Positions 1-64,000 of a stretch of DNA of 64,000 nucleotides are shown one piece after another; within the stretch, counting starts at the first letter, position 1, and each line of letters begins with the position of its first letter. A program made the translations under genes and the position numbers. Under the pieces are notes generated by a model that was not told the DNA's origin, did not search any database, and was given only the letters and a program-made list of their open reading frames with translations. Location of the stretch: assembly GCF_000186865.1 (NCBI RefSeq), contig NW_008705563.1, positions 2,073,141 to 2,137,140 on the forward strand, read 5' to 3'. Source of the DNA: Aureococcus anophagefferens. Its lineage: Eukaryota; Sar; Pelagophyceae; Pelagomonadales; Pelagomonadaceae.

Positions 1-1765
1 AGGCCGAGCGCGTGCGAGCCCGCCGCGTCCTCCGCCGCGCGGAAGAGCCGCTCCGCCGCGTCGATCGCGGGCAGGTAGTTGCCGTGGCCGCCCGCGACGG
101 CGACGGCGGCGTGGCGCCGGATGAGCTTCGCGGCGACCGCGAGCGGCGCGCGCTGGAAGACGACCTCGGCGGCCGTCGACATCGTCACGAGCGACACGTC
201 GATGCGCTTCCCCGGCGGCGCGGCCCGCTCGGTCGGCGCGATGAAGTCGGAGAGGAGCGTGTCGTAGGCCGCGGCGAGGCGCGTGACCTTGAGGCCGTAC
301 GCGTCGACGCAGTCCTTGGTCGCCATCGAGCCGCTCTGGTCGACGAGACGGCGTAATGCGCCGCCGGCGCCGGCCGCGGGGGCGCCGCGGGAGCGTAGCG
401 TGCGACCGCGTCGGCGNNNNNNNNNNNNNNNNNNNNNNNNNNNNNNNNNNNNNNNNNNNNNNNNNNNNNNNNNNNNNNNNNNNNNNNNNNNNNNNNNNNN
501 NNNNNNNNNNNNNNNNNNNNNNNNNNNNNNNNNNNNNNNNNNNNNNNNNNNNNNNNNNNNNNNNNNNNNNNNNNNNNNNNNNNNNNNNNNNNNNNNNNNN
601 NNNNNNNNNNNNNNNNNNNNNNGCGGCACGGGGCCGGCGCGGGCCGCGCGGGCGGCGGCGGCGGCCGCGCGGGAGCCGGGGACGGCCGCGCGGGAGCCGC
701 CGCCGGCGCTGGCCGCGCGGGGGCCGCCGGCCGCGGGGGCGCCGCGGGCCGCGCGGGCGCCGTCGCGGGCACGGCGGGCGCGCGCGCGGGCACGGCGGGC
801 GCGCGCGCGGGCACGGCGGGCGCGCGCGCGGCGGGCGCCGCAGGACGCACGGGCGCCGGCCCCGGAAGCGGCGGCGGCGGCGCGGCGGCGTCCGCGGGGG
901 CTCCGGCCTTGACGACGTCGACGCACTTGTCGCGGCCCCGGAAGCGGGCGATCTCGAAGAGCACGCGGTCGCCGGCGGCGATGGGCTCGCGGACGTCGCC
1001 GCCGTGGACGAAGAGGTCGTCGCCGCCGGCGTCGGGCTTGACGAAGCCCTGGAACTTCTTGTCGTTGAACCAGATGACGCGGCCGGACCGACCCGGGAGC
1101 GCCGCGCCGGCCGGACGCGGCGCCACGGGCGCGGCGGGCGCCGGCCGCGCGGGCGTCGGCGCCGGCGCGGCCGGGAGCGCCGGCCGCGCGGGCGTCGGCG
1201 CCGGCCACGCGGGCGTCGGCGCCGGCGCGGCTCCCGGGGGCTTGATGAAGGGCGTCGCCCGCGCGCCGTCCGCGCCCAGAATCGCGTAGAGGCCCTTGTA
1301 GGCGAGGAGCGTCGTGCCGTCGCGGAGCGCGGCGCGCGTCCCGCGGGAGAGCGCCCGGCGCTCCTCCTTCCCGGGCAGCGCGCGCACGTGCGACGCCAGG
1401 CGCTCGCGCGGGTGCGGCCGCTCCTTCCGGCCCGCGCCCGCGACGTAGGTGACGAGCGTCGCCGAGGCCGGAACCTCGACGGCGGCGCGCCCGTCGAAGT
1501 GGACGTTGCAGAGCGGGCACTTACGCTTCGCCGGCTCCAGGGCTTTCAGCATGTCGTAGCAACCCGGGCAGACGGCGAGATGGCCGCAGGTCTGGAAGCG
1601 CACGGACCGCGGCTCGTCGAGGCAGACCGTGCACTCGCGTCGCTCGTCGGACGTCGCGGCGGCGACGGCGCGGACCTTTTGCGCGAGCACCTCATGGCGC
1701 TGGTCCGTGGAGGCTTTTGCCTCGTTCAGCACGGCCATGACCTGCCCTGGATTCGCGAAGGGCAT
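1..1765 (-). CDS. RING finger / cold-shock domain / vWA-domain protein, 3' end off the window
   Basis: The protein starts at the ATG at 1765 (MPFANPGQV). A C3HC4-type RING lies at about residues 45-86 (CTVCLDEP, CGHLAVC, CPLC), typical of E3 ubiquitin ligases. A proline/alanine linker follows, then a cold-shock nucleic-acid-binding domain at about residues 225-285 (GRVIWFNDKKFQGF, DLFVH). Next comes a long Pro/Ala tract with seven-residue repeats (ARAPAVP). The tract runs into an N gap at 417-622. Left of the gap a different frame (about 359 down to 1) encodes a von Willebrand A start with the MIDAS motif DQSGS and the strand IDVSLVTMS. The frame change across the gap could reflect gap size or a hidden intron. 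RING and CSD are clear. That the vWA part belongs to the same gene is likely but unproven. The C-terminus is outside the window. Confidence 0.75.
417..622. other. Assembly gap (206 N)
   Basis: A run of N interrupts the Pro/Ala-rich coding tract of the RING/CSD/vWA gene. The flanks are very GC-rich short repeats, a probable cause of the gap. Confidence 0.99.
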
Positions 1766-1831
1766 TTTTGAACTCAGCCGGGCTGATCTTGACGCCGGGG
1801 CCAGCAGACAGGACTGACGAGCGCACCAGAC

Positions 1832-3654
1832 TTACCGCTTCCCCTTGCCGCCCTTGCCCTTGCCGCCTCGGCCGCGGCCCTTGCCGCCGCCGCCGCGGCC
1901 GCCGCCGCGGCCGCCGCCGCGGCCCTTCTTCCGCATGCCGGCGAACTTGTGGCGCTTGCCGTCGGCGGCGCCGAAGTCGTCGTCGCGGTCGTCGTCGTCC
2001 GAGTCGGAGTCGTCGCCGCCGCCGCGGCGCTGCTTGCGGACCTCCTCGGTCTCGCGCATGGCGCCCGCCGCGAGGCGCGCGGCGTCGTTGACGCGGTCGA
2101 GGAAGGCGAGCGCCATGTCCTCGTCGACGTCGGCCTTGGGGAGCTTGACGCCGATGAGGTGTTCCAACCTTTGGTAGAGCTCGACGTCGTACTGCGTCAC
2201 GAACGCGATCGCCGAGCCCTTGCGGCCCGCGCGCGCCGTGCGGCCCACGCGGTGCACGTACTCCTTGCCGTGCGTCGGCACGTCGTAGTTGAGCACGAGG
2301 TCCACCGCGGGGATGTCCAAACCGCGCGCGGCGACGTCCGTCGCCACGAGGATGGTCGCCGCGCCCGCCTTGAACTTGTGGAGCGCCCCCAGCCGCTTCG
2401 GCTGGGCCATCTGGCCGTGGAGGCAGGCCGCGTCGAAGCCCAGGTTGCGCAGCAGCAGCGTCGCGCGCGTCGCGCCCGCGCACGTCGCGCAGAAGACCAG
2501 CGCCGTCGCGCCGCGCCGCGCGTCGAGCACGGCCGCGAGGTAGCACTCCTTGTGCTTCGCGGGCACGAACAGGTAGCGCTGGTCGAGCTGGCGGGGCATG
2601 GCGAACTTGTCGTTGACCGCCACCTTCACGGGCTTGTAGAGCGACGCGCGCTGGAGCTTCGCGACCTTGGACGTCATCGTCGCCGAGAAGAGCATGGAGC
2701 ACCGGCCCTCGCGCGGGATCGCGCCGACGATGGCGTCGAGCTCCTTCTCAAAGTCCATGGACAGCATGCGGTCCGCCTCGTCCATGACCAGGCACTTGCA
2801 GGTCCGCAGGGAGAAGCCCTTCGTGTTCTCCAAGTGGTCGACCAGGCGGCCCGGCGTCGCGACGACGACGTGCGGCAGCTTCGCCAACGCCAGCGCCTGC
2901 GCGGCGATCTCGACGCCGCCGACGACGCAGACGCACCGCAGGCCGATGGCCGCGCCCAGCGCGTCGAAGACCTCGTGGATCTGCACCGCGAGCTCGCGCG
3001 TCGGCGCCAAGGCGACGCCGAAGAGCCGGCTCGGCTTCTCGAGGAGCTTGTGGAGGATGGGCAGGCCGAACGCGCCCGTCTTCCCGCTGCCCGTCTCCGC
3101 GAGGCCGATGACGTCGCGCCCGCTCAACGCCACGGGGATCGCCGCCTTCTGGATCCGCGTCGGCTTCGCCCAGCCGAGCTCGCCGACGGCGTCGACGAGC
3201 GCCGCGTGCAGGCCGAGCGCGGACCACGCGGGCTTGCCCGTGAGCGCGCCGTCCTCGGCGGCGGCGTCGTCGGCGGCGGCCTCGTCGTCGTCGTCCTCCG
3301 CGTCCTCGGCGGCGGGCTCGTCGTCGTCGTCCGCGTCCTCGGCGGCGGGCTCGTCGTCGTCGTCCGCGTCCTCGGCGGCGGCGGCCGCGGCTTCCTCCTC
3401 GGCGTCGGCGTCGGCGTCGGCGCGCGCCGCCGGCGCCGCGCGCGCCTTCTTCCCCTCGGGCGCGGCCGGCGCCTCGGCGGCCTTGCGCTTCTTCGCCGCC
3501 TGGCGCGCGTCCTCGTAGTAGCCCGTGACGCCGCGCACGGTCGTGAAGACGCACCCCTCGACGCTGCCCTCGTAGGTCGCGCACGCGCGGCGGAGCGTCA
3601 GCGCCGGCGCCTTCTTGCCGGACTTCTTCTTGCCTTTCCCCTTCGACATCGGCA
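1832..3654 (-). CDS. DDX47: DEAD-box ATP-dependent RNA helicase, DDX47/Rrp3 type
   Basis: This is a complete DEAD-box helicase of about 607 residues. In order it shows a Q-motif region (GWAKPTRIQ), Walker A AETGSGKT, PTRELAVQ, TPGRLVDHLENTKGFSL, DEAD box VMDEADRML, SAT motif LFSATM, LVATDVAARGLDIP and motif VI HRVGRTARAGR. The stretches around DHLENTKGFSL and FVTQYDVEL are characteristic of DDX47/Rrp3, a nucleolar helicase needed for 18S rRNA maturation; this role is inferred from the family. An added N-terminal region holds alternating Ala and Asp/Glu repeats. The C-terminus is an RGG/GKGR-rich tail, probably RNA-binding and nucleolar. The frame stays open upstream, but the ATG at 3654 (MPMSKGKGKKK) gives the natural basic start. 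Confidence 0.93.
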
Positions 3655-3840
3655 TGCAGGAAGTCTGCGGTATGAGTTGCGGTCGACGGGCTCTGGGCGT
3701 GCGGCGTCGTCGACAGGCGCCGATGGCAGGCGACGTCGAGCACGGCGGAGTCGATCGCTTCGCCAGCGGCATCGACGGCTCAAGAACTTCATCTTGAATC
3801 GTTTCACGAGCCGATAGGCAAAACTATGATGCCAAACTAA

Positions 3841-6800
3841 ATGCCATCGATGGTGTCGCTGGTCCCGCCGTCGCTCGCCGGCTCGGCCCAGGTGGCGCCG
3901 GCGCGCGACGGCGACGCGTCGCCGGCGCCGCGACCAAAAACCAAGGCGGCGTCGCGCGTCGTCGGGCGCGTGCTCGGCGTCGCGGCGCTGGGCAGCGCGC
4001 TGCTCTTCTACGGCGCGGTGAGCGCCTGGACTTCCGACGGGTCGCGGAGCTTCGACGCCGGCGCCGGCGCGCTGCTGGGCCTCGCCTGCGCCGCGGTGCC
4101 CTACAGCGCCGTGGGACTGCTCGTCGCGTACGGTCCCCAAACGTTCGACGCGCGGAACCGCGCGGGCTTCTGCGTCGCCGTCGTCGCGCCGGCGCTGGTG
4201 GTGGTCGGTTTGGTGGTGCCCGTGCTGGCCATGAGGCGGAGCGCGGGCGAGGCGCGGGACCTGGGCGCCTTCTTCGGCATGTTCGCCGTCGTCCTCGCGG
4301 GTTTCGCGACGCACGGGACGTGGTACTTGGTCGCGCGCGCGAACGCGTCGCCGCTCGTGCCGCCGGCGGCGGCGGGCATGTTGGGGACATTGGTGTGCGT
4401 CCTCGTGCTCTTCCCGCTGGGCGTCGCGCTGCCCCTGGTCGCGTTCCGCAAGGGCGGCGCGGCGGGCGCGAAGGCCGTCGCGGGCCTCGACGGTTCCAAG
4501 GCCGCGCCGCCGCCGGGCGTCGCGGCCTGCGTGCTGCCGCCCCTGGCCTGCGTTTTGGTGTTGAGCCACCCCGTGCTGAGGGTCGCCGTGCTGGGCTGGC
4601 CCCTCCGGGGGAAGGGGTGGTGCCGGCCGCCGTTCGCGGCCCTCGACGCCGCGCTCTTCTCGTGCCTCGCGGGCGCCGCGGCGCTCTGCGCGCTGCGGAG
4701 CCCGCCGTCCCAGCGCGGCGCCGTGGCGCTCCTCGTCGTGGCCACGGCGGGCGTGACCTACGCGGCCGCGGCGCTCGCGGGCCGCGGCGACGGCGCCGAG
4801 GCGGCGTGGCGGCGCGCGACGCGGCTTCTGGCGCCCCTCTTCTTCGGCGGCCTGGCCTGCGTGGAACTCGGCCGGCGCCGGGCCGCCTACGCGCCCCTGG
4901 GGCGGGCCCTCTTCGGCGCCTTCGGGGCGCTGCTGCTCGCGGCGCTCGCCGCGGAGCGCTACCGCCGCGAGCCCGCGAGCCGCCGCGTCCGCGCGGCGAC
5001 GCGCGCCGTCGCGCTCGCGGCCCTGCCCTGGTGGGCGGCGACGGTCGCGGACGGCGGCGGCGCGCTGGGCTACGCCGCGGTCGCGTCCGCGGCCGTGCCC
5101 CTCGCGGCGGCCGCGGCGGACGCGTGGGCCGCGCGGCGCGAGTCCGCGCCGCCGGCGCCGCCGCGCGCGGACGCGCTCCGCGTGGCGCCCCACGCGCTCC
5201 TCGTCTTCGTGCTCTGCTACGTCGGCGTCGTCCTCTTCCAGACGCGGCTCCGGGCCGGCGGCCGCGGCTTCTTCGGCGCGCTCGTATGCGTCGCGCCGCT
5301 CGCGACGTGGGCGGGCCTCGAGGAGGCCGCGCGGCGCGAGCGCGAGCCCGCGCGGCGCCTCCTGAAGCCGCCGAAGACGCTGCAGGAGCGCGCCCTGTCC
5401 GCGTGCTGGTGCCCGGGCGTCGCCGTCGTCGCCTGGCTGTTCGTCGCCGGGCGCCGCGGCGACCTGCTGAAGCTCGACCGGTCCCTGAGCGGCGAGCTCC
5501 AGGCCGCGGCGCTCTGCCTCGTCGCGGCCGCGCCGGCCTGCGCGGCGGCCTGGGACGCGGCCTTCCTCGGCGCGGCGCTCTGGCGCGGCGGCGCGGCGGC
5601 GGCGGGGCGGCGCGCGGCGCTCGACAACCTCGCGTACTACGCGGCGCTGCTGCGCGACGGCGCCGCGGACGGCGGCGACGACGGCGCCGCGGGCGACGAC
5701 GCCGCGCCCGCGCGGTCGCTCTACGACCGCTGGTGCGGCGCGGACGTGTCCGCGGACGAGGCCGGGCCCTTCTTCTCGACGATGGTCTGCTGCCTCGTGC
5801 TCGTGCCCTTTGGCGTGCTCGGGCCCTTGTTCTTCTTAGCGAAGGCGGACCGCGTGCCCCTCGTGTCCAAGTCGCAGCTCATGGGCGCGCTCGTCGCCGC
5901 GGTCTTCGCGCTCGTGCTGATTCTCACGACCGCGGCGAACGCGTCCATGGACCGGCTGAAGAACGAGGCGCGGGCGAAGGTCGCCGCCTACGACCTGCGA
6001 TTGGCGCTGCGCGCGGAGCGCGTCGTCGCGAACCCGGCCGTCGCGCGGCTGCTGGTCGAGGCGCGGGACCACCACGCGGCCGGCGCCGAGGCCGCGTTCC
6101 GCCGGGACCGGCCCGCGCGGCGCCGGGCGACGCTCGGCGACCACGCGGCGCGGCGCGTCGCCGACGCGGCCGACGCGGCGCTGCGGGAGGACCTGCGACG
6201 GGCGGCGGCGCGCCACGGCGCGCTCGCGGACGCCGCGGAGCGCCGCGTCGCCGCGGCCGCCGTCGAGGCCGCGTCGGACGCGGGGAAGAAGGACGAGCGG
6301 CACGACCGCTTCTCCGCGCGCGTGACCCAGGTCCTGGCCTGGGGCGACCGCGAGATTCACCGCGAGAAGGGCAAGCTCCAGGCCTGGGGCGACCAGGTCT
6401 CCACGCGGCTGCTGCGCCACCCGTCGTCGCCCCGCGACCGGCCGAGCTCGGCCGGTCGAAGGCCCGCGCCCGCGCCGGCCGACGACGACTACGCGAAGGC
6501 GCTCGAGCAGCGGCCCGGCGACGAGTCGCTCGTGTTCTGGCGGAGGACGAAGCGCGAGCCGTCGTGCATGGACCTCGAGCCCTTTGGCAAGATCCGCAAC
6601 GAGGTCAGGCGGAAGCACGACCAGAGGGTCGCCGAGGCCGCGGCCGCGGCGCGGAAGGCGCGCGAGGCCCGCGGCGCCGCGCCGTCGCCGGACCGGCCCA
6701 CCGCGCGCGCGGCCGTCGCGCGCGCCGTCGAGCTGCTGCCCGACGAGGCCGCGCTGAGCCTCGAGGCGCCGCCCTGGCTCCGGGACAGGTTCCGCCGCTG

Positions 6801-9725
6801 CGGCGCGTGCCTCGGACGCGCGCGCGACGACGACGTTTCGGACGACGCGGCGGTGACGCCCGCGCGGCGGCGGCGGCGCTTCGAGGCCGGCGACGCCGCG
6901 GGGTGCGCGGCCGCGCGGACGGCCGCGCGCGGCGCCGTCGCCGCGGCCTGCGACGTCTTCGCGCGCGCGGCGTTCCCTGGCGCGCCCGCGGCGGCCGCGC
7001 GCCGGGCCGTCGACGACGTCGAGCGCGCGCTCGACGACGAGCTCCGGGGCGGCGGGCGGCGAGCCGCGGAGGCGCTCGACGCGCTCGAGGCGCGCGCGGT
7101 CGCGCTCGCGCGGTGGCGCCTCGTGCGCGACGGCGTGCCCCTGCTCGTCGAGCGGCGCTGGCGCCTCGCGCCGCCGACGAAGGCGGCGACGGCCGCGTAC
7201 CGGGCGGGCCTGCTGCCGCGCGCGTTCGCCGGCCGCGCGCGCGCGAACGGCGGCGCCGCCATGCGCGCCGGCGACTGGCGCGGCTTCCTCGAGGACGCGG
7301 GCGTGCTCGGCGACGGCGGGCCCCGGGCGCTGGGCGAGCTCAAGGCCGACCTCATCTTCACGTCCCTCGCGCGCGACGCGGACGGCGACGACGCGCGCGC
7401 GGACAAGGTCCTGGGCTACGGCCAGTTCCGCCAGGCCATGCGCCAGGCGGCCGTCGCGCTCTACCCCCAGCTCCCGGAGGCCGACGCGCTCAAGCTTTTG
7501 GGCCAGAAGCACATCTTCCCGAAAGCGACGCTGGCGCCCGAGGCCGCCGCGCGGCAGGCGGGCGTGCTCGCGGGCGGCGGGCCGGGGAGGCCGCCGCGGC
7601 TCCTCGACGTGCTCCGCCGCGACGGCGGCGTGCCCCGGGGCGGCGCGGCCCTCGCGGCGTCCCAGCACGCCCTCCGCGCCGCGCGCGACGCCGCCGGTGA
7701 AACAATGGGCGAGGTGCGGCGCGGCGACCAGCACGGCGCGGCGGCGTCGCGCGCGGGCGCGGCGTTCGGCGCGGCGTCGCGCGAGGCCCGCGCCAAGTTC
7801 CGGGCCGCGCGCGAGCGGACGCGGGCGGCCGTGAAGCTCAGCGACGCGGAGCGCGCGGGCGGCGACGACTCCAGCGACGACGAGGCCGTCGCGATCCACG
7901 ACGCCGTCGCGGACGCGGAGCGCGCGATCGCCGAGGAGACGGCGACGAAGCAACGGCGGCGGCTCTGCTCCCTCGCGCGGCTCAAGGCGTCGCTGCTGGA
8001 GGCGCTCGAGGGCGCGGACGCGCCGGACGCGACGGCCCAGGAGCTCGCGCTCCTGAAAGCCGGCGCGGCCGCGCACGACGCCGCGGCCGACGCCGACGCG
8101 GCCGCGGCGCCGCCGTCGGACTGGCACCGCATCGTCGACGTCGCCGCGGCGAGCCTGCGGCGGTCCGCGGACGCCGCGGCGGCGGCCGAGCGGAGCCACG
8201 CGGCGCGGCGGTCCGTGAAGGTCACGCGGAACGTCGACAACGGCTTCGCGTTCCTGGACCTCTTCATCGAGGTCGCCACGTTCTGCTCCGTGGGCCTCAA
8301 GGGCGCCGGGGGCTTCGCCTGGGGCACGGTGCGCCGCTGCGAGTTCGACCCGCGGGGCTGCGCGCCGCCGGAGACCGCGGGCCAGGCGCGGCGGACGCGG
8401 CTGAGCCGCCTCGCGTCGCTGCCCCTCATGACGCTCGACAGCGTCGACGCGTCCCAGGCCTTCTGGGTCTGCGCGGGCCTGTGCCTGATCACGCCGCCCT
8501 ACCTGCTCCGGGCCGTGAGGCAGGCGCGCGCGCAGACCGTCGGTCTCGGGCCCGGCGGCGCGAAGCTCAAGCTGTTCAGCCTGCCCTGGTGCTACTTCCA
8601 GGGCATCAAGGTCTTCGCCGCGGGCCTGGCGCCCGTCATGACGACGCTCTTCTCCGCGCTCGTCTGCGACACCTGCGAGCCGTCGCCGCGGTTCCTGAGC
8701 CGCATCGCCGTGCGCTGTGTGGAATTCAACCACTGGTTTGGTGGTCCTGACCAAACTTGAGAATTCTCTAGCTCGGCCAAATCGAAGTCGATTCGGCTGA
8801 TTTTTGGACGAATCGATTGCTCTCGTCGGGTTCTCGAAGCACAGCCGAAGAGATTGCGTCGAAAATGTCGCATACGCTCACACTGAAGTCGGGTTGAAGA
8901 TTTGAATTCCACAGGCCGTGCGCTGCGCGTCGCGGACGCACGCGGTCTACGTCGCCGCGGCGCTCGCGGGCATCCTGTGCTACTACCCGCTCCTCACCTA
9001 CGTCCAGCCCCAGCTCCAGTTCAAGTCCAAGGCGCTGGACCTCAAGTTCGAGCCCACGTATCTGACGGTGTGGAAATCAAACAGTGAGCTGGGTTATCCC
9101 AACCAAACTTCAGAACTCCCTATCTCGATCAAATCGACGTCGCTTCGGCTGATTTTTGGACGAATCGATTGCTCTCATCGAGTTCTCGAAGCACCGCCAA
9201 AAAGTCTGGTCCCAAACGTTCAATTACGCGCACATTGAAGTCGGGTTGAAGATTTGATTTCCACGCAGGTATCTGACCGTCGTCGCGCAGACGAAGCTCG
9301 CGCTCGCGGTCGTCGTCAACTTCTGGTCCCCGGACCGCGCGCGGCGCTGCGGCGCGAAGCCCAGCGCGTCCCTCGAGGCGGGCTCCGAGCTGTTGCTGAT
9401 TTCCGCGGCGCTCGCGACGGGGCTCGCGGCGCACACCGCGCGGACCGCGCCGTGCATCGTCCCGGAGTTCAACGTCGTCCGCGCGGGCGCGCTCGCCGTC
9501 GCCGCGTCCTTTTTGTGGGGGTCCCTCGCCGCCTTCTGGCTCCAGCGCGCGGAGACGGCCCTGCGCATGGGCAAGCAGAACGCCCGGGGGCTCGGGGCCG
9601 CGGTCTTTCTCGCGCTCGCGGCGGCGACGGTGTACGCGGTGCGGCGCCGCGTCGCGCGGATCAAGCACGACCGCCTCGACCAGGGCGACGACACGCCGAC
9701 GAACAGCCCGCGCGGGGAGGCTTAA
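3841..9725 (+). CDS. Giant multi-pass membrane protein with p25-alpha (TPPP)-like segment; three exons
   Basis: Exons are 3841-8718, 8915-9069 and 9269-9725, together 1829 residues in one frame. Both introns are introners. The first 500 residues and the region from about 560 to 710 hold many hydrophobic segments. More follow near 1470-1600 and in the last exon, so this is a polytopic membrane protein. Residues about 1141-1228 resemble the p25-alpha/TPPP fold: a tryptophan in GDWRGFLEDAGV, then LKADLIFTSLA and GYGQFRQAMRQAAVALYP, matching the DVDIVFSKIK and FEQFQEAL segments of TPPP. That family is tied to microtubules and cilia. An acidic run in the same segment (DADGDD) could be read as an EF-hand. 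The middle is Arg/Ala-rich and probably helical. I do not recognise the whole protein; no transporter or channel signature stands out. Confidence 0.8.
8715..8914 (+). mobile_element. Introner family A, copy 1
   Basis: This 200-bp element is flanked by the 8-bp duplication gccgtgcg at 8707-8714 and 8915-8922. Its termini are inverted repeats (ctgtgtggaattcaa at the left; ttgaattccacag at the right, 2 bp shorter). It carries the family core ggctgatttttggacga. The intron would run 8719-8914 (GT-AG), leaving ctgt plus the duplicated target in the mRNA and the scar AVRC-AVRC in the protein. Reading frames on both sides join in phase. Confidence 0.92.
9066..9268 (+). mobile_element. Introner family A, copy 2
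   Basis: This 203-bp element is flanked by the 8-bp duplication gtatctga at 9058-9065 and 9269-9276. Its termini are the family A repeats (tgtggaaatcaa and ttgatttcca). The intron is 9070-9268, joining ACGGT to GTATCTG in phase and leaving the scar YLTV-YLTV. It lies only 155 nt downstream of copy 1. Confidence 0.92.
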
Positions 9726-9743
9726 GAGCGGGGGTGGGTTGTC

Positions 9744-11249
9744 CTAGGGGGGCGCCTTGCGCTTCTTGGACGCCGCGGCCGCGCGGCTGAGCACGGAGAC
9801 GCACTTCGCCTGGAGGACGTAGACCGCGCGCGGGTCGATCTCCGCGAGCGTGTCCTCGGAGACGGCGGCGGCCTTGTCGCCCTCGGCCCGGGCGGCGGCG
9901 CGCGCGCGCGCGTGAAGTTTTTCTCCGACCGCGGCCGCGTCGCGCCAGGAGTCGCCGTGCGGGAACGCCCACGCGCCCGCGGATTTCGCCTCGAACTTGG
10001 CGAAGCCCGGCGCTTTCGGCGCGACGTAGCGCACGGCGCCGTCGGGCCCCGGCGCGAAGGCGACGGGGTCCTCGAAGAACTCGTGGAGGTGCGTCGTCGA
10101 CTCGCAGACGCGGCCCTCGAGGTCGCCGGAGAAGCAGACGTAGTCGATCATGGACAGGTGGCGCACGTACTCGCAGAGGCCGACGCCGCCGGCGTGGGGG
10201 CAGACCTTGACGTTCTTCATGGCGGCCATGAGGAGCACGGCGAAGATCTCACTGGGCCCCGCGATGCGGCACGAGTCGATCTGGCAGAACTCGATCGCGT
10301 CCTCCTGGAGGAGCTGCTTGAAGATGACCTTGTTCTGGGCGACCTCGCCCGTCGCGACGCCGACGCCGAGGGGCCGCAGGGCCCGGGCGATCTCGCGGTG
10401 GCCGACGACGTCGTCGCAGTGCGTCGGCTCCTCGATCCACAAAGGCCTGAACGCGGCGAGCTGGCGCATGTTCGCGATGGCCTCGGGCACGTCCCACTTC
10501 TGGTTCGCGTCCATCATGAGCACGCGGTCGTCGCCGATCTCCTCGCGGATGGCCCGGGCGCGCATGACGTCGTCCGCGGGGTCCGGCGACCCGACCTTCA
10601 TCTTGAAGTATCGGTGGCCCGCGGCGACGTACTCGCGGCAGAGCGCGCGAACCTTGGCCTCGGGGTAGCCGAGCCAGCCCGCGCTCGTCGTGTAGGCCGG
10701 GTAGCCGTCCCGCTTCATCTCCGCGACGCGCTTCTGCCAGCCCGGCCGCCGTTGTTTCAGGAACGCGAGCGCGGCGTCCTTCGTGACGACGTCGCTCAGG
10801 TGCTTGAGGTCGATCATGTCCACGAGCGCCTCGGGCTCGAGGGACGCGACGAACTCCCAGAGCGGCAGCCCCGCGCGCCGCGCCGCGAGGTCCCAGGCCG
10901 CGTTCAGCACCGCGCCGCACGCCATGGCCAGCGCGCCCTTTTCGGGGCCGATCCACCGGAGCTGGCCGTCCTGCGTGAGCTTGCGCTGGAACGCGACGAG
11001 GTCGCCGAGCACGTCCTGCTCCAGGTCCAGCCCGACGACGAGGGGCGCGAGGCTCTCGCAGCACGTCGCCACGACCTCGTTGCCGCGGCCCAGGGTGAAC
11101 GTGAGGCCGTAGCCGTCGAGGGCGCCGTCGGTGCGCAGCGTCACGTAGACGCAGCTGTAGTCGGGGTCCTTGTGCACCGCGTCGGACCCGTCGCTGTTGA
11201 GCGACGTCGGGTAGCGCCAGTCCACGACGTCGAGGGCGACGATCTTCAT
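9744..11249 (-). CDS. ENOSF1: Mitochondrial enolase superfamily member / L-fuconate dehydratase
   Basis: The intact 501-residue protein matches the fuconate dehydratase subgroup of the mandelate-racemase branch of the enolase superfamily, whose eukaryotic member is ENOSF1. The expected reaction is dehydration of L-fuconate to 2-keto-3-deoxy-L-fuconate. Visible active-site parts are the Lys pair in YFKMKVG, the Mg ligand in LMMDANQKWD, the glutamates in WIEEPT and ATGEV, and the histidine in CPHAGGVG. The opening MKIVALDVVDWRYPTS is typical of the group. There is no clear organelle presequence. The last 60 residues are an Ala/Lys-rich extension beyond the usual barrel end. It is intronless and its stop lies 19 bp from the stop of the convergent membrane-protein gene. 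Confidence 0.92.
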   Translation of the reverse strand: MKIVALDVVDWRYPTSLNSDGSDAVHKDPDYSCVYVTLRTDGALDGYGLTFTLGRGNEVVATCCESLAPLVVGLDLEQDVLGDLVAFQRKLTQDGQLRWIGPEKGALAMACGAVLNAAWDLAARRAGLPLWEFVASLEPEALVDMIDLKHLSDVVTKDAALAFLKQRRPGWQKRVAEMKRDGYPAYTTSAGWLGYPEAKVRALCREYVAAGHRYFKMKVGSPDPADDVMRARAIREEIGDDRVLMMDANQKWDVPEAIANMRQLAAFRPLWIEEPTHCDDVVGHREIARALRPLGVGVATGEVAQNKVIFKQLLQEDAIEFCQIDSCRIAGPSEIFAVLLMAAMKNVKVCPHAGGVGLCEYVRHLSMIDYVCFSGDLEGRVCESTTHLHEFFEDPVAFAPGPDGAVRYVAPKAPGFAKFEAKSAGAWAFPHGDSWRDAAAVGEKLHARARAAARAEGDKAAAVSEDTLAEIDPRAVYVLQAKCVSVLSRAAAASKKRKAPP

Positions 11250-11330
11250 CGTGGGCAGCCTTCAGAATCGGCGATGCAACAATGATGCAACTCCCTTCAC
11301 ATTTCCACACATGTTTCCTTTGTGGCTGAG

Positions 11331-12176
11331 ATGGCACCATTTTGCATCGCCTGTGCGCTGCTCCTGGCACGCGTCGGCGGCCTGGGCGATGACCGCGCGC
11401 ACCTGAAGCCGCAGCAGGATGCCACCGCACCAACCACGCCACAGCAGGACGCCGCCGCGCCGGCCGACGCCGAGACCAACGGCACGGCGCGCCTCGCGGC
11501 CTTCGCGGCGGCCTGCGGCGATGCGGACTTCGCGCCCGTCGTGCGGCTCCCACCGCGCGGGCAGTACGTCGTGCGCAACTTCTCCTTCGGCGTCGACGGC
11601 GCGAGGGGAGGGTGGGACTGCGCGCCGCGGCGCTGGCTCCGGCGGCCCGCGACGCAGCGCTGCGCGGTCTGGGACGTGGGCCGCTACAATGAAAGGCGGC
11701 AGAACATGTACACGACGGAGATGTTCGAAGACGCGTCGAAGAGCATCGACGGCTACGAGGGCGTGCGCGACGTCCACATCGGCCTCGACGTCGGCGGGCC
11801 CCCGGGGACGCCCGTCTACGCGCCCGCCGACGGCGTCGTCCACAGCTTCGGCTACAACGAGGAGCCCGGCGACTACGGCCACGTCGTCGTCACGGAGCAC
11901 GAGATCGGCGGCGTCCGCGCCTGGTTCCTCTTCGGCCACCTCGACGCCGCGTCCTGCTCCTGGAAGCGCGTCGGCGCGCCCGTGCGGCGCGGCGACCGGG
12001 TCGGCGCCATCGGCGCGTGGCGCGAGAACGGCCACTGGCCGTCGCACGTCCACTTCCAGATCAGCCTCGCGGAGCCCGCGACGCACGACATGCCCGGCGT
12101 CGTCAGCCTGGCGTCCCGGGAGCGGGCGCTCCTGGACTACCCGGACCCGCGCCTCGTCGCGGGGCCCCTCTACTAA
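11331..12176 (+). CDS. Secreted M23-family (LytM/lysostaphin-type) metallopeptidase
   Basis: The ATG at 11331 gives a 281-residue protein starting with a signal peptide (MAPFCIACALLLARVGG). An in-frame GTG at 11322 is less likely as the start. The C-terminal half is an M23 domain. Zinc ligands are seen in HIGLDV (H-x3-D) and HVHFQ (HxH), with the conserved GTPVYAPADGVV and FGHL segments between. In bacteria this fold cuts peptidoglycan bridges. In an alga it could act on bacterial walls or have another extracellular substrate, which is inference. A cysteine-containing N-terminal region of about 130 residues precedes the domain. The gene starts about 80 bp from the divergent ENOSF1 start, so the two may share a promoter. 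Confidence 0.85.
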   Translation: MAPFCIACALLLARVGGLGDDRAHLKPQQDATAPTTPQQDAAAPADAETNGTARLAAFAAACGDADFAPVVRLPPRGQYVVRNFSFGVDGARGGWDCAPRRWLRRPATQRCAVWDVGRYNERRQNMYTTEMFEDASKSIDGYEGVRDVHIGLDVGGPPGTPVYAPADGVVHSFGYNEEPGDYGHVVVTEHEIGGVRAWFLFGHLDAASCSWKRVGAPVRRGDRVGAIGAWRENGHWPSHVHFQISLAEPATHDMPGVVSLASRERALLDYPDPRLVAGPLY

Positions 12177-12184
12177 CGTGTGTG

Positions 12185-12844
12185 TTACGCGGGCAGGAGA
12201 CGGTCGAGGCCGTAGACGAAAAAGTCGGCGAGCGCGACGACGACGACGGCCGCGAAGCCCGCGAGGAAGATGTTGTCGTCGATGACGCGCGCGACGACGC
12301 CCTCCGTGGCCGCGCCGACGCGCGCGCTCGTCGCGTTGTTGTCGTTTGCTGCGGCCGCGCCCGAGACGGCGGCGTCGACCGCCGGCAACACCCAGGGCAG
12401 CGCGCCGCGCGCGGCCCGGACCGCGGGCCGGCTCGCAAGTTTCCCTCCGGCCTCGGCCGCGGCCGCGCCGAGCCGCTCGTCGGAATCGCCCGGCAGCACC
12501 TTCGCGACCGCGCCGCTCGTGCCGCGCCGGACCGCGCCGGACTCGACGGCGCGGCGCCGCGCGGCGCCGAGCGCGCCGAGCGCGAGCGCGGGCAGCGTCG
12601 CCGCGCTCGCGCCCGCCGCGAAGGCGAGCGGCGCCGCCCAGCCGTGCTGCGCGTGCGCGGCGACGGCCGCGCTCGACGCGACGCCGGACGCGACGACGCC
12701 GCCGACGGCGACGGCCGCCGCCGACGGCCCCGGCGGCGCCTTTCGCTTCATGCTGCCGCCGGCGCGCGACCCGGTCCGCGGCGGCGGCGGCGGCTCGTAG
12801 GCGGCGACGGATAGGATCGCGAGGGCTAGGAGGTGGAGGCGCAT
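12185..12844 (-). CDS. Hypothetical secreted or membrane protein, Ala-rich
   Basis: The 219-residue product starts with a signal peptide (MRLHLLALAILSVAAYE) followed by a proline run. Two Ala/Val-rich hydrophobic stretches lie near residues 42-105, and a probable membrane span lies near the C-terminus (FLAGFAAVVVVALADFFVYG). No family is recognised. The open frame with a leader and terminal anchor makes it a plausible gene. It is convergent with the M23 peptidase gene, the two stops lying only 8 bp apart. Confidence 0.55.
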   Translation of the reverse strand: MRLHLLALAILSVAAYEPPPPPRTGSRAGGSMKRKAPPGPSAAAVAVGGVVASGVASSAAVAAHAQHGWAAPLAFAAGASAATLPALALGALGAARRRAVESGAVRRGTSGAVAKVLPGDSDERLGAAAAEAGGKLASRPAVRAARGALPWVLPAVDAAVSGAAAANDNNATSARVGAATEGVVARVIDDNIFLAGFAAVVVVALADFFVYGLDRLLPA

Positions 12845-13054
12845 CGGGAGAGTGATGTCTGCGAGTGATGTCTACTAGTGATGGCTCCTCGCCGTCGATG
12901 GCGTCGCACGACGCAGGCAGAGTGCGAGGGCAAGAGCCCGAGTTCATGTTTTGTGCAAGTTAGTACCTTGCACCTCAGCCGCCGTCCGTCGATGCCCGGG
13001 AGGGCGATGTCAAAACCTGCTTGTTGCTTACGACTCCACTCCGCCACAAGCCAC

Positions 13055-14393
13055 CTAGGCGCAGGTGCCCCGCCCGGCGCAGGCGCCGCAGGCCGCGGGC
13101 TTCTCCTCGGGCTTGAAGAGGGCCGCGGTGCCCGCGCCGTACGCGCAGACGTCGTCCTCGGCGCCGCCGGCGTCGACGTTCGCGGAGAAGACGCTCATGG
13201 CGAAGATGAGCGTGCCCTCGTTGATGAGGATGCCCGCGCCGCGGCCGCCGTGGGAGGCGCCGTCCGCGAGCGCGTTGCCCTCGAACGTGACGTTGTGGAC
13301 CACGGACGCGGCGAGCGCCGGCGGCGCGGCGCCTGTCGGATCGGAGCCGAAGGCGAGCGCCGCGCCGCCGCCGTCGAAGACGACGTTTCCGACGAAGGAC
13401 GAGTTCGTCAGGGCCGTCGGGTTCGACGCGTCGACGGCGACGGCGCCGCCGCGGCCGAGCGCGCTGTTGTCGAGGAAGCGGCAGTCGTTCAGAGCGAAAT
13501 TCCCGAGGGGCCCCGCGCGGAGCGCGCCGCCCGCGCCGCGCGCGGAGTTGTTCGCGAAGACGACGCCGTGCACGCCCGCGGCCGCGGCGCCCAAGTGCCC
13601 GGCGCGGGCCGCGTCGCCGCGGCCGAGACCCACGGCGCCGCCGGAGCCCGCGTCGTTGCGTTCGAGCCGCGACGCGGAGAGGCTCAGCGACGCGTTGCCG
13701 CCCTCGAGGAAGAGCGCGCCGCCGTCGCCGACGGCCGAGTTGTGGACGAAGGTCGTCGCGGAGACGCCGACCTCGAGGCCGTAGCCCGCGACCGCGCCGC
13801 CGGAGCCCCGGGCGAGGTTGTCGCGGAAGGCGCAGCCCTCGAAGGCGAGGATCGCGTGGCGGCCGGCGTAGACCGCGCCGCCGTCGCCGAGCGCCGTGTT
13901 GTTCTCGAAGGCGCAGGTGTTCACGCTCAAAAGGCCGCCGCCGCTCGCGACGCCGTGGGCGACGTAGATCGCGCTCCCGTTGCCGGAGGAGGCGGCGTCG
14001 CGGAGCGCGAGGCCCGCGAGGCTCAGGCCGCCGGGGCGGCCGCCGACGTTGAAGATGCGGCCGCCGGCGCCGGAGAGCGCGCAGGGCGCCGCGCAGGCCG
14101 GGCCGGCCTCGATCTCCAGCAGCCGCCCGTCGATCGTGGGCAGCGGCGACCCGGCGAGCGTGATGCTGTCGTTGAGGAAGATGCGACCGACCTCCGGCTC
14201 CTCCATCGCCTCCACGAGCTCCGGGAGCGTGGCGACCTAATAAGCATGACGGTGACGATTTCTCATTGTTTTCCCACCCCAAATCTCTCGAAAATCGTCA
14301 CGGCCACAGGACGCTGGTGGCGACGTAGACCGTCTTGAGGTTCTCCGCCGACGCCAGCGCGGCGAGCGCGACGGCGCGTTGGAGGAGCGCCAT
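13055..14393 (-). CDS. Secreted beta-helix (polymorphic outer-membrane-protein-like) surface protein; two exons
   Basis: Exon 1 (14393-14313) encodes a signal peptide (MALLQRAVALAALASAE) and the start of the first strand. Exon 2 (14236-13055) encodes the rest, for 420 residues in total. The body is a right-handed parallel beta-helix with Pmp-type repeats: GGAV or GGAL motifs alternating with F-x-x-N or F-x-x-D motifs (AFENNTALGDGGAVY, CAFRDNLARGSGGAV, NNSARGAGGAL). Known family members are secreted or surface adhesin-like proteins. The protein ends in a small Cys-rich tail (CGACAGRGTCA). The single intron is a family B introner placed just after the signal peptide. Confidence 0.85.
14237..14316 (-). 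mobile_element. Introner family B, copy 1 (80 bp)
   Basis: On the coding strand the element begins cagcgtcc and ends ttattag. It is flanked by the 8-bp duplication gtcgccac (14317-14324 and 14229-14236 on the reverse strand). Internal inverted repeats (cgtgacgattt / ggtgacgattt) could form a hairpin. The intron is 14312-14237 (76 nt, GT-AG). It leaves the four codons that produce VATS-VATL at the junction. It closely matches the element at 26861-26940. Confidence 0.88.
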
Positions 14394-14590
14394 AGTTGCG
14401 ATCGCGCGCGGTCTTGGCGGCGCAGTAGGACGCGCAGTGCGGAGGGCTGCCCACTCGGAATCGGCGAGCAGCACCTTTGCTGCATCTTGCACCCGATCAG
14501 ACTCTCTCGGCCACCTCACCTGCGCCGACACGCCTCGACCTGCCTGTTTGCCACACGCAGAGTAGGCCACCTCACCAGCTTCGCTACGCC

Positions 14591-15856
14591 ATGTGCCGCC
14601 CTCCAGCCCTCGAGGAGGAGCAGGCGGCGCTGCAGGCGCGCGCGACGCGGACGAAGCGCGCGGCCGCGGCCATGACCTTCGTGTCCATGGCCGCCATGGC
14701 CTCGACGATGCCCTACACGCAGAGCAAGCGCGACGCCGTGGGCTGCGACGCGCTCTGCGTCGGCGCGATGACGTCCGCGCGGTCGGCGCTGTCCCTCGTC
14801 GGCGCGCCGCTCGTCGGTCGCCTCTCGGACGCCGCGGGGCGGAAAGCGGCGCTGGGCGTCGCGTCCGGCGCGTCGCTTGCGTCGTCGCTGCTCCTCGCGC
14901 GGGCGTCGACGCGCGCGGGCCTCTGGGCCGCGCTCGCGCCGTCGGCGCTCCTCGGCCACTCCTACGACGCGCTAAAAGCCACGCTCGCGGACGCGCACCA
15001 AGGCGTCGGCGACGCGGAGCTCGCGGGCGCGCAGGGCGCGCTGGGCATGGCCGCGGGCGTGGGCTTCCTCGGCGTCGCCGCGGGCGGCGCGCTCGCGACG
15101 CCCGCGCGGTCCGCGGCCGTCGCTCTGTTCGCCTTTTTCTTCGCCGCGCTCTGCGTCGCCTTCGCGCTGCCCCGCGGCGCCGCGCCGGCGACGGCGAGGG
15201 CGGCGGCGGCGCCCGGCGGCTTTTTCGCCGCCGTCGCGGAGCTCGCGCGGCTGCCGTCGGCCCGGAGCCCCGGCGGCCTCGTCGTCCTCTCGCTGCGCCT
15301 CGTCATGGGCCTGTCGTTCCACGTCTTCATGGCCGTCTGGCAGACGAGCCTCAAGGCGCGCTTCCCGGACTTTGGACCGTCGGACCACGCCAAGTTCATG
15401 GGCTTCATCGGCCTCGGCTACGCGGCGAGCCAGGGCCTGGTATCCAAGCCCGCGATCAAATTCGCGGAGACGCGCGGCGGCGGCGAGAAGAACCTGCTCG
15501 TCGCCTGCTGCGCGTGCCTCAGCCTCGGCCGCGTCGCCGCGGTCGCCTCGACGTCGCTCCCGCTCGTCTACGCCGCCTACGCGCCGGTCATCGTCGCGCT
15601 GGGTGTGGTGAACGCGGCCATCACCGGCGCCGTGTCGCGCGTCGCGCCGCCGGACGAGCGCGGCACGTTCTTCGGCGTCGTCTCGGCCATCGAGAGCTGC
15701 ACGGGCATCGTCGGCCCCATGGTCGGCGGCGTCGTCTCCCTCAAAGGCACGGGCGCGGTCTGCGCCGTCGTCTGCGCCCTCTACGCCGCGGCGGCCGCCG
15801 TCATCCACCGCCACTGGCACCGCCTCGCCACCGACCCCGCGAAGAAGGCGAGCTGA
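14591..15856 (+). CDS. Major facilitator superfamily transporter
   Basis: The ATG at 14591 (MCRPPALEEEQ) opens a protein of about 421 residues with around twelve hydrophobic segments. The MFS signature after the second helix is present as GRLSDAAGRKAALG. The second half has the matching symmetrical layout (SSDHAKFMGF-like loop, then APPDERGTFFGVVSAIE). The architecture resembles organic-solute MFS carriers of the MFSD9/10-like or TetA-like type. The substrate cannot be read from the sequence. No targeting peptide is seen. The gene is intronless, starts about 200 bp from the divergent beta-helix gene, and is convergent with the TENA-family gene. Confidence 0.85.
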   Translation: MCRPPALEEEQAALQARATRTKRAAAAMTFVSMAAMASTMPYTQSKRDAVGCDALCVGAMTSARSALSLVGAPLVGRLSDAAGRKAALGVASGASLASSLLLARASTRAGLWAALAPSALLGHSYDALKATLADAHQGVGDAELAGAQGALGMAAGVGFLGVAAGGALATPARSAAVALFAFFFAALCVAFALPRGAAPATARAAAAPGGFFAAVAELARLPSARSPGGLVVLSLRLVMGLSFHVFMAVWQTSLKARFPDFGPSDHAKFMGFIGLGYAASQGLVSKPAIKFAETRGGGEKNLLVACCACLSLGRVAAVASTSLPLVYAAYAPVIVALGVVNAAITGAVSRVAPPDERGTFFGVVSAIESCTGIVGPMVGGVVSLKGTGAVCAVVCALYAAAAAVIHRHWHRLATDPAKKAS

Positions 15857-15965
15857 CTCGCGCGCGTCGCGTAAGCGCGCTAGAATCGTGTGTCCCGGAT
15901 CCAGTAGTAGCAGGTCAGCCACAGCGCCTCAAGTAGCATCCCCTGAATAGCAAAAGTACCGCGAC

Positions 15966-16787
15966 TCAGAGCTCGTCCCCCGGCGACGGCGTCGGGCCGA
16001 ACGCGTAGCCGCTCGCGAGGAGGCCGGCGACGGCGGCGGCGAAGTCCGCGGCGGCGGGCCTCGGCGGCCGGGCCTGGGCTTTGAAGAAGTCGTACTCGAG
16101 GGCCATGGCCCGCGCGTAGAGCTCGCGCGCGCGGCCCGCGTCGACGTCGTCGCGCGCGGCGAGCGCGTCGAAGAGGTTTTCGATGAGCGCCGCGGCGTCG
16201 CGGAAGTCCGGCGACGCGTAGGTGTGGACCCACTCCGCGTAGGGGTTGCTGCGGACGACGCCGCGGGCCATCTCGTCGCGGAACCACGCGGCGCCGGCCG
16301 CGTTCAGCGCGTCGCCGACGGCCGCGTAGAGGACCATGCACGGCGCCATGGCCGCGACGACCTCGGCCGCGGACGAGGCCGGGTCGCGGGAGACGGCGTC
16401 GAGGAAGTCGACGTAGGCCGTCGTCGCCGGCAGGGGCGCGAAGCCCGCCGAGAGGTCCGCGCCCCACTTCTTCGCGTAGCCCGCGTGGAGGTCGAGCTCC
16501 TCGTCGACGGCCGCCGCGAGCGTCCCCAGATCTTCGGCGCAGCGCGGCATGCCGTCCGGGCACTTGGCGATGGTGCGCTTGTAGGCGTCGGCGAAGGCCG
16601 CGAGGAAGGCCGCGTCCTGGGCCACGTAGGTCGCGAAGGCCTCGCGCCGCAGCGTGCCGGCGCCGATGCCCAGCACGAACTCGTCGGTCAGCGACGCCAC
16701 CGCACTGTCCCGGTTCGCCTCCCAGAGCTCGAGGCTCGTCGGCGCCGCCAAGGCCAGCGGCAGCAGCCACGCCGCGACGACGCGCAT
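15966..16787 (-). CDS. TENA/THI-4 family (thiaminase II-like) protein with signal peptide
   Basis: The 273-residue product begins with a signal peptide (MRVVAAWLLPLALAAP) and then an all-helical TENA/THI-4/PQQC fold. Family hallmarks are FVLGIGAGTLRREAFATYVAQDAAFLAAF near the start, the MAPCMVLYAAVG helix in the middle and NPYAEWVHTYASPDF. TENA proteins hydrolyse thiamin breakdown products for pyrimidine salvage. In the canonical TenA the nucleophile is a cysteine, and CMVLY offers a candidate here. The leader is unusual for a salvage enzyme and suggests the secretory route or, with an unseen transit part, an organelle. Confidence 0.82.
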   Translation of the reverse strand: MRVVAAWLLPLALAAPTSLELWEANRDSAVASLTDEFVLGIGAGTLRREAFATYVAQDAAFLAAFADAYKRTIAKCPDGMPRCAEDLGTLAAAVDEELDLHAGYAKKWGADLSAGFAPLPATTAYVDFLDAVSRDPASSAAEVVAAMAPCMVLYAAVGDALNAAGAAWFRDEMARGVVRSNPYAEWVHTYASPDFRDAAALIENLFDALAARDDVDAGRARELYARAMALEYDFFKAQARPPRPAAADFAAAVAGLLASGYAFGPTPSPGDEL

Positions 16788-16941
16788 GCTTGCTGAGCGC
16801 GCGGAGCTGCCACTTCGAGCTTTAGCGATCTCGATGTTGAAAATTGCACTTTCCCTGCCACTTCATCGGGGCAGCCTTGGACTTCAGCCCGCGCGCTCTC
16901 CGGAGCTATTCAATTGGTGCGCCAGTCAGGACTCGCTGGCC

Positions 16942-19247
16942 ATGTGCAAGGCCGGCGCCTCGACCGCCGGCGCGGCCCTGGCCGTGGTGCTCACGTGCCT
17001 CTGCGTCTTCGTCATGGGCGGCGTCGTCTTCGGTATTTCGAGCTTCTATCCCGTCCTCTACGGCCAGGGCCTCTACGAGGGCGAGTGCGCCGACCTCGAG
17101 GCCTGCCCGGCGGAGCGGCCCTGCTGCGCCAAGCAGCGGAGCTCCGTCGTCTTCCTCTCGTCGGCGTGCCTCTTCGCCGCCGACGGAATAATGGTCCTCT
17201 ACGGCGAGCTCAACGACCGCGCGGGCCCGGCCGCGTGTTTGGCGTCCGGGTCGCTCCTCGCCGTCGCGTCGTTCCTGGGCCTCTGGCTGGCGGCGTGGTG
17301 GGATTTAGGCGCGGCGGCCTGGTTCGCGGCCCTCCTCGGCCTCGGCCTCGCCGGGCCCGGCGTCTTCATGGGCTGCCTGGGCTTCGGGGGCGCGTACCCG
17401 GCCGTCGAGCCCGTCGTGTCGGCCATCGCCGCGGCCATGTGGGACTCGTCGGCGATCGTCTTCCTCATCTGGGCCTTCGCCGCCAAGTTTTTGCCCCTCG
17501 CGCACGTCGCCTTCGCCTGGGCGCTCGGCGCGGCGGTCCTGGGCTTCGCGGCGTGGCGATTGCTCAAGTCCGCGGCCGCCGGCGGCGACGGCGACCGCGG
17601 CGCGCCCCTCCTCGCCGAGGGCGCGCCCAAGGCGCCGCCGCCGCGGCTCCGCGACGTCTTCGCGCGGCGCGACTGGGCCTGGCTCCTCGCCTTCATGGCG
17701 CTCTACAACCTGAAGTCGAGCGTCTACATCGAGACCGTCAGTCTCGAGGTCCGCGCGCTCGGCGCGTTCTCCGAGGCCCAGGCGCGGCGCTTCGACGTCT
17801 TCTTCGACGTCGCCTTCCCCGCGGGCGGTCTGGCCACGTCCGTCGTCGCCGCCGCGTGCCTCCAGCGCTGGTCCAAGCGGCCCAAGGCCTACTTTGCGGT
17901 CGTCGTCGCGCTGGCCGTCGCGTTCGTCGCCGTCCAGCTCGCGCCCGCGCGTCCGGCGCAGTACGCCGCCGCCGCGCTCTTCGGACCCGCGCGGACGTTC
18001 CAGTGGGCGGCCTACTTCCACTTCGTCGAGTCGCAGCCCGACCGGTTCCCGCCCGCGCTCGTCGGCCGGCTCCTCGGCTACGGGAACTTGGTCATCGCGG
18101 TCGTCGGCGACGGCCTGCCCTACGCGTGCGCGGCCTACGCCGGCGGCGCGCCCTGGCCGCCGTCCGCCGCGGGCCGCTACGTCGCGCTGCACGGCGCGCT
18201 GGCCGCGGCCGTCGTCGCCGCGGCCGCGGGCCTCTGCCGCGAGCTGCGGCGGCCGGAGGGCCTCGCGGAGCTCCACGTCTTCGACATGGACGGCACGCTC
18301 CTCGTGAGTCGGGGCCGCGAGATCATCGTCGACGAGGCCACGGGCGCGCGCGCGGCCGTGCACCCCTTGATCGAGGCGCACGTGACGAAGCCGCCGCGCC
18401 ACTCGTCGTCCTACGCGTTCTGCGGCGAGGAGGACGCGCACGGCGACCCCTTCGATTTGATAGAAAACGCCGTCGTCGTCCCCGGCGCCGCCGCGGCCAT
18501 GCGCGCGGCCGCCGCGCGGCCCGGCTGCGGCGTCGCCGTGCTGACGGCGCGCGCGCACGACGCGGCGTGGCTCGCGGACAAGCTCTCGCAGAAGCTCGGC
18601 CTCCCGCGCGGCGCGCTGTCGCCGGCGCGCGTCCTCTGCGTCTACCACGCGGCCTTCGGCGCGTCCGGGTCGACGTCCGCGCGGAAGAACGCGGCGCTGC
18701 TCCGGCTCGTCGCGCAAACGCGGCCCCGGCGCGTCGTCTTCTACGACGACGTCGCGGCGAACGTGGCGGGCGCGCGGCGCCTCTTCGACGCGCGCGGCGA
18801 CCTGCAGGGCAGGACAAGAGAGCGAAATTCCCAACTTCAAAGGCTCATATCTCGGCCGTTTTCCACTCGTTTCGGCTGATTTTTGGACGAGCGATCATCT
18901 TTCGGAACGGCCTCGACGCGTGGATGCTTTTTCCGGAACGCACGCGCGCGGAACACTCACGTTGAAGCGACGTTGAATCTCTCTTGTCCTGCCCAGGCGA
19001 CCTGCCGCCCCTCGAGACGGTCCTCGTGCCTCTGGCCGAGAGCCTCGCGGCGCTCGAGGCCGCCGGCGAGGACGTCGTCGACGCGCTCCACCCGCAGTGC
19101 CGCGACTCGACGGGGTCCCTGAACCCGCTCGTCATGGACCTCCAGGACCAGCTCGCCAAGGAGCCCCTCCTCCGCCGCCTCTCCTCGGGCTCCATCCACG
19201 CCGACGCGTCGCCGGGCCCGCCGAACGGCCGCAAGAGCCCGCCCTAG
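16942..19247 (+). CDS. Fusion of an MFS transporter (SLC43/FMP42-like) with a C-terminal HAD-like domain; two exons
   Basis: Exons are 16942-18808 and 18997-19247, giving 705 residues. Residues 1 to about 430 hold about twelve membrane spans in a layout like SLC43/FMP42 carriers, including a Cys-rich loop after helix 1 (CADLEACPAERPCCAK). A cytosolic HAD-superfamily domain follows without a break. It has motif I FDMDGTL, motif II VLTARAHD, a lysine in ARKNAALL and the acidic motif VFYDDVAANV. The HAD part resembles the nucleic-acid-repair-associated HAD group, but function is unknown. The intron is an A-related introner with a GC 5' splice site. Upstream open frame overlaps the TENA gene antisense, so the ATG at 16942 is preferred. 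Confidence 0.85.
18805..18996 (+). mobile_element. Introner C (A-related, CAGGG termini, GC-AG intron)
   Basis: This 192-bp element is flanked by the duplication gcgacctg at 18797-18804 and 18997-19004. The terminal inverted repeats are cagggcaggacaagag and, at the other end, the complement of ctgggcaggacaagag. The internal core cggctgatttttggacga is shared with family A. By the same 4-nt rule the intron is 18809-18996 and starts with GC. Frames join in phase across it (GDLQ-GDL). Confidence 0.88.
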
Positions 19248-19417
19248 CGCCCGCGTTTTATCCGCTCCGAACCGAGGCCTAGCGGTGCCACTGGCGCAGA
19301 GCTTCCGAAAGCCTACCGAAAGTTTTTTACGAACTGCAACATGCACTTCAAGTGCTGTGGAAAGCTCTCCCGACTCGACGAGCGCCTTCGTCGAGTGGAG
19401 CAGCGCGCGCGGCGGCA

Positions 19418-22400
19418 ATGGCGACCGAGACGGCCGAAGAGGCGCGCCTGCGCGAGCTTTTGATGGCGAGCGACAGCGACAGCGACGACGGCGAGCACCC
19501 GCTTCCGCCGCGCGAGAGCGAGGGCAGCGTCGAGGCGGTGGAGCCCGAGCCGGCGCCGCCGACGCCGCCGCCGACCTACGAGGATCTGCTCGCCGGGGCG
19601 AGCAACACACCGGATGCAGCGGCCGAGGAGCGCGCGCGCGTCGAGGAAGCGCGCCGCGACGCGGAGAGACGCGACGCGGAGACGCGGGCCGCCGAGGAGG
19701 CGCAGAAGGCGCGGCGCGCGGCGGAGGCCAAGGTCGTGGCGGAGATGCGCGTCGCCGAGGACGCGCGGCGCGCGGCGGAGGCCCAGGCCGCCGAGGACGC
19801 GCGGCGCGCGGCGGAGGCCCAGGCCGCCGAGGACGCGCGGCGCGCGGCGGAGGCCCAGGCCGCCGAGGAGGCGCGGCGCGCGGCGGAGGCCCGGGCCGCC
19901 GAGGAGGCGCGGCGCGCGGCGGAGGCCCGGGCCGCCGAGGACGCGGAGGCGGCGCGGCGCCGCGCTGAGGCCGAAGCCCGCGCCGAGGCCGACGCGCGCG
20001 TCGCGGCGGCGGCGCGCGCGGCCGAGGCGCCGCCGGCCTACGAGCCGCCGGTCGAGGCCGCGCGGAACCCGTTCGTCGACGACGCGGCCGCCGACGTCGA
20101 GGCGGCGCCGCGCATGCCCGTGCTGAGCGTCGCGGACATGGGGCTCGAGGAGGAGGCCGACGAGGACGAGCTCGACTTCGCCGCGCCTCCCGGCGACGAC
20201 ACGGCGGGCGACGAGGCGCTCGCGCGCGCGCTCGCGGGCGACGGCGCGGGCGACGAGGCGCTCGCGCGGGCCCTCGCGGGCGAGGGCGCGGGCGACGAGG
20301 CGCTCGCGCGGGCCCTCGCGGTCGGCGACGCGGCGCCCCCCGAGGACGCGGGCGACGACGCGGACCTCGCCGCGGCGATCGCGGCGTCGCTCGCCGTCGA
20401 CGCGCCGTCGGCGCCCGCGGGCGAGGCCGCGCGCGCGCCGGCGTCCTGGGGCGTCTGCGGCCAGGCGTCGGGCCTCGCCTTCGACGAGGGCCGGAGCTAC
20501 GCGGCGCCGCTACGAGTGGACGCGGCGTGGGCCGACGTCGAGGCCCTGGTCGAGTCCGTGCTGGCGGCCCACGGCCTCGTGCGGTCGTCGCTGCCCGCGC
20601 TCGTCGACCCGTCGTCGTCGCTCTGCGAGGACCTGCCCTGTTTTTTAGCGGACGCGCGCGGCGCGCACCCCTTTGGTTTAGCCGTCGGAGGCGGCGCGAC
20701 GCCGGACAAGCGGCGCGTGCTCTTCGTCGGCGCGCGCGACCCCGGCAGGCCCTGGACCCGCGAGGCCGACGGCGCGCGGGCCGCGGCGCTCCGCGCGGTG
20801 CGCGAGGCCGTCGCCGAGGCGGATTTGGCGGAGCCGACGGTGTCGACGGCGCCGAAGACCGACGTCTGCGACGTCTTCTTAGCCGATCTGCAGCGGGCCT
20901 ACTTCGTGGAGCTCGAGGCCGCTTTGAAGGACGTCGCGGACCCGCTCGACGCGCTCGCGCACCGGGAAGAACTGAAAGTCGCGCGGCTCGCCGTGCTCCT
21001 GCGGCCGACGTTCGACGCCGCGGGCTTTTCGCCGCCGCCGCCGAGCCGGGCGCCGCCGCTCGCGAGCTTCCCGCTCGACTTGGCGCCCGGCGACGGGCTC
21101 GGCGCGTTCCCGGACGGGCCCGAGGCCGCCGCGCGGCGCATTAGAAACGACGTCGGCGACGCGGGCGACGCCGCGGCGTTCCTCGCGGCGGCGCTCCGAT
21201 CCGTCGCGGCGCGGGCGGCCCGGGAGGCGCGCGCGCGCGTGGACCGCAAGAACAGGAGCGTCGCCGCGCGGCTGCGCAACGCCGAGACCTGCGCCGACGG
21301 CCTGGTCGACGCGCTGCGGGCCCGGCGCCTCGCGGCGCCCCGGCCGGCGCGCGGCGCCGAGGCCCAGTTCTCGAGCTTGTTCCGCGTCGCCAACACCGCC
21401 CGCGACGCGCTTTTGTACGACTGCGGCGCCGTGGACGCGACGTCGGTCTGCGAACACGGCTCCGGCCCGCCGCGCGCGGGGCGGCTCTACGTGGCGTCCT
21501 CGGGCGTCTTTTTCCACTCGCCGGGCCTCGCGGGCTTCGGCGCGCGCCAGATCGTCCTCCCCTACTACGCCCTCAAGCCGCCGGAGGTCGTCGACGGCCC
21601 GCTGCCCGGCGGCGGCCTCGCGGCCGTGGCGACGAAGCTCGCCGCGGCGCTCGTGCGCGCCACGGACGGCCGGCTGGGCCGCCTCCGCTTCGTCGACGAC
21701 TGTGTGGAAATCAACCAGTGGAACGCCCTGTCCAGCAAAAACTTCAAACCTCTCTATCTCGGTCAAATCGAAGTCGATTCGGCTGATTTTTGGACGAATC
21801 GATTGCTCTCGTTGAGTTCTCGAAGCACAGCTGAAGAGTCTGGTCCGAACCGTTCGATTACGCGCACATCGAAGTCGGGTTGAAGATTTGATTTCCACAC
21901 AGGTCGACGAGAGCGGCCGCGCGACGGCGTTCCTCGTGCCGCCGTCGCCGCTCGACGCGGACCACGCGCGGCAGATCGCGGGCCTCGCGGCGCGCGCCGC
22001 GGCGCTGGACGCGGCGGCGCGGGCCGCGCGCGCGGTGTCCGCCGCGCCGTCGAGCCCGCGCGGGCCCGCGTCGGAGGCGGAGATACTGGCGCGCGTGCGG
22101 CGCCTCTCGGAGCTGTCCGCGCGGAACTCGCGGCTCCTGCGCGCCGTCGCCGACGAGCCGCCGCCGCCGGCGACGCCGCTGGACCTGCTCTCCGGCGTCG
22201 ACGTCCTCGAGGCGGGCCGGCGCGCGACCGCGGCCGTCGTCGAGGCGGGCCGCCGCGCGTCCGCGGCCGTGCTCCCGGAGAACGAGGAGGCGCGCGACAA
22301 GCGCGACCTCATCGCGCGCCTCGGTGCGACCCCGCCGGGCGACGCGGAGCCCGAGGCGCCGCCGGCCTACGACGCCGCCGCGCCGCAGCGCGGGAACCTC

Positions 22401-22433
22401 GACGCGTTCCTCGCGGCCGCGCGGAGCTCCTAA
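19418..22433 (+). CDS. UIM-containing, coiled-coil protein with GRAM-like domain; two exons
   Basis: Exons are 19418-21703 and 21903-22433, for 938 residues. The ATG at 19418 (MATETAEEARLREL) is preferred; an upstream TTG is the only alternative. Residues about 85-205 form a long charged helix made of 12-residue repeats (AEDARRAAEAQA). GDEALARALA repeats follow near residue 265. A good ubiquitin-interacting motif then occurs (DDADLAAAIAASL). The region around residues 690-760 looks like a GRAM/PH-type lipid-binding domain (GRLYVASSGVFFHSP, then RQIVLPYYALK), and the introner splits its end. The tail has two PPAY-type motifs. A role at a membrane in ubiquitin-dependent traffic is inferred only from these parts. 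Confidence 0.75.
19740..19965 (+). repeat. Tandem 36-bp coding repeat
   Basis: About six near-identical 36-bp units encode AEDARRAAEAQA within the coiled coil. Copies differ by few bases, so they expanded recently. Confidence 0.85.
20205..20330 (+). repeat. Tandem 42-bp coding repeat
   Basis: Three units of about 42 bp encode GAGDEALARALAGE. Each unit is a degenerate version of the ubiquitin-interacting motif that follows it. Confidence 0.75.
21700..21902 (+). mobile_element. Introner family A, copy 3
   Basis: This 203-bp element is flanked by gtcgacga at 21692-21699 and 21903-21910. It has perfect 15-bp terminal inverted repeats (ctgtgtggaaatcaa). The intron is 21704-21902 (199 nt, GT-AG). 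The protein scar is VDDC-VDES. Confidence 0.95.
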
Positions 22434-22536
22434 TTCTCGGCGAGAGGAATTAAGGTTACTCGCGCGGTCGACGTGGCCCGGCGCCCATCGAAGGGGCGGC
22501 GGGGCACGGCGGCGCGGCGGACGAGCGAGCGGCGAC

Positions 22537-23631
22537 CTAGGCGCGCTTCTTGAGCGCGAAGGCGAACAAGCCCGCGACGGCGGCGACGCCGACCGCGAGC
22601 TTGAGCCAGTCGGGCTCGCCCTTCGCGGCCTTGGCGCGGTCCGCGGCGACGCGGTCGGCGATGGCGAGCGTCGACTTCTCGAGGTTCAGCGTGTAGAAGT
22701 GGAGGCCCGGCGCGCCGTACTTGAGGAGCTGGTGCGACATCTCGACGCCGAGGTCGACGCCGTAGGACTTGAGCTCCGCGTCGTCGGACGCGCGCGTGTC
22801 CACGGCCTTGGCGACGGCCTCGGGGACGCGCGTCTTGCACATGGTCGTCATCTTGCGGAAGCCGCCGGCGGCCTGGACGAGCATGATGCCGGGCACGACG
22901 GGCACGTCGATGCCGCACTTGCGGCACTCCTTGAGGAACGCGCCGTAGGTCGACGCGTCGAAGAACATCTGCGTGATGATCATGTCCGCGCCGGCGTCGA
23001 CCTTCTTCTTGAGGTAGTCCATCTCGAGCTTGAAGGACGCGTCGGGGCAGACGAAGACCTTCTTCGTGCCGTCGTCCTCGACGACGACCTTGCAGCGGCT
23101 CCGCTCGCTCTCGGAGAGCGACGCCTCGGAGTCGCCGACGTGGACGATCGTGTCCGGGTGGCCCTCGGGGTAGCCCGCCACCGACAGGCAGAAGTAGTCG
23201 CCGTGCGTCTCGCGGATGAACTTGACGAGGTCCAAGGCGCACTCGAAGCCGCCCTCCGTCGCCTCCCACTTGTCCTGGCCCACGGGCGGGTCGCCGCGGA
23301 GCGCGACGATGTTCGCGACGCCGTTGTCGCGGCAGGTCTTGAGCGCCTTGACGACGTCGGCCTTGGCGACGTTCGTGCACGTGAGGTGCATGTTCGGCTC
23401 GAGGCCCAGCTGCTTCATCTTGAGCGTGAGCTCCATGGTCAGGTCCGACGTCGACCCGCCGGCGCCCCACGTCATGTCGCAGAAGAGCGGCATGCGCGCC
23501 GCCTTCATGCGCTCGAAGCGGGCCTCGAGGTTCTTGACGCCCTGCTCGCTGCGCGGCGGGAAGTACTCGTAGGAGACCCAGTCCTCGCCCTTGGCCGCCT
23601 TTTGCGCGATGAGGTCGTTGATCTTCGGCAT
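22537..23631 (-). CDS. MTHFR: Methylenetetrahydrofolate reductase, catalytic domain only, with C-terminal membrane anchor
   Basis: The ATG at 23631 (MPKINDLIAQKAAKG) gives 364 residues. The sequence follows the FAD-binding TIM barrel of MTHFR: SYEYFPPR, FCDMTWGAGGS, MHLTCTNV, NIVALRGDPP, AGYPEGHPD, ADMIITQMFFD and PVVPGIM. This enzyme reduces 5,10-methylene-THF to 5-methyl-THF for methionine synthesis. Eukaryotic MTHFRs normally carry a large C-terminal S-adenosylmethionine-binding regulatory domain. It is absent here; the chain instead ends in a hydrophobic helix and basic tail (WLKLAVGVAAVAGLFAFALKKRA), the layout of a tail-anchored membrane protein. An upstream GTG would add only ten residues. 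Confidence 0.9.
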   Translation of the reverse strand: MPKINDLIAQKAAKGEDWVSYEYFPPRSEQGVKNLEARFERMKAARMPLFCDMTWGAGGSTSDLTMELTLKMKQLGLEPNMHLTCTNVAKADVVKALKTCRDNGVANIVALRGDPPVGQDKWEATEGGFECALDLVKFIRETHGDYFCLSVAGYPEGHPDTIVHVGDSEASLSESERSRCKVVVEDDGTKKVFVCPDASFKLEMDYLKKKVDAGADMIITQMFFDASTYGAFLKECRKCGIDVPVVPGIMLVQAAGGFRKMTTMCKTRVPEAVAKAVDTRASDDAELKSYGVDLGVEMSHQLLKYGAPGLHFYTLNLEKSTLAIADRVAADRAKAAKGEPDWLKLAVGVAAVAGLFAFALKKRA

Positions 23632-24435
23632 CGTCGCCTGCGGAGCGCGGGTAACGGTCACAGCGGGTGCTGTTTGCGCGTTTCGGCGCGCGCGCGTTTC
23701 GGCGGTGGTTGGGCGCGCGCGCGCGTTTCGGCGGCGGGCGGGCGCGCGTTTCGGCGGTGCTGAAACGTTTGCGCTGAAACGTTTGCGCGCGTTTCGGCTC
23801 GTCTGTCAGCGATGGCGATCTCTCACGTCTGCGTCGGTTCCCGACGACGCGCGCGACTCCGCGAGTGGTCGAGACGCCGCGGCGCACGACGGCTGCTAGA
23901 TGTGCTGCTGCTTTAACGTAGGAATCGACGCTGGTTAGCGACCGATGTGGACACGACGGGCTGCGACGTGGGCGTGCGAATGTTGATCAGGCTGTTGTCG
24001 CCCTCGCCAAGGCCAGGCCAAGACCGCAGCCAGCCGCCGGGGGTCGACCCAGCCAGCCAGCCAGGGACGTCCGGTCCACGGAACGACCCCTCGCTACAAC
24101 CTCTACAACGCGCGCCTACGGCGCGCCGCGCCGTCCTGGGGCGGCTGCGGCGACCGGCTGGCCGCCGGCCACGCGCGTCGGCGCTCGCGCTTCCGTCACC
24201 CCCGGCGGCCACTCCGGGCGCCTAACTAGATTTTGACATGATTCCCGCGCGAAAATCGCAAGATTTGCACATGCAACGTCTACATTGAAGAAATGGGTGG
24301 CTCTCATTGGCCAGCCAGCCAGCCAGCCAACATCTACCTCACGGTCAGCCAAACCGGGTCCCGGCGGAGGGTTGTTATCGTGGACTGCCCTAGCCCTCGC
24401 CGACCGCGATCTGCGCTGCCACAACGTGACGAGGT
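23632..24435. promoter_or_regulatory. Divergent intergenic region with repeated GCGCGTTTCGG boxes and CAGC microsatellites
   Basis: About 800 bp separate the MTHFR and RUS starts and I see no gene in it. From 23675 to 23798 the motif gcgcgtttcgg recurs five times among alternating CG runs, and gctgaaacgtttgcg occurs twice. The motif resembles E2F-type sites (TTTSSCGC). CCAG/CAGC microsatellites occur near 24005-24065 and 24308-24330. Confidence 0.5.
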
Positions 24436-25722
24436 ATGCTGGCACTTCAGCGCGCGCGCCCGCTGCTGCTGCAGACAACCAGTCGCGCGCTGCGCCGCCG
24501 TTGCCTGTCGCAGCGCGTCGAGGTCCTGCAGCGGCCGGCGGAGAGCGGGTCGTCCTACACGAAGTTCGACGCCAACGACGGCGGCGCCTGGCGCGTCGAG
24601 AAGGTCGAGAAGCGCTTCAACCCCGTGGAGCCGTTCCTGCCCGCGGGGTTCCCGACGACGGTGACGCCCGGCTACGGCACCTACGCGGCGCTGCAGTTCG
24701 CGGCCTACGCGTGCAGCTCCGCGTGCGGCGTCTTGAGCACGCGCGTGCTGCTCGCGGCCGTCGGCGTCGGCGACGGCGCGGCGGCGCCGCTGGCGGCGGC
24801 GGCGAACTGGGCCATCAAGGACGGCCTGGGCATGCTCGGCGGCGTCGCCTTCGCCGCGACGTGGTCCAACTCGCTCGACGCGCGGCCGCGGCAGTGGCGG
24901 CTCCGGTCGAGCGCGGCGTTGGATTTGGCGTCGCTCGTGGAGCTCGCGGCGCTGCCGGCCTTCCCCCAGTACTTCGTGCCCATCGCGGGCCTGGCCAACG
25001 TGGCCAAGAACGTGTCCTACCTCGCGGCGAGCGCGAGCCGCGCGGCGATCCACCAGTCGCTGTCCGCGCGGAGCGACGCGTCGAATCTCGCGGATCTCAC
25101 GGCGAAGACGGGCTCGCAGACCATCGTCGCGTCGCTCTGCGGCCTGGCGCTGGGCGTCGCGGCGTCCAACGCCTGCGGCGCCGAGGCGTCGGACGTCTGG
25201 CCCGCCTGGGCGGCGCTGTCCGCGTGCCACCTCGGCTGCACGTACGCGTCGTTGAAGTACGTGAACACGACGACGCTCGACGACGCGCGGCTCGCGGCGT
25301 TGGTCGACGCCTTCCGGGAGACGGGCGCCTGCCCGACGCCCGCCGACGTGTCGGAGCGCGAGTCGCTCTTCCTTGACGGCGCATCGAGCTGGCTCTCCTT
25401 CGGCGACGACGTCGCGACCTGCGCGGCGTCGCCCGCGGCGTTCGCGGCCCTCGACGACCGCGGCGGCTTCCTGCTCTGCCCGGACGGCGACCGCGTGCGC
25501 GTCCTGCTCTACGAGGACGCGGCGCCGGCGGACGTGCTCGGGGCGGCCTTTGCGGCCGCGGCCGCGCGCGACGCCGCGGAGGCCGACCCGGGCGGCGCGG
25601 CGGCCTTCGTCGCCGCCATCGCGGGCGCCGGCTGGCGCGTGGACACGCTGCCCGTGGCCTTCGACAAGGGCCGCCTCCTCCGCGCGCCGCCCGCCGTCGC
25701 CGACCCCGGGGCGGCGGAATAA
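24436..25722 (+). CDS. Root UVB sensitive (RUS/DUF647) family protein
   Basis: The ATG at 24436 begins an Arg-rich, Ser-containing presequence (MLALQRARPLLLQTTSRALRRR), a likely organelle-targeting peptide. The body is a RUS-family domain: FLPAGFPTTVTPGYGTYAALQF, GVGDGAAAPLAAAANWAIKDG, GMLGG, PQYFVPIAGLANVAKNV, SLSARSDASNLADLTAKTGSQ. These are the most conserved stretches of the family. In plants RUS proteins act in UV-B sensing and vitamin B6/auxin-related development, and the human member is C16orf58. The biochemical activity is not established. The C-terminal 150 residues are less conserved. It is intronless, 428 residues. Confidence 0.9.
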   Translation: MLALQRARPLLLQTTSRALRRRCLSQRVEVLQRPAESGSSYTKFDANDGGAWRVEKVEKRFNPVEPFLPAGFPTTVTPGYGTYAALQFAAYACSSACGVLSTRVLLAAVGVGDGAAAPLAAAANWAIKDGLGMLGGVAFAATWSNSLDARPRQWRLRSSAALDLASLVELAALPAFPQYFVPIAGLANVAKNVSYLAASASRAAIHQSLSARSDASNLADLTAKTGSQTIVASLCGLALGVAASNACGAEASDVWPAWAALSACHLGCTYASLKYVNTTTLDDARLAALVDAFRETGACPTPADVSERESLFLDGASSWLSFGDDVATCAASPAAFAALDDRGGFLLCPDGDRVRVLLYEDAAPADVLGAAFAAAAARDAAEADPGGAAAFVAAIAGAGWRVDTLPVAFDKGRLLRAPPAVADPGAAE

Positions 25723-25831
25723 GTTTTTCAGTCATTGAAGTTTGCATCTACGCGAAACTCACATGGTGTCGTCACACGCTTGGACGGCGGGCTGGGGGTA
25801 GTGGCCGCGCATCGCCACAGCCTTCCGCAGC

Positions 25832-27680
25832 ATGAACGCCATCTCGGCGTACCTCGCTTCCGCGACCCCGTCGGTGGGCTGCCTGGGCGACTGCACGCTC
25901 GACGACGACGGCCCCGAGGCCGCGGCGCCGAGCGACGAGTTCCGGCGCCTGCCGCCCGACGACGCGCCGCCGCCCCGGGAGACGGTCTTCGAGCGCATGG
26001 CCTTCAAGACCATCTACGTGCAGCGCGCGAGGCTCAAACCCGATGGCTTCTTCGCTTTACTCTCCGACGCGACGGGCGTCGGCGACCTCGCGCGCAACGC
26101 CTTTGGCGACGCGCTCTACGCGCTCCACTGCGAGGCCGGCGACCGGCGGCGCGGCGTCGCGTTTAAGGCCGCGGAGCGCGCCGTGAAGCGCGTCAAGTTG
26201 GCGCGCGAGACCTTCGAGCGCGTCGTCGCGTCGTCCCACTTCGACGGCGAGTTCGTCACGCCCGACGACTTCAAGCGCCTGCTCTTCGGCGTCGTGCGGC
26301 GCATCTACGAGGAGGACGCGCGCAAGGACGCCGTCAAGCTCGACTTCGACCACGGCTTCGGCGACGCGATGGAACTTTTGGACAAGACGGGCGAGGGCGA
26401 CGAGTCGTTCCGGCGCTACGACTCCGCCGGGAACGGCAGGATCGACGTCGACGAGGCCTGCGCGATGGCGCTCGTCGTCGGAGGCGCCTTCGACGCCTTC
26501 ATCGACGCGTCGCTCGCGGGGGGCGGCGGCGGCACTCTGACGGCGGACGACTACAACGTCGCGCTGCGAAAGCTCGGCTTCGGCGACGTCTGCAAGGTGT
26601 TCCAGGGCCAGTTCGTCGAAGGCGTCTTCCGCAGGATCGACAACGACGGCGACGGGCGCATCGCCCTGCCGGAGTTTCTGGTCAACGCCGCGCGGCTCCT
26701 GCGGCCCGTGTCCTTCGAGCGCGCCGTCTCCGAGGCCGAGGGCTACCCGGGCTGGGTGCCGCTCGGCGGCGCGTCCGCGGAAGACATCAACGCGCTGGTG
26801 TCGACGCTGCAGACGGGCGACGTGCTCCTGAGCCGCCTCGACGACGACATGGGCCAGTTCCAGCGTCCCGTGGCCGCGACGATGTTCGAGAGATTTCGGC
26901 TGGGAAAACGATGAAACATCGTTACCGTCGTGCTCGGTAGGCCAGTTCATCCAGTTCAGCATGGACTCGCCCTGGTCGCACGCGGGCGTCGTGCTCCGGC
27001 TCGGGTCGTCGCACGCGGGCGGCACGCCGAACGAGAAGACGGAGGACCTGCTCAAGCGGTTCCCCTTCCGGCGGCGGTCGCACAAATTTTGCGCGCCGGG
27101 GTATTGCCGATGTTTCGACTGGGGCGGCGGCGCGTTCGCGGCGTCGTGCCTCAAGTGCGAGGGCGTGCTCGTGCTCGAGTCGACGGGCGAGGGCATCCAC
27201 GTCTACGATCTGGCGCACCGCTACTTCGAGTCGGCCTTTTCGTCGAGGATCCGCGCGCTCGCCGTGCGCCGCGTCTCCGTGGAGCGCACGCCCTACGACG
27301 CCGCGCGCGCGGCGGACTTCTGCCGCGCGGTCCGCGGCTCGCTCTACAGCACGGTCCGCGACGAGCTCAAGGAGGCCGTGTCCTACCACCTCGCGGACGA
27401 GGCCGGCGCCGCGCGGCGCGACGCCGCCGCCAAGGATCCGTCCCACTTCTGCTCCAAGGTGAGCTACGGCTTCTTCCAGCACATGGGCTGGTGCGACGAC
27501 GAGCGCAACCCGTCGACGGTCATGCCCTCCGACTTTGCGTCCAACGACGCGTCGCACCGCGGCGTGCTCAACCGCGACGTCGCCCTCGCGGACGGCGCCC
27601 ACTTCCTCCCGCTCCAGGTCATCTGGACGCCGCAGCTCGACGCGCCGCTCCCCTGGCGGCCCGCGAAGAAGGCGAGGTAA
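25832..27680 (+). CDS. EF-hand protein fused to a permuted papain-like (YiiX/NlpC-P60 type) domain; two exons
   Basis: Exons are 25832-26864 and 26941-27680, giving 590 residues. The first half has two EF-hand loops: DSAGNGRIDVDEA (one weak position) and the canonical DNDGDGRIALPEF, with degenerate helices before them. The second half has the order of a circularly permuted papain-like hydrolase. Its histidine is in SPWSHAGVVLR, an acidic residue follows in VLVLESTGEGIHVYDL, and the presumed nucleophile is in HFCSKVSYGFFQHMGW. In bacteria YiiX-type enzymes are amidases or lipid-modifying enzymes. A calcium-controlled hydrolase is inferred. The intron is a family B introner at the start of the catalytic half. 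Confidence 0.82.
26861..26940 (+). mobile_element. Introner family B, copy 2 (80 bp)
   Basis: This 80-bp element begins cagcgtcccgtggccg and ends gctcggtag. The duplication gccagttc flanks it at 26853-26860 and 26941-26948. The intron is 26865-26940 (76 nt). It has the same length as copy 1 and is nearly identical in sequence, although the host genes are unrelated. The scar is QFQR-QF. Confidence 0.92.
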
Positions 27681-27684
27681 TTTT

Positions 27685-28515
27685 TTAATCCGGCGCGCCG
27701 CCGCAGTAGGCCGCGTGGAGCGCCGCGTCGTCGGGGAACAGCGCCGTCCGCGCGCGCGCCTTCGCCGCGGCGCCAAGGTCGGACGCGTAGAAGGGCGCGA
27801 TGCGGTCCCGGTACGCCGCGTTCTGCGGGTGCAGGGTACTGTTGGATTCGCGGACATGGAGGTTCATCGTCGTCGACGCCAGACGGTCGGGCTCGCCGAG
27901 GGCCGCGGCGAGCGCGGAAAAGTCGGCCTCGAGTTTTTCCGTGCAGAGGTAGTGGACCTCCGCGGCGGCGCAGTCGAGGCCCGCGAGGTACTGCGTCGTC
28001 GACGCTTTGACGCCGAAGCACGCGCCGTCCTTGGCCACACCGTGGTCCGGGTGGCTTTCGTCGAAGACGGCGGCGAAGATGTCGTCGGCCGATCGGTTCC
28101 AGAGCGGGAACTCGACGCAGTGCTTCCTGTTGCGCGAAAAGCAGTTGCGGCCGTTGCGGCACGCGTTGAGCGCCGACCGCGCGCGCGCCGCGGGATCGCG
28201 CAGCGACACGATGAAGCACCGCGGCCGCGGCAGCTTCCGCGCCGCGAAGGGCGCGAGCCAGGCGCTCGGCCGCAGGTCCGGCGCCTCAAAGTCCGCGGCG
28301 GCGACCGACGCCGCGGTGATGCGATGGTCGTGGTGCACGTAGGGGCTGCCGTAGAGGCGCATGAGGTTCGTGACCGTGCGCGTCCCCGTGAACGGCGGCG
28401 CGAGGTTCATGCACTGCGCGAGCGGTGAGGTGCATCGCGCCGCCGCCGCGCGGCAGGCCGGGTCGTCGACGAGCCGGTTCGCCGCCGCGATGACGGGCAG
28501 CGCCAGCAGCATCAT
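27685..28515 (-). CDS. Secretory-pathway sulfotransferase-like protein
   Basis: The 276-residue product starts with a short hydrophobic leader (MMLLALPVIAAANRL), suggesting Golgi lumen location or secretion. FTGTRTVTNLMRLYG sits where the PAPS 5'-phosphosulfate loop lies. CFIVSLRDPAARARSALN matches the 3'-phosphate binding segment of sulfotransferases (R-D-P-x-x-R-x-x-S). Several cysteines in the middle (CRNGRNCFSRNRKHC) fit a lumenal enzyme. YLAGLDCAAAEVHYLCTEKLEADF resembles the strand before the C-terminal helix. The expected reaction is sulfate transfer from PAPS to a glycan or tyrosine; the acceptor is unknown. Its stop lies 5 bp past the stop of the EF-hand gene. Confidence 0.8.
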   Translation of the reverse strand: MMLLALPVIAAANRLVDDPACRAAAARCTSPLAQCMNLAPPFTGTRTVTNLMRLYGSPYVHHDHRITAASVAAADFEAPDLRPSAWLAPFAARKLPRPRCFIVSLRDPAARARSALNACRNGRNCFSRNRKHCVEFPLWNRSADDIFAAVFDESHPDHGVAKDGACFGVKASTTQYLAGLDCAAAEVHYLCTEKLEADFSALAAALGEPDRLASTTMNLHVRESNSTLHPQNAAYRDRIAPFYASDLGAAAKARARTALFPDDAALHAAYCGGAPD

Positions 28516-28604
28516 GTTGGCCGGCCTACATCGTGCACATCAACACCTCGATGTAAAGTGCAACTTGCCGTAAACATTAACCAAACCAACCAACGTGGCA
28601 CGCA

Positions 28605-29600
28605 ATGGCTCGAGGATTCACGCTCGCGCTGTGCATCGGCAATGCTATCGCCTTCCTCCCGCGCACGCATCTTAGCGCACCCACGTTGCTGCGCAGCGCC
28701 GATGCGGACGACTACCCGTCGGACGCGACGGCGCCCGTCGAGGCGGCGCTGATCGATGCGGCCGAGGCGGCGCCGCCCATGTCGCCGGACGCGCTCAAGG
28801 TCGCCCTCTTCGGCCTCGGCGCGGCGACGTCGCGCGGCGAGTCGGCGACGGCCGACGAGAAGGATGAGCTCAAAACGCTGGCGACCATGCTCGAGGGCCA
28901 CCGCGACGACGGCGCGGGCGCGCCGACGGCGCGCGCCAAGGGCACCTGGGAGCTCTGCGCGTCGACGACGCAATTGTTCCGCTCGTCGCCGTTCTTCATG
29001 GCCGGCCGCGCCGTCTGCGCGGAGGGCGAGGAGGCAAAGCGCTACAACTGGTTCTGCGACATGCATCGAGCGGCGCTGGCCATCAGCACGATCGACCGCG
29101 TGCGCCAGGTCGTCTCCGACGACAAGGTCACGTCCGAGTTCGAGGTCGACGTCGGCGCCGTGCCGTTCCTGTCGGACTACACGCCCTTCTCCTACAGCGG
29201 CGGCCTACCCGTGACGATCCGCGGCGCGATCGTCTCGACGGCCGACATCACGCGGACCGACGCGACCGAGCACGAGCTCTTCATGGACACGGTGCGCATC
29301 AAGGGCTCGAACATCCCGGGCCTCCGCGCGCTCCTCGACGGGCCCGTCGCGCTCGACTCGCGCGCGCTGAGCTCGACGCTCGAGGGCATCGACGCGCTGA
29401 ACTACGCCCCCCCGAAGCCCGTCTTCCGGACGACGTTCTGCGACGACACGATCCGCGTCTCCCGCGACCAGGACGACAACGTGTTCGTCTACCGCAAGGT
29501 CTCGTCGTCCACGGAGCCGCGCGCGTTCGACGACGCGCCGTCCGACCTCAACGTCGGGAGCCTCGTCGCGGGCTTCGTCGACTCGTTCTCCTGGATCTAA
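28605..29600 (+). CDS. Plastid lipid-associated protein / fibrillin family
   Basis: The 331-residue protein has an N-terminal signal peptide with AIAFLP at the cleavage zone, the heterokont plastid-targeting pattern, followed by a transit-like stretch. The fibrillin core is recognised by GTWELCASTTQLFRSSPFFMA, the strand with TSEFEVDVGAVPF, and the final CDDTIRVSRDQDDNVFVYRKV. Fibrillins are lipocalin-like proteins of plastoglobules and thylakoids. The stop codon overlaps, on the other strand, the stop of the convergent aldo-keto reductase gene. Confidence 0.88.
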   Translation: MARGFTLALCIGNAIAFLPRTHLSAPTLLRSADADDYPSDATAPVEAALIDAAEAAPPMSPDALKVALFGLGAATSRGESATADEKDELKTLATMLEGHRDDGAGAPTARAKGTWELCASTTQLFRSSPFFMAGRAVCAEGEEAKRYNWFCDMHRAALAISTIDRVRQVVSDDKVTSEFEVDVGAVPFLSDYTPFSYSGGLPVTIRGAIVSTADITRTDATEHELFMDTVRIKGSNIPGLRALLDGPVALDSRALSSTLEGIDALNYAPPKPVFRTTFCDDTIRVSRDQDDNVFVYRKVSSSTEPRAFDDAPSDLNVGSLVAGFVDSFSWI

Positions 29601-30834
29601 CACGTCCTAGTCGGCCCGATCATGTTCCGGTACTCGTGGTCTTTGTCCTCGGGATCGCCCTCGACGAAGGGGTCGCCGCGGATTTCGGAGCACTGGGGCA
29701 GGGCCGAGAGCGCCGCGACGTCGTCATCCGTCAAATCGGCGGCGGCCCAGGCACCGAAGACGGCGAGGTTCTCCGCCATGTGGGCCGGGTCCGTGCTTCG
29801 CGGCTGCGTCGCGACGCCGAGCTTCGCGTGCCACCGCAGGAGCACCTCCGCGGGCGACCGGCCGAGACGCGCGGCGATGGATCGGACCAGGGGCTCCTCG
29901 AGCAGCGTCGGCGTCCCCACGCTCGCGTTGAAGCGCGTCCAGTCCGCGCGACCGAGCGGCGAGTAGCCCGTGAACAGGATGTCGCGCGCGTCGCAAAAGT
30001 CCTTGAGCGCCCGGATGCGCGGCGACGCGAGCGACTGGTGGAGGTGGAACTTCGTCTGTAAAACCGCCGGCAGCGTCACGTTCGCGTCGACGAGCTCCTC
30101 TAGCCACGCGAGCTCCCAGTTGGCCACGCCGCACGCGCGCGTCCGATTCTTCGCCATCCAGCCCAGGCAGCTCCGCCACACGACCAAGCGACAGGCCGCC
30201 GTCGTGGGATACGCGCAGATTCTGGCGGGCTCCATGCCCGTGTTGCCCAGGTCGCCCTCGTGCGCGAGATACAGATCCGCGTAGTCCAGCCCGAGCCACG
30301 CGAGCTCCCAGTCCGCCTGGCCCTTGCCGATCACGGGCACTTAGGGCTCGTCGATGGCCATCATCGGACCCGCGAAGCCGCTCTTGACCGTGATGAAGAG
30401 GTCTTCGCGCGCGACGCCCGACTGCTCGATGCCCAGCCGCGTGCCCCGGGCGTCGCACTGGTGGCCGAGGCGGCGCCGCGCCACATCGTCGCCGGACGAC
30501 GCGCCGGCGCACGTCGGGCCGAGCACGGGGCCCCAGAGCGGGCTCGAGTCGCCGTAGGGGAACCCGGTGTCGATGCGCGTCCCGCCCATGGCCAGCCAGT
30601 CACGCGTCGCGTTGACGGCGGGACAGTAGCTCTCCGTGCAGCAGGCCGGGTACTTCCAGCACTGCGGCTGCGTGGGTGTCGTGGGGATCTCGAAGCCGGG
30701 GCCGTTTAATCCCAAGCCCGTCATGGGGTAGAACGTGCCGGCACGGCCGCATTTTTGAGGAGGATGCTGGGCACAGCGGGAGAGCCGGAACAGCACGAGA
30801 GCCAGGACAGTACGAGCGCCAGTATAGGCCGCAT
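29597..30834 (-). pseudogene. Aldo/keto reductase, interrupted by an in-frame stop and a frame change
   Basis: The protein family is clear: PMTGLGLNGPG, TRIDTGFPYGDS, FITVKSGFAGPMMA, GLDYADLYLAH, PAVLQTKFHLHQ and GYSPLG are aldo-keto reductase landmarks. AKRs are NADPH-dependent (beta/alpha)8 enzymes. Two defects are seen. A TAA at 30341-30343 lies in frame between GPMMAIDEP and the next conserved block. The signal-peptide start at 30834 (MRPILALVLSWLSCCSG) is in a different frame from the enzyme and would need a shift near 30745. I found no in-phase short intron that removes the stop while keeping the conserved block. It is either a recent pseudogene, an unusual intron or an assembly error. 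The 5' exon is also tandemly duplicated upstream. Confidence 0.65.
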
Positions 30835-30971
30835 CGCCTTGGGCTGCCTCTCAGAGTCAGGCTAGGCTAGGATGCTGGGCACAGCGGGAGAGCCGGAACA
30901 GCACGAGAGCCAGGACAACACGAGTGCCAGAACAAGCCGCATCGCCTTCCCGGGGCTGCCTCTCAGAGTCA
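30761..30971. repeat. Tandem duplication of about 100 bp covering the AKR signal-peptide exon
   Basis: Copies at about 30761-30859 and 30869-30971 share aggatgctgggcacagcg and most bases after it. Each encodes on the reverse strand a leader beginning MR(P/L)(I/V)LALVLSWLSCCSG, but the upstream copy runs into a stop. Confidence 0.85.
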
Positions 30972-31099
30972 ACATCAGCCTTTGACCCAGGTTGCCGTTC
31001 TGCCAAGGCATCGCATCGATCTGCGCGGTGTGAGACGTCGATCCGAGCTGCTCGGTTTCGCGAACAAAGCTCGGCGTGCTCGCAAAGTCGGCTCGAACG

Positions 31100-31516
31100 A
31101 TGCGCGTCAGCATCGCACTCATCCTGTGCTGCGCGACGGCGCTCGAGACCGCGCGGCCGCAGGCGACGGCGCTGCGGCCGCACACGCGCCGCGCGATGCT
31201 CGGTGGGCTCGCGGTCGCGCCCGCGATCGCGACGGCGGCGGCGCGCGCCGACGACGACCTCAAGGCGCTGCTCGGCGCCGTGACCGCCGCGGAGGACGCC
31301 AAGGTCCAGGCGAAGGCGGACGCGGAGCGCGTCGAGCGCGAGCTCGCGTCCATGAGCGCCGCCGAGCGGCTCAAATTCCAGCGGAAGCAGGCGGCCATCG
31401 ACAACAAGGCCGCCGCCGACGAGGCCGCGCGGAAGTTCCGGGTCGTCTTCGGCGACCAGGACGTGGCCGACGCCAAGCCCGAGGACACGACGCGGAATCC
31501 GCCCAAGGCCATGTAA
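31100..31516 (+). CDS. Small thylakoid-lumen-type protein with twin-arginine transfer domain
   Basis: The 138-residue product begins with an ER-type signal peptide (MRVSIALILCCATAL) and a basic transit-like part. A twin-arginine thylakoid-transfer domain follows: TRRAMLGGLAVAPAIATAAARA with a likely cut before DDDLKAL. The mature part is a short charged helix (AEDAKVQAKADAERVERELASMSAAERL). The tripartite leader is what a heterokont alga needs to send a protein into the thylakoid lumen by the Tat route. The mature sequence is not recognised. Confidence 0.72.
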   Translation: MRVSIALILCCATALETARPQATALRPHTRRAMLGGLAVAPAIATAAARADDDLKALLGAVTAAEDAKVQAKADAERVERELASMSAAERLKFQRKQAAIDNKAAADEAARKFRVVFGDQDVADAKPEDTTRNPPKAM

Positions 31517-31738
31517 CTTCGACGTCCTTCGACGTGGAGGGCAGTAGCAGGGTCCAAGGATGGCTGCGTCTTAGGGAGAGGACGGATCGTCGCACCGTTG
31601 TCGGAGGCGGAGAAGGTGCTCGAGCGACTTCAACGTGGCATCAACTAAATCGGCCCGACTCGGAGCCTGAGCTGCGAGGTGGATCTGGGGCAGAGCGCTG
31701 ACGGTGCTGGCGGTAACGCAGCTGCGCAGCTAGCTAGC

Positions 31739-33564
31739 ATGCGCATCTCCGCGACGACGCTCTGCCTCGCGTCGTGCTGCGTCGCCTTCGTGCCGCAGCG
31801 ACGCATACGGACACAATCTCTGCGGCGCGCCGCGACGAAGGAGGTCGTCGTCGTCGGCGGCGGCTGGGCCGGCTACAGCGCCGCTGCCGCCCTGAGCACG
31901 TCGCCCGATGTCAAGGTGACGATCCTCGAGGCGTCGCCGAAAGCGTCCGGCGGCCTCGCCGGCGGCTGGCGCACGGCCGGCGGCCGCGCCGTCGAGGCCG
32001 GGATCCACGGGTTCTGGCGCGAGTACCGAAATACCTTCGACGCCATCGAGAAGATCGGCCTGCGGGTCGACGACGTGCTGTCGGACTACTCGCCGTCCGT
32101 GCTCTACTCGCGGCGCGGCAAGGTCGCGACCGGCGTCGCGTGTCGTTTCGCGCCCGGAAGCCATCCGTCGCTTCGTAGGTCGCGACGGCGCCGGTCCTCG
32201 GCGCGCCGCCGCCGCGCGCGTCGTCGGCCGCGGGCGCGGTCGCGCGGCTCGCGGCGCTCGTGCCTCCCCCGCTCGACACGGCGCTCCTCGCGGACTTCGC
32301 GCCGGGGAGCGTGCTCAACGCCGCGGACCGCGCGTCGGCCGTGGGCCTGCTCGCGCCCTGGGCCGACTTCGGCCAGGAGGACGACGCGTCCTGGGCGCGC
32401 TACGACGCCATCGACGCGGAAACCTTGTTTAAAGACCGCGGCGGCGTGTCGGCGAACCTCTACGACGAGCTCGTCGCGCCCATGCTCCACGTGCTGCCCA
32501 TGGCGCCGGGCGACGACGTCTCCGCGGCCGCGGCGCTGAGCTGCTTCCACGTGTTCGCGCTCCAGACGCGCGGCGCCTTCGACGTGAAGTGGTGCGCGGG
32601 GGGCATCAGCGAGAAGATCTTCGCGCCCTGGCAGGACCAGCTCGAGGGCCGCGGCGTCGCCATCGCCGGCGGGTCCCGCGTGGAATCGATCGCGCGCGGC
32701 GACGACGGAACGTTCGAGGTGGCCGTGCAGGGCGGCGCGGCGCGGCGCGCGGACGCCGTCGTCTTCGCCGTCGGCGGCGTCTCGGCGGCGAAGCTGTCCG
32801 CCGCGTCGCCGGGCCTCCTCGGCGACGAGAACCTCGCGGCGCTGCGGGGCGTGACCTGCGTCGCCGCGCGGCTCTGGCTGAAGCCGTCGCCGGAGACGAC
32901 GGGGCTCCGGGGCGGGCGCCACGGCGCGACGCGCGCGCCGCGGAGGGTCGCGGACGAGATGCGCGACTCGCCCGTCGCCGTCGTCGGGCCCGGGGTCTTG
33001 CCGGAGCTCGCGGAGACGGGCTTCTGCGTCTACGACTTGGACCGCATGCACGACGAGCAGCAGGCGGCGGACGACACGTGCTGCCTGGAGGTCGACTTCT
33101 ACCGCGCGGGCGACGTCGCGGACTTGGACGACGACGCCGTCGCGGACGTCGCGCTCCGGGCCGTCGCGGGCGCGCTCGGCCTCGCGCGGCCCTTGGACGC
33201 CGCGGACCTCGTCGACGTGGCGGTCGTCCGCGCGCGCGACGCGGTGTCCCACTTCGACGTCGGCTCGGCGGCGGCGTCGCCGCCGACGCGGCTCGGGCCC
33301 GGCGTCTACGCGGCGGGCGACTACGTGGACCGTTCCGGCCACGCGTCCTGGTCCACGGAGAAGGCCGTCGTCACGGGGCGCCAGTGCGCCGCGGCGCTCG
33401 CGGCGGACCTCGGCCTCGCGGGCGTCGAGGCGGACATCGAGCCCGCGGCGCGGGACACGGCCCAGCTCGCGGCGCTGCGCGCCGCGGCGCGCGCGCTCCG
33501 GAGCCTGCCGAACTTCCCCGAGCTCCCGCCGCCGGCGCCCTGGGCGTCGCTGTTGCGGAGGTAG
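31739..33564 (+). CDS. Plastid FAD-dependent amine oxidase / carotenoid-desaturase-like oxidoreductase; two exons
   Basis: Exons are 31739-32134 and 32179-33564, giving 593 residues. The leader MRISATTLCLASCCVAFVP combines a signal peptide with an AFVP plastid motif. The dinucleotide-binding motif VVVVGGGWAGYSAAAAL starts at about residue 36, followed by LEASPKASGGLAGGWRT and HGFWREYRN. The C-terminal FAD contact is GVYAAGDYVDRSGHASWSTEKAVVTG. This is the phytoene/zeta-carotene-desaturase-like fold; plant relatives are uncharacterised plastid amine-oxidase-like proteins. The substrate is unknown. The intron is a 44-nt candidate introner. Confidence 0.85.
32131..32178 (+). mobile_element. Candidate introner D (48 bp)
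   Basis: The duplication gtcgcgac occurs at 32123-32130 and 32179-32186. Four nt (cggc) then precede a GT, and the intron 32135-32178 ends in TAG, exactly the geometry of the other introners. Frames join in phase (VATG-VATA). No convincing terminal inverted repeat is seen, so the assignment rests on the duplication and spacing. Confidence 0.65.
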
Positions 33565-33636
33565 CCTGGTGTTACCTACTTGTAGTGCGACCTCTACGCG
33601 AGGATCAACTCCGACTACTGCGTATTAACGGCGACC

Positions 33637-34272
33637 TCACACGGCGGCGGCCCTCTCGAGGGTGACCTCCTCGCCGAACTTGCCGACGACCTTCTCCACG
33701 AAGGCGCTGTCCTTGGCGGGCAGGAGCGTGAGGAGCGGCGCGCCGTCGGCGCCGAGGATCCGCGCGATGGGCCCGCCCGTCTTCGGCGACACGCCGAGCG
33801 TCGCGCTCTTGGCCGCGTCGACGTCGAGGTGCAGCTCGAACTCCGGCGGGTCGTCCGCCGTCTCGCCGGGCACCTTCGTCGTGAGCAGCGTCTTGCCCGA
33901 CGGCATCGTCTTCTCGGAGAACGTCCAGAGCCAGCTGTCGCTCGTCGCCTCCATGATGGCCGCCGCGCCTAGAGGGGTACGATCGACGGTCGCGCGAGAC
34001 TCAATGTGGGACAGTACGATCGATGGTCGCGCGAGACTTATCGTGGGACACCGGCGGGCACCCGGCACCATGCAGATGGAGCGCACGGGCCCGTGCGGCA
34101 CGATATGGCTCAGGAACTCCTCGAGGCTCATGGACGTCGCGCGCAGCGTTGTTGAAGGCGATTTCGCGGTCGCGCGCGATCGCTGCGGCGCCGAAGGCGC
34201 GTGCGAGCGCTGCGGCGCGAAGCTGGCTGCCGTCGCGAGCACAAGCGCCGTGAAGATCTTGGAGGCGGCCAT
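33637..34272 (-). CDS. Small plastid-targeted protein, unknown
   Basis: The ATG at 34272 (MAASKIFTALVLATAASFAPQR) gives a signal peptide with the ASFAP plastid motif and a Ser/Arg-rich transit part. The mature C-terminal half (SDSWLWTFSEKTM, FELHLDVDAAKSATLG, GGPIARILGADGAPLLTLLPAKD) looks like a small beta-rich domain of no family I recognise. The centre (about 33973-34062) carries a 37-bp tandem repeat and is probably an intron ending at the TAG near 33972, though the frame happens to stay open through it. With that intron removed the protein is about 180 residues. Confidence 0.6.
   Translation of the reverse strand: MAASKIFTALVLATAASFAPQRSHAPSAPQRSRATAKSPSTTLRATSMSLEEFLSHIVPHGPVRSICMVPGARRCPTISLARPSIVLSHIESRATVDRTPLGAAAIMEATSDSWLWTFSEKTMPSGKTLLTTKVPGETADDPPEFELHLDVDAAKSATLGVSPKTGGPIARILGADGAPLLTLLPAKDSAFVEKVVGKFGEEVTLERAAAV
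33977..34050. repeat. Two tandem 37-bp repeats in a probable intron
   Basis: Copies at 33977-34013 and 34014-34050 differ at only four positions (gtacgatcga, then ggtcgcgcgagact, gtgggaca). Confidence 0.9.
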
Positions 34273-34398
34273 GCTCTCAGAGCTCGATCGAGTGCGGCTC
34301 AGCGCGGCTCGACTGGCCGGGGCCCGGGCGCGGCGCCGACACGCCGCGGCCGCGCAGGCCTCCGCGCCGCCCCGCACACGTCCGCAACGGATCTCGCG

Positions 34399-35607
34399 TT
34401 AGAACCCGACGCTCAGCAGCCGCGGGCTCTGGCGCCGGAGCGCCGCCCGGAGCGCGGCGCGCGCCGCGTCCGTGGCCGCGTGCGCGCCGAGGTCGTAGGC
34501 GAACGGCTCCGCGCCGAAGTTGACGTGGACCGCGTCGCCGTGGTCGAGGCCGACGGTCGGGTAGAGGGGCCCGCGGAGGTGGTCGCGGCTCAGGGGCGTC
34601 GCGCCGAGGTAGGCGCCGTTCTTCGTGAAGAAGACGCTCCCCGACGCGCGGTCGACGCCGCAGCCGACGACGTCGCCGTGGCCGAAGGGCTCGTGGCTGC
34701 TCACGGCCGCGCCGTCGCCGTGGAAGCGGCCGCCGTCGTCGCCGTGGTAGCCCCAGGAGTCGCCGTCCCAGCCGGGCATGAGGTGGTCCGCCGCGAAGCC
34801 GCGCGCGCTCAGGCCGATGGCGACGCAGGGCGGCGCGGCGGCCTCGCGTCCCGGCCCCGGCCGCGGCGCGCCCGTCATCGTCACGCGCAGCTCGAAGTAG
34901 GCCACGAGGCTCGGGTCCGCGGCCAGGCGCGTGTCCACAAAGGGGAACGTGTCGCAGACGACGCGCGGCGTCACCGCGGCCTCGAGGCGCCCGCCGCGGT
35001 CGCTACTCGGCGACGGCGTCCGCGGCCGCCGGTGCGCGGCGAGGAACGCGCGCGCCGCGGCGACGGGCGACCGCGGCGCCATGAGCCGCGGCGGCGCGAG
35101 GCGCAGGGGCGGCGGCGGCGGCGGGCCGTCGCCGGAGGGAGCGGGGGGCGACCCGGAGAGGAACGTCCGCGCGCGCCGCAGCAGGCTCCGAGAGGAACGG
35201 TCCGCGTGCTCCGACGACCGGGGCGCCGGCGCGTCGTAGTCGTCGCCGAAGAAGGCGACGTCGGCGACGGCGGACCGGTCGCCGACGCCGAGCTCGCCCT
35301 CGAACGCGACCTCGATCAAGCCCGAGGAAGTCCGCGAGCACCGGAGCTTGGTCGCCGCGCGGAAGCCGCAGCGCAGGGACGGCGGCGGCCGCGCCAGCGG
35401 GTAGAGCTCGTAGGCCGGCGCCCGCGTGTCCACGGGCGCGCCCTCGGGCAGGCCCCAGCGCGCCCGGCAGAGCGGCAGCCAGATGTGCTCGTCGAGGGCC
35501 GCGCGGCGGTTGTGCGTCGAGGTGGTCGACGCTTGCAAGAGCTCCTTCGGCGTGGCGCAGGTGAGCACGTGGCGCAGCACGTCCTCGGGGAGGTCCGCGA
35601 GGGGCAT
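34399..35607 (-). CDS. F-box and SPRY-domain protein
   Basis: The 402-residue protein starts with an F-box (MPLADLPEDVLRHVLTCATPKELLQAS, then the DEHIWLPLCRARWG tail), the SKP1-binding part of SCF ubiquitin ligases. A Pro/Ser-rich linker follows. The C-terminal half is a SPRY domain: YFELRVTM, VAIGLSARGF, PGWDGDSWGYHGDDGGRFHG, GDVVGCGVDRASGSVFFTKNGAYLG, YPTVGLDHGDAVHVNFG. SPRY would recruit the substrate, as in FBXO45-type ligases; the target is unknown. It is intronless. Confidence 0.9.
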   Translation of the reverse strand: MPLADLPEDVLRHVLTCATPKELLQASTTSTHNRRAALDEHIWLPLCRARWGLPEGAPVDTRAPAYELYPLARPPPSLRCGFRAATKLRCSRTSSGLIEVAFEGELGVGDRSAVADVAFFGDDYDAPAPRSSEHADRSSRSLLRRARTFLSGSPPAPSGDGPPPPPPLRLAPPRLMAPRSPVAAARAFLAAHRRPRTPSPSSDRGGRLEAAVTPRVVCDTFPFVDTRLAADPSLVAYFELRVTMTGAPRPGPGREAAAPPCVAIGLSARGFAADHLMPGWDGDSWGYHGDDGGRFHGDGAAVSSHEPFGHGDVVGCGVDRASGSVFFTKNGAYLGATPLSRDHLRGPLYPTVGLDHGDAVHVNFGAEPFAYDLGAHAATDAARAALRAALRRQSPRLLSVGF

Positions 35608-35823
35608 TGCTAGGAGTTCTGCTTAAGAAGCTCGAACATCTGGAGCATTTTTGCCCGAGATCCGATTCGCGCGCCAAAAGTTGCCGTCATCGTCGTCCAA
35701 GTTGCAGTTAGACGGCTGCGCCAACCTTCACGAAACCTGGGCAAGCCAACCAGCCCCCACAAGCCCAAAACGGCGAAAACCAGACGAAGCTTACAGAAAG
35801 AAAAAAGCGCCCCCCGGAGCCGA

Positions 35824-36834
35824 TCAGAGGGGCAGCAGCGGCCACGCGGTCTTCGGGAGCGCGAACGCGCTGCAGAACGCCGTGGGGTCGGGGAAGAACG
35901 AGCCCGCGTTCGCGTCGAGGTCGAGGCGCTCGAGGGTCAGCGCGCCGTGGTCCCCCGGCGCCGCCCCCCGCCGCGCGGCGGCCTCGAGCTCGACGACGAA
36001 GGACCGGCACTTGGACTCGGAGACGACGTGCTCGGACGCGTAGAAGAGGTCCACGGGGTTGCCCCGGGGCACCTCCTCCGTGAGCGCGCTGTTCGCGTGG
36101 AGCTCCGTCGCGCCCGTGTCCGCGACGAGCACGGGCGCCGACGCCGCCGTGACGCCGCCCGCGAGGCACAGCGCGACGCCGTGGCGCTTGCAGGCCTTCT
36201 GGAGCGCCCAGAGCGTCGACCGGCCGCCGCGCGCGGTCTGGCCGCCGCCGCTGCTCAGGATGCGGTTGACCGTGAGGCGCCTCAACGCCTCGACGAGCCG
36301 GTGCATCTTCTGGAGGTCCGTCGTCCGCCGGAGCACCTCGTCGACGGCGCGGTGGAAGACGACGACGACGTCGCCGTCGCCCTCGAGCTCGAGATCGCCG
36401 GCGCCGCCCGCCGCGCCGGCGGGCGCCCGCGCGGCGGCGACGAGCGTCGCCGTCGCCTCGAGGTCCACGCCGCCGTCGCCCGCGAGGCACCCGAGTGCGA
36501 ACGCGCGGCAGCCGACCTTCCGCAGGCTCCGGATCTCCGCGCACATCTCCTCGACCTCCTCGCGGCAGTAGACGAAGTCGCCGCCGCGCACGCGCACGAG
36601 CGCCACGACCTCGACGGCCGACGCCGCGCACTCCCCAAGGCACAGGGACACGAGCGTCGGCGACGGCGTCAGGCCCCCGCAGTGCAGGGACCCGCGGCCG
36701 CAGACCTCGACGCGCGACGCGCCGCCGGCGACGGCGTTGCGCACGGACTCGCGCGAGTCGCAGCACGCCTCGAGGATCGCCGGGGTCGGGGCTGGGTCCT
36801 CCTTGACCTCGTCCTCGAGGACGACCTCACGCAT
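35824..36834 (-). CDS. CUTC: CutC-family copper homeostasis protein
   Basis: The 336-residue protein is a CutC TIM barrel: ILEACCDSRESVRNAVAGGASRVEVC, GGLTPS, VRVRGGDFVYCREE, MCAEIRSLRKVGCRAFALGCLAGDGGVDLE, VVFHRAVDEV, RLTVNRILSSGGG, CLAGGVTAAS and ATELHANS. CutC is linked to copper tolerance in bacteria and is cytosolic or nuclear in animals; its chemistry is unsettled. An Ala/Gly-rich insertion of about 20 residues (AGAAGGAGDLELEGD) lies in mid-barrel, and the C-terminus extends past the usual end. It is intronless. Confidence 0.93.
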   Translation of the reverse strand: MREVVLEDEVKEDPAPTPAILEACCDSRESVRNAVAGGASRVEVCGRGSLHCGGLTPSPTLVSLCLGECAASAVEVVALVRVRGGDFVYCREEVEEMCAEIRSLRKVGCRAFALGCLAGDGGVDLEATATLVAAARAPAGAAGGAGDLELEGDGDVVVVFHRAVDEVLRRTTDLQKMHRLVEALRRLTVNRILSSGGGQTARGGRSTLWALQKACKRHGVALCLAGGVTAASAPVLVADTGATELHANSALTEEVPRGNPVDLFYASEHVVSESKCRSFVVELEAAARRGAAPGDHGALTLERLDLDANAGSFFPDPTAFCSAFALPKTAWPLLPL

Positions 36835-37213
36835 GCTTGGAAGCTGAGTTCTCTCACTTTGGCAGCTACCTCAACGACACTGCACCTTCTCGGAAAAATT
36901 GAACGGCACACGCGGCTCCGCGTCTTGGTAAAATCCGAAAGAGTTCGTTAGTGCCGCAACGTTTGAAATTGTTCGCGATCCGATGGTGCGCGCGGCTTTG
37001 TGTCTGTGTCCGGACACCAGACACCACCGCAGGCCGCGCACCGCGGGAGATCAGTACACAGTCTTAGGGGAACACCCCCTATCTACGTCGGCAAAAGCTG
37101 TCGGGAACGGGGGGGCTGTTCGGCACGACTGCGGGGCGCGGGCCGCCGCGCCGCCGGGCGGGATCTTGGATCGCCGGCGGGGGCTGGCCTCGGTGCGCGG
37201 GCTTGGGGGGTCC
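36835..37213. other. Intergenic, 379 bp
   Basis: This stretch lies upstream of CUTC and downstream of the small disordered protein gene. It is less GC-rich than coding sequence around it. I see no gene or clear motif. Confidence 0.6.
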
Positions 37214-37750
37214 TCAGGAGCCCTGGCCGACGACGAGGAGCGTCGCCGCGGCGTCGAAGGCCTCCGGCGGCGGCTGCTCGAAGGGCGTGACGAGCTTCGA
37301 GTACGAGTCCGTGCGGCTGTGGGGCGTCATCGCCTTGTCGCTCAGGGGCTCCTCGGAGATGGAGTCGGCGGCGAAGGAGCTCGACGACGACTTCCGGCTG
37401 TGGGCGAGGTCGAGGTCGTCGCAGGACACGACGCGCTCGCGGCCCGGCGCGGCTCCGGGCGTCACGGCCAGCGGCGGCGGCGGCGGCGGGCTCCCGAGGT
37501 GGCCGAAGAGGCGCTGGCGCTTGGGGGAGGGCGTCGACGCCGCGGCGCACTCGGCGACGCGTCGCCGCAGGAGCTCGTCTACGCGCTCGCCGAAGGAACG
37601 GGACGTCTCCGGCCGGATCTCGCAGTTCGGCGTGCTCTCGATAAGATTCTCGTCGTCGTGGTCGTCGGCGGCGTAGATGGAGAAGCCCTGGAAGCAGTCT
37701 CCGTCGGAACTACTCGACGAAAGAGATGATGTTGACATGGCATGGTCCAT
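37214..37750 (-). CDS. Hypothetical Ser-rich disordered protein
   Basis: The ATG at 37750 (MDHAMSTSSLSSSSS) gives 178 residues. The sequence is low in structure: Ser runs, an acidic stretch (AADDHDDENLIES), a basic patch (SPKRQRLFG), a proline run and a C-terminal hydrophobic end. Ser-Pro and Thr-Pro sites (STPSPK, VTPF, AMTPHS) suggest phosphorylation. No family is recognised. The frame remains open upstream to 37873, but the residues there look non-coding. Confidence 0.5.
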   Translation of the reverse strand: MDHAMSTSSLSSSSSDGDCFQGFSIYAADDHDDENLIESTPNCEIRPETSRSFGERVDELLRRRVAECAAASTPSPKRQRLFGHLGSPPPPPPLAVTPGAAPGRERVVSCDDLDLAHSRKSSSSSFAADSISEEPLSDKAMTPHSRTDSYSKLVTPFEQPPPEAFDAAATLLVVGQGS

Positions 37751-38097
37751 GGTGGCGCGGGGGCGCTGCGGCGAGCCGGCGTCAGTGCGGCTTCTGCAGG
37801 ATATTTTCGCTTGTGAGACCCTTATTCCGGCGAGTGAGAGAGCGCCTCTTTTTGCGCTTGGCGGCCGTAACACTTCCCCCGGGGGGCGTCAACCACGCTT
37901 GGCGGGGCCTGGGGGCGCACTGGGCCGAGTTGCACGGCGTATTTCTCGAGCGACAGGAGGCGCCAGACTCGCGACTCGCTCCGATCCCGAGATCTCTCTA
38001 TCTCTCCGGTGTGATTTACGCTGCACGTGCAGGCACGTTGCACCGACGTTACGGACAAAAAAAAACAATTAAAAATAGACTGTAGGCCCCCACGCCA
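37751..38097. other. Intergenic, 347 bp
   Basis: It holds the 5' flank of the small Ser-rich gene and the 3' flank of the SPFH gene. An A-rich stretch (acaaaaaaaaacaatt) lies near 38052, some 40 bp beyond the SPFH stop. No gene is seen. Confidence 0.55.
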
Positions 38098-39987
38098 TCA
38101 CACCGCCCGCGTCGCCGCGGCCACGACCGCGGGTCCGAGCATGGCGTCGAGGTTCTTCGCGTCGGCGCCGAAGAACACGGTGCTCTTGTCGTTGAGCGCG
38201 GCGCCCGTCTTCTCGATGACGGCGAGCTTCACGGCGACGTCGCTCGCCTCGAGGAGGTCCGCGGCCTTCTTCGCGCCCTCGGCCTTGATCTTCGTCGCCT
38301 CGGCCTCCCCGCGCGCGCGGATCGTCTCGCTCTCCGCCTGTGTGGAAATCAACCAGTGAGCTGGGACGTCGGGGCCAAACTTCTGAAACCTCTAGCTCGG
38401 TCAAATCGAAGTCGATTCGGCTGATTTTTGGACGAATCGATTGCTCTCGTCGAGTTCTCGAAGCACGGCGAAATAGTCTGGTCCAAACCGTTCGATTACG
38501 CGCACATTGAAGTCGGGTTGAAGATTTGATTTCCACACAGCTCTCCGCGAGGCCGCGCGCCTCGATGAGCGCGGCCGACGCGCGGCCGCGGGCCACCGTC
38601 TCGAACTTCTGGGCCTCGGCGGCGGCGACGGCGCCCTGGGCGAGCGACGACTGGAGCGTGCGGTCGCTCGGCACCGCCGCGACGATGTTGATGGAGATGA
38701 TGGACACGCCGTACGTCGCGGTCACCGCGTTCGCGTGGTCGACGCACGTCTGGAGGCGGTCGATGTCGAAGAGCGGCGAACTCTTCTGGGCGACGGCCGC
38801 GTGGTCCCCGGCGGGGTCCTCTACCGCCGTCGCGTCCGCGAGCGGCGGTTCGACGCCCTTCTGCACGACGGTGGCGACGTTGAACGTGTCGCTGTACTGC
38901 ACCGCGCCGATGAAGGCCGCGAGCGACGCCTCGGCCTGCTTGAGCACGTCGTTCGTGAGCTTGCCGATGTCGCCGATGTCGGAGCTGGCCGACATGTCCT
39001 GGCCGCCGGCGCTGATCGTCTCCGCGGAGTTCTTGGCCGCGATGTCGACGTTCGTGATGCGCCAAATTACGGTCGCGTCGACGGCCATGAGCACGTTGTC
39101 CGCGGACGTCGCCTCGATGCGCTTCATGTTCGACGACTGGATCTTGCAGGAGATGTACCTACGGCGACGTTCTTCCCGGTCGGAATCCCCCGAACCGACG
39201 GTCCCTCTCTCGCGCATCGCGGCGGGCGACGTCGACGTTCTTCCCGGTCGGAATCCCCCGAACGCGCGACGGCGGACGTTCTTCCCGGTCGGAATCCCCC
39301 TCCGAATCGGAACGCCGGGGCCCGCTTCTGGAACTTGTGGTTCCGGTGCGTCAGCAGGTAGGTCTGGCCGCCCTGGAGGATCTCCTGGCGTCCGTTGTCC
39401 TCCGTGACCGCCGCGTAGCCCTCGTCGACGGTCACGAGCGTCAGCGGCCCCATGCGGATGACGTTGTTGTTCAGGTCGAAGGACTCGCGGTAGACGAGCA
39501 CGGGGTTGCGCCACTGGTGCATGCCCGGCGGCAGCAAGACGGGCTGGCCCTGGTTGAGCACGAAGCCGATGTGGCCCTGCTCGACGACGAGCAGCGACCG
39601 GTCGCCGTGGACGATCGTGTTCACGCCGAAGGACTGGGGCTTGGAATAGGTGTAGAAGGGGTCGCGGATGAGATGGACGCCGACCTTGTGGAAGTGGAAG
39701 CCGCCGCGGCCGTCCTGCACGGGCATGACGTGGCCCTCGGGCACCGTGAACGTCTTAAAGCAGCCGCACACAAAACACGGGCAGCATAAAAGCGTGTTGA
39801 CGCACACGCTCCAGGGGTCCGAGTTCGCCTCGACGCCGTCGATCTCGTCCGGGCTCGACAGCCGGTAGGACGTATCCAACAGGTTCTCGTTCTTCAGCAC
39901 CTGGTAGGCCGCCGTGTCCTCGGGCCGGTTCGCCTGGTCGCGCTCCATGGCCATGCTCTTCGGCTCGTCCATGACTTTTCCTTGCAT
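38098..39987 (-). CDS. SPFH/Band-7 (flotillin/stomatin-like) protein; three exons
   Basis: Exons on the reverse strand are 39987-39314, 39158-38537 and 38337-38098, giving 511 residues in phase. The ATG at 39987 (MQGKVMDEPKSMAMERD) is preferred over an upstream GTG. The N-terminus has a Cys-rich, possibly palmitoylated segment (CVNTLLCCPCFVCGCF). A beta-rich region follows (VVEQGHIGFVLNQGQ). A Band-7/SPFH domain comes next (ADNVLMAVDATVIWRI, VLKQAEASLAAFIGAV, YGVSIISINIVAAVPS) and then the Ala/Glu-rich flotillin-type helix (GRASAALIEARGLAES, ARGEAEATKIKAEGAKKAADL). Such proteins scaffold membrane microdomains. Intron 1 holds tandem repeats and intron 2 is an antisense introner. Confidence 0.85.
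38338..38540 (+). mobile_element. Introner family A, copy 4, antisense to its host gene
   Basis: This 203-bp element has perfect ctgtgtggaaatcaa inverted repeats and the duplication ctctccgc at 38330-38337 and 38541-38548. Its core reads in the plus direction, while the host SPFH gene is on the minus strand. The intron is 38536-38338 on the minus strand (199 nt, GT-AG), using the element's right end as donor. The scar is AESC-AESE. Confidence 0.93.
39167..39300. repeat. Three exact 25-bp repeats within SPFH intron 1
   Basis: The unit acgttcttcccggtcgg followed by aatccccc occurs at 39167-39191, 39235-39259 and 39276-39300. The intron is 39313-39159 (155 nt) on the minus strand, so the repeats fill most of it. 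Confidence 0.9.
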
Positions 39988-40158
39988 GCGCGACGGCGCG
40001 AGAATTTGCGAGCGGTGCGAGGCTGCGACTGGGCTGGTCGAGGATTCCACTCCAAAATGCTCCAGAGCGAGGAACTTGCGAGAGGGCTGCGCATTCGTGG
40101 AACATGATCTTGGATGATATGTTCAAGTTGTACTTCAACTTCATACTGAACTAAAAAC

Positions 40159-43100
40159 CTACCGCCGCACGGCCAGCTTCCAGAGGCGCTTCGTCGCGTC
40201 GTCGTCGAAGGACGGCGCGGCCCTGGGCCGGCGGGCCCGGTTCGGGTCCGCGTTCTGGCCGCCGGCGCGGGCCCCGCGCGCGGCGCGCTTCGGGGAGTGG
40301 TCGTCGCCCGGGTCGACGCGCAGGTCGAGGTCGTCGAGGTTGAGCGTCGTCGCGCCGTTGGAGAGGAGCCAGTTGAGGGCGACGCCGTCGAGGCCGTTGT
40401 CCGAGAGGTCGAGCATGTCGAGGCTCTGCGCGGCCGTCCGCGGCGCCGCGGCGTCGCCGAGGTCCGCCGCGTGGCAGAGGGCCCGGACGCCGCGCTCGCC
40501 GACGCCGCAGGCGTCGAGGCGCAGGTGGCGGAAGGTCGTCGTCGCCGGGTGCGCCGCCAGCGATGCCTGCGGGGCGGTCGCGTCGACGACTCGCGCGTCT
40601 CTCGAACGATCGTCTCGAGCGCGTGAGCGGGGGGCTGCGGGCCGGACCGGGGGGCGAACGCGCTCCGGGCCGGGGGGCTGCGGGGGGCTGCGGGGGGCGG
40701 ACGCCGCGCGCCACGGCCAGCGCCTCGGCGCCGCTATCGCCGAGGTCGTTGCCGCGGAGGTCCAGCGTCGCCACGGCCCCGTTGCGGAGCGCGGCGTCGA
40801 GGAGCAGCGCCGCCGCGGCGCCGTCGAGGCCGTTGGACGCGCAGGCGACCTAGCGAGTACGTCTTTCGCTGTTTTCAAAATCGGATCGCCGCGCGCGACG
40901 AGGCGGCCGACGTAGACGGCTCTGGGGAGGAGGGGGGGACGCTGGAAAACCGACGGTCGCGAGCGGCGGCGGGCGGCTGAAGACCGCGAGGTCGTCGTCG
41001 CCGGGCAAAGGCGCGCGCGCGAAGCGGCTCTCGACGAGGCCCGGCGCGCCGCCGCGGACCGCCGCGGCGACGGCGCGCGCGCCCGCGGGGCCCAGCCCCA
41101 CGCCGCCGAGGCCGAGCTCGAGGAGCGGCCGCCGGTGGCGGTCCGCGAGCCCCGCGGACGCGAGCCGCGCGGCGGCGGCGCCGCCGACGGCGTTGCCCGA
41201 CGCGTCCAGACTCCGGAGGCCGCACAAAAAAAAGTCCGGGCCGCGGCAGCCCCGCTCGAGCGCGTCCGCGAGCGCGAGCCCCCCGGCCGCCGCGAGGCGG
41301 CAGTCCCGCAGGCTCAGGCGCGCGAGGGACCGGAGCGGGCCCTCGAGCAGCGCGAGGAGCGGCCCGCCGTCGCCGAGCGCGGCGCCGTCGAGCGCCAGCG
41401 ACGCGACGTGCGTCGTCCGGCGGCTCGCGGACAGCGCATTCCCCAGCACGTCGAGCTCGCAGGCGCACTGGACGCCGAGCGCGGTCGTCCGCATGTCGCG
41501 GTCCATGGGCGACTCGCCGTCGACGGCCGCGTCGCCTCTGGAAAGATCCAAACGCCGCGCGGCGTTCGGCGCCGCGAGGAACCGGACGCACCGCGCGACG
41601 ACGGACGCGTCCAGCGCGTCGACGCTCGCCGGGTCGCCGCCGAGCGCGGCCTCGACGGCCCGGAGCAGGTCCGGGTCCGCCGCGGCTAGATGCCGCAGAT
41701 GGTCCGCCTTCGCGCGGACGACGGACGGCGTCTTCGCGTGGCGCCGGAGCGCGGCGATGGGCAACCCGCCGCCGGCGACCGTCGCCCGGTTCGCCGCCGC
41801 GGCCCGGCGCGCGAAGACCGCCGCCGCGGGCCGCCAGCGCCGCGGGAAGAGCGGCCGGTGCGCGTCCAAACGCGCGCACGCGGCCGCGGCCTCGGGCTCC
41901 GTCCGCGCGAGCCAGGCGTCGATGGCCGTTCGCGCGGCGACGTCGGTCAACAACTCGCAGTCCCCGAGCCGCGCGTAGCCGCTCCCGTCGCAGAGCCGGA
42001 GGAACGAGCCGCGCCTCCGCCGGTCGGCGGCCGCGAAGCGCGCGGCGAGGAAGACCTCGCCCCGGCGGAGCGCCGCGGGGCCCCGGGACCCGGGCCGCCC
42101 GAAGAGCGCCGCGCCGCGCGGCGCCGCGTAGCAGGCGACCGCGGGCGCGCGCGGCCACGCCGCGTCGGTGGACGGCTCGGTCCACTCGTCGTCGCCCTCG
42201 AGCGCCGGCGCGGCGCCGCGCGGCTCGTCGGCGGCCTCCGGGGCGGCGACGTCCGGGTAGCCCGCGCCCTCCGCGAGGCTCGCGCGGGGCGCCGCGGCGG
42301 GCGGCGGCGCCGCGGGCGCGGCGGACGGCGCCGCGGCCGCCGGGGCGGCCGCCGAGGGCGCGCGGGCCCGAGCCTCGACCTTCGGCTCCGGCTCCGGCGG
42401 CGCCTCGCTTTTGTCCTCGTCGGCTTTCTCCGGCGCGACGATGGCCGCCGGCGGCGCCGGCGCGCGCGCCTTCGGCGGCGAGACGGGAAACGCCGCGCGG
42501 AGGTCGTCCGTCGGCGGCGGCGGGAACTCGGCGTCGTTGAGCGACGACAGGGCGTCGGCCTCGGCCTCCTCGAGGAGCGCCTGCCAGTCCGACGCGTCCC
42601 AGTACGCGTCGACCTTCTTCTTCTTCTTCTTCGCCTTCGGCGCCGCGGGGGCCGGCGCGTCGCCGGCCGCCGCGTCGGCCGCCGCCGCCTCCTCGTCCTC
42701 GTCCGCGTCCGCGTCGTCCTCGTGCTCGGCGGAAACCTCCGCCTCGGCGCGCCGCGCCGCGTCGGCCTTCATCGCCGCCGTCGCGGCGATCTTCGCCTCC
42801 TGGCGGTCGCGCGCCATCGCCTCTTCGATCGCGACCGCGAGGCGCCGGCGCCGGTCCTCGTCCGCCGCGCGGGCCGCCTCGGCCCTGGCCGCGGCCTCGC
42901 CGGCGGCGATGCGGTTGTTGGCGACGGACGCGACGTACTCGAGCGTCGCGGCCCAGTCCCGGCGGCCGTCGGAGTCGTCCGCGCGGAGGCTCAGGTGCGT
43001 GCGCTCGCCGTCCGGGTGCACCGCGTGGACGACGAAGCCCCAGGTGATGCCCGCGGCGCTCTCGAGGTCCAGCTTCTCGAGCGTGACCGTGGCGCCCGCG

Positions 43101-43618
43101 AGGGGCAGCCGCCCGAGCTCCGGGCCGCCCTGCTTGGCGTAGTAGGTCAGCGCGTACTCGTGGTCCGGGGGCACGCGCGCGGGCGTCTCGATGACGAAGA
43201 GGCGCCGCTTCCAGCCCGTGCCGCCGGAGAAGTGCTGGAAGGCCGAGCTGCCGCCCCGCGGCGTCGCCGCGTGGGCGCCGGAGCCGCCCTGCTTGTCGAG
43301 GAAGCCCGCGCACCGCCGCGCGTCGCGGTCCCAGACCGGGAGCTTGTTCTTGTCGACCTTCGTCTCGAGCTCGGGCGCCGCGTCGTCGTCCGGCGGCGGC
43401 GGCGGCGGCGGCGGCGGGGCGCCGGGGTTCGGCGGCAGCAGGGACCGGCGCGTGTGCTGCCCGAGGAGCATGGACGCGCGCGGGCGGCGCGCGGGCGCGT
43501 CGTCGTCCGGCGGCGGCGGCGGCGGCGGCGGCATGTCCGGCGGCGGCGGCGGCGGCGGCATGTCCGGCGGCGGCGGCGGCGGCATCGGCGGCGGCGGCGG
43601 CGGCGGCGGTGGCTCCAT
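40159..43618 (-). CDS. Proline-rich / PH domain / leucine-rich-repeat protein; three exons
   Basis: Exons are 43618-40955, 40849-40703 and 40566-40159, giving 1072 residues in phase. The N-terminus is a formin-like polyproline tract (PPPPPPPMPPPPPPD). A PH domain follows at about residues 100-225 (CAGFLDKQGG, GWKRRLFVIE, ALTYYAKQGGPELG, WGFVVHAVHPDGERTHL, RRDWAATLEYV). A charged helix and an acidic/Ala-Pro linker come next. The C-terminal 350 residues are RNI-type leucine-rich repeats (LRSLDASGNAVGG, ATLDLRGNDLGDSGAEAL, LDMLDLSDNGLDG), and the two introns fall between repeats. Polyproline plus PH plus LRR suggests an actin-linked membrane regulator like CARMIL, which is inference. Intron 2 contains repeated ccccccgcag, offering several 3' splice sites. 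Confidence 0.85.
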
Positions 43619-43690
43619 GGCTGATGTCAAAGCACTACGCTGCCATCCATAACATACTTAGCCGACGATGCTGCGTCGATGCCTTTTTGC

Positions 43691-43742
43691 GAGCCAGGCA
43701 AGGGGATCTTCAAGTATACTTGAAGATCCCCTTGAGCCAGGC
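43691..43742. repeat. 36-bp perfect palindrome inside 9-bp direct repeats
   Basis: A perfect inverted repeat at 43699-43734 has the centre cttcaagtatacttgaag and GGGG/CCCC arms. It is bounded by gagccaggc at 43691-43699 and 43734-43742. It lies in the 183-bp divergent promoter between the PH/LRR gene and the acidic repeat gene. Confidence 0.9.
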
Positions 43743-43801
43743 TCCTATCCGGATATTCCAAAATTCGAGCACTACAGCAGTATTGATTGCTGCATTGTGT
43801 A

Positions 43802-44740
43802 ATGCTCACCATGGAGCCCGTTGCCTCGGCGCCGAAGGCCGGCGCGAAGGCCGATGCAGCCGCAATTCCCCCGCCGCGGCGCCGCCGCGGCCGCCTGCTC
43901 TGCGTGGGCCTGGCGAGCGTCGTCCTGGCGCTGGGCCTGTCGCTCCTGCCCCTCGCCCTCGTCGTCCTGCGCGACGACGGCGCCTTCGGGCTCGACGGCG
44001 GCGGCGTCCTCGACGTGGCCTTCGAGGGCAGGGAGGTCGTCGCCGCGGGCGCCGGGCGGCCGGCGACGCGGTCGTCCTGGCTCCACGGGGCGACGCTCAC
44101 TTCCGCGACGTGCGGCGTCCGCGCGACGTTCGACGAGACGCGCCGCAAGGGCGCGCCCTTCTCGAAGCGGCTCGCCGTCGTCGAGCTGTCGTCGCCCGAC
44201 GGCGGCTGGCCCCTCGTCGAGCTCGCCGGCATGGAACACGCGCGGCCGGCGTTCGCCGCGCGGCTGAGAGACGTCGACTTTGGCGCGGTCTGGCGCGCGC
44301 GCCGCGCGGGCGCCGTGCGCGCCGCGGACGTGCGCTGCGACGTCGAGGTCGACATCACGCTCTGGCGCGTCGTGCCCTGGACGTTGCGGACGGAGGATTT
44401 TCGAGTGAACGCGTGGGCGCGCGACGAGGACGCCAACGAGCAGCAGCGGTCCTTCGCCGTCACCAAAGCCCACGCCGGCCGCCTCGTCGACGCCGTCCGC
44501 GACCTCTTCGAGCGCACGCTGCCGCACATCGTCGACGGGACCTACGCCGAGGGCAACGCGACGATCACCGTGGCCCCGCGGCCGTTCAACGTCTCGCTCC
44601 CGGACCGCTGGGACGCGATCGCCGTGCGCCTGCCCGGCGCGGCCGTCGCCGTGACGGCCGCCGACGGCCGCGCCAACGCGACCCTACCCCTGGCCGTCGG
44701 CCCCGCGACCCTGGACCTGCGCCGCGGCGCGCCGTCGACG
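43802..44740 (+). CDS. Single-pass membrane protein N-terminal part, cut by a gap
   Basis: From the ATG at 43802 (or 43811) the frame encodes a short basic cytosolic tail (PPPRRRRGRLL), one strong membrane span (CVGLASVVLALGLSLLPLALVVL) and an extracellular region up to the gap at 44741. The extracellular part has N-glycosylation-type sites (NATITV, NVSLPD) and a repeating beta pattern like LEA14/water-stress domains. The frame right of the gap differs, so this is either the start of the acidic repeat gene with a hidden intron or a separate gene. I favour one gene because the gap is only 119 N and no stop or start is seen. Confidence 0.6.
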
Positions 44741-44859
44741 NNNNNNNNNNNNNNNNNNNNNNNNNNNNNNNNNNNNNNNNNNNNNNNNNNNNNNNNNNNN
44801 NNNNNNNNNNNNNNNNNNNNNNNNNNNNNNNNNNNNNNNNNNNNNNNNNNNNNNNNNNN
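44741..44859. other. Assembly gap (119 N)
   Basis: N run between two open frames that do not match in phase. Confidence 0.99.
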
Positions 44860-47800
44860 GTCGGCGCGCGCCACGCGGCGACCTACGGCGGCCGGACGCG
44901 GCCGGACGCGCCGCGCGGCGCCGCGCGGGGCCGAGCGCTCCTCGCGTCGTACCCGTCCTACGACGACGCGTGCGACGGCGTCTACGAGGAGGGCTGCCTC
45001 GAGTGGGGCTGGGACGACACCTACGAGGTGTCGCTCTGCATCGACGCGGACAGCGCGCTCTGCAGTACGCTCCAGGTCGACCGCGTCGACGCGCTCGACC
45101 GGCAGAACTTCAAGTCCAAGTCCTACGCCGACGGGTCCTCGGCCCACGAGGAGGCGCTCTACGGCGCCTTCAAGTACCGCCACCTCGACGGGGCCTGGAA
45201 GGAACTCGCGTGGAGCGCGTCGGCCGAGGCCGGCGAGAACAAGGACCTGAAGCTCTCCGCGGACGCGTCCAAAGACGGCGCGGAGAAGCTCAAGGCGCGC
45301 TTCGTCGTCGACGGGACCTACGAGGACGACTACGGCGAGGGGTCCGCGTCCTTCTCCCTCGCCCTCGACGGCGACGACGAGGTGAGCCTCGTCCTCGCGG
45401 GCGGCTTCGACGTGACCGCGTGGGACGACGACGACCGCGTGTCCGGCTGGATGTCCTGGACCGACGGCGGCGACGAGAAGCTCTACGTGTCCGGGTCCGC
45501 GGAGGGCGAGGACGACGGCGCGAAGACGGGCACGACGACGCTGTCGGTCCGCGTCGACGGCGAGGAGGAAATTAACTGGCTGCTCGGGGGCTCCGTGGAC
45601 TGGTCCGACGACGTCGAGGAGGACTTCGCGTGCTCCGTGACGTTCGTCGACCTCCTCGAGGGCGACGACGAGAAGTTCTTCGCCTACATGACGCTCGACG
45701 GCGAGGACGACGGCGCGAAGACGGGGTCGTCGAGCCTCCTCGTCCGCGTCGACGGCGAGGAGGAAATCAACTGGTACGTCGTCGGCAGCGTCGACTGGTC
45801 CGACGACGTCGACGAGGACTTCGAGTCGTCGCTCGCGTTCTACGACGACGGCGACGAGAAGCTCTACTTCTCCATGGACAGCGACGCGAGCGACGACGGC
45901 GAGAAGAAGAGCACGGGCGACCTCGTCCTCCGCATCTCCGGCCTGACGGACATCGACGGGAAGATGACGGCGAAGATCGACTGGAGCGACGGCATCGACA
46001 CGGACCTCGAGGGCGGGCTCCGGGTGAAGGAGGACGGCGACGACAAGCTCTTCATCGGCTTCCAGGTCGACGCCGACGACGCGTCCGGCGGCGCCAAGAC
46101 CGTGAAGAGCGAGCTCGTCGTCGCCGTCGACGAGGACATCAAGGTCAAGGGCACCTGGGACTCGTCCGTCGACTGGAGCGACGGCGTCGACGAGGATCTC
46201 GTCGCGTGGACGAAGGTGAACAACCTGAACATCGACGAGTGCGTCGACAGCACGTCGTGGTACGCGAAGAAGCCGTCGAAGGACTGCGACTACGTCGCGA
46301 AGAAGTCGAAGCGGTGCAAGTCGAAGGACGAGTTCAAGGTCAAGGCCGAGGACGCGTGCAGGGAGGCGTGCGTGTCCTGCCTCGGCAAGGAGTTCTTCTA
46401 CGCGGGCCTCGCCGTCGACGGCGACGATGGCGACGAGCGGGCCTCCGGCGTCGCGTCGCTGGAGCTCCGCGTCGACGACGACGACACCTTCGACGGGTTC
46501 CTCGAGATGCTCCTGGTCATGGGCGGCGCCCTGGGCACGGAGGACGCGGACATGAAGGTCGCCCTCGCCATCTACGAGGGCGACGACGACGACGAGATGC
46601 TCGCCGTCGCGGTCACGGCCGACGGCGACAGCGAGGACGACGCGACGACGGCCTCGCTCGGGCTCAAGCTCCGCGTCGACGGGTCCAAGGAGCTCGACAG
46701 CGTGCTGAGCGGCTACGTCTACACGGACGGCGCCACGGCCCACGACGTCGAGATGGGCATGGCCTTCACGGACCGCGACGACGTCAAGTTGCGCGTCGCG
46801 ATGGCGGCGGACCACGAGAGCTTCGGCGACGACGCGTACGACCTCGCCTACTCGTTCACGGTGGAGCAGACGGGCGACACGGTCATGACCCAGGCCTTCC
46901 GCGTCGAGAGCGACGGGTCCATGAGCCAGGACGAGGGCACGACGTCCTGCGTCCGCGCGGGCATGTACATGAAGTCGCTGAGCGTGATGGACGCCGACGA
47001 GATGGCGATGAACGCGTCCTACGACCTGAGCGTCGACGCCATGAAGGCCGACCCGCTCCGGTTCTACGAGGAGTCGACGATCCTCACGAGCCGCGTCGAC
47101 GCCAAGATGACGGGCATGATGGACGGCATGCAGGCCCACGACGGCGCGCGCCTCGACGCGGCCGCGTGCGACGTCACGACGGCCGTGACCATGCACACCT
47201 ACATGGCGACGAAGCAAAAGGCCGCCAATTTGGCCTCGCCCTGCGAGGACTCCAAGAGCTGGTACAAGGCCGGGTCGCCCTCGAAGACCTGCGAGTTCGC
47301 CTTCAAGAAGAACCGGTGCGACTACGAGGACGACGGCGGCGTCGCGGCGGCCGTCGCGTGCCCCGTGACCTGCGCGACGTGCCCGCTGCCCGCGGAGAAG
47401 CTCTTCGAGTGCGGCGACTCGGCGAGCTGGCACGAGGCGGGCAAGCCGAGCCGCGACTGCGACTACGTCGCCGACAAGCCGGAGAAGCGGTGCGCCAAGG
47501 TCGACGAGTACGGCGTCGACGGCAACGTCGCCTGCAAGGACGCCTGCGGCCTCTGCGACGACGAGGACGAGGACGAGGACGACGGCGACTCGGAGGACTG
47601 CGCGGACTCGTCGTCGTGGCACGACGACGGCCGGCCCGACCGGGCCTGCGACTACGTCGCCGAGAAGCCGGAGAAGCGCTGCGACAAGGAGGACGAGGAC
47701 GGCGTGTCCGCCCAGGTCGGCTGCCCCGTCGCGTGCGGCACGTGCGAGGACGGTGAAGACGGCGGGTGCGCGGACTCGTCGTCGTGGATGCGCGACGGCC

Positions 47801-48918
47801 GGCCCGACCGGGCCTGCGACTGGGTCTTGGAGAAGCCGGACAAGCGCTGCGAGAAGGAGGACGAGGACGGCCTGTCCGCCTACGTCGGCTGCCCCGTCGC
47901 GTGCGGCACGTGCGAGGACGGCGACGAGGACGAGGACGGCGACGAGGACGAGGACGGCGACGAGGACGGCGACTGGGACGATACCGTATACGTGCTCACG
48001 CGCGACGCCGTCGTCGGCGCGTCGCTCCCGGACTGCCAGGGGGCCGACGAGGACGGCGAGAATCTCTCAACGGTCGAGTACGACGGCGACTGCGAGTTCG
48101 ACCCGGACGACCCGTGGGGCAACGAGGCGTGCCTGTACGCCGAGGGACTTTGCTACGAGATGATCTGCGACGGCCTCCAGTACAATTTATGCTCGGGCCC
48201 CGACACGGACGACTGCCTTTGGATCAATTCGTCGGACGAAGATTGGGGCGAAAATTGCGAGTGGTCGTTCGACGGCGAGGAGGGCGAGTGTTACATCTAC
48301 GATGACGATGAAGAAGATGCATGGCAAGCCGGCTGCGACGAGGACTTCGCGTCCGACGCCGTCGACGCGCCGGCGGGCACGACGCTCCACGTGGACCAGG
48401 GCTTCTGCTACAGCGAGGTCGATTACTACGCCGGCTGCGCGTCGTCCGCGACCGACTGCTGGGACCAGTGCGAGGAAATCTTCGGCGACGACCTCGTCGC
48501 GGTGGATGCCTGGCCGTCGTGGGGGTGCTGGTGCCAGGACGAGTGCCAATTCATGGTCGACTACGGTGGTTGCGACGACGAGGCGGAGAGCGGGTGCGCG
48601 GACTCGTCGTCGTGGATGCGCGACGGCCGGCCCGACCGGGCCTGCGACTGGGTCGCCGAGAACGCCGACAAGCGCTGCGAGAAGGAGGACGAGTCCGGCG
48701 TCGACGCCTACGGGGGCTGCCCCGTCACGTGCGGGACGTGCGAGGACGGCGACGAGAGCGAATGCGCGGACTCGTCGTCGTGGCACCAGGACGGCCGGCC
48801 CGACAAGGCCTGCGACTACGTCGCCGAGAAGCCGGACAAGCGCTGCGAGAAGGAGGACGAGGACGACGTGTCCGCCTACGTCGGCTGCCCCGTCACCTGC
48901 GGCACGTGCGACTACTAG
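44860..48918 (+). CDS. Large acidic repeat protein with seven six-cysteine modules, secreted or surface-exposed
   Basis: The open frame from the gap to the TAG at 48918 encodes about 1350 residues. The first part holds about six beta-type repeats of 70-95 residues built around VDWSDDVDEDF, DGDEKLYF, DDGAKTG and VRVDGEEEINW; these are extremely Asp/Glu-rich. A cysteine module follows (near 46239), then a further acidic repeat region, then modules near 47238, 47408, 47598, 47766, 48594 and 48762. Each module is about 48 residues with six cysteines: C-x-DS-x-SW, G-x-P-x3-C-(D/E)-(Y/W/F)-V, RC and CPV-x-CGTC. The cysteine-rich parts should be extracellular. Such modules are familiar from other stramenopile predicted proteins, but I know of no assigned function. 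Between modules 5 and 6 lies a different Cys-rich section with lower GC. Confidence 0.75.
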   Translation, partial: VGARHAATYGGRTRPDAPRGAARGRALLASYPSYDDACDGVYEEGCLEWGWDDTYEVSLCIDADSALCSTLQVDRVDALDRQNFKSKSYADGSSAHEEALYGAFKYRHLDGAWKELAWSASAEAGENKDLKLSADASKDGAEKLKARFVVDGTYEDDYGEGSASFSLALDGDDEVSLVLAGGFDVTAWDDDDRVSGWMSWTDGGDEKLYVSGSAEGEDDGAKTGTTTLSVRVDGEEEINWLLGGSVDWSDDVEEDFACSVTFVDLLEGDDEKFFAYMTLDGEDDGAKTGSSSLLVRVDGEEEINWYVVGSVDWSDDVDEDFESSLAFYDDGDEKLYFSMDSDASDDGEKKSTGDLVLRISGLTDIDGKMTAKIDWSDGIDTDLEGGLRVKEDGDDKLFIGFQVDADDASGGAKTVKSELVVAVDEDIKVKGTWDSSVDWSDGVDEDLVAWTKVNNLNIDECVDSTSWYAKKPSKDCDYVAKKSKRCKSKDEFKVKAEDACREACVSCLGKEFFYAGLAVDGDDGDERASGVASLELRVDDDDTFDGFLEMLLVMGGALGTEDADMKVALAIYEGDDDDEMLAVAVTADGDSEDDATTASLGLKLRVDGSKELDSVLSGYVYTDGATAHDVEMGMAFTDRDDVKLRVAMAADHESFGDDAYDLAYSFTVEQTGDTVMTQAFRVESDGSMSQDEGTTSCVRAGMYMKSLSVMDADEMAMNASYDLSVDAMKADPLRFYEESTILTSRVDAKMTGMMDGMQAHDGARLDAAACDVTTAVTMHTYMATKQKAANLASPCEDSKSWYKAGSPSKTCEFAFKKNRCDYEDDGGVAAAVACPVTCATCPLPAEKLFECGDSASWHEAGKPSRDCDYVADKPEKRCAKVDEYGVDGNVACKDACGLCDDEDEDEDDGDSEDCADSSSWHDDGRPDRACDYVAEKPEKRCDKEDEDGVSAQVGCPVACGTCEDGEDGGCADSSSWMRDGRPDRACDWVLEKPDKRCEKEDEDGLSAYVGCPVACGTCEDGDEDEDGDEDEDGDEDGDWDDTVYVLTRDAVVGASLPDCQGADEDGENLSTVEYDGDCEFDPDDPWGNEACLYAEGLCYEMICDGLQYNLCSGPDTDDCLWINSSDEDWGENCEWSFDGEEGECYIYDDDEEDAWQAGCDEDFASDAVDAPAGTTLHVDQGFCYSEVDYYAGCASSATDCWDQCEEIFGDDLVAVDAWPSWGCWCQDECQFMVDYGGCDDEAESGCADSSSWMRDGRPDRACDWVAENADKRCEKEDESGVDAYGGCPVTCGTCEDGDESECADSSSWHQDGRPDKACDYVAEKPDKRCEKEDEDDVSAYVGCPVTCGTCDY

Positions 48919-48948
48919 GAGCGAGAGGCGCCTAACCTCCCTTTTTTG

Positions 48949-50961
48949 CTACGAGGTCCAGGTCATCCGCGCGGGGTCCGCCTTCACGTGCAGCTTCAGT
49001 GCCGTCGTCGTCGCCGCGAGGCCGCGCATGACGTCGCGCCGCGCGGACGCCGGGACCTCGCCGCGGAGCTCGATCCAGGCGCGCTCCTCCGGGGGCCGGC
49101 CCGGCCGGAGGAGCCGGCGGCGCTGGAGGACGAGCTGGAGCCGGCCCGTTTTGCCCTCGCGGACGTCCCGGGGCAGCTCGCGCGCGACGGCCCGGAGCAG
49201 GTCCTTCGGCGCCGCCGGCGCCGCCGCCGCCGCGTCGCCGTCGTCGCCCGCGGCGCCGAGGCGCTCGTCGAAGACGACGTCGGCGACGCAGCGCCCGAGC
49301 TCGCGCGCGACGCGCGCGCGGTCCGCCGCGGACGTCGGCGCGGCGACGAGCCGCGCGGACGACGACAGCATGGAGAACTCGGACGGGAGCCAGACGTTGA
49401 TGCCCCACTTCTCGCCCGCGTCGATGGCCGTGCCGCTGTGCTCCGCGCGCTTGTCGAGGCGGTCGCCGCAGGGGTCCAAGTTGTCCCAGACGACCGCGCA
49501 GCCCGCGGGCGGCGCCACGAGGAACCCGCCGCCGGCCATGGGCTCGCAAAAGGCCGGGTCGCCCTCGAAGGTCTGTGCCCGCGGGAAGGCCGTGCCGCCG
49601 CCCTTGTCCGGCGACGCGAGGTAGCAGAAGACGGAGTAGCGCCGCGGGTAGTGGCCGTTCGGCGCGCGCGCGGGGCAGTCGTGGTGCAGCTTGTAGAACT
49701 CCCGGGGCTTGTAGTGGACGAGCTGGAGCTCGATGAGGTCCGGCGCCACCTCCGGGAAGTAGGCCGCGGCGCGCCGCCGCAGCTCGCCGACGCACGGCGC
49801 GTCGCGCTCGTCGAGGAAGCAGCTGCTGTTCGTGCGGTAGCCCGGCACGTACTCCGCCCGCTTGCCGTAGAGCGTCGACGACAGGCGCACGTTGCTCACG
49901 ACGAGGTGGCCCGCCTCCCGCAGGAGCCGCTCGCGCAGCGCCGCGGGCACGAAGTCCTCGACGACGGCGACGGCGCCCGGCTTCGGCCGCCGCCAGGCCA
50001 CGGGCTCCGGCCCGCGGAAGTCGTCGACGGCGGGGAGCGGCAGCTGCACCGTGTCCGTCCGCTCGAGCGACGCGGCGCAGCGGCCGCCCCGGGCCTCGCG
50101 CTCCAGCCAGGCCTCGACGGCGTCGCGGCGGCCCGGCGGCAGCTCGCCCCAGGGCCGCGGCGCGGGCGCCGGGGGCTCGGGCGCGGCCCAGGGCAGCGCG
50201 CCGGCCGCCGCGCCGTCGAGGAACAGCCGGATCTCGTGGTCGCCGGCCTCGCTCGGGTGCAGCGCGACCGTGAAGCGCCCGTCCGCCGGCGGCCTAGCCA
50301 GGCCCGTGGGCGCGGGCTCCGTGTCCGCCGTCGACGACAGCCAGCACGGCGCCTCGCGGCCCGACGGGCCCACGGCGGCGACGCGCAGGGCCCGGCGGTC
50401 CACGGCCGCCGCGAGGCTCAGCGCGAGGCCGAGGATGGGGAAGTCCTCGGGATGCGGCGCGAGCGCGAGCGGTGTCGGTTTCGTTTGCGAGGCTTCCTCC
50501 TTCTCTTGCTCGGCGGCGGCGCGCCGCCTCGCGGCTTTCTCCTTCTCTTGCTCGGCGACGGCGCGCTGCTTTGCGGCTTTCTCCCTCTCTTTCTCGGCGG
50601 CGGCGCGCCGCCTCGCGGCTCTCTCCTTCTCTTGCTCGGCGGTGGCGGCGCGCTCCTCGGCGGCTCTTTCCTTCTCCGCGTCTTTTCCCTTCTCCGCGGC
50701 CGCTCGCCGCTGCTCGTCGGCGCTCACACGCGCAACAACGAGCAAGGAGTCGCCGTCCTTGAGCGTGGCGCCGATCAGCGCCTTTTCGTCGAAGCGCTTC
50801 CCGCCGCGCGCCAGCGCGAACTCGGCGGCGTCGAGCTGCTGCTTCTTGCAGTAGGCGTCGAGGAGCGCCCGGAGCGGCCGCGCCGCCCACTTCGGCGGCA
50901 GCGTCAGCTTCAGCGGCGCGACGCCGCCGCCGGCCGCGTCGCGCACGAGCACGACCTGCAT
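48949..50961 (-). CDS. Ubiquitin-like / coiled-coil / prolyl 4-hydroxylase-type 2OG-Fe(II) oxygenase
   Basis: The 670-residue protein has an N-terminal ubiquitin-like fold (LRALLDAYCKKQQLDAAEF, LIGATLKDGDSLLVV). A charged coiled coil of near-identical repeats follows (AAEKEREKAAKQRAVAEQ). The C-terminal half is a prolyl 4-hydroxylase domain. Fe ligands are the His and Asp in YKLHHDCP and the later His in RAEHSGTAID; the 2-oxoglutarate contact is the Lys/Trp segment EKWGINVWLPSE. GGGTAFP and AVVWDNLD are further P4H marks. No signal peptide is present, so it is probably a cytosolic or nuclear hydroxylase rather than an ER collagen-type one. It is intronless. Confidence 0.87.
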   Translation of the reverse strand: MQVVLVRDAAGGGVAPLKLTLPPKWAARPLRALLDAYCKKQQLDAAEFALARGGKRFDEKALIGATLKDGDSLLVVARVSADEQRRAAAEKGKDAEKERAAEERAATAEQEKERAARRRAAAEKEREKAAKQRAVAEQEKEKAARRRAAAEQEKEEASQTKPTPLALAPHPEDFPILGLALSLAAAVDRRALRVAAVGPSGREAPCWLSSTADTEPAPTGLARPPADGRFTVALHPSEAGDHEIRLFLDGAAAGALPWAAPEPPAPAPRPWGELPPGRRDAVEAWLEREARGGRCAASLERTDTVQLPLPAVDDFRGPEPVAWRRPKPGAVAVVEDFVPAALRERLLREAGHLVVSNVRLSSTLYGKRAEYVPGYRTNSSCFLDERDAPCVGELRRRAAAYFPEVAPDLIELQLVHYKPREFYKLHHDCPARAPNGHYPRRYSVFCYLASPDKGGGTAFPRAQTFEGDPAFCEPMAGGGFLVAPPAGCAVVWDNLDPCGDRLDKRAEHSGTAIDAGEKWGINVWLPSEFSMLSSSARLVAAPTSAADRARVARELGRCVADVVFDERLGAAGDDGDAAAAAPAAPKDLLRAVARELPRDVREGKTGRLQLVLQRRRLLRPGRPPEERAWIELRGEVPASARRDVMRGLAATTTALKLHVKADPARMTWTS

Positions 50962-51064
50962 GCTATCGGGAGGGCAAGGCAGGCAACATCGCAGCCATCG
51001 GAGCCGGGGGCTGCTTGTTCAAGAAGTCGACGGTGCCGCGCAGCCTCGGACTATGAGCCCATAA

Positions 51065-51589
51065 ATGCGCCCATCGTTGGCAGCGCTCTGGTGCCTGCTC
51101 CTCGCCTCCGGCAGCAGCGGCCAACAGATGGGTCGCGCGCGCTTCGACGACGTCACGGGCGCGCCGCTCAACAAGGCGGCGAAGGACATTTTAGCCCGCC
51201 ACGACGAGGGCGTCTCCGGCCCCGCCGTCGGCGCCGAGGACGCCTTCGACGGCCTCAAGGCCGTCGACGTCGCCGAGGGCACCTGGAAGTTCGTGCTCCT
51301 CGAGTGCGAGCTCGGGAGCCGCAGAAAACAAATCGTCCGCGCGCTCGAGGGCCTGAAATTCCACGCGGAGAACTTCGACGTCGTGCACTCGCTCCTGCAC
51401 CCGCTGGGCATCCACGTGCGCGTGATTGGGGGCGGACGGATAGCCCGAACGGAGGTGAACAAGACCATCAGCGTCTACGGCTACTCGAAGACCTTCGGGC
51501 GATCGCCGGGCTGCAACGAGCGGACGGCCGGGATCATCCGGGAGGTCCTCCCGGGCTACGAGGTGACCTGGTCCGACGCCGGCTACTAA
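51065..51589 (+). CDS. PHPT1: Secreted 14-kDa phosphohistidine phosphatase (Janus/PHPT1 family)
   Basis: The 174-residue protein has a signal peptide (MRPSLAALWCLLLASGSSG) and then a Janus/PHPT1 domain: KFVLLECELG, FHAENFDVV with the catalytic-type histidine, VIGGGRIARTEVNKTISVYGYSKTFG, and the family ending YEVTWSDAGY. PHPT1 removes phosphate from histidine or lysine on proteins in the cytosol. The leader places this one in the secretory route, where phosphohistidine substrates are not expected. It is intronless and starts 103 bp from the divergent P4H gene. Confidence 0.9.
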   Translation: MRPSLAALWCLLLASGSSGQQMGRARFDDVTGAPLNKAAKDILARHDEGVSGPAVGAEDAFDGLKAVDVAEGTWKFVLLECELGSRRKQIVRALEGLKFHAENFDVVHSLLHPLGIHVRVIGGGRIARTEVNKTISVYGYSKTFGRSPGCNERTAGIIREVLPGYEVTWSDAGY

Positions 51590-51673
51590 GACTCGGTTTT
51601 CGACAGCGGACTATTGATAGAGGGGGGGCGGTGGGGAGTCTCGCGCGGCGGCCGCGCCCAACGGCGGCGGGGC

Positions 51674-52398
51674 TCAGTAGTTCGCGCCCTCCGGTGGCTG
51701 ATTCAAGCGGCGGTTCGCGTTGCTGGCCATGTTCTTGCGGATCTCGCCGAGCACGTCGGCGATCGTGTTCGCGTATTTCCAGTTGGGCATTAATTTTCGC
51801 ATGTTCTGCGGAGGGGCGCCGGGGGATCGGACGACGCGCGCTGTCAAAGAGCGGACGCCGGACGCGCACGACGTTCCCCTCGCCGTCGACGGCCGACATG
51901 TTGATTTTGCTCATGAATTTCACCTCGGGCGGGACCGACGGGTACCGCGGGCCGCAGACCTGCGCGCGGCGGAAGCGTCGCCGCGCGGCGCCGCGCGCGC
52001 GCGGAGGGCGCCGGGCCGCGCGAGCTCGCACGAGTAGAGCCGGTTCTCGTAGACCGTGCTCAGGGGGCCCATGATCGCCACGTTCCACGTCGTCAGGAAG
52101 ATGTCCTCCGGGTCCTTGAGGCCTGCGGGCGGGTCGCCGCGGGTCGCCGCGCGGCGGTCGCGCGGCCCGGGCGGCGCGGGCGGCGCGCCAGCGGAGACGT
52201 TCATGTCGCCGGTGAGGCCCTTCTCGAACTTCTCGAGCTCGTCGAGGAGCTGCGCGGGTAAAGGCGTCCGGCGGCGACAAAGTTTCGATTTGGTTTGAAA
52301 GGCGCATCGTCGCTCGTTCGAGGCGGCGGCGCGCGGCGATCGTGTCGTCCCGCGCTGGCGCTCGCGCGAAAGTTCCGCGGCACGACGACCTCGCCCAT
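51674..52398 (-). CDS. UBE2V: Ubiquitin-conjugating enzyme E2 variant (UEV1/MMS2); five exons, three GC-AG introns
   Basis: Reverse-strand exons are 52398-52366, 52249-52189, 52122-52022, 51959-51864 and 51805-51674, joining to 140 residues. The product follows MMS2/UEV1: VPRNFR-LLDELEKFEKG, IFLTTWNVAIMGPLSTVYENRLYSCEL, VCGPRYPSVPPEVKFMSKINM, and the end NRRLNQPPEGANY. The catalytic cysteine position of true E2s is absent, as in all UEVs. With UBC13 it makes K63-linked ubiquitin chains in DNA-damage tolerance. Exact alignment to the family forces GC at the 5' end of introns 1, 2 and 3; intron 4 is GT-AG. Introns are 58-116 nt. Confidence 0.92.
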
Positions 52399-52579
52399 CT
52401 TCTCGGCGGCGCGCTCGCTCGGCTCTGCGCACCCCTGGGTTTAAGCAGCGGAGCTGACCGTGAGCGCTCGCTCGGCTGAGCCGGTGTTGAACTGCATGCT
52501 GGCTGCGCTGTGGCTCGAGCATGGCCGGCTTGTAGTTGCCGTCCGAGAGCGTCTCCGCGCTTCATAAAACACAGCAACG
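52399..52579. promoter_or_regulatory. Short divergent promoter, UEV / NYN-LOTUS
   Basis: Only 181 bp separate the two divergent start codons, so promoter elements must be shared or interleaved. No specific motif is evident. Confidence 0.45.
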
Positions 52580-53590
52580 ATGCTCCTCCGCCGCTCGCTC
52601 AAGCGCACGGCCCGAGCGCTGCAGACGCGCGGCTTCTTCTGGGGCAACAACAGCGGGGCCGGCGGCGCGGGCGAGGAGAAGCTGCGCCTCGCCCTCGAGG
52701 CCGTGACCGCGCAGCAGGCGAAGCTCAACGACACCGTCGCGGAGATGAAGGCGCGGCAGACCGTCCTCGCGGAGGCGGCGGCGGGCGGCAACGACCGGGG
52801 AGAGGAGCCCCAGCTCGCGATCCTGATCGACGCGGACAACACGAGCCACAACAGCATCGACCTCATCATGCGCGAGACCGCGCGCTTCGGCACGCGGTCC
52901 GCGCGGCGCATCTACGGCGACTGGGCGAGCCCGCAGCTCGCGCCCTGGCGCGCGCGCATCGCCGAGCACAGCCTCGTGCCCGTGCAGCAGTTCAGCCACG
53001 GCGGCAAGAACGCGACGGACAGCGCTTTGATCATCGACGCCATGGACCTGCTGCACAGCAACCGCTACCAGGCTTTTGTATTAGTGAGCTCCGACGCGGA
53101 CTTCACCAGGCTGGCGACGCGCATCCGCGAGCACCCGTCGACGGTCGTCGGCGTCGGCCGCGCGCAGACGCCCAAGGGCTTCGTCAACGCGTGCAACGCC
53201 TTCATCACCATCGAGACGCTCGAGAAGGACGCGCGGCGCCGGCCGTCGGCGCCGTCGCCGAGCGGCAAGCCCTTCAAGGCCGGCGCCGTCGACGCGGAGG
53301 CCCGCGCGCGCGCGCTCGACGCGCTCCGCGAGGTCGTCGACGAGTGCGCGGACGAGGCCGGCTGGAGTCCGCTGACGCTCGTGGGCGCGCGCATGCTCGA
53401 GCGCGACCCGTCCTTCGACCCGCGCACCATCGCCCACAGCCCCAAGCTGAACCTGCTCTTCAAGGCCATGCCCGACGACTACGAGTACGAGCTCAAGGGC
53501 ACCGCGGCCTTCGTCCGCCCGAGGGTCCACCGCCTCTTCGACTCCGACGACGAGGGCAAGGCCAAGAAGGAGGCCAAGGGCGACGAGTAA
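52580..53590 (+). CDS. NYN-domain (PIN-like) nuclease with C-terminal OST-HTH/LOTUS-like domain, mitochondrial leader
   Basis: The 336-residue protein begins with a basic mitochondrial-type presequence (MLLRRSLKRTARALQTRGFF) and a short coiled coil. A NYN domain follows: AILIDADNTS with the first metal-binding Asp pair, RRIYGDWAS, HGGKNATDSALIIDAMDLLH and FVLVSSDADFTRLATRIRE, all acidic positions present. A LOTUS/OST-HTH-like winged helix is seen near the C-terminus (ALREVVDECADEAGWSPLTLVGARM, NLLFKAMPDDYEY). This layout is common in bacterial LabA/DUF88 proteins and suggests an organellar RNase. It is intronless. Confidence 0.88.
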   Translation: MLLRRSLKRTARALQTRGFFWGNNSGAGGAGEEKLRLALEAVTAQQAKLNDTVAEMKARQTVLAEAAAGGNDRGEEPQLAILIDADNTSHNSIDLIMRETARFGTRSARRIYGDWASPQLAPWRARIAEHSLVPVQQFSHGGKNATDSALIIDAMDLLHSNRYQAFVLVSSDADFTRLATRIREHPSTVVGVGRAQTPKGFVNACNAFITIETLEKDARRRPSAPSPSGKPFKAGAVDAEARARALDALREVVDECADEAGWSPLTLVGARMLERDPSFDPRTIAHSPKLNLLFKAMPDDYEYELKGTAAFVRPRVHRLFDSDDEGKAKKEAKGDE

Positions 53591-53765
53591 CAATTGCCTC
53601 TTCTCTCCCGAGGCCTCTCCCGACCCTCGGGAGGGAAACGTTGAACGTCTCGAAGCCGAGGTTGCCGCACAGCGCAAGCGCCGATCGCGCCGAGCTCCAG
53701 CCCAGCTCGCCGTCGAAGTCGACTATACAAATCCGCGCCGTCCGCAGCCTCGCAGCACACCAGCC

Positions 53766-55394
53766 ATGGGTGAGCCCATCGACATCATGGGCGACGGGTC
53801 CATCATGAAGACCATCGTCAAGGCGGCCCCCGCGGAGAACACGGCGTCGCCGCAGGACGGCCACAAGGTCAAGGTCCACTACGTGGGCACGCTGACCGCC
53901 GACGGCTCCAAGTTCGACAGCTCGCGGGACCGCGACTCGCCCTTCGACTTCACCGTGGGCAGCGGCGTCATCACGGGCTGGTCCGAGGCCGTGCCGACGA
54001 TGAAGGTCGGCGAAATCGCCAAGTTCACGATCTGCTCGGACAAGGCCTACGGCGCGTCGGGCTCGCCGCCGAAGATCCCGCCGAACGCGAGCCTGGACTT
54101 CGAGATCGAGCTGCTGAGCTTCACGGACCGCGACGACGTCTGCCGCGACGGTAGCCTGCTGAAGAAGAAGGTGAAGCGGAGCGACGCCGATTGGAAGATG
54201 CCCAACGACCGCTGCGACGTCGAGCTCAAGGTCAAAGGGAGCGACGGCGACTGGAAGGCCGCGTCCTGGCCCGCCGCGGGCCCGCCGCCCGCCGGCGTGC
54301 CCGCCAAGGTGCGCGAGGGCGTGCACGGCATGAAGAAGGGCGAGGTCGCGAACTTTCTGGTCACGGCCGAGGACGCGGAGGTCGAGCTCGAGGTCGTGTC
54401 GTGGGTCGAGAACGAGGACTGCGTCCGCGACGCGCCCGGCGCCGTCGTCAAGCGCGTCAAGCGCGAGCGGGCTGAGGGCGAGGACGACTGGAAGACGCCC
54501 CAGGACGAGGGCAAGGTCACGGTCCGGGGTTCCGTGTGGAAGCGCGGCGACGACTCCGTCCGCGTCGACTACGGCGCGCTCGACTCGGAAGACTCCTCGA
54601 CGTGGACCGTCGACGAGGACCGCAACGCCGACGGGGGCGCGTCGGTCTGCGGCGGCGTCGAGGCCGTCGTGAAGAAGATGAAGGTCGGGGAGGTCGCGAC
54701 GGCGGCGATCGCGGCGACGCACGGCTTCGCGGACGGCCCCTTGGCGGGCTGCGCGCTCGACTGCGAGCTCGAGCTGGTGGGCCTCGTCGAGGAGCCGCCG
54801 ACCTGGGAGCTCAAGGGCGCCGCGAAGATCGCCGCGTGCGAGGCGAAGAAGGGCCTCGGGAACGCGCACGTGGCCGCGGGCGACTTCTCGCGCGCGAGCC
54901 GCCGCTACGGCGCGGCGCTCAACATCGCCGCGTCGGACTACGACCTCGACGACGCCCAGAAGGCGGAGCTCGGCAAGGTCTCCGCGGCCCTCAAGCTGAA
55001 CCGGGCCATGTGCCACCTGAAATTGGAGAAGTGGGCCGACGCGGACAAGGACTGCCGCGAGGTCCTCGAGAAGGACCCGGCCAACCTCAAGGCTTTGTTC
55101 CGCCGCGGCAAGGCGAAGCTCGCGCTCGACGACTGGGTCGAGGCCAAGGCGCTCTTCAAGAAGGCGCTGGCGATCGACGCGGCCAACAAGGACGCGCGCC
55201 GCGGCCTCCTCGACATCGCGAAGAAGGAGAAGGCCCACAAGGAGAAGGAGAAGAAGCTCTACGCGGGCCGCAAGCTCTTCAAGGACGAGAAGAAGAAGAA
55301 GTCCCCGAACCCTCCCGTCGCCTTCGAGCACCAGCCGGGCCCGGACGCGGTCCCCGCCGACGCGCCCCAGCCCTCCCTCCCGCCCCAGCAGTGA
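53766..55394 (+). CDS. FKBP-type peptidyl-prolyl isomerase with three FKBP units and TPRs
   Basis: The 542-residue protein is a co-chaperone like FKBP4/5 or plant ROF1. FKBP unit 1 (about residues 25-115) keeps the FK506-site residues: VHYVGTL, SPFDFTVGSGVITGW, KAYGASG. Units 2 and 3 (about 125-220 and 235-340) are degenerate, with HGMKKGEVANFLV and VKKMKVGEVATAAI retained. A TPR region follows (EAKKGLGNAHVAAGDFSRA, KLNRAMCHLKLEKW, KALFRRGKAKLALDDWVEA), where such proteins bind the Hsp90 C-terminus, and the tail is Lys-rich. It is cytosolic or nuclear by the absence of a leader. Its stop lies 10 bp from the convergent RBR gene. Confidence 0.93.
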   Translation: MGEPIDIMGDGSIMKTIVKAAPAENTASPQDGHKVKVHYVGTLTADGSKFDSSRDRDSPFDFTVGSGVITGWSEAVPTMKVGEIAKFTICSDKAYGASGSPPKIPPNASLDFEIELLSFTDRDDVCRDGSLLKKKVKRSDADWKMPNDRCDVELKVKGSDGDWKAASWPAAGPPPAGVPAKVREGVHGMKKGEVANFLVTAEDAEVELEVVSWVENEDCVRDAPGAVVKRVKRERAEGEDDWKTPQDEGKVTVRGSVWKRGDDSVRVDYGALDSEDSSTWTVDEDRNADGGASVCGGVEAVVKKMKVGEVATAAIAATHGFADGPLAGCALDCELELVGLVEEPPTWELKGAAKIAACEAKKGLGNAHVAAGDFSRASRRYGAALNIAASDYDLDDAQKAELGKVSAALKLNRAMCHLKLEKWADADKDCREVLEKDPANLKALFRRGKAKLALDDWVEAKALFKKALAIDAANKDARRGLLDIAKKEKAHKEKEKKLYAGRKLFKDEKKKKSPNPPVAFEHQPGPDAVPADAPQPSLPPQQ

Positions 55395-55404
55395 GTCGGC
55401 GTAA

Positions 55405-56014
55405 TTACCGCCGCCACCTCCGCGCGGGGGTCACGGGCCGCCCCGTCTTGTTGTCGAAGAAGAGGTGGTGGCTCGGCGTGCAGCCGCAGCGCGCGCCGGG
55501 CGCGAGGCAGACGTAGCAGAACTCGTAGCCGCAGAGACACCGCATCTTGTCGCACCCGCTGGCTTTCACCACGCCCGCGCCGCAGCGCGCGCAGCGCCGG
55601 ATGCCCGCCGTTCGCAGGTAGTCGCGCGTCCGCCTCGCGGCCTCCTCGTCGTCGCCCGCGGCCGCGGCGTCCTCGCACGAGCCCTCGTGCCACGGCTTGC
55701 CGCAGCAGAGGCACGACGTTTTGTTGCACCGAGCGCAGGAGAGCCGCGGCGGGCCGTCCGCGGGCGTCCACGTGCAGACAAAGCCGCAGTCGGGAGTTGG
55801 ACACCGGTGGAGGTCCGGGTTCGCGTCGACCGCCCGGTCCAGAGAGAACCGCGTCGCGCGCTCCGCCGCCGAGCTGCCGCCGACGCCCCGCAGGTCGAGG
55901 TCCGCGAGCGGCGTCCTGCAGTCGGGGCACTGGGCGCCGTCGCGGTCCGACGCGGCCACGAGCCGCTCGGCGCACTCGCGGTGGAGCTCGTGGCCGCACG
56001 CGCGCAGCCGGAGC
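55405..56014 (-). CDS. RBR-type (RING-IBR-RING) E3 ubiquitin ligase, last exon; upstream exon not resolved
   Basis: The exon from the introner to the stop encodes the second half of RING1 (CGHELHREC and CPDC), an IBR (RCPTPDCGFVC, CARCNKTSCLCCGKPWHEGSC) and RING2/Rcat (RRCARCGAGVVKASGCDKMRCLCGYEFCYVC). The catalytic cysteine is in GCDKM. RBR ligases form a thioester with ubiquitin on that residue. The first cysteines of RING1 should lie upstream of the introner at 56015-56217. The frame there that joins in phase (GEDEVERRRRLR) carries no cysteine, so another exon or intron probably remains in 56226-56490. Confidence 0.82.
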
Positions 56015-56217
56015 CTCTGTGGAAATCAAATCTTCAACCCGACTTCAATGTGTGCGTATTTGAATGTTTTGACACGAGCACTTCCGCCGTGCTTCGAGAA
56101 CTCGCTGAGAGCAATCGATTCGTCCAAAAATCAGCCGAATCGACTTCGATTTGACCGAGCTAGAGCATTCTCAAGTTTGGCCCCGACGTCCCAGCTCACT
56201 GGTTGATTTCCACACAG
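56015..56217 (-). mobile_element. Introner family A, copy 5
   Basis: This 203-bp element lies in reverse orientation, the same sense as the RBR gene. The duplication gccggagc flanks it at 56007-56014 and 56218-56225. Termini are ctgtgtggaaatcaa and ttgatttccacagag on the coding strand. The intron is 56213-56015 (199 nt). It is very similar to copy 4. Confidence 0.92.
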
Positions 56218-56493
56218 GCCGGAGCCGGCGACGGCGCTCGACCTCGTCTTCGCCGACGCGGACCGCCTCGCCGCGCCGCTCCGGTCCCCGTCGCCGCTGC
56301 GGCTCGCGTCGCCGGGCTCCTGGACGACCTAACGTCACCGTGGGCCAGCGTGGGCCGCGCGCGGGCCTTTTACGGGGACGGGGCGGCGAGGGGCTCGGTG
56401 CGTCGGGCGCGGGCCGCGAGGGGAAGCGCTGGAGGGTTCATGCGGTGGGGTTCGTAGACAGGGGAGCTTGGGGGATGCGTCGTGGTCCGAGGC

Positions 56494-59400
56494 TCACGAC
56501 TGGGCCTGCGGGAGCGCGCGTCGAAGGCGCGAAACAAAAAAGACGCGGGTCCTCGCGCGCTCGGACCACCACGAGTGCTCGGGGTCGGCGACGACCTCCG
56601 GCGGCGGGTGGATGAGGCCGAGCGAGTAGAGCTTCTTGTTGCCGGCCGCGATGTTGCGCATGCGCGTGCGCTCGTACTCGGAGATCTCGGCGGGCGGCGC
56701 GGGGCCGCGGCGGCGCGCCCGCTTCTTCTTCTTCTTCTTGGCCGGCGCGGCGGCCGGCGGCGGCGCCTCGGCGGGCGCCTCGACGGGCGGCGCCGTCGGC
56801 GGCGCCTCGGCGGGCGCCTCGGCGGGCGCCTCGGGCGCGGCCGCGGGCTCCGCGGCGCCGTCGGCCGCGGGCGCCGCCTCGTCGCCCCGCTCCGCGGCGG
56901 CGGCGGCGGCGGCGGCGGCGGCCTGCGAGCGACGAGGGATCATCGGGTTTGAAAGGACACGGGGAAGAGGGCGCGCACCTTGCGCTTCTTCTTGCGCGAC
57001 TTGCGCTTGCGCTTCGGCGCGGCCGGCTCGGCGCGGCGCTCCGCGTCCTCCTCGGACTCGAAGAGCAGCGGCCGGGCGATCTCCTCGGGCCGCGAGTCGA
57101 ACATGGCCGCGGCCATCTCGACCTCCGACTCGTCGAAGAGCGAGAGGAACTCCGCGCGCTGCTTGTGCACCTGCTGGATCGCGGGGATCAGCGGCCGCTG
57201 GACGCGCGTCGCGTAGAGCACGAGGAGCCGCTCGCCGTTCTCCGTGACGTGGTAGATCGGCGGCGGCGGCGGCGTGACGAGCTCGCAGTTGGGCACGACG
57301 TAGAGCTTGGCGACGCGGCGCGGCTGGCCGGGCGGCGCGAGCGCCCGCGGCTCGAGGAGGCCGCACGGGTCGCGGTAGAAGTTCGCGACGGCGGCCGTGG
57401 ACGCGGCGGTCTGCGTGGGGCCGACGAGTCATAAACTCATGGCCAAAAGCGGGACGCGGCGTCGCGCCTGGGCCTCCTCGCGCTCGCGCGCGGCGCGGTC
57501 GCGGCGGCGCTCGATCATGCGCTCGAACGTGTTCGCGAGGCCCGCGCGCGCGACGCGCCGCGAGTGCGCGTCGATCGGCGGCCGGGAGCCGTCGGGCATG
57601 GGCTCGGGCGGCGCCAACGCCGCGGCCTGGTCGCGCAGGTAGGCCTCGTCCGCGGCCTCGACGTACGCCAAATCCTTGAGCTGGAGCGCGAAGTCGGCCT
57701 TGTAGCGCTCGAGGCCTGCGAGGGGCGACGGGTTTGGAAATGGCTTCGAAACCTCGACGCCGCGACGTGCCCGCGACGTGGAGCGGCGGCAGCGGCTTCT
57801 CGGCCTCGGCGCGCGCGACGTTGACCTCCTCGATGCGCGCGACGACGACCTCGGAGATGCGGTGCTTCTCCTGGATGGAGACCTACACGGGCGACGTCGC
57901 GGAGACGTCGATGGGAGACGCCGGAGCAGGAGGCCTTGACCGCGGCGATCTCTGCGAGGGGTCGCGCGCGTCGCGAACGCGTTTTCGCGAAACGAGACGC
58001 CGCGGTCGCGCCCGGGTCCATCGGGTCGTTGAGCCAGCGGAGCCGCTCGCCGACGATCTGGCCGATGACTGTCGTGCCGATGTTGAAGTGCGCCGCGGCC
58101 TAGAAGATGTCGCGGTCCGTCGCCGCGCGGGACTCCGGGGACGCGGCGGCGCGACCTCGACCTTGGAGTCGTAGAGGCCGAAGGTGATCGCGTCGTCGCG
58201 GTTGCCGCCGCCGCGCGCGCCCGGGATGGAGGCGAGCGCCTGGAACTTGCCCTCGGGGCAGCTGTAGGCGGTCTCGTGACCGCGGATGCCGTAGAAGCGT
58301 TCCTGCGAAGGGCGCGGGTCAGAACGAGAGATCCGCCGCCGAGCCACGTACCGGCATGAACTCGGAGAAGGCGTTCTCCAGCGACCGGAGCGCCTCCTAC
58401 GATTTGACAGTGTGACGACACAAGGACGCGGGGCGCGCTGGCGACGCGCGTAGGGGTGCCACGGGAAGTTGAAGACGGCGATGCCTACGCGCGAGACGGG
58501 TTTCGAACGTCGACGACGGGTCCGGACGCCGCGGCCGCGCCGCCGGCGATGCGGTTCTTGCGCTCGAGGCGCTCGCTGCGAGGGGCGGTGAGGGCGCGGG
58601 GCGGCGCGTGGACGCCGAGATCGCGCCGGTAGACGGCGACGGCCGTCGGGTGGCTCAGGACGTTGCCGCGGGTGTTGCCGCCTCCGCCGGAGCCGAAGGC
58701 CTCGAAGCGCGCTACGGGCCGCTGGGTCCGATGCGTCTCAAAAAATAATTTCGACGCGGGAACGCTGACGGTCCGCCGGGGCGCTCTTCTGCGCCAGGGT
58801 CTTCGTGCCCTCGTGGACCGTGAACTGGCACGTGCGCGCGCCGCGCGACTCCCGGTAGTCGACACCGTAGTACGCGGGGCACTGGTCGTCCTCGGCCCGC
58901 GGCAGGTGGTTCGCGATGCGCCGCTTCGCGTCGCGGATGACGCGGTAGCACATGCCTACGAGAAGAACACGGCCCTGGAGCGAGAGCCTCGTTCTCGCGC
59001 GGGCTCTCAAATACACGTTTCAGAAGAAGGACGCGGCCGTCCGACGCGCCCGCGCGCGGAGCGTCTCCATGTCGTTGACGTCGACCTACGAGCGGCGTCA
59101 CGATCCAGAAATGCGCGTCGTGGGCCGGGAGGCGCGGGCCGAAGTACCGCCGTGAGGTAGAGCGAGACCTACGCGAGACGACGCGTCGGTCCGAGCGCTC
59201 GAAACCGAGGACGCGGCTTCGCGTACGCGCGGGACCGTCGCCAGGGCCTTGAGCAGGTTCGGGAACTCCTCGGGCCGCGCGGCGCACTGGGCCCAGACGC
59301 AGCAGCCGAAGCACTAGAGCGCGCGGAACTTTCGCGCGGCCGAGGCGTCGAGTCGAAGGCGTCGAGTCTCTCGCGGACGCGCGTCTCGGACGAGACGGAC

Positions 59401-62400
59401 GCCAATCGCTCGAAACATCGGGCGCCGCCGCCGACGCGGCCCTTGAAGAGGCCGAGCTTGGAGCCGTAGGGGTAGCGCACGCCGCACTCCGGCTGCGCGT
59501 ACCTGGACGCGGGAAAGAGCCTTGGTCGCTCGAGCCCCAAAGTCGCGACGCGGACGGGGAACCGCATGCGCGGCCAGATCGTCGGCAGGTTCACGAGGCC
59601 GGGGTCGGGCACGCGCTGGAGCCGGTCCACGGGCAGCTCGTCGGCCGCCGCCGCGGCGACGTCGCGGCGCGCGAGCTCGTCGAACTCGAGGCGGAGCGGG
59701 TCCGTCTCCGCGAGGCCGCGGAAGCGCTCGATGAGGTAGTCCGTGCCGTTGGCGTTGCCCTTCTTGCAGTAGTCGAACTTGACCTTCTTGGCGCCGTCCG
59801 CGACGAGCGTGGCCTGCGACGACGAAAAGGGTCCGCGCGCGAAAGTTCGAAGTCGACAGACGCCGGGTCCTCGCGCGGCACGCGAGCTGCTCGGCCTTGT
59901 CGCAGCAGAACAGCTCCTCGGCGGACTTGGGCTTGCGCGGGACCTTGAGCGACGCCGCGGGCTCGCCGGCGCGGAGGCGGCGCACGAGGTCGCGGAGGAT
60001 CTCGATCGCGGTGTTCTTGACGGCCCGGCCCTTGCTCGGCACGCCCGCGCCGTCGAGCTCCGCGCCCAGCTCCTTCTTGCCCATGCCCTCCAGCGCCTTG
60101 AGCGGCGGCCCCGCCGGCGCCGAGACCTACGAAACGAACAATTCGAACAAAAAACGAGTGCAAACGACGGACGCGGGCGTCGCGCGTCCATGGCCGCGAC
60201 GGCCGGCGGCGCGGGCTCCGGCGCGACGACGGGCGCGACGGGCGGGACCGCCGTCACGACGACGGCGTCGACGGCCGTCTCGTCGTAGGGCGTGGGCACG
60301 AAGGTCTCGCCGCGGGCCTCGGCGGCCTTGCGCGCGATCGCGTTCGCGAACTTGCGGATGACGCCCGCGAGCGTCGGGCGCGCGAGCAGGGCCATGTCGA
60401 GCTGCGGAGGGGGCGACGATCGATCGATGATTTTGCAAACCCACAAACACACCTTGAAGAAGCACCAGAGCTCCATCTGGCGGTAGTTCGACAGCGCGAG
60501 CTGGTACTCGCCCTCGGCCTACGGAGACGACGCGGTCGCGTCGGCGCGCGTTCGCGGACGCGGGAGCGGACCTCGACGACGTTCTTGCGCGCCGTCTTGA
60601 GGGTCTCGCGGGAGGACTCGGCCCGGAGCCTGTCCGCGAGCTCGAGGAGGTAGAGCGTGTAGCAGCACTTCTTGAGCATGCGGTTCTTGACGTGCATGGC
60701 CTGGAGGTACTTGAGCTCGACGATGAGGTGGCCGTCGTCCAACCTGAGGCGTCCAAGGGCGCGTCGGGCGAGGCTCTCGACGCGTCGAACGAAGCTCTGG
60801 GGCGCGTCGAGAAGGACGCGGGGCCGCGCGACGTGATGCTGATCCAGCCCTCGATGCCGAGGTACGGGATGAAGACGCGGACGCGCGGCACGATCTCCTT
60901 CTCCGCGATGGGCGCGAGCGGGTCGATGAAGTGGAAGCCCAGCTCCTTGATCTGGACCTCGGCGCGGCCCGGGGCCGTGCCTGCGAGGGAAACCGATCTC
61001 GCGCGCGGAACGACGGCCGTCGCGGACGCGGGAACGCGCCGATGACCTCGCTCGTGACGACGAGGTCGACCGTGATCTTGATCGTCTTGTCCGGGTGGAC
61101 GTAGTAGGTCTGGCCCAGGAGCTGGCAGGCGAGCGAGTCCTCGTAGACGCCGACCGTGGAGCGGCGGACCTCCATGTCGACGCGCGTGAGCTCGAGGTTC
61201 GAGTCGAGCGCGATCGCGTCGATGGTCTGGACGACGACGTTGAAGCGCACGGACCAGGAGAGGCGGAAGTCGAGGTTCGGGAAGAGGCGCTGGAGGCGCC
61301 TGCGACGCGTAACGGACCACATCAACGGCGCTCGCGCGTACGACGGGCTCGCTTCGGGCGAGACGTCGTACTCGAGACGCGCGGAAAACACACGAAAAAG
61401 GACNNNNNNNNNNNNNNNNNNNNNNNNNNNNNNNNNNNNNNNNNNNNNNNNNNNNNNNNNNNNNNNNNNNNNNNNNNNNNNNNNNNNNNNNNNNNNNNNN
61501 NNNNNNNNNNNNNNNNNNNNNNNNNNNNNNNNNNNNNNNNNNNNNNNNNNNNNNNNNNNNNNNNNNNNNNNNNNNNNNNNNNNNNNNNNNNNNNNNNNNN
61601 NNNNNNNNNNNNNNNNNNNNNNNNNNNNNNNNNNNNNNNNNNNNNNNNNNNNNNNNNNNNNNNNNNNNNNNNNNNNNNNNNNNNNNNNNNNNNNNNNNNN
61701 NNNNNNNNNNNNNNNNNNNNNNNNNNNNNNNNNNNNNNNNNNNNNNNNNNNNNNNNNNNNNNNNNNNNNNNNNNNNNNNNNNNNNNNNNNNNNNNNNNNN
61801 NNNNNNNNNNNNNNNNNNNNNNNNNNNNNNNNNNNNNNNNNNNNNNNNNNNNNNNNNNNNNNNNNNNNNNNNNNNNNNNNNNNNNNNNNNNNNNNNNNNN
61901 NNNNNNNNNNNNNNNNNNNNNNNNNNNNNNNNNNNNNNNNNNNNNNNNNNNNNNNNNNNNNNNNNNNNNNNNNNNNNNNNNNNNNNNNNNNNNNNNNNNN
62001 NNNNNNNNNNNNNNNNNNNNNNNNNNNNNNNNNNNNNNNNNNNNNNNNNNNNNNNNNNNNNNNNNNNNNNNNNNNNNNNNNNNNNNNNNNNNNNNNNNNN
62101 NNNNNNNNNNNNNNNNNNNNNNNNNNNNNNNNNNNNNNNNNNNNNNNNNNNNNNNNNNNNNNNNNNNNNNNNNNNNNNNNNNNNNNNNNNNNNNNNNNNN
62201 NNNNNNNNNNNNNNNNNNNNNNNNNNNNNNNNNNNNNNNNNNNGACCGCCGCTTGAGCTTGCGCTTGGCCTTCGCGGCCTGCTCCTGCTCGTCGTCGTCG
62301 AGGTCCATCATCGACGGCCGGCCCGGCTCCCAGGCCTCGTCCTCGTCGTCCGCGTCGGCGTCGTCGACGACGCGCTTCTTGGACGCGGCGGCGCAGCGGC

Positions 62401-64000
62401 GCGGCGCCGGCGCCGGCGGCGCGGCCTCGAGGGGCTCCGCGGCCTCGGGCGACGTCGGCGCGGCGGCCGCCTCGCGCGGCGGCGACGACGACGCGTCCGC
62501 GAGCGCCGACGGCGACGGCGCCGCCGGCGGCGCCGGGGGCGACGAGGCGCGCGGCGGCGACGGCGCCGCGAGCAGGTCGTGCTCCGGCACGTCCGCGGCC
62601 GCGGCCGGGACGTCGTCGTCGTTCTCGGCCTCGGCCTCGGCCGCGGCGTTCGCGGCCTCCTTGGCGAGGCGCACGACCTGCTTCTCGCCGTACTCCGCGA
62701 CGCGCTCCTGGACGGCGGACCTATGAACGGCGCGGGTGAGGTGTCGTGAGGGGCGTTTCCAGGACGCGGAGCGCGCGCGTGAACGACTCGTCGTCGTCGA
62801 AGGCCTCGCCCTCGATGTTCAACGCCTAGAAGACGCGCGTCGAGGCCCGCGAGCGCGAGGCGCGCGCGAGGCGACGCACCATGGGGTAGAGGCCCGCGGA
62901 GTCGCTGAAGATCTTGAGCGCGCGGTCCATCGAGCAGCTGCGAGGCGCGACGTCTCGGGACCGCGGGCGGAGCGCGCGAGGACGCCGCGGTCGCGCTTGA
63001 AGAGCAGGTCGAAGCGCAGGTGGATCAGCGACGCCGAGCTGCCGACGTGCTCGAAGCCGAGGGTGAGCCAGGCCGGGGCGCCGGCCTCCGTCGCGAAGAG
63101 GAAGACGTCCTTCACGCCGAGCCGGCGGCAGAGCATGAGGACGAAGTCGAACTGGAGCCTGCGGGCGACGGGGTCGAGGTCATCGGGGATGGACCCGGAC
63201 GGGTCGCGGAAGCTCGAGCGGCCCGTGACGGGGGGCCCCGCGCGCGCGACGGCGATCGAAGTCGTTCGGAAGCGACGACGTCGACGCGCGACGCGCGCGT
63301 TCAAAGGACGCGGGGCGACGGGCCGGAGCAGGCCCTGCTTGCGCGCGCGCTTGAGCGTCGCCGCGGCGTCGATGAAGCACGTGACGACGTTCTCGTCCGA
63401 CTGCGCGGGGACGCGCGCGGGCTCGTCGCTTCCGCCGCTTCCGCGGCGCGCGGCACGCGGCGGGGGGCCCGGGGCGCGGGTCGCGCACCTCGAGCGAGTC
63501 GCGGCCCGTGCCCATCTTGCGCGGGAGCACGACGAACTGGATCAGCAACTGCGCGGGGCGAAGCCGCGGCCGTCGGCGCGCGACGGTTCCGTGGCGATTG
63601 CGCGCGCGCCGCGGCGCGCCGCGGACCGGTCCGGGATGACCGTCGCCGCGACGAGCTGGTGCGTCGCGGGGCCGCCCTCGTCGGCGATCTGCGACGTCCT
63701 GCGCGAGCGGGGGCTCGAGGGCGGCGACGCGACGCGTCGGGCGCGCGCGCGCGTCGTCGGTTCCGGGGACGCGTTCGCGGACGCCGCGCGACGGGCAGGT
63801 TGCCCCAGTGGAAGGACGCGACGCGCCGCGCGAGCCGCGACCTGCGGGGGATGGACGTGGCCCCGAAGCCGTCGGGGGGCGTCGCGGCGCCGCGCGCCGA
63901 CAGGTGCTTGCGCGACCGGCCCTCGTCCTCCGCGGACGCGTCGTCCTTCCACTCCGTGCCTGCGGGGGCGAAGGACGTGTCCGTGCAGTCGCTCGCGCGC
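56494..64000 (-). CDS. Large multi-exon gene of unknown function, 5' end off the window
   Basis: A series of short conserved-looking exons runs from the right edge to the TGA at 56494. Introns are mostly 45-120 nt. Exon peptides in order include FHWGNLPVA, LIQFVVLPRKMGTGRDSLE, FDFVLMLCRRLGVKDVFLF, DRALKIFSDSAGLYPM, then after the gap RLFPNLDFRLSWSVRFNVVV, YYVHPDKTIKITVDLVV, LGFHFIDPLAPIAEKEIVP, HLIVELKYLQAMHVKNRML, RGLAETDPLRLEFDELARR, MCYRVIRDAKRRIANHL, RFYGIRGHETAYSCPEG, AAHFNIGTTVIGQIVGERL, VQRPLIPAIQQVHKQRA and YERTRMRNIAAGNKKLYSLG. An apparent TGA near 57430 falls inside an intron, so I read one gene; two cannot be excluded. LFATEAGAPAWLTLGFEHV is weakly acetyltransferase-like. No family is assigned. 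Confidence 0.55.
58485..58544 (-). mobile_element. Candidate introner E (60 bp, GC-AG)
   Basis: On the coding strand gcatcgcc is duplicated (58552-58545 and 58484-58477), then ggcg precedes a GC, and the element ends cgcgtag. This is the same 8 + 4 geometry as the others, and frames join in phase (RIAG-GIAV). No terminal inverted repeat is evident. A GT donor 12 nt further in is an alternative. Confidence 0.5.
61404..62243. other. Assembly gap (840 N)
   Basis: N run inside the large unknown gene. The left flank encodes the RLFPNLDF part and the right flank a Lys/Arg- and Asp-rich segment (PSMMDLDDDEQEQAAKAKRK). Confidence 0.99.

Follow-up and report, generated by a model that had tools for sequence, protein, structure and literature searches.

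The stretch of Aureococcus anophagefferens DNA analysed here (64,000 nucleotides in its full length, hereafter the window) carries nine Introner Elements. Their 5' splice site is very probably the GT or GC dinucleotide (GY) with which the first copy of the 8-bp target-site duplication (TSD) begins, with exact splicing and 0 nt added to the mRNA. An earlier note on the same DNA had proposed that the donor lies 4 nt inside each element and that every insertion leaves 12 nt. As judged from the sequence, this headline rule is most likely wrong for this genome, whereas the introner system itself is already known in A. anophagefferens. In the reading preferred here the frame would survive through the absence of any added nucleotides, and divisibility of 12 by three would play no part. 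The idea of transposon-made introns with 8-bp TSDs is itself supported.

The window has a GC content of 71%. The strands of its genes were called from codon periodicity, that at 56015 mainly from a RING/IBR match. The ten places put forward are as follows.

Element 8715-8914 (200 bp), plus strand: family A introner; TSD GCCGTGCG at 8707-8714 and 8915-8922; predicted intron 8707-8914, GC-AG, codon phase 0.
9058..9276, plus strand: family A introner in the same gene as the 8715 copy; element 9066-9268 (203 bp); TSD GTATCTGA; predicted intron 9058-9268, GT-AG, phase 2.
14229..14324, minus strand: family B introner; element 14237-14316 (80 bp); gene-strand TSD GTCGCCAC; predicted intron 14324 down to 14237, GT-AG, phase 0.
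18797..19004, plus strand: family C introner; element 18805-18996 (192 bp); TSD GCGACCTG; predicted intron 18797-18996, GC-AG, phase 1; host with a HAD-hydrolase-like domain.
21692..21910, plus strand: family A introner; element 21700-21902 (203 bp); TSD GTCGACGA; predicted intron 21692-21902, GT-AG, phase 0.
26853..26948, plus strand: family B introner; element 26861-26940 (80 bp); TSD GCCAGTTC; predicted intron 26853-26940, GC-AG, phase 1; the surrounding region resembles a C92 amidase by a weak profile match.
32123..32186, plus strand: 48-bp element 32131-32178 with family-B-like ends; TSD GTCGCGAC; predicted intron 32123-32178, GT-AG, phase 0; host an amine-oxidase-type flavoprotein, GK-VATAPVL motif.
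38330..38548, minus strand: oppositely oriented family A introner; element 38338-38540 (203 bp); gene-strand TSD GCGGAGAG; predicted intron 38548 down to 38338, GC-AG, phase 0; band-7/SPFH protein.
56007..56225, minus strand: family A introner; element 56015-56217 (203 bp); gene-strand TSD GCTCCGGC; predicted intron 56225 down to 56015, GC-AG; RING/IBR-type protein downstream, upstream exon less certain.
58477..58552, minus strand: tentative tenth site, a 60-bp GC-rich stretch between two copies of GGCGATGC, unsupported as an introner.

The 8-bp direct repeats reported for all ten places are indeed exact at each of them, and the element lengths of 48-203 bp agree as well. Of the ten places, nine hold real elements: five copies of family A, two of family B with the 48-bp element as a possible relative, and one of family C. 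They are credible because they combine repeated families, inverted ends and an interrupted reading frame with a GC content below that of the exons (8 of 9). Minus-strand genes host three of them (14237, 38338 and 56015). The tenth, at 58485-58544, cannot be told from a chance occurrence: its GC content is 0.77, its ends lack inverted copies and BLAST finds no match to the other elements. In a window of 71% GC an 8-mer repeat pair alone is little proof. The tenth place was left uncounted because 316 pairs on the plus strand of the window, the real ones included, pass the bare rule of a repeated 8-mer with AG before the second copy and a spacing of 40-400 bp. A scan combining 8-mer repeats with inverted ends was likewise rejected as a detector, as it gave hundreds of hits (285 in the window when 8 of 12 positions had to agree). 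Reversing the sequence was no useful control for it, the test being symmetric under reversal.

Family A (ca. 203 bp, ends CTGTGTGGAAATC / GATTTCCACACAG) is represented in the window by the copies at 8715, 9066, 21700, 38338 and 56015. The copy at 21700-21902 has perfect inverted ends of 15 nt, and that at 38338 is reversed relative to it when each is viewed with respect to its gene. The elements at 14237 and 26861 form one family (family B, ca. 80 bp); the 48-bp element at 32131 (69% GC) has no BLAST match to any other element, family B included. Family C (192 bp) has a single window copy, 18805-18996, with inverted ends of 16 nt that begin 2 nt inward from each end. Families and lengths thus differ, as had been noted, but the description of the families as unrelated was overstated, since families A and C have a 24-nt core in common that is identical at 23 of 24 positions and since 14237 and 26861 belong together.

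The window elements occupy several unrelated genes, and similar copies are numerous throughout the genome that was searched (49 Mb in 86 contigs). A. anophagefferens is a pelagophyte alga that causes brown tides. The 15-nt family-A end has 774 exact matches and the 14-nt family-C end 569, counts in which one copy can appear twice, once for each end; the reversed patterns have 0 matches in both cases. A strict family-B pattern gave just three matches genome-wide, which covers one form of family B and is no estimate of its copy number. The species is that of the Aureococcus Introner Elements, as follows from P0242 (JL721_403), an NCBI protein of A. anophagefferens with 98% identity over 59% of the window-protein query.

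The first two bases of the TSD distinguish between the possible donors. With an internal donor the TSD is exonic and these bases are free, whereas a donor in the TSD requires GT or GC at these two positions. All nine supported window sites have a TSD that begins with GY on the gene strand; three of them (14229, 32123 and 56007) are less informative, as GY occurs there on both strands. For a larger sample, 75 extra family-A loci were fetched from contigs C1 and C2, at places among 100 of the 774 matches listed. Of the 75, 62 had a full 8-bp TSD with no more than one mismatch; the other 13 were set aside before a blind test, for which the five window copies completed the set (n = 67). With the strand called by codon periodicity alone, GY stood at the TSD start in 65 of the 67 copies and AG at the element end in all 67. 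On the opposite strand the corresponding numbers were 23 and 55, the latter as expected of symmetric ends. Counted by copy, 44 had GY on the called strand alone, 21 on both strands and two on the other strand alone. At other offsets of the joined exons its mean frequency is 0.197, which gives a binomial P of about 2e-43 for 65 of 67.

Most strand margins were small; a margin above 0.1 was obtained for 44 copies, with GY in 42 of them, and both misses (L033 and L039, with GY on the other strand) are among these larger-margin calls. Twelve copies that have AG at one end only provide a comparison independent of the codon score: all 12 were called on the AG strand, and every one has GY at the TSD start on that strand, against 3 of 12 on the non-AG strand. 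The copies of families B and C, found by a scan for low-GC islands that required AG but did not require GY, had GY in 10 of 10 cases in a list read by eye. A looser TSD call (up to three mismatches, shifted starts, a score favouring GY) recovered 74 of the 75 family-A loci, with L069 one-ended and L093 doubtful; as its alignment score favours GY, its counts of GY at all sites are not independent, and the fair tests are the blind codon call and the one-ended AG. L093 was excluded for its doubtful TSD alignment, and its exons, rejoined by hand, gave a kinase match of 31.9 bits. Given this constraint on the TSD start, it is unlikely that the TSD copy is exonic; the first TSD copy most probably provides the donor with its opening dinucleotide. 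The sequence signature expected of a co-opted donor is present in the GY at the TSD start, in the zero-nt frame and in the agreement of the one-ended AG.

Homologous proteins were compared across the predicted junctions. The 32131 element interrupts the GK-VATAPVL motif, where none of the 60 aligned homologues (of 280 hits) has a gap. None of the 60 proteins aligned at 38330 (of 191 hits) has the four extra columns, and some show wider gaps there. P0124 runs out of frame at this site and seems to continue into the element; if so, filled copies would be present in these data too. Each of the three homologues that extend across 9058 aligns gaplessly there; P0242 continues into the element. At 8707, three of four are gapless, and the fourth, the gene model P0242, reads AVRC-AVRC, i.e., the +12 form; this same-species junction speaks against exact splicing. 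The near-identical proteins P0001, P0121 and P0122 cross the sites without extra residues, which could reflect empty alleles or spliced transcripts alike. Gapless homologues represent the ancestral state and by themselves do not demonstrate splicing of the inserted copy. Joining the exons directly gave a gapless calcium ATPase alignment through the DKTGT phosphorylation motif at L073 (89 bits), compared with a gapped alignment of 81.8 bits for the +12 join. At 26853 the amidase profile scored 17.8 bits with the zero-nt join (Pfam cut-off 27) and had no match with the +12 join.

The dinucleotide on which the earlier note had focused is nevertheless there. On the gene strand GY occurs 4 nt inside and AG forms the last two bases at all ten window places, with GT at eight and GC at two (18805 and 58485), and across families A, B and C GY is present at +12 from the TSD start in 85 of 90 sites. 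Both dinucleotides are therefore available at nearly all copies, and the TSD donor shows little consensus beyond GY, which makes competition plausible: splicing might mainly use the TSD start and sometimes the internal GY, giving a length variant of four residues. We consider this rather unlikely, as an efficient internal site would tolerate TSDs that do not begin with GY and only 2 of 67 were seen. More doubtful still is that the GY 12 nt further in, common to all three families, constitutes a built-in second donor, either donor being frame-keeping. If true, hundreds of genes could make a four-residue variant or survive decay of the first donor, and the exact splicing of Huff would be reconciled with the +12 case of Gozashti.

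A pair of splice sites within the element, with the donor 4 nt inside and 12 nt (four codons) left in the mRNA by every insertion, is highly improbable. This reading accounts for the internal GY at its constant position and for the +12 junction at 8707 in the NCBI model P0242, and Gozashti (2022, Fig. 2F,G; PMC9860276) describes it in an Aureococcus sp. MAG, where the four extra residues likewise argue against exact splicing. The RNA-seq of that study, however, excluded genus-level TARA metagenomes, and the example of Fig. 2F is from a TARA MAG (PMC9860276). The internal-donor reading also predicts a free TSD start, contrary to the 65 of 67 blind calls. Nor does the 4-nt offset behave as the frame-keeping device that had been suggested. 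In the 67 loci with standard spacing, GY at +10, which breaks the frame, is kept as well as GY at +12 (66 and 67 loci, respectively). There is thus no sign of special guarding at +12, and the inverted end as such would seem to produce the offset.

Two loci, L021 and L049, lack any GY at a multiple of three within the first 40 nt past the TSD start, the GY offsets there being 4, 11 and 13 at the former and 11 and 13 at the latter, and the zero-nt join gives one open frame across the junction in both. Their strand was assigned by the GY-favouring score, and L049 has an upstream run of N. L075 has no GY at +12 and deeper ones in frame, and L061 has its internal GY at +11 with poor coding support. 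L073 and L091 were discarded as frame-breaking cases for an internal donor, as both retain GY at +12. The least credible reading, that GY at the TSD start reflects a target preference of the transposase and not co-option of a splice site, would explain why GY on the non-gene strand (34%) exceeds the expected 20% (P 0.004), but the bias tracks the gene strand (65 versus 23 of 67), which is unexpected for a transposase inserting near-symmetric elements, GY follows the AG end in all 12 copies with AG at one end only, and the far end of the TSD has GY at just 26 of 90 sites. A mild target preference may add to selection at the TSD start.

The co-opted TSD donor would then arise as follows; the sequence itself shows the families with their TSDs and inverted ends, together with the GY rule and the frame, and from it we infer transposition, selection and splicing. 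A transposase would insert a short non-autonomous, MITE-like DNA transposon and duplicate its 8-bp target. The element end would supply only the 3' splice site (...CAG or ...TAG, and GAG once, at 56015), and the 5' splice site would be a GT or GC that happens to begin the duplicated target on the gene strand. The first TSD copy would thus become the start of the intron and the second would be exonic, by which the pre-insertion mRNA is rebuilt. Insertions at targets without GY, all but missing from the sample, were presumably purged by selection. The similarity of its two inverted ends would let family A work in both orientations.

Families B and C begin with CAG, which we take to represent hAT-like ends. 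The 8-bp TSD is also like that of hAT-type MITEs. Profile searches of the genome for transposases (hAT twice, KDZ and MULE) found nothing, with a working positive control for MULE only; the two hAT profiles, PF05699 and PF04937, thus had no match in searches lacking such a control. The introners of Micromonas pusilla are reportedly MITE-like introns with one co-opted splice site as well, and reportedly differ in TSD length and families.

The 12-nt rule of the earlier note is already in print. Gozashti (2022; PMC9860276) gives 4 + 8 = 12 nt and four extra residues for family 4 of TARA_AOS_82_MAG_00129. That family resembles the elements described here in its 8-bp TSD followed by 4 bp of the element, and its span of 77 bp is similar to the length of family B (PMC9860276). 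In A. anophagefferens, in contrast, the TSD start is nearly always GY, and the exact junction is available and favoured; our corollary for an introner of the Gozashti type, an unconstrained TSD start, is at odds with GY in 65 of 67 copies. No revisit of the +12 case was seen in the covered passages of the literature naming Aureococcus and introners. We suspect that some +12 junctions stem from gene models that shun GC donors, because 38 of the 67 TSDs start with GC and because P0242, the one gene model inspected, takes +12 at a GC-type TSD. By the same inference, the published case of Fig. 2F may be an artefact of a GT-only gene model. GC donors should be usable because GC-AG introns make up 39.6% of the introns in A. 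anophagefferens according to Iwata and Gotoh (2011; PMC3033335), who called their origin an enigma. The TSD-donor rule offers an explanation of this proportion, as the donor would sample GC as well as GT from GC-rich codons.

That introners give rise to new introns is well documented, and how they do so hinges on which dinucleotide becomes the donor. Those that Huff, Zilberman and Roy described in A. anophagefferens in 2016 reportedly have TSDs and terminal inverted repeats and occur in both orientations. One splice site is said to be carried by the element and the other co-opted from the duplicated target, with exact splicing. Co-opted splice sites and both orientations are also given for introners in a review (PMC10228655), and a length peak of 210 bp for those of Aureococcus is cited in PMC9481584. 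The elements described here agree with the introners of Huff in species, in the ca. 200-bp class, in TSDs, in inverted repeats and in insertion in both orientations, with no established difference. Co-option is to be credited to that work; the copy counts and the blind strand test are our own.

At the band-7/SPFH protein gene, which carries a copy of the ~203-bp family-A introner on the minus strand (38330-38548), environmental proteins with 99% identity to the host protein (P0121 and P0122) continue across the site uninterrupted, while another homologous protein, P0124, apparently reads into the element, so that the public data for this site may represent a mixture of filled and empty alleles or of spliced and unspliced forms.

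Two further family-A introners, with starts 351 bp apart, occur in one large gene (8707-9276), one with an inferred GC donor and the other with an inferred GT donor, and this pair within a single gene provides a convenient natural test.

Elsewhere in the genome, the target-site duplication (TSD) copies at family-A locus L042 (131-333; poor coding score on the strand used for reading the TSD) differ at three positions (GTTTAGCG vs. GCCTCGCG), and the first is richer in AT, a divergence as expected for an older insertion with an intronic first copy. Three other family-A copies (L071, L072, and L081) are flanked by the same TSD, GCGCGCGC, perhaps hinting at a target preference for alternating GC.

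In the 8-mer pair scan, many chance AG-preceded pairs were obtained at 19709-19940 because of coding repeats spaced at 36 bp.
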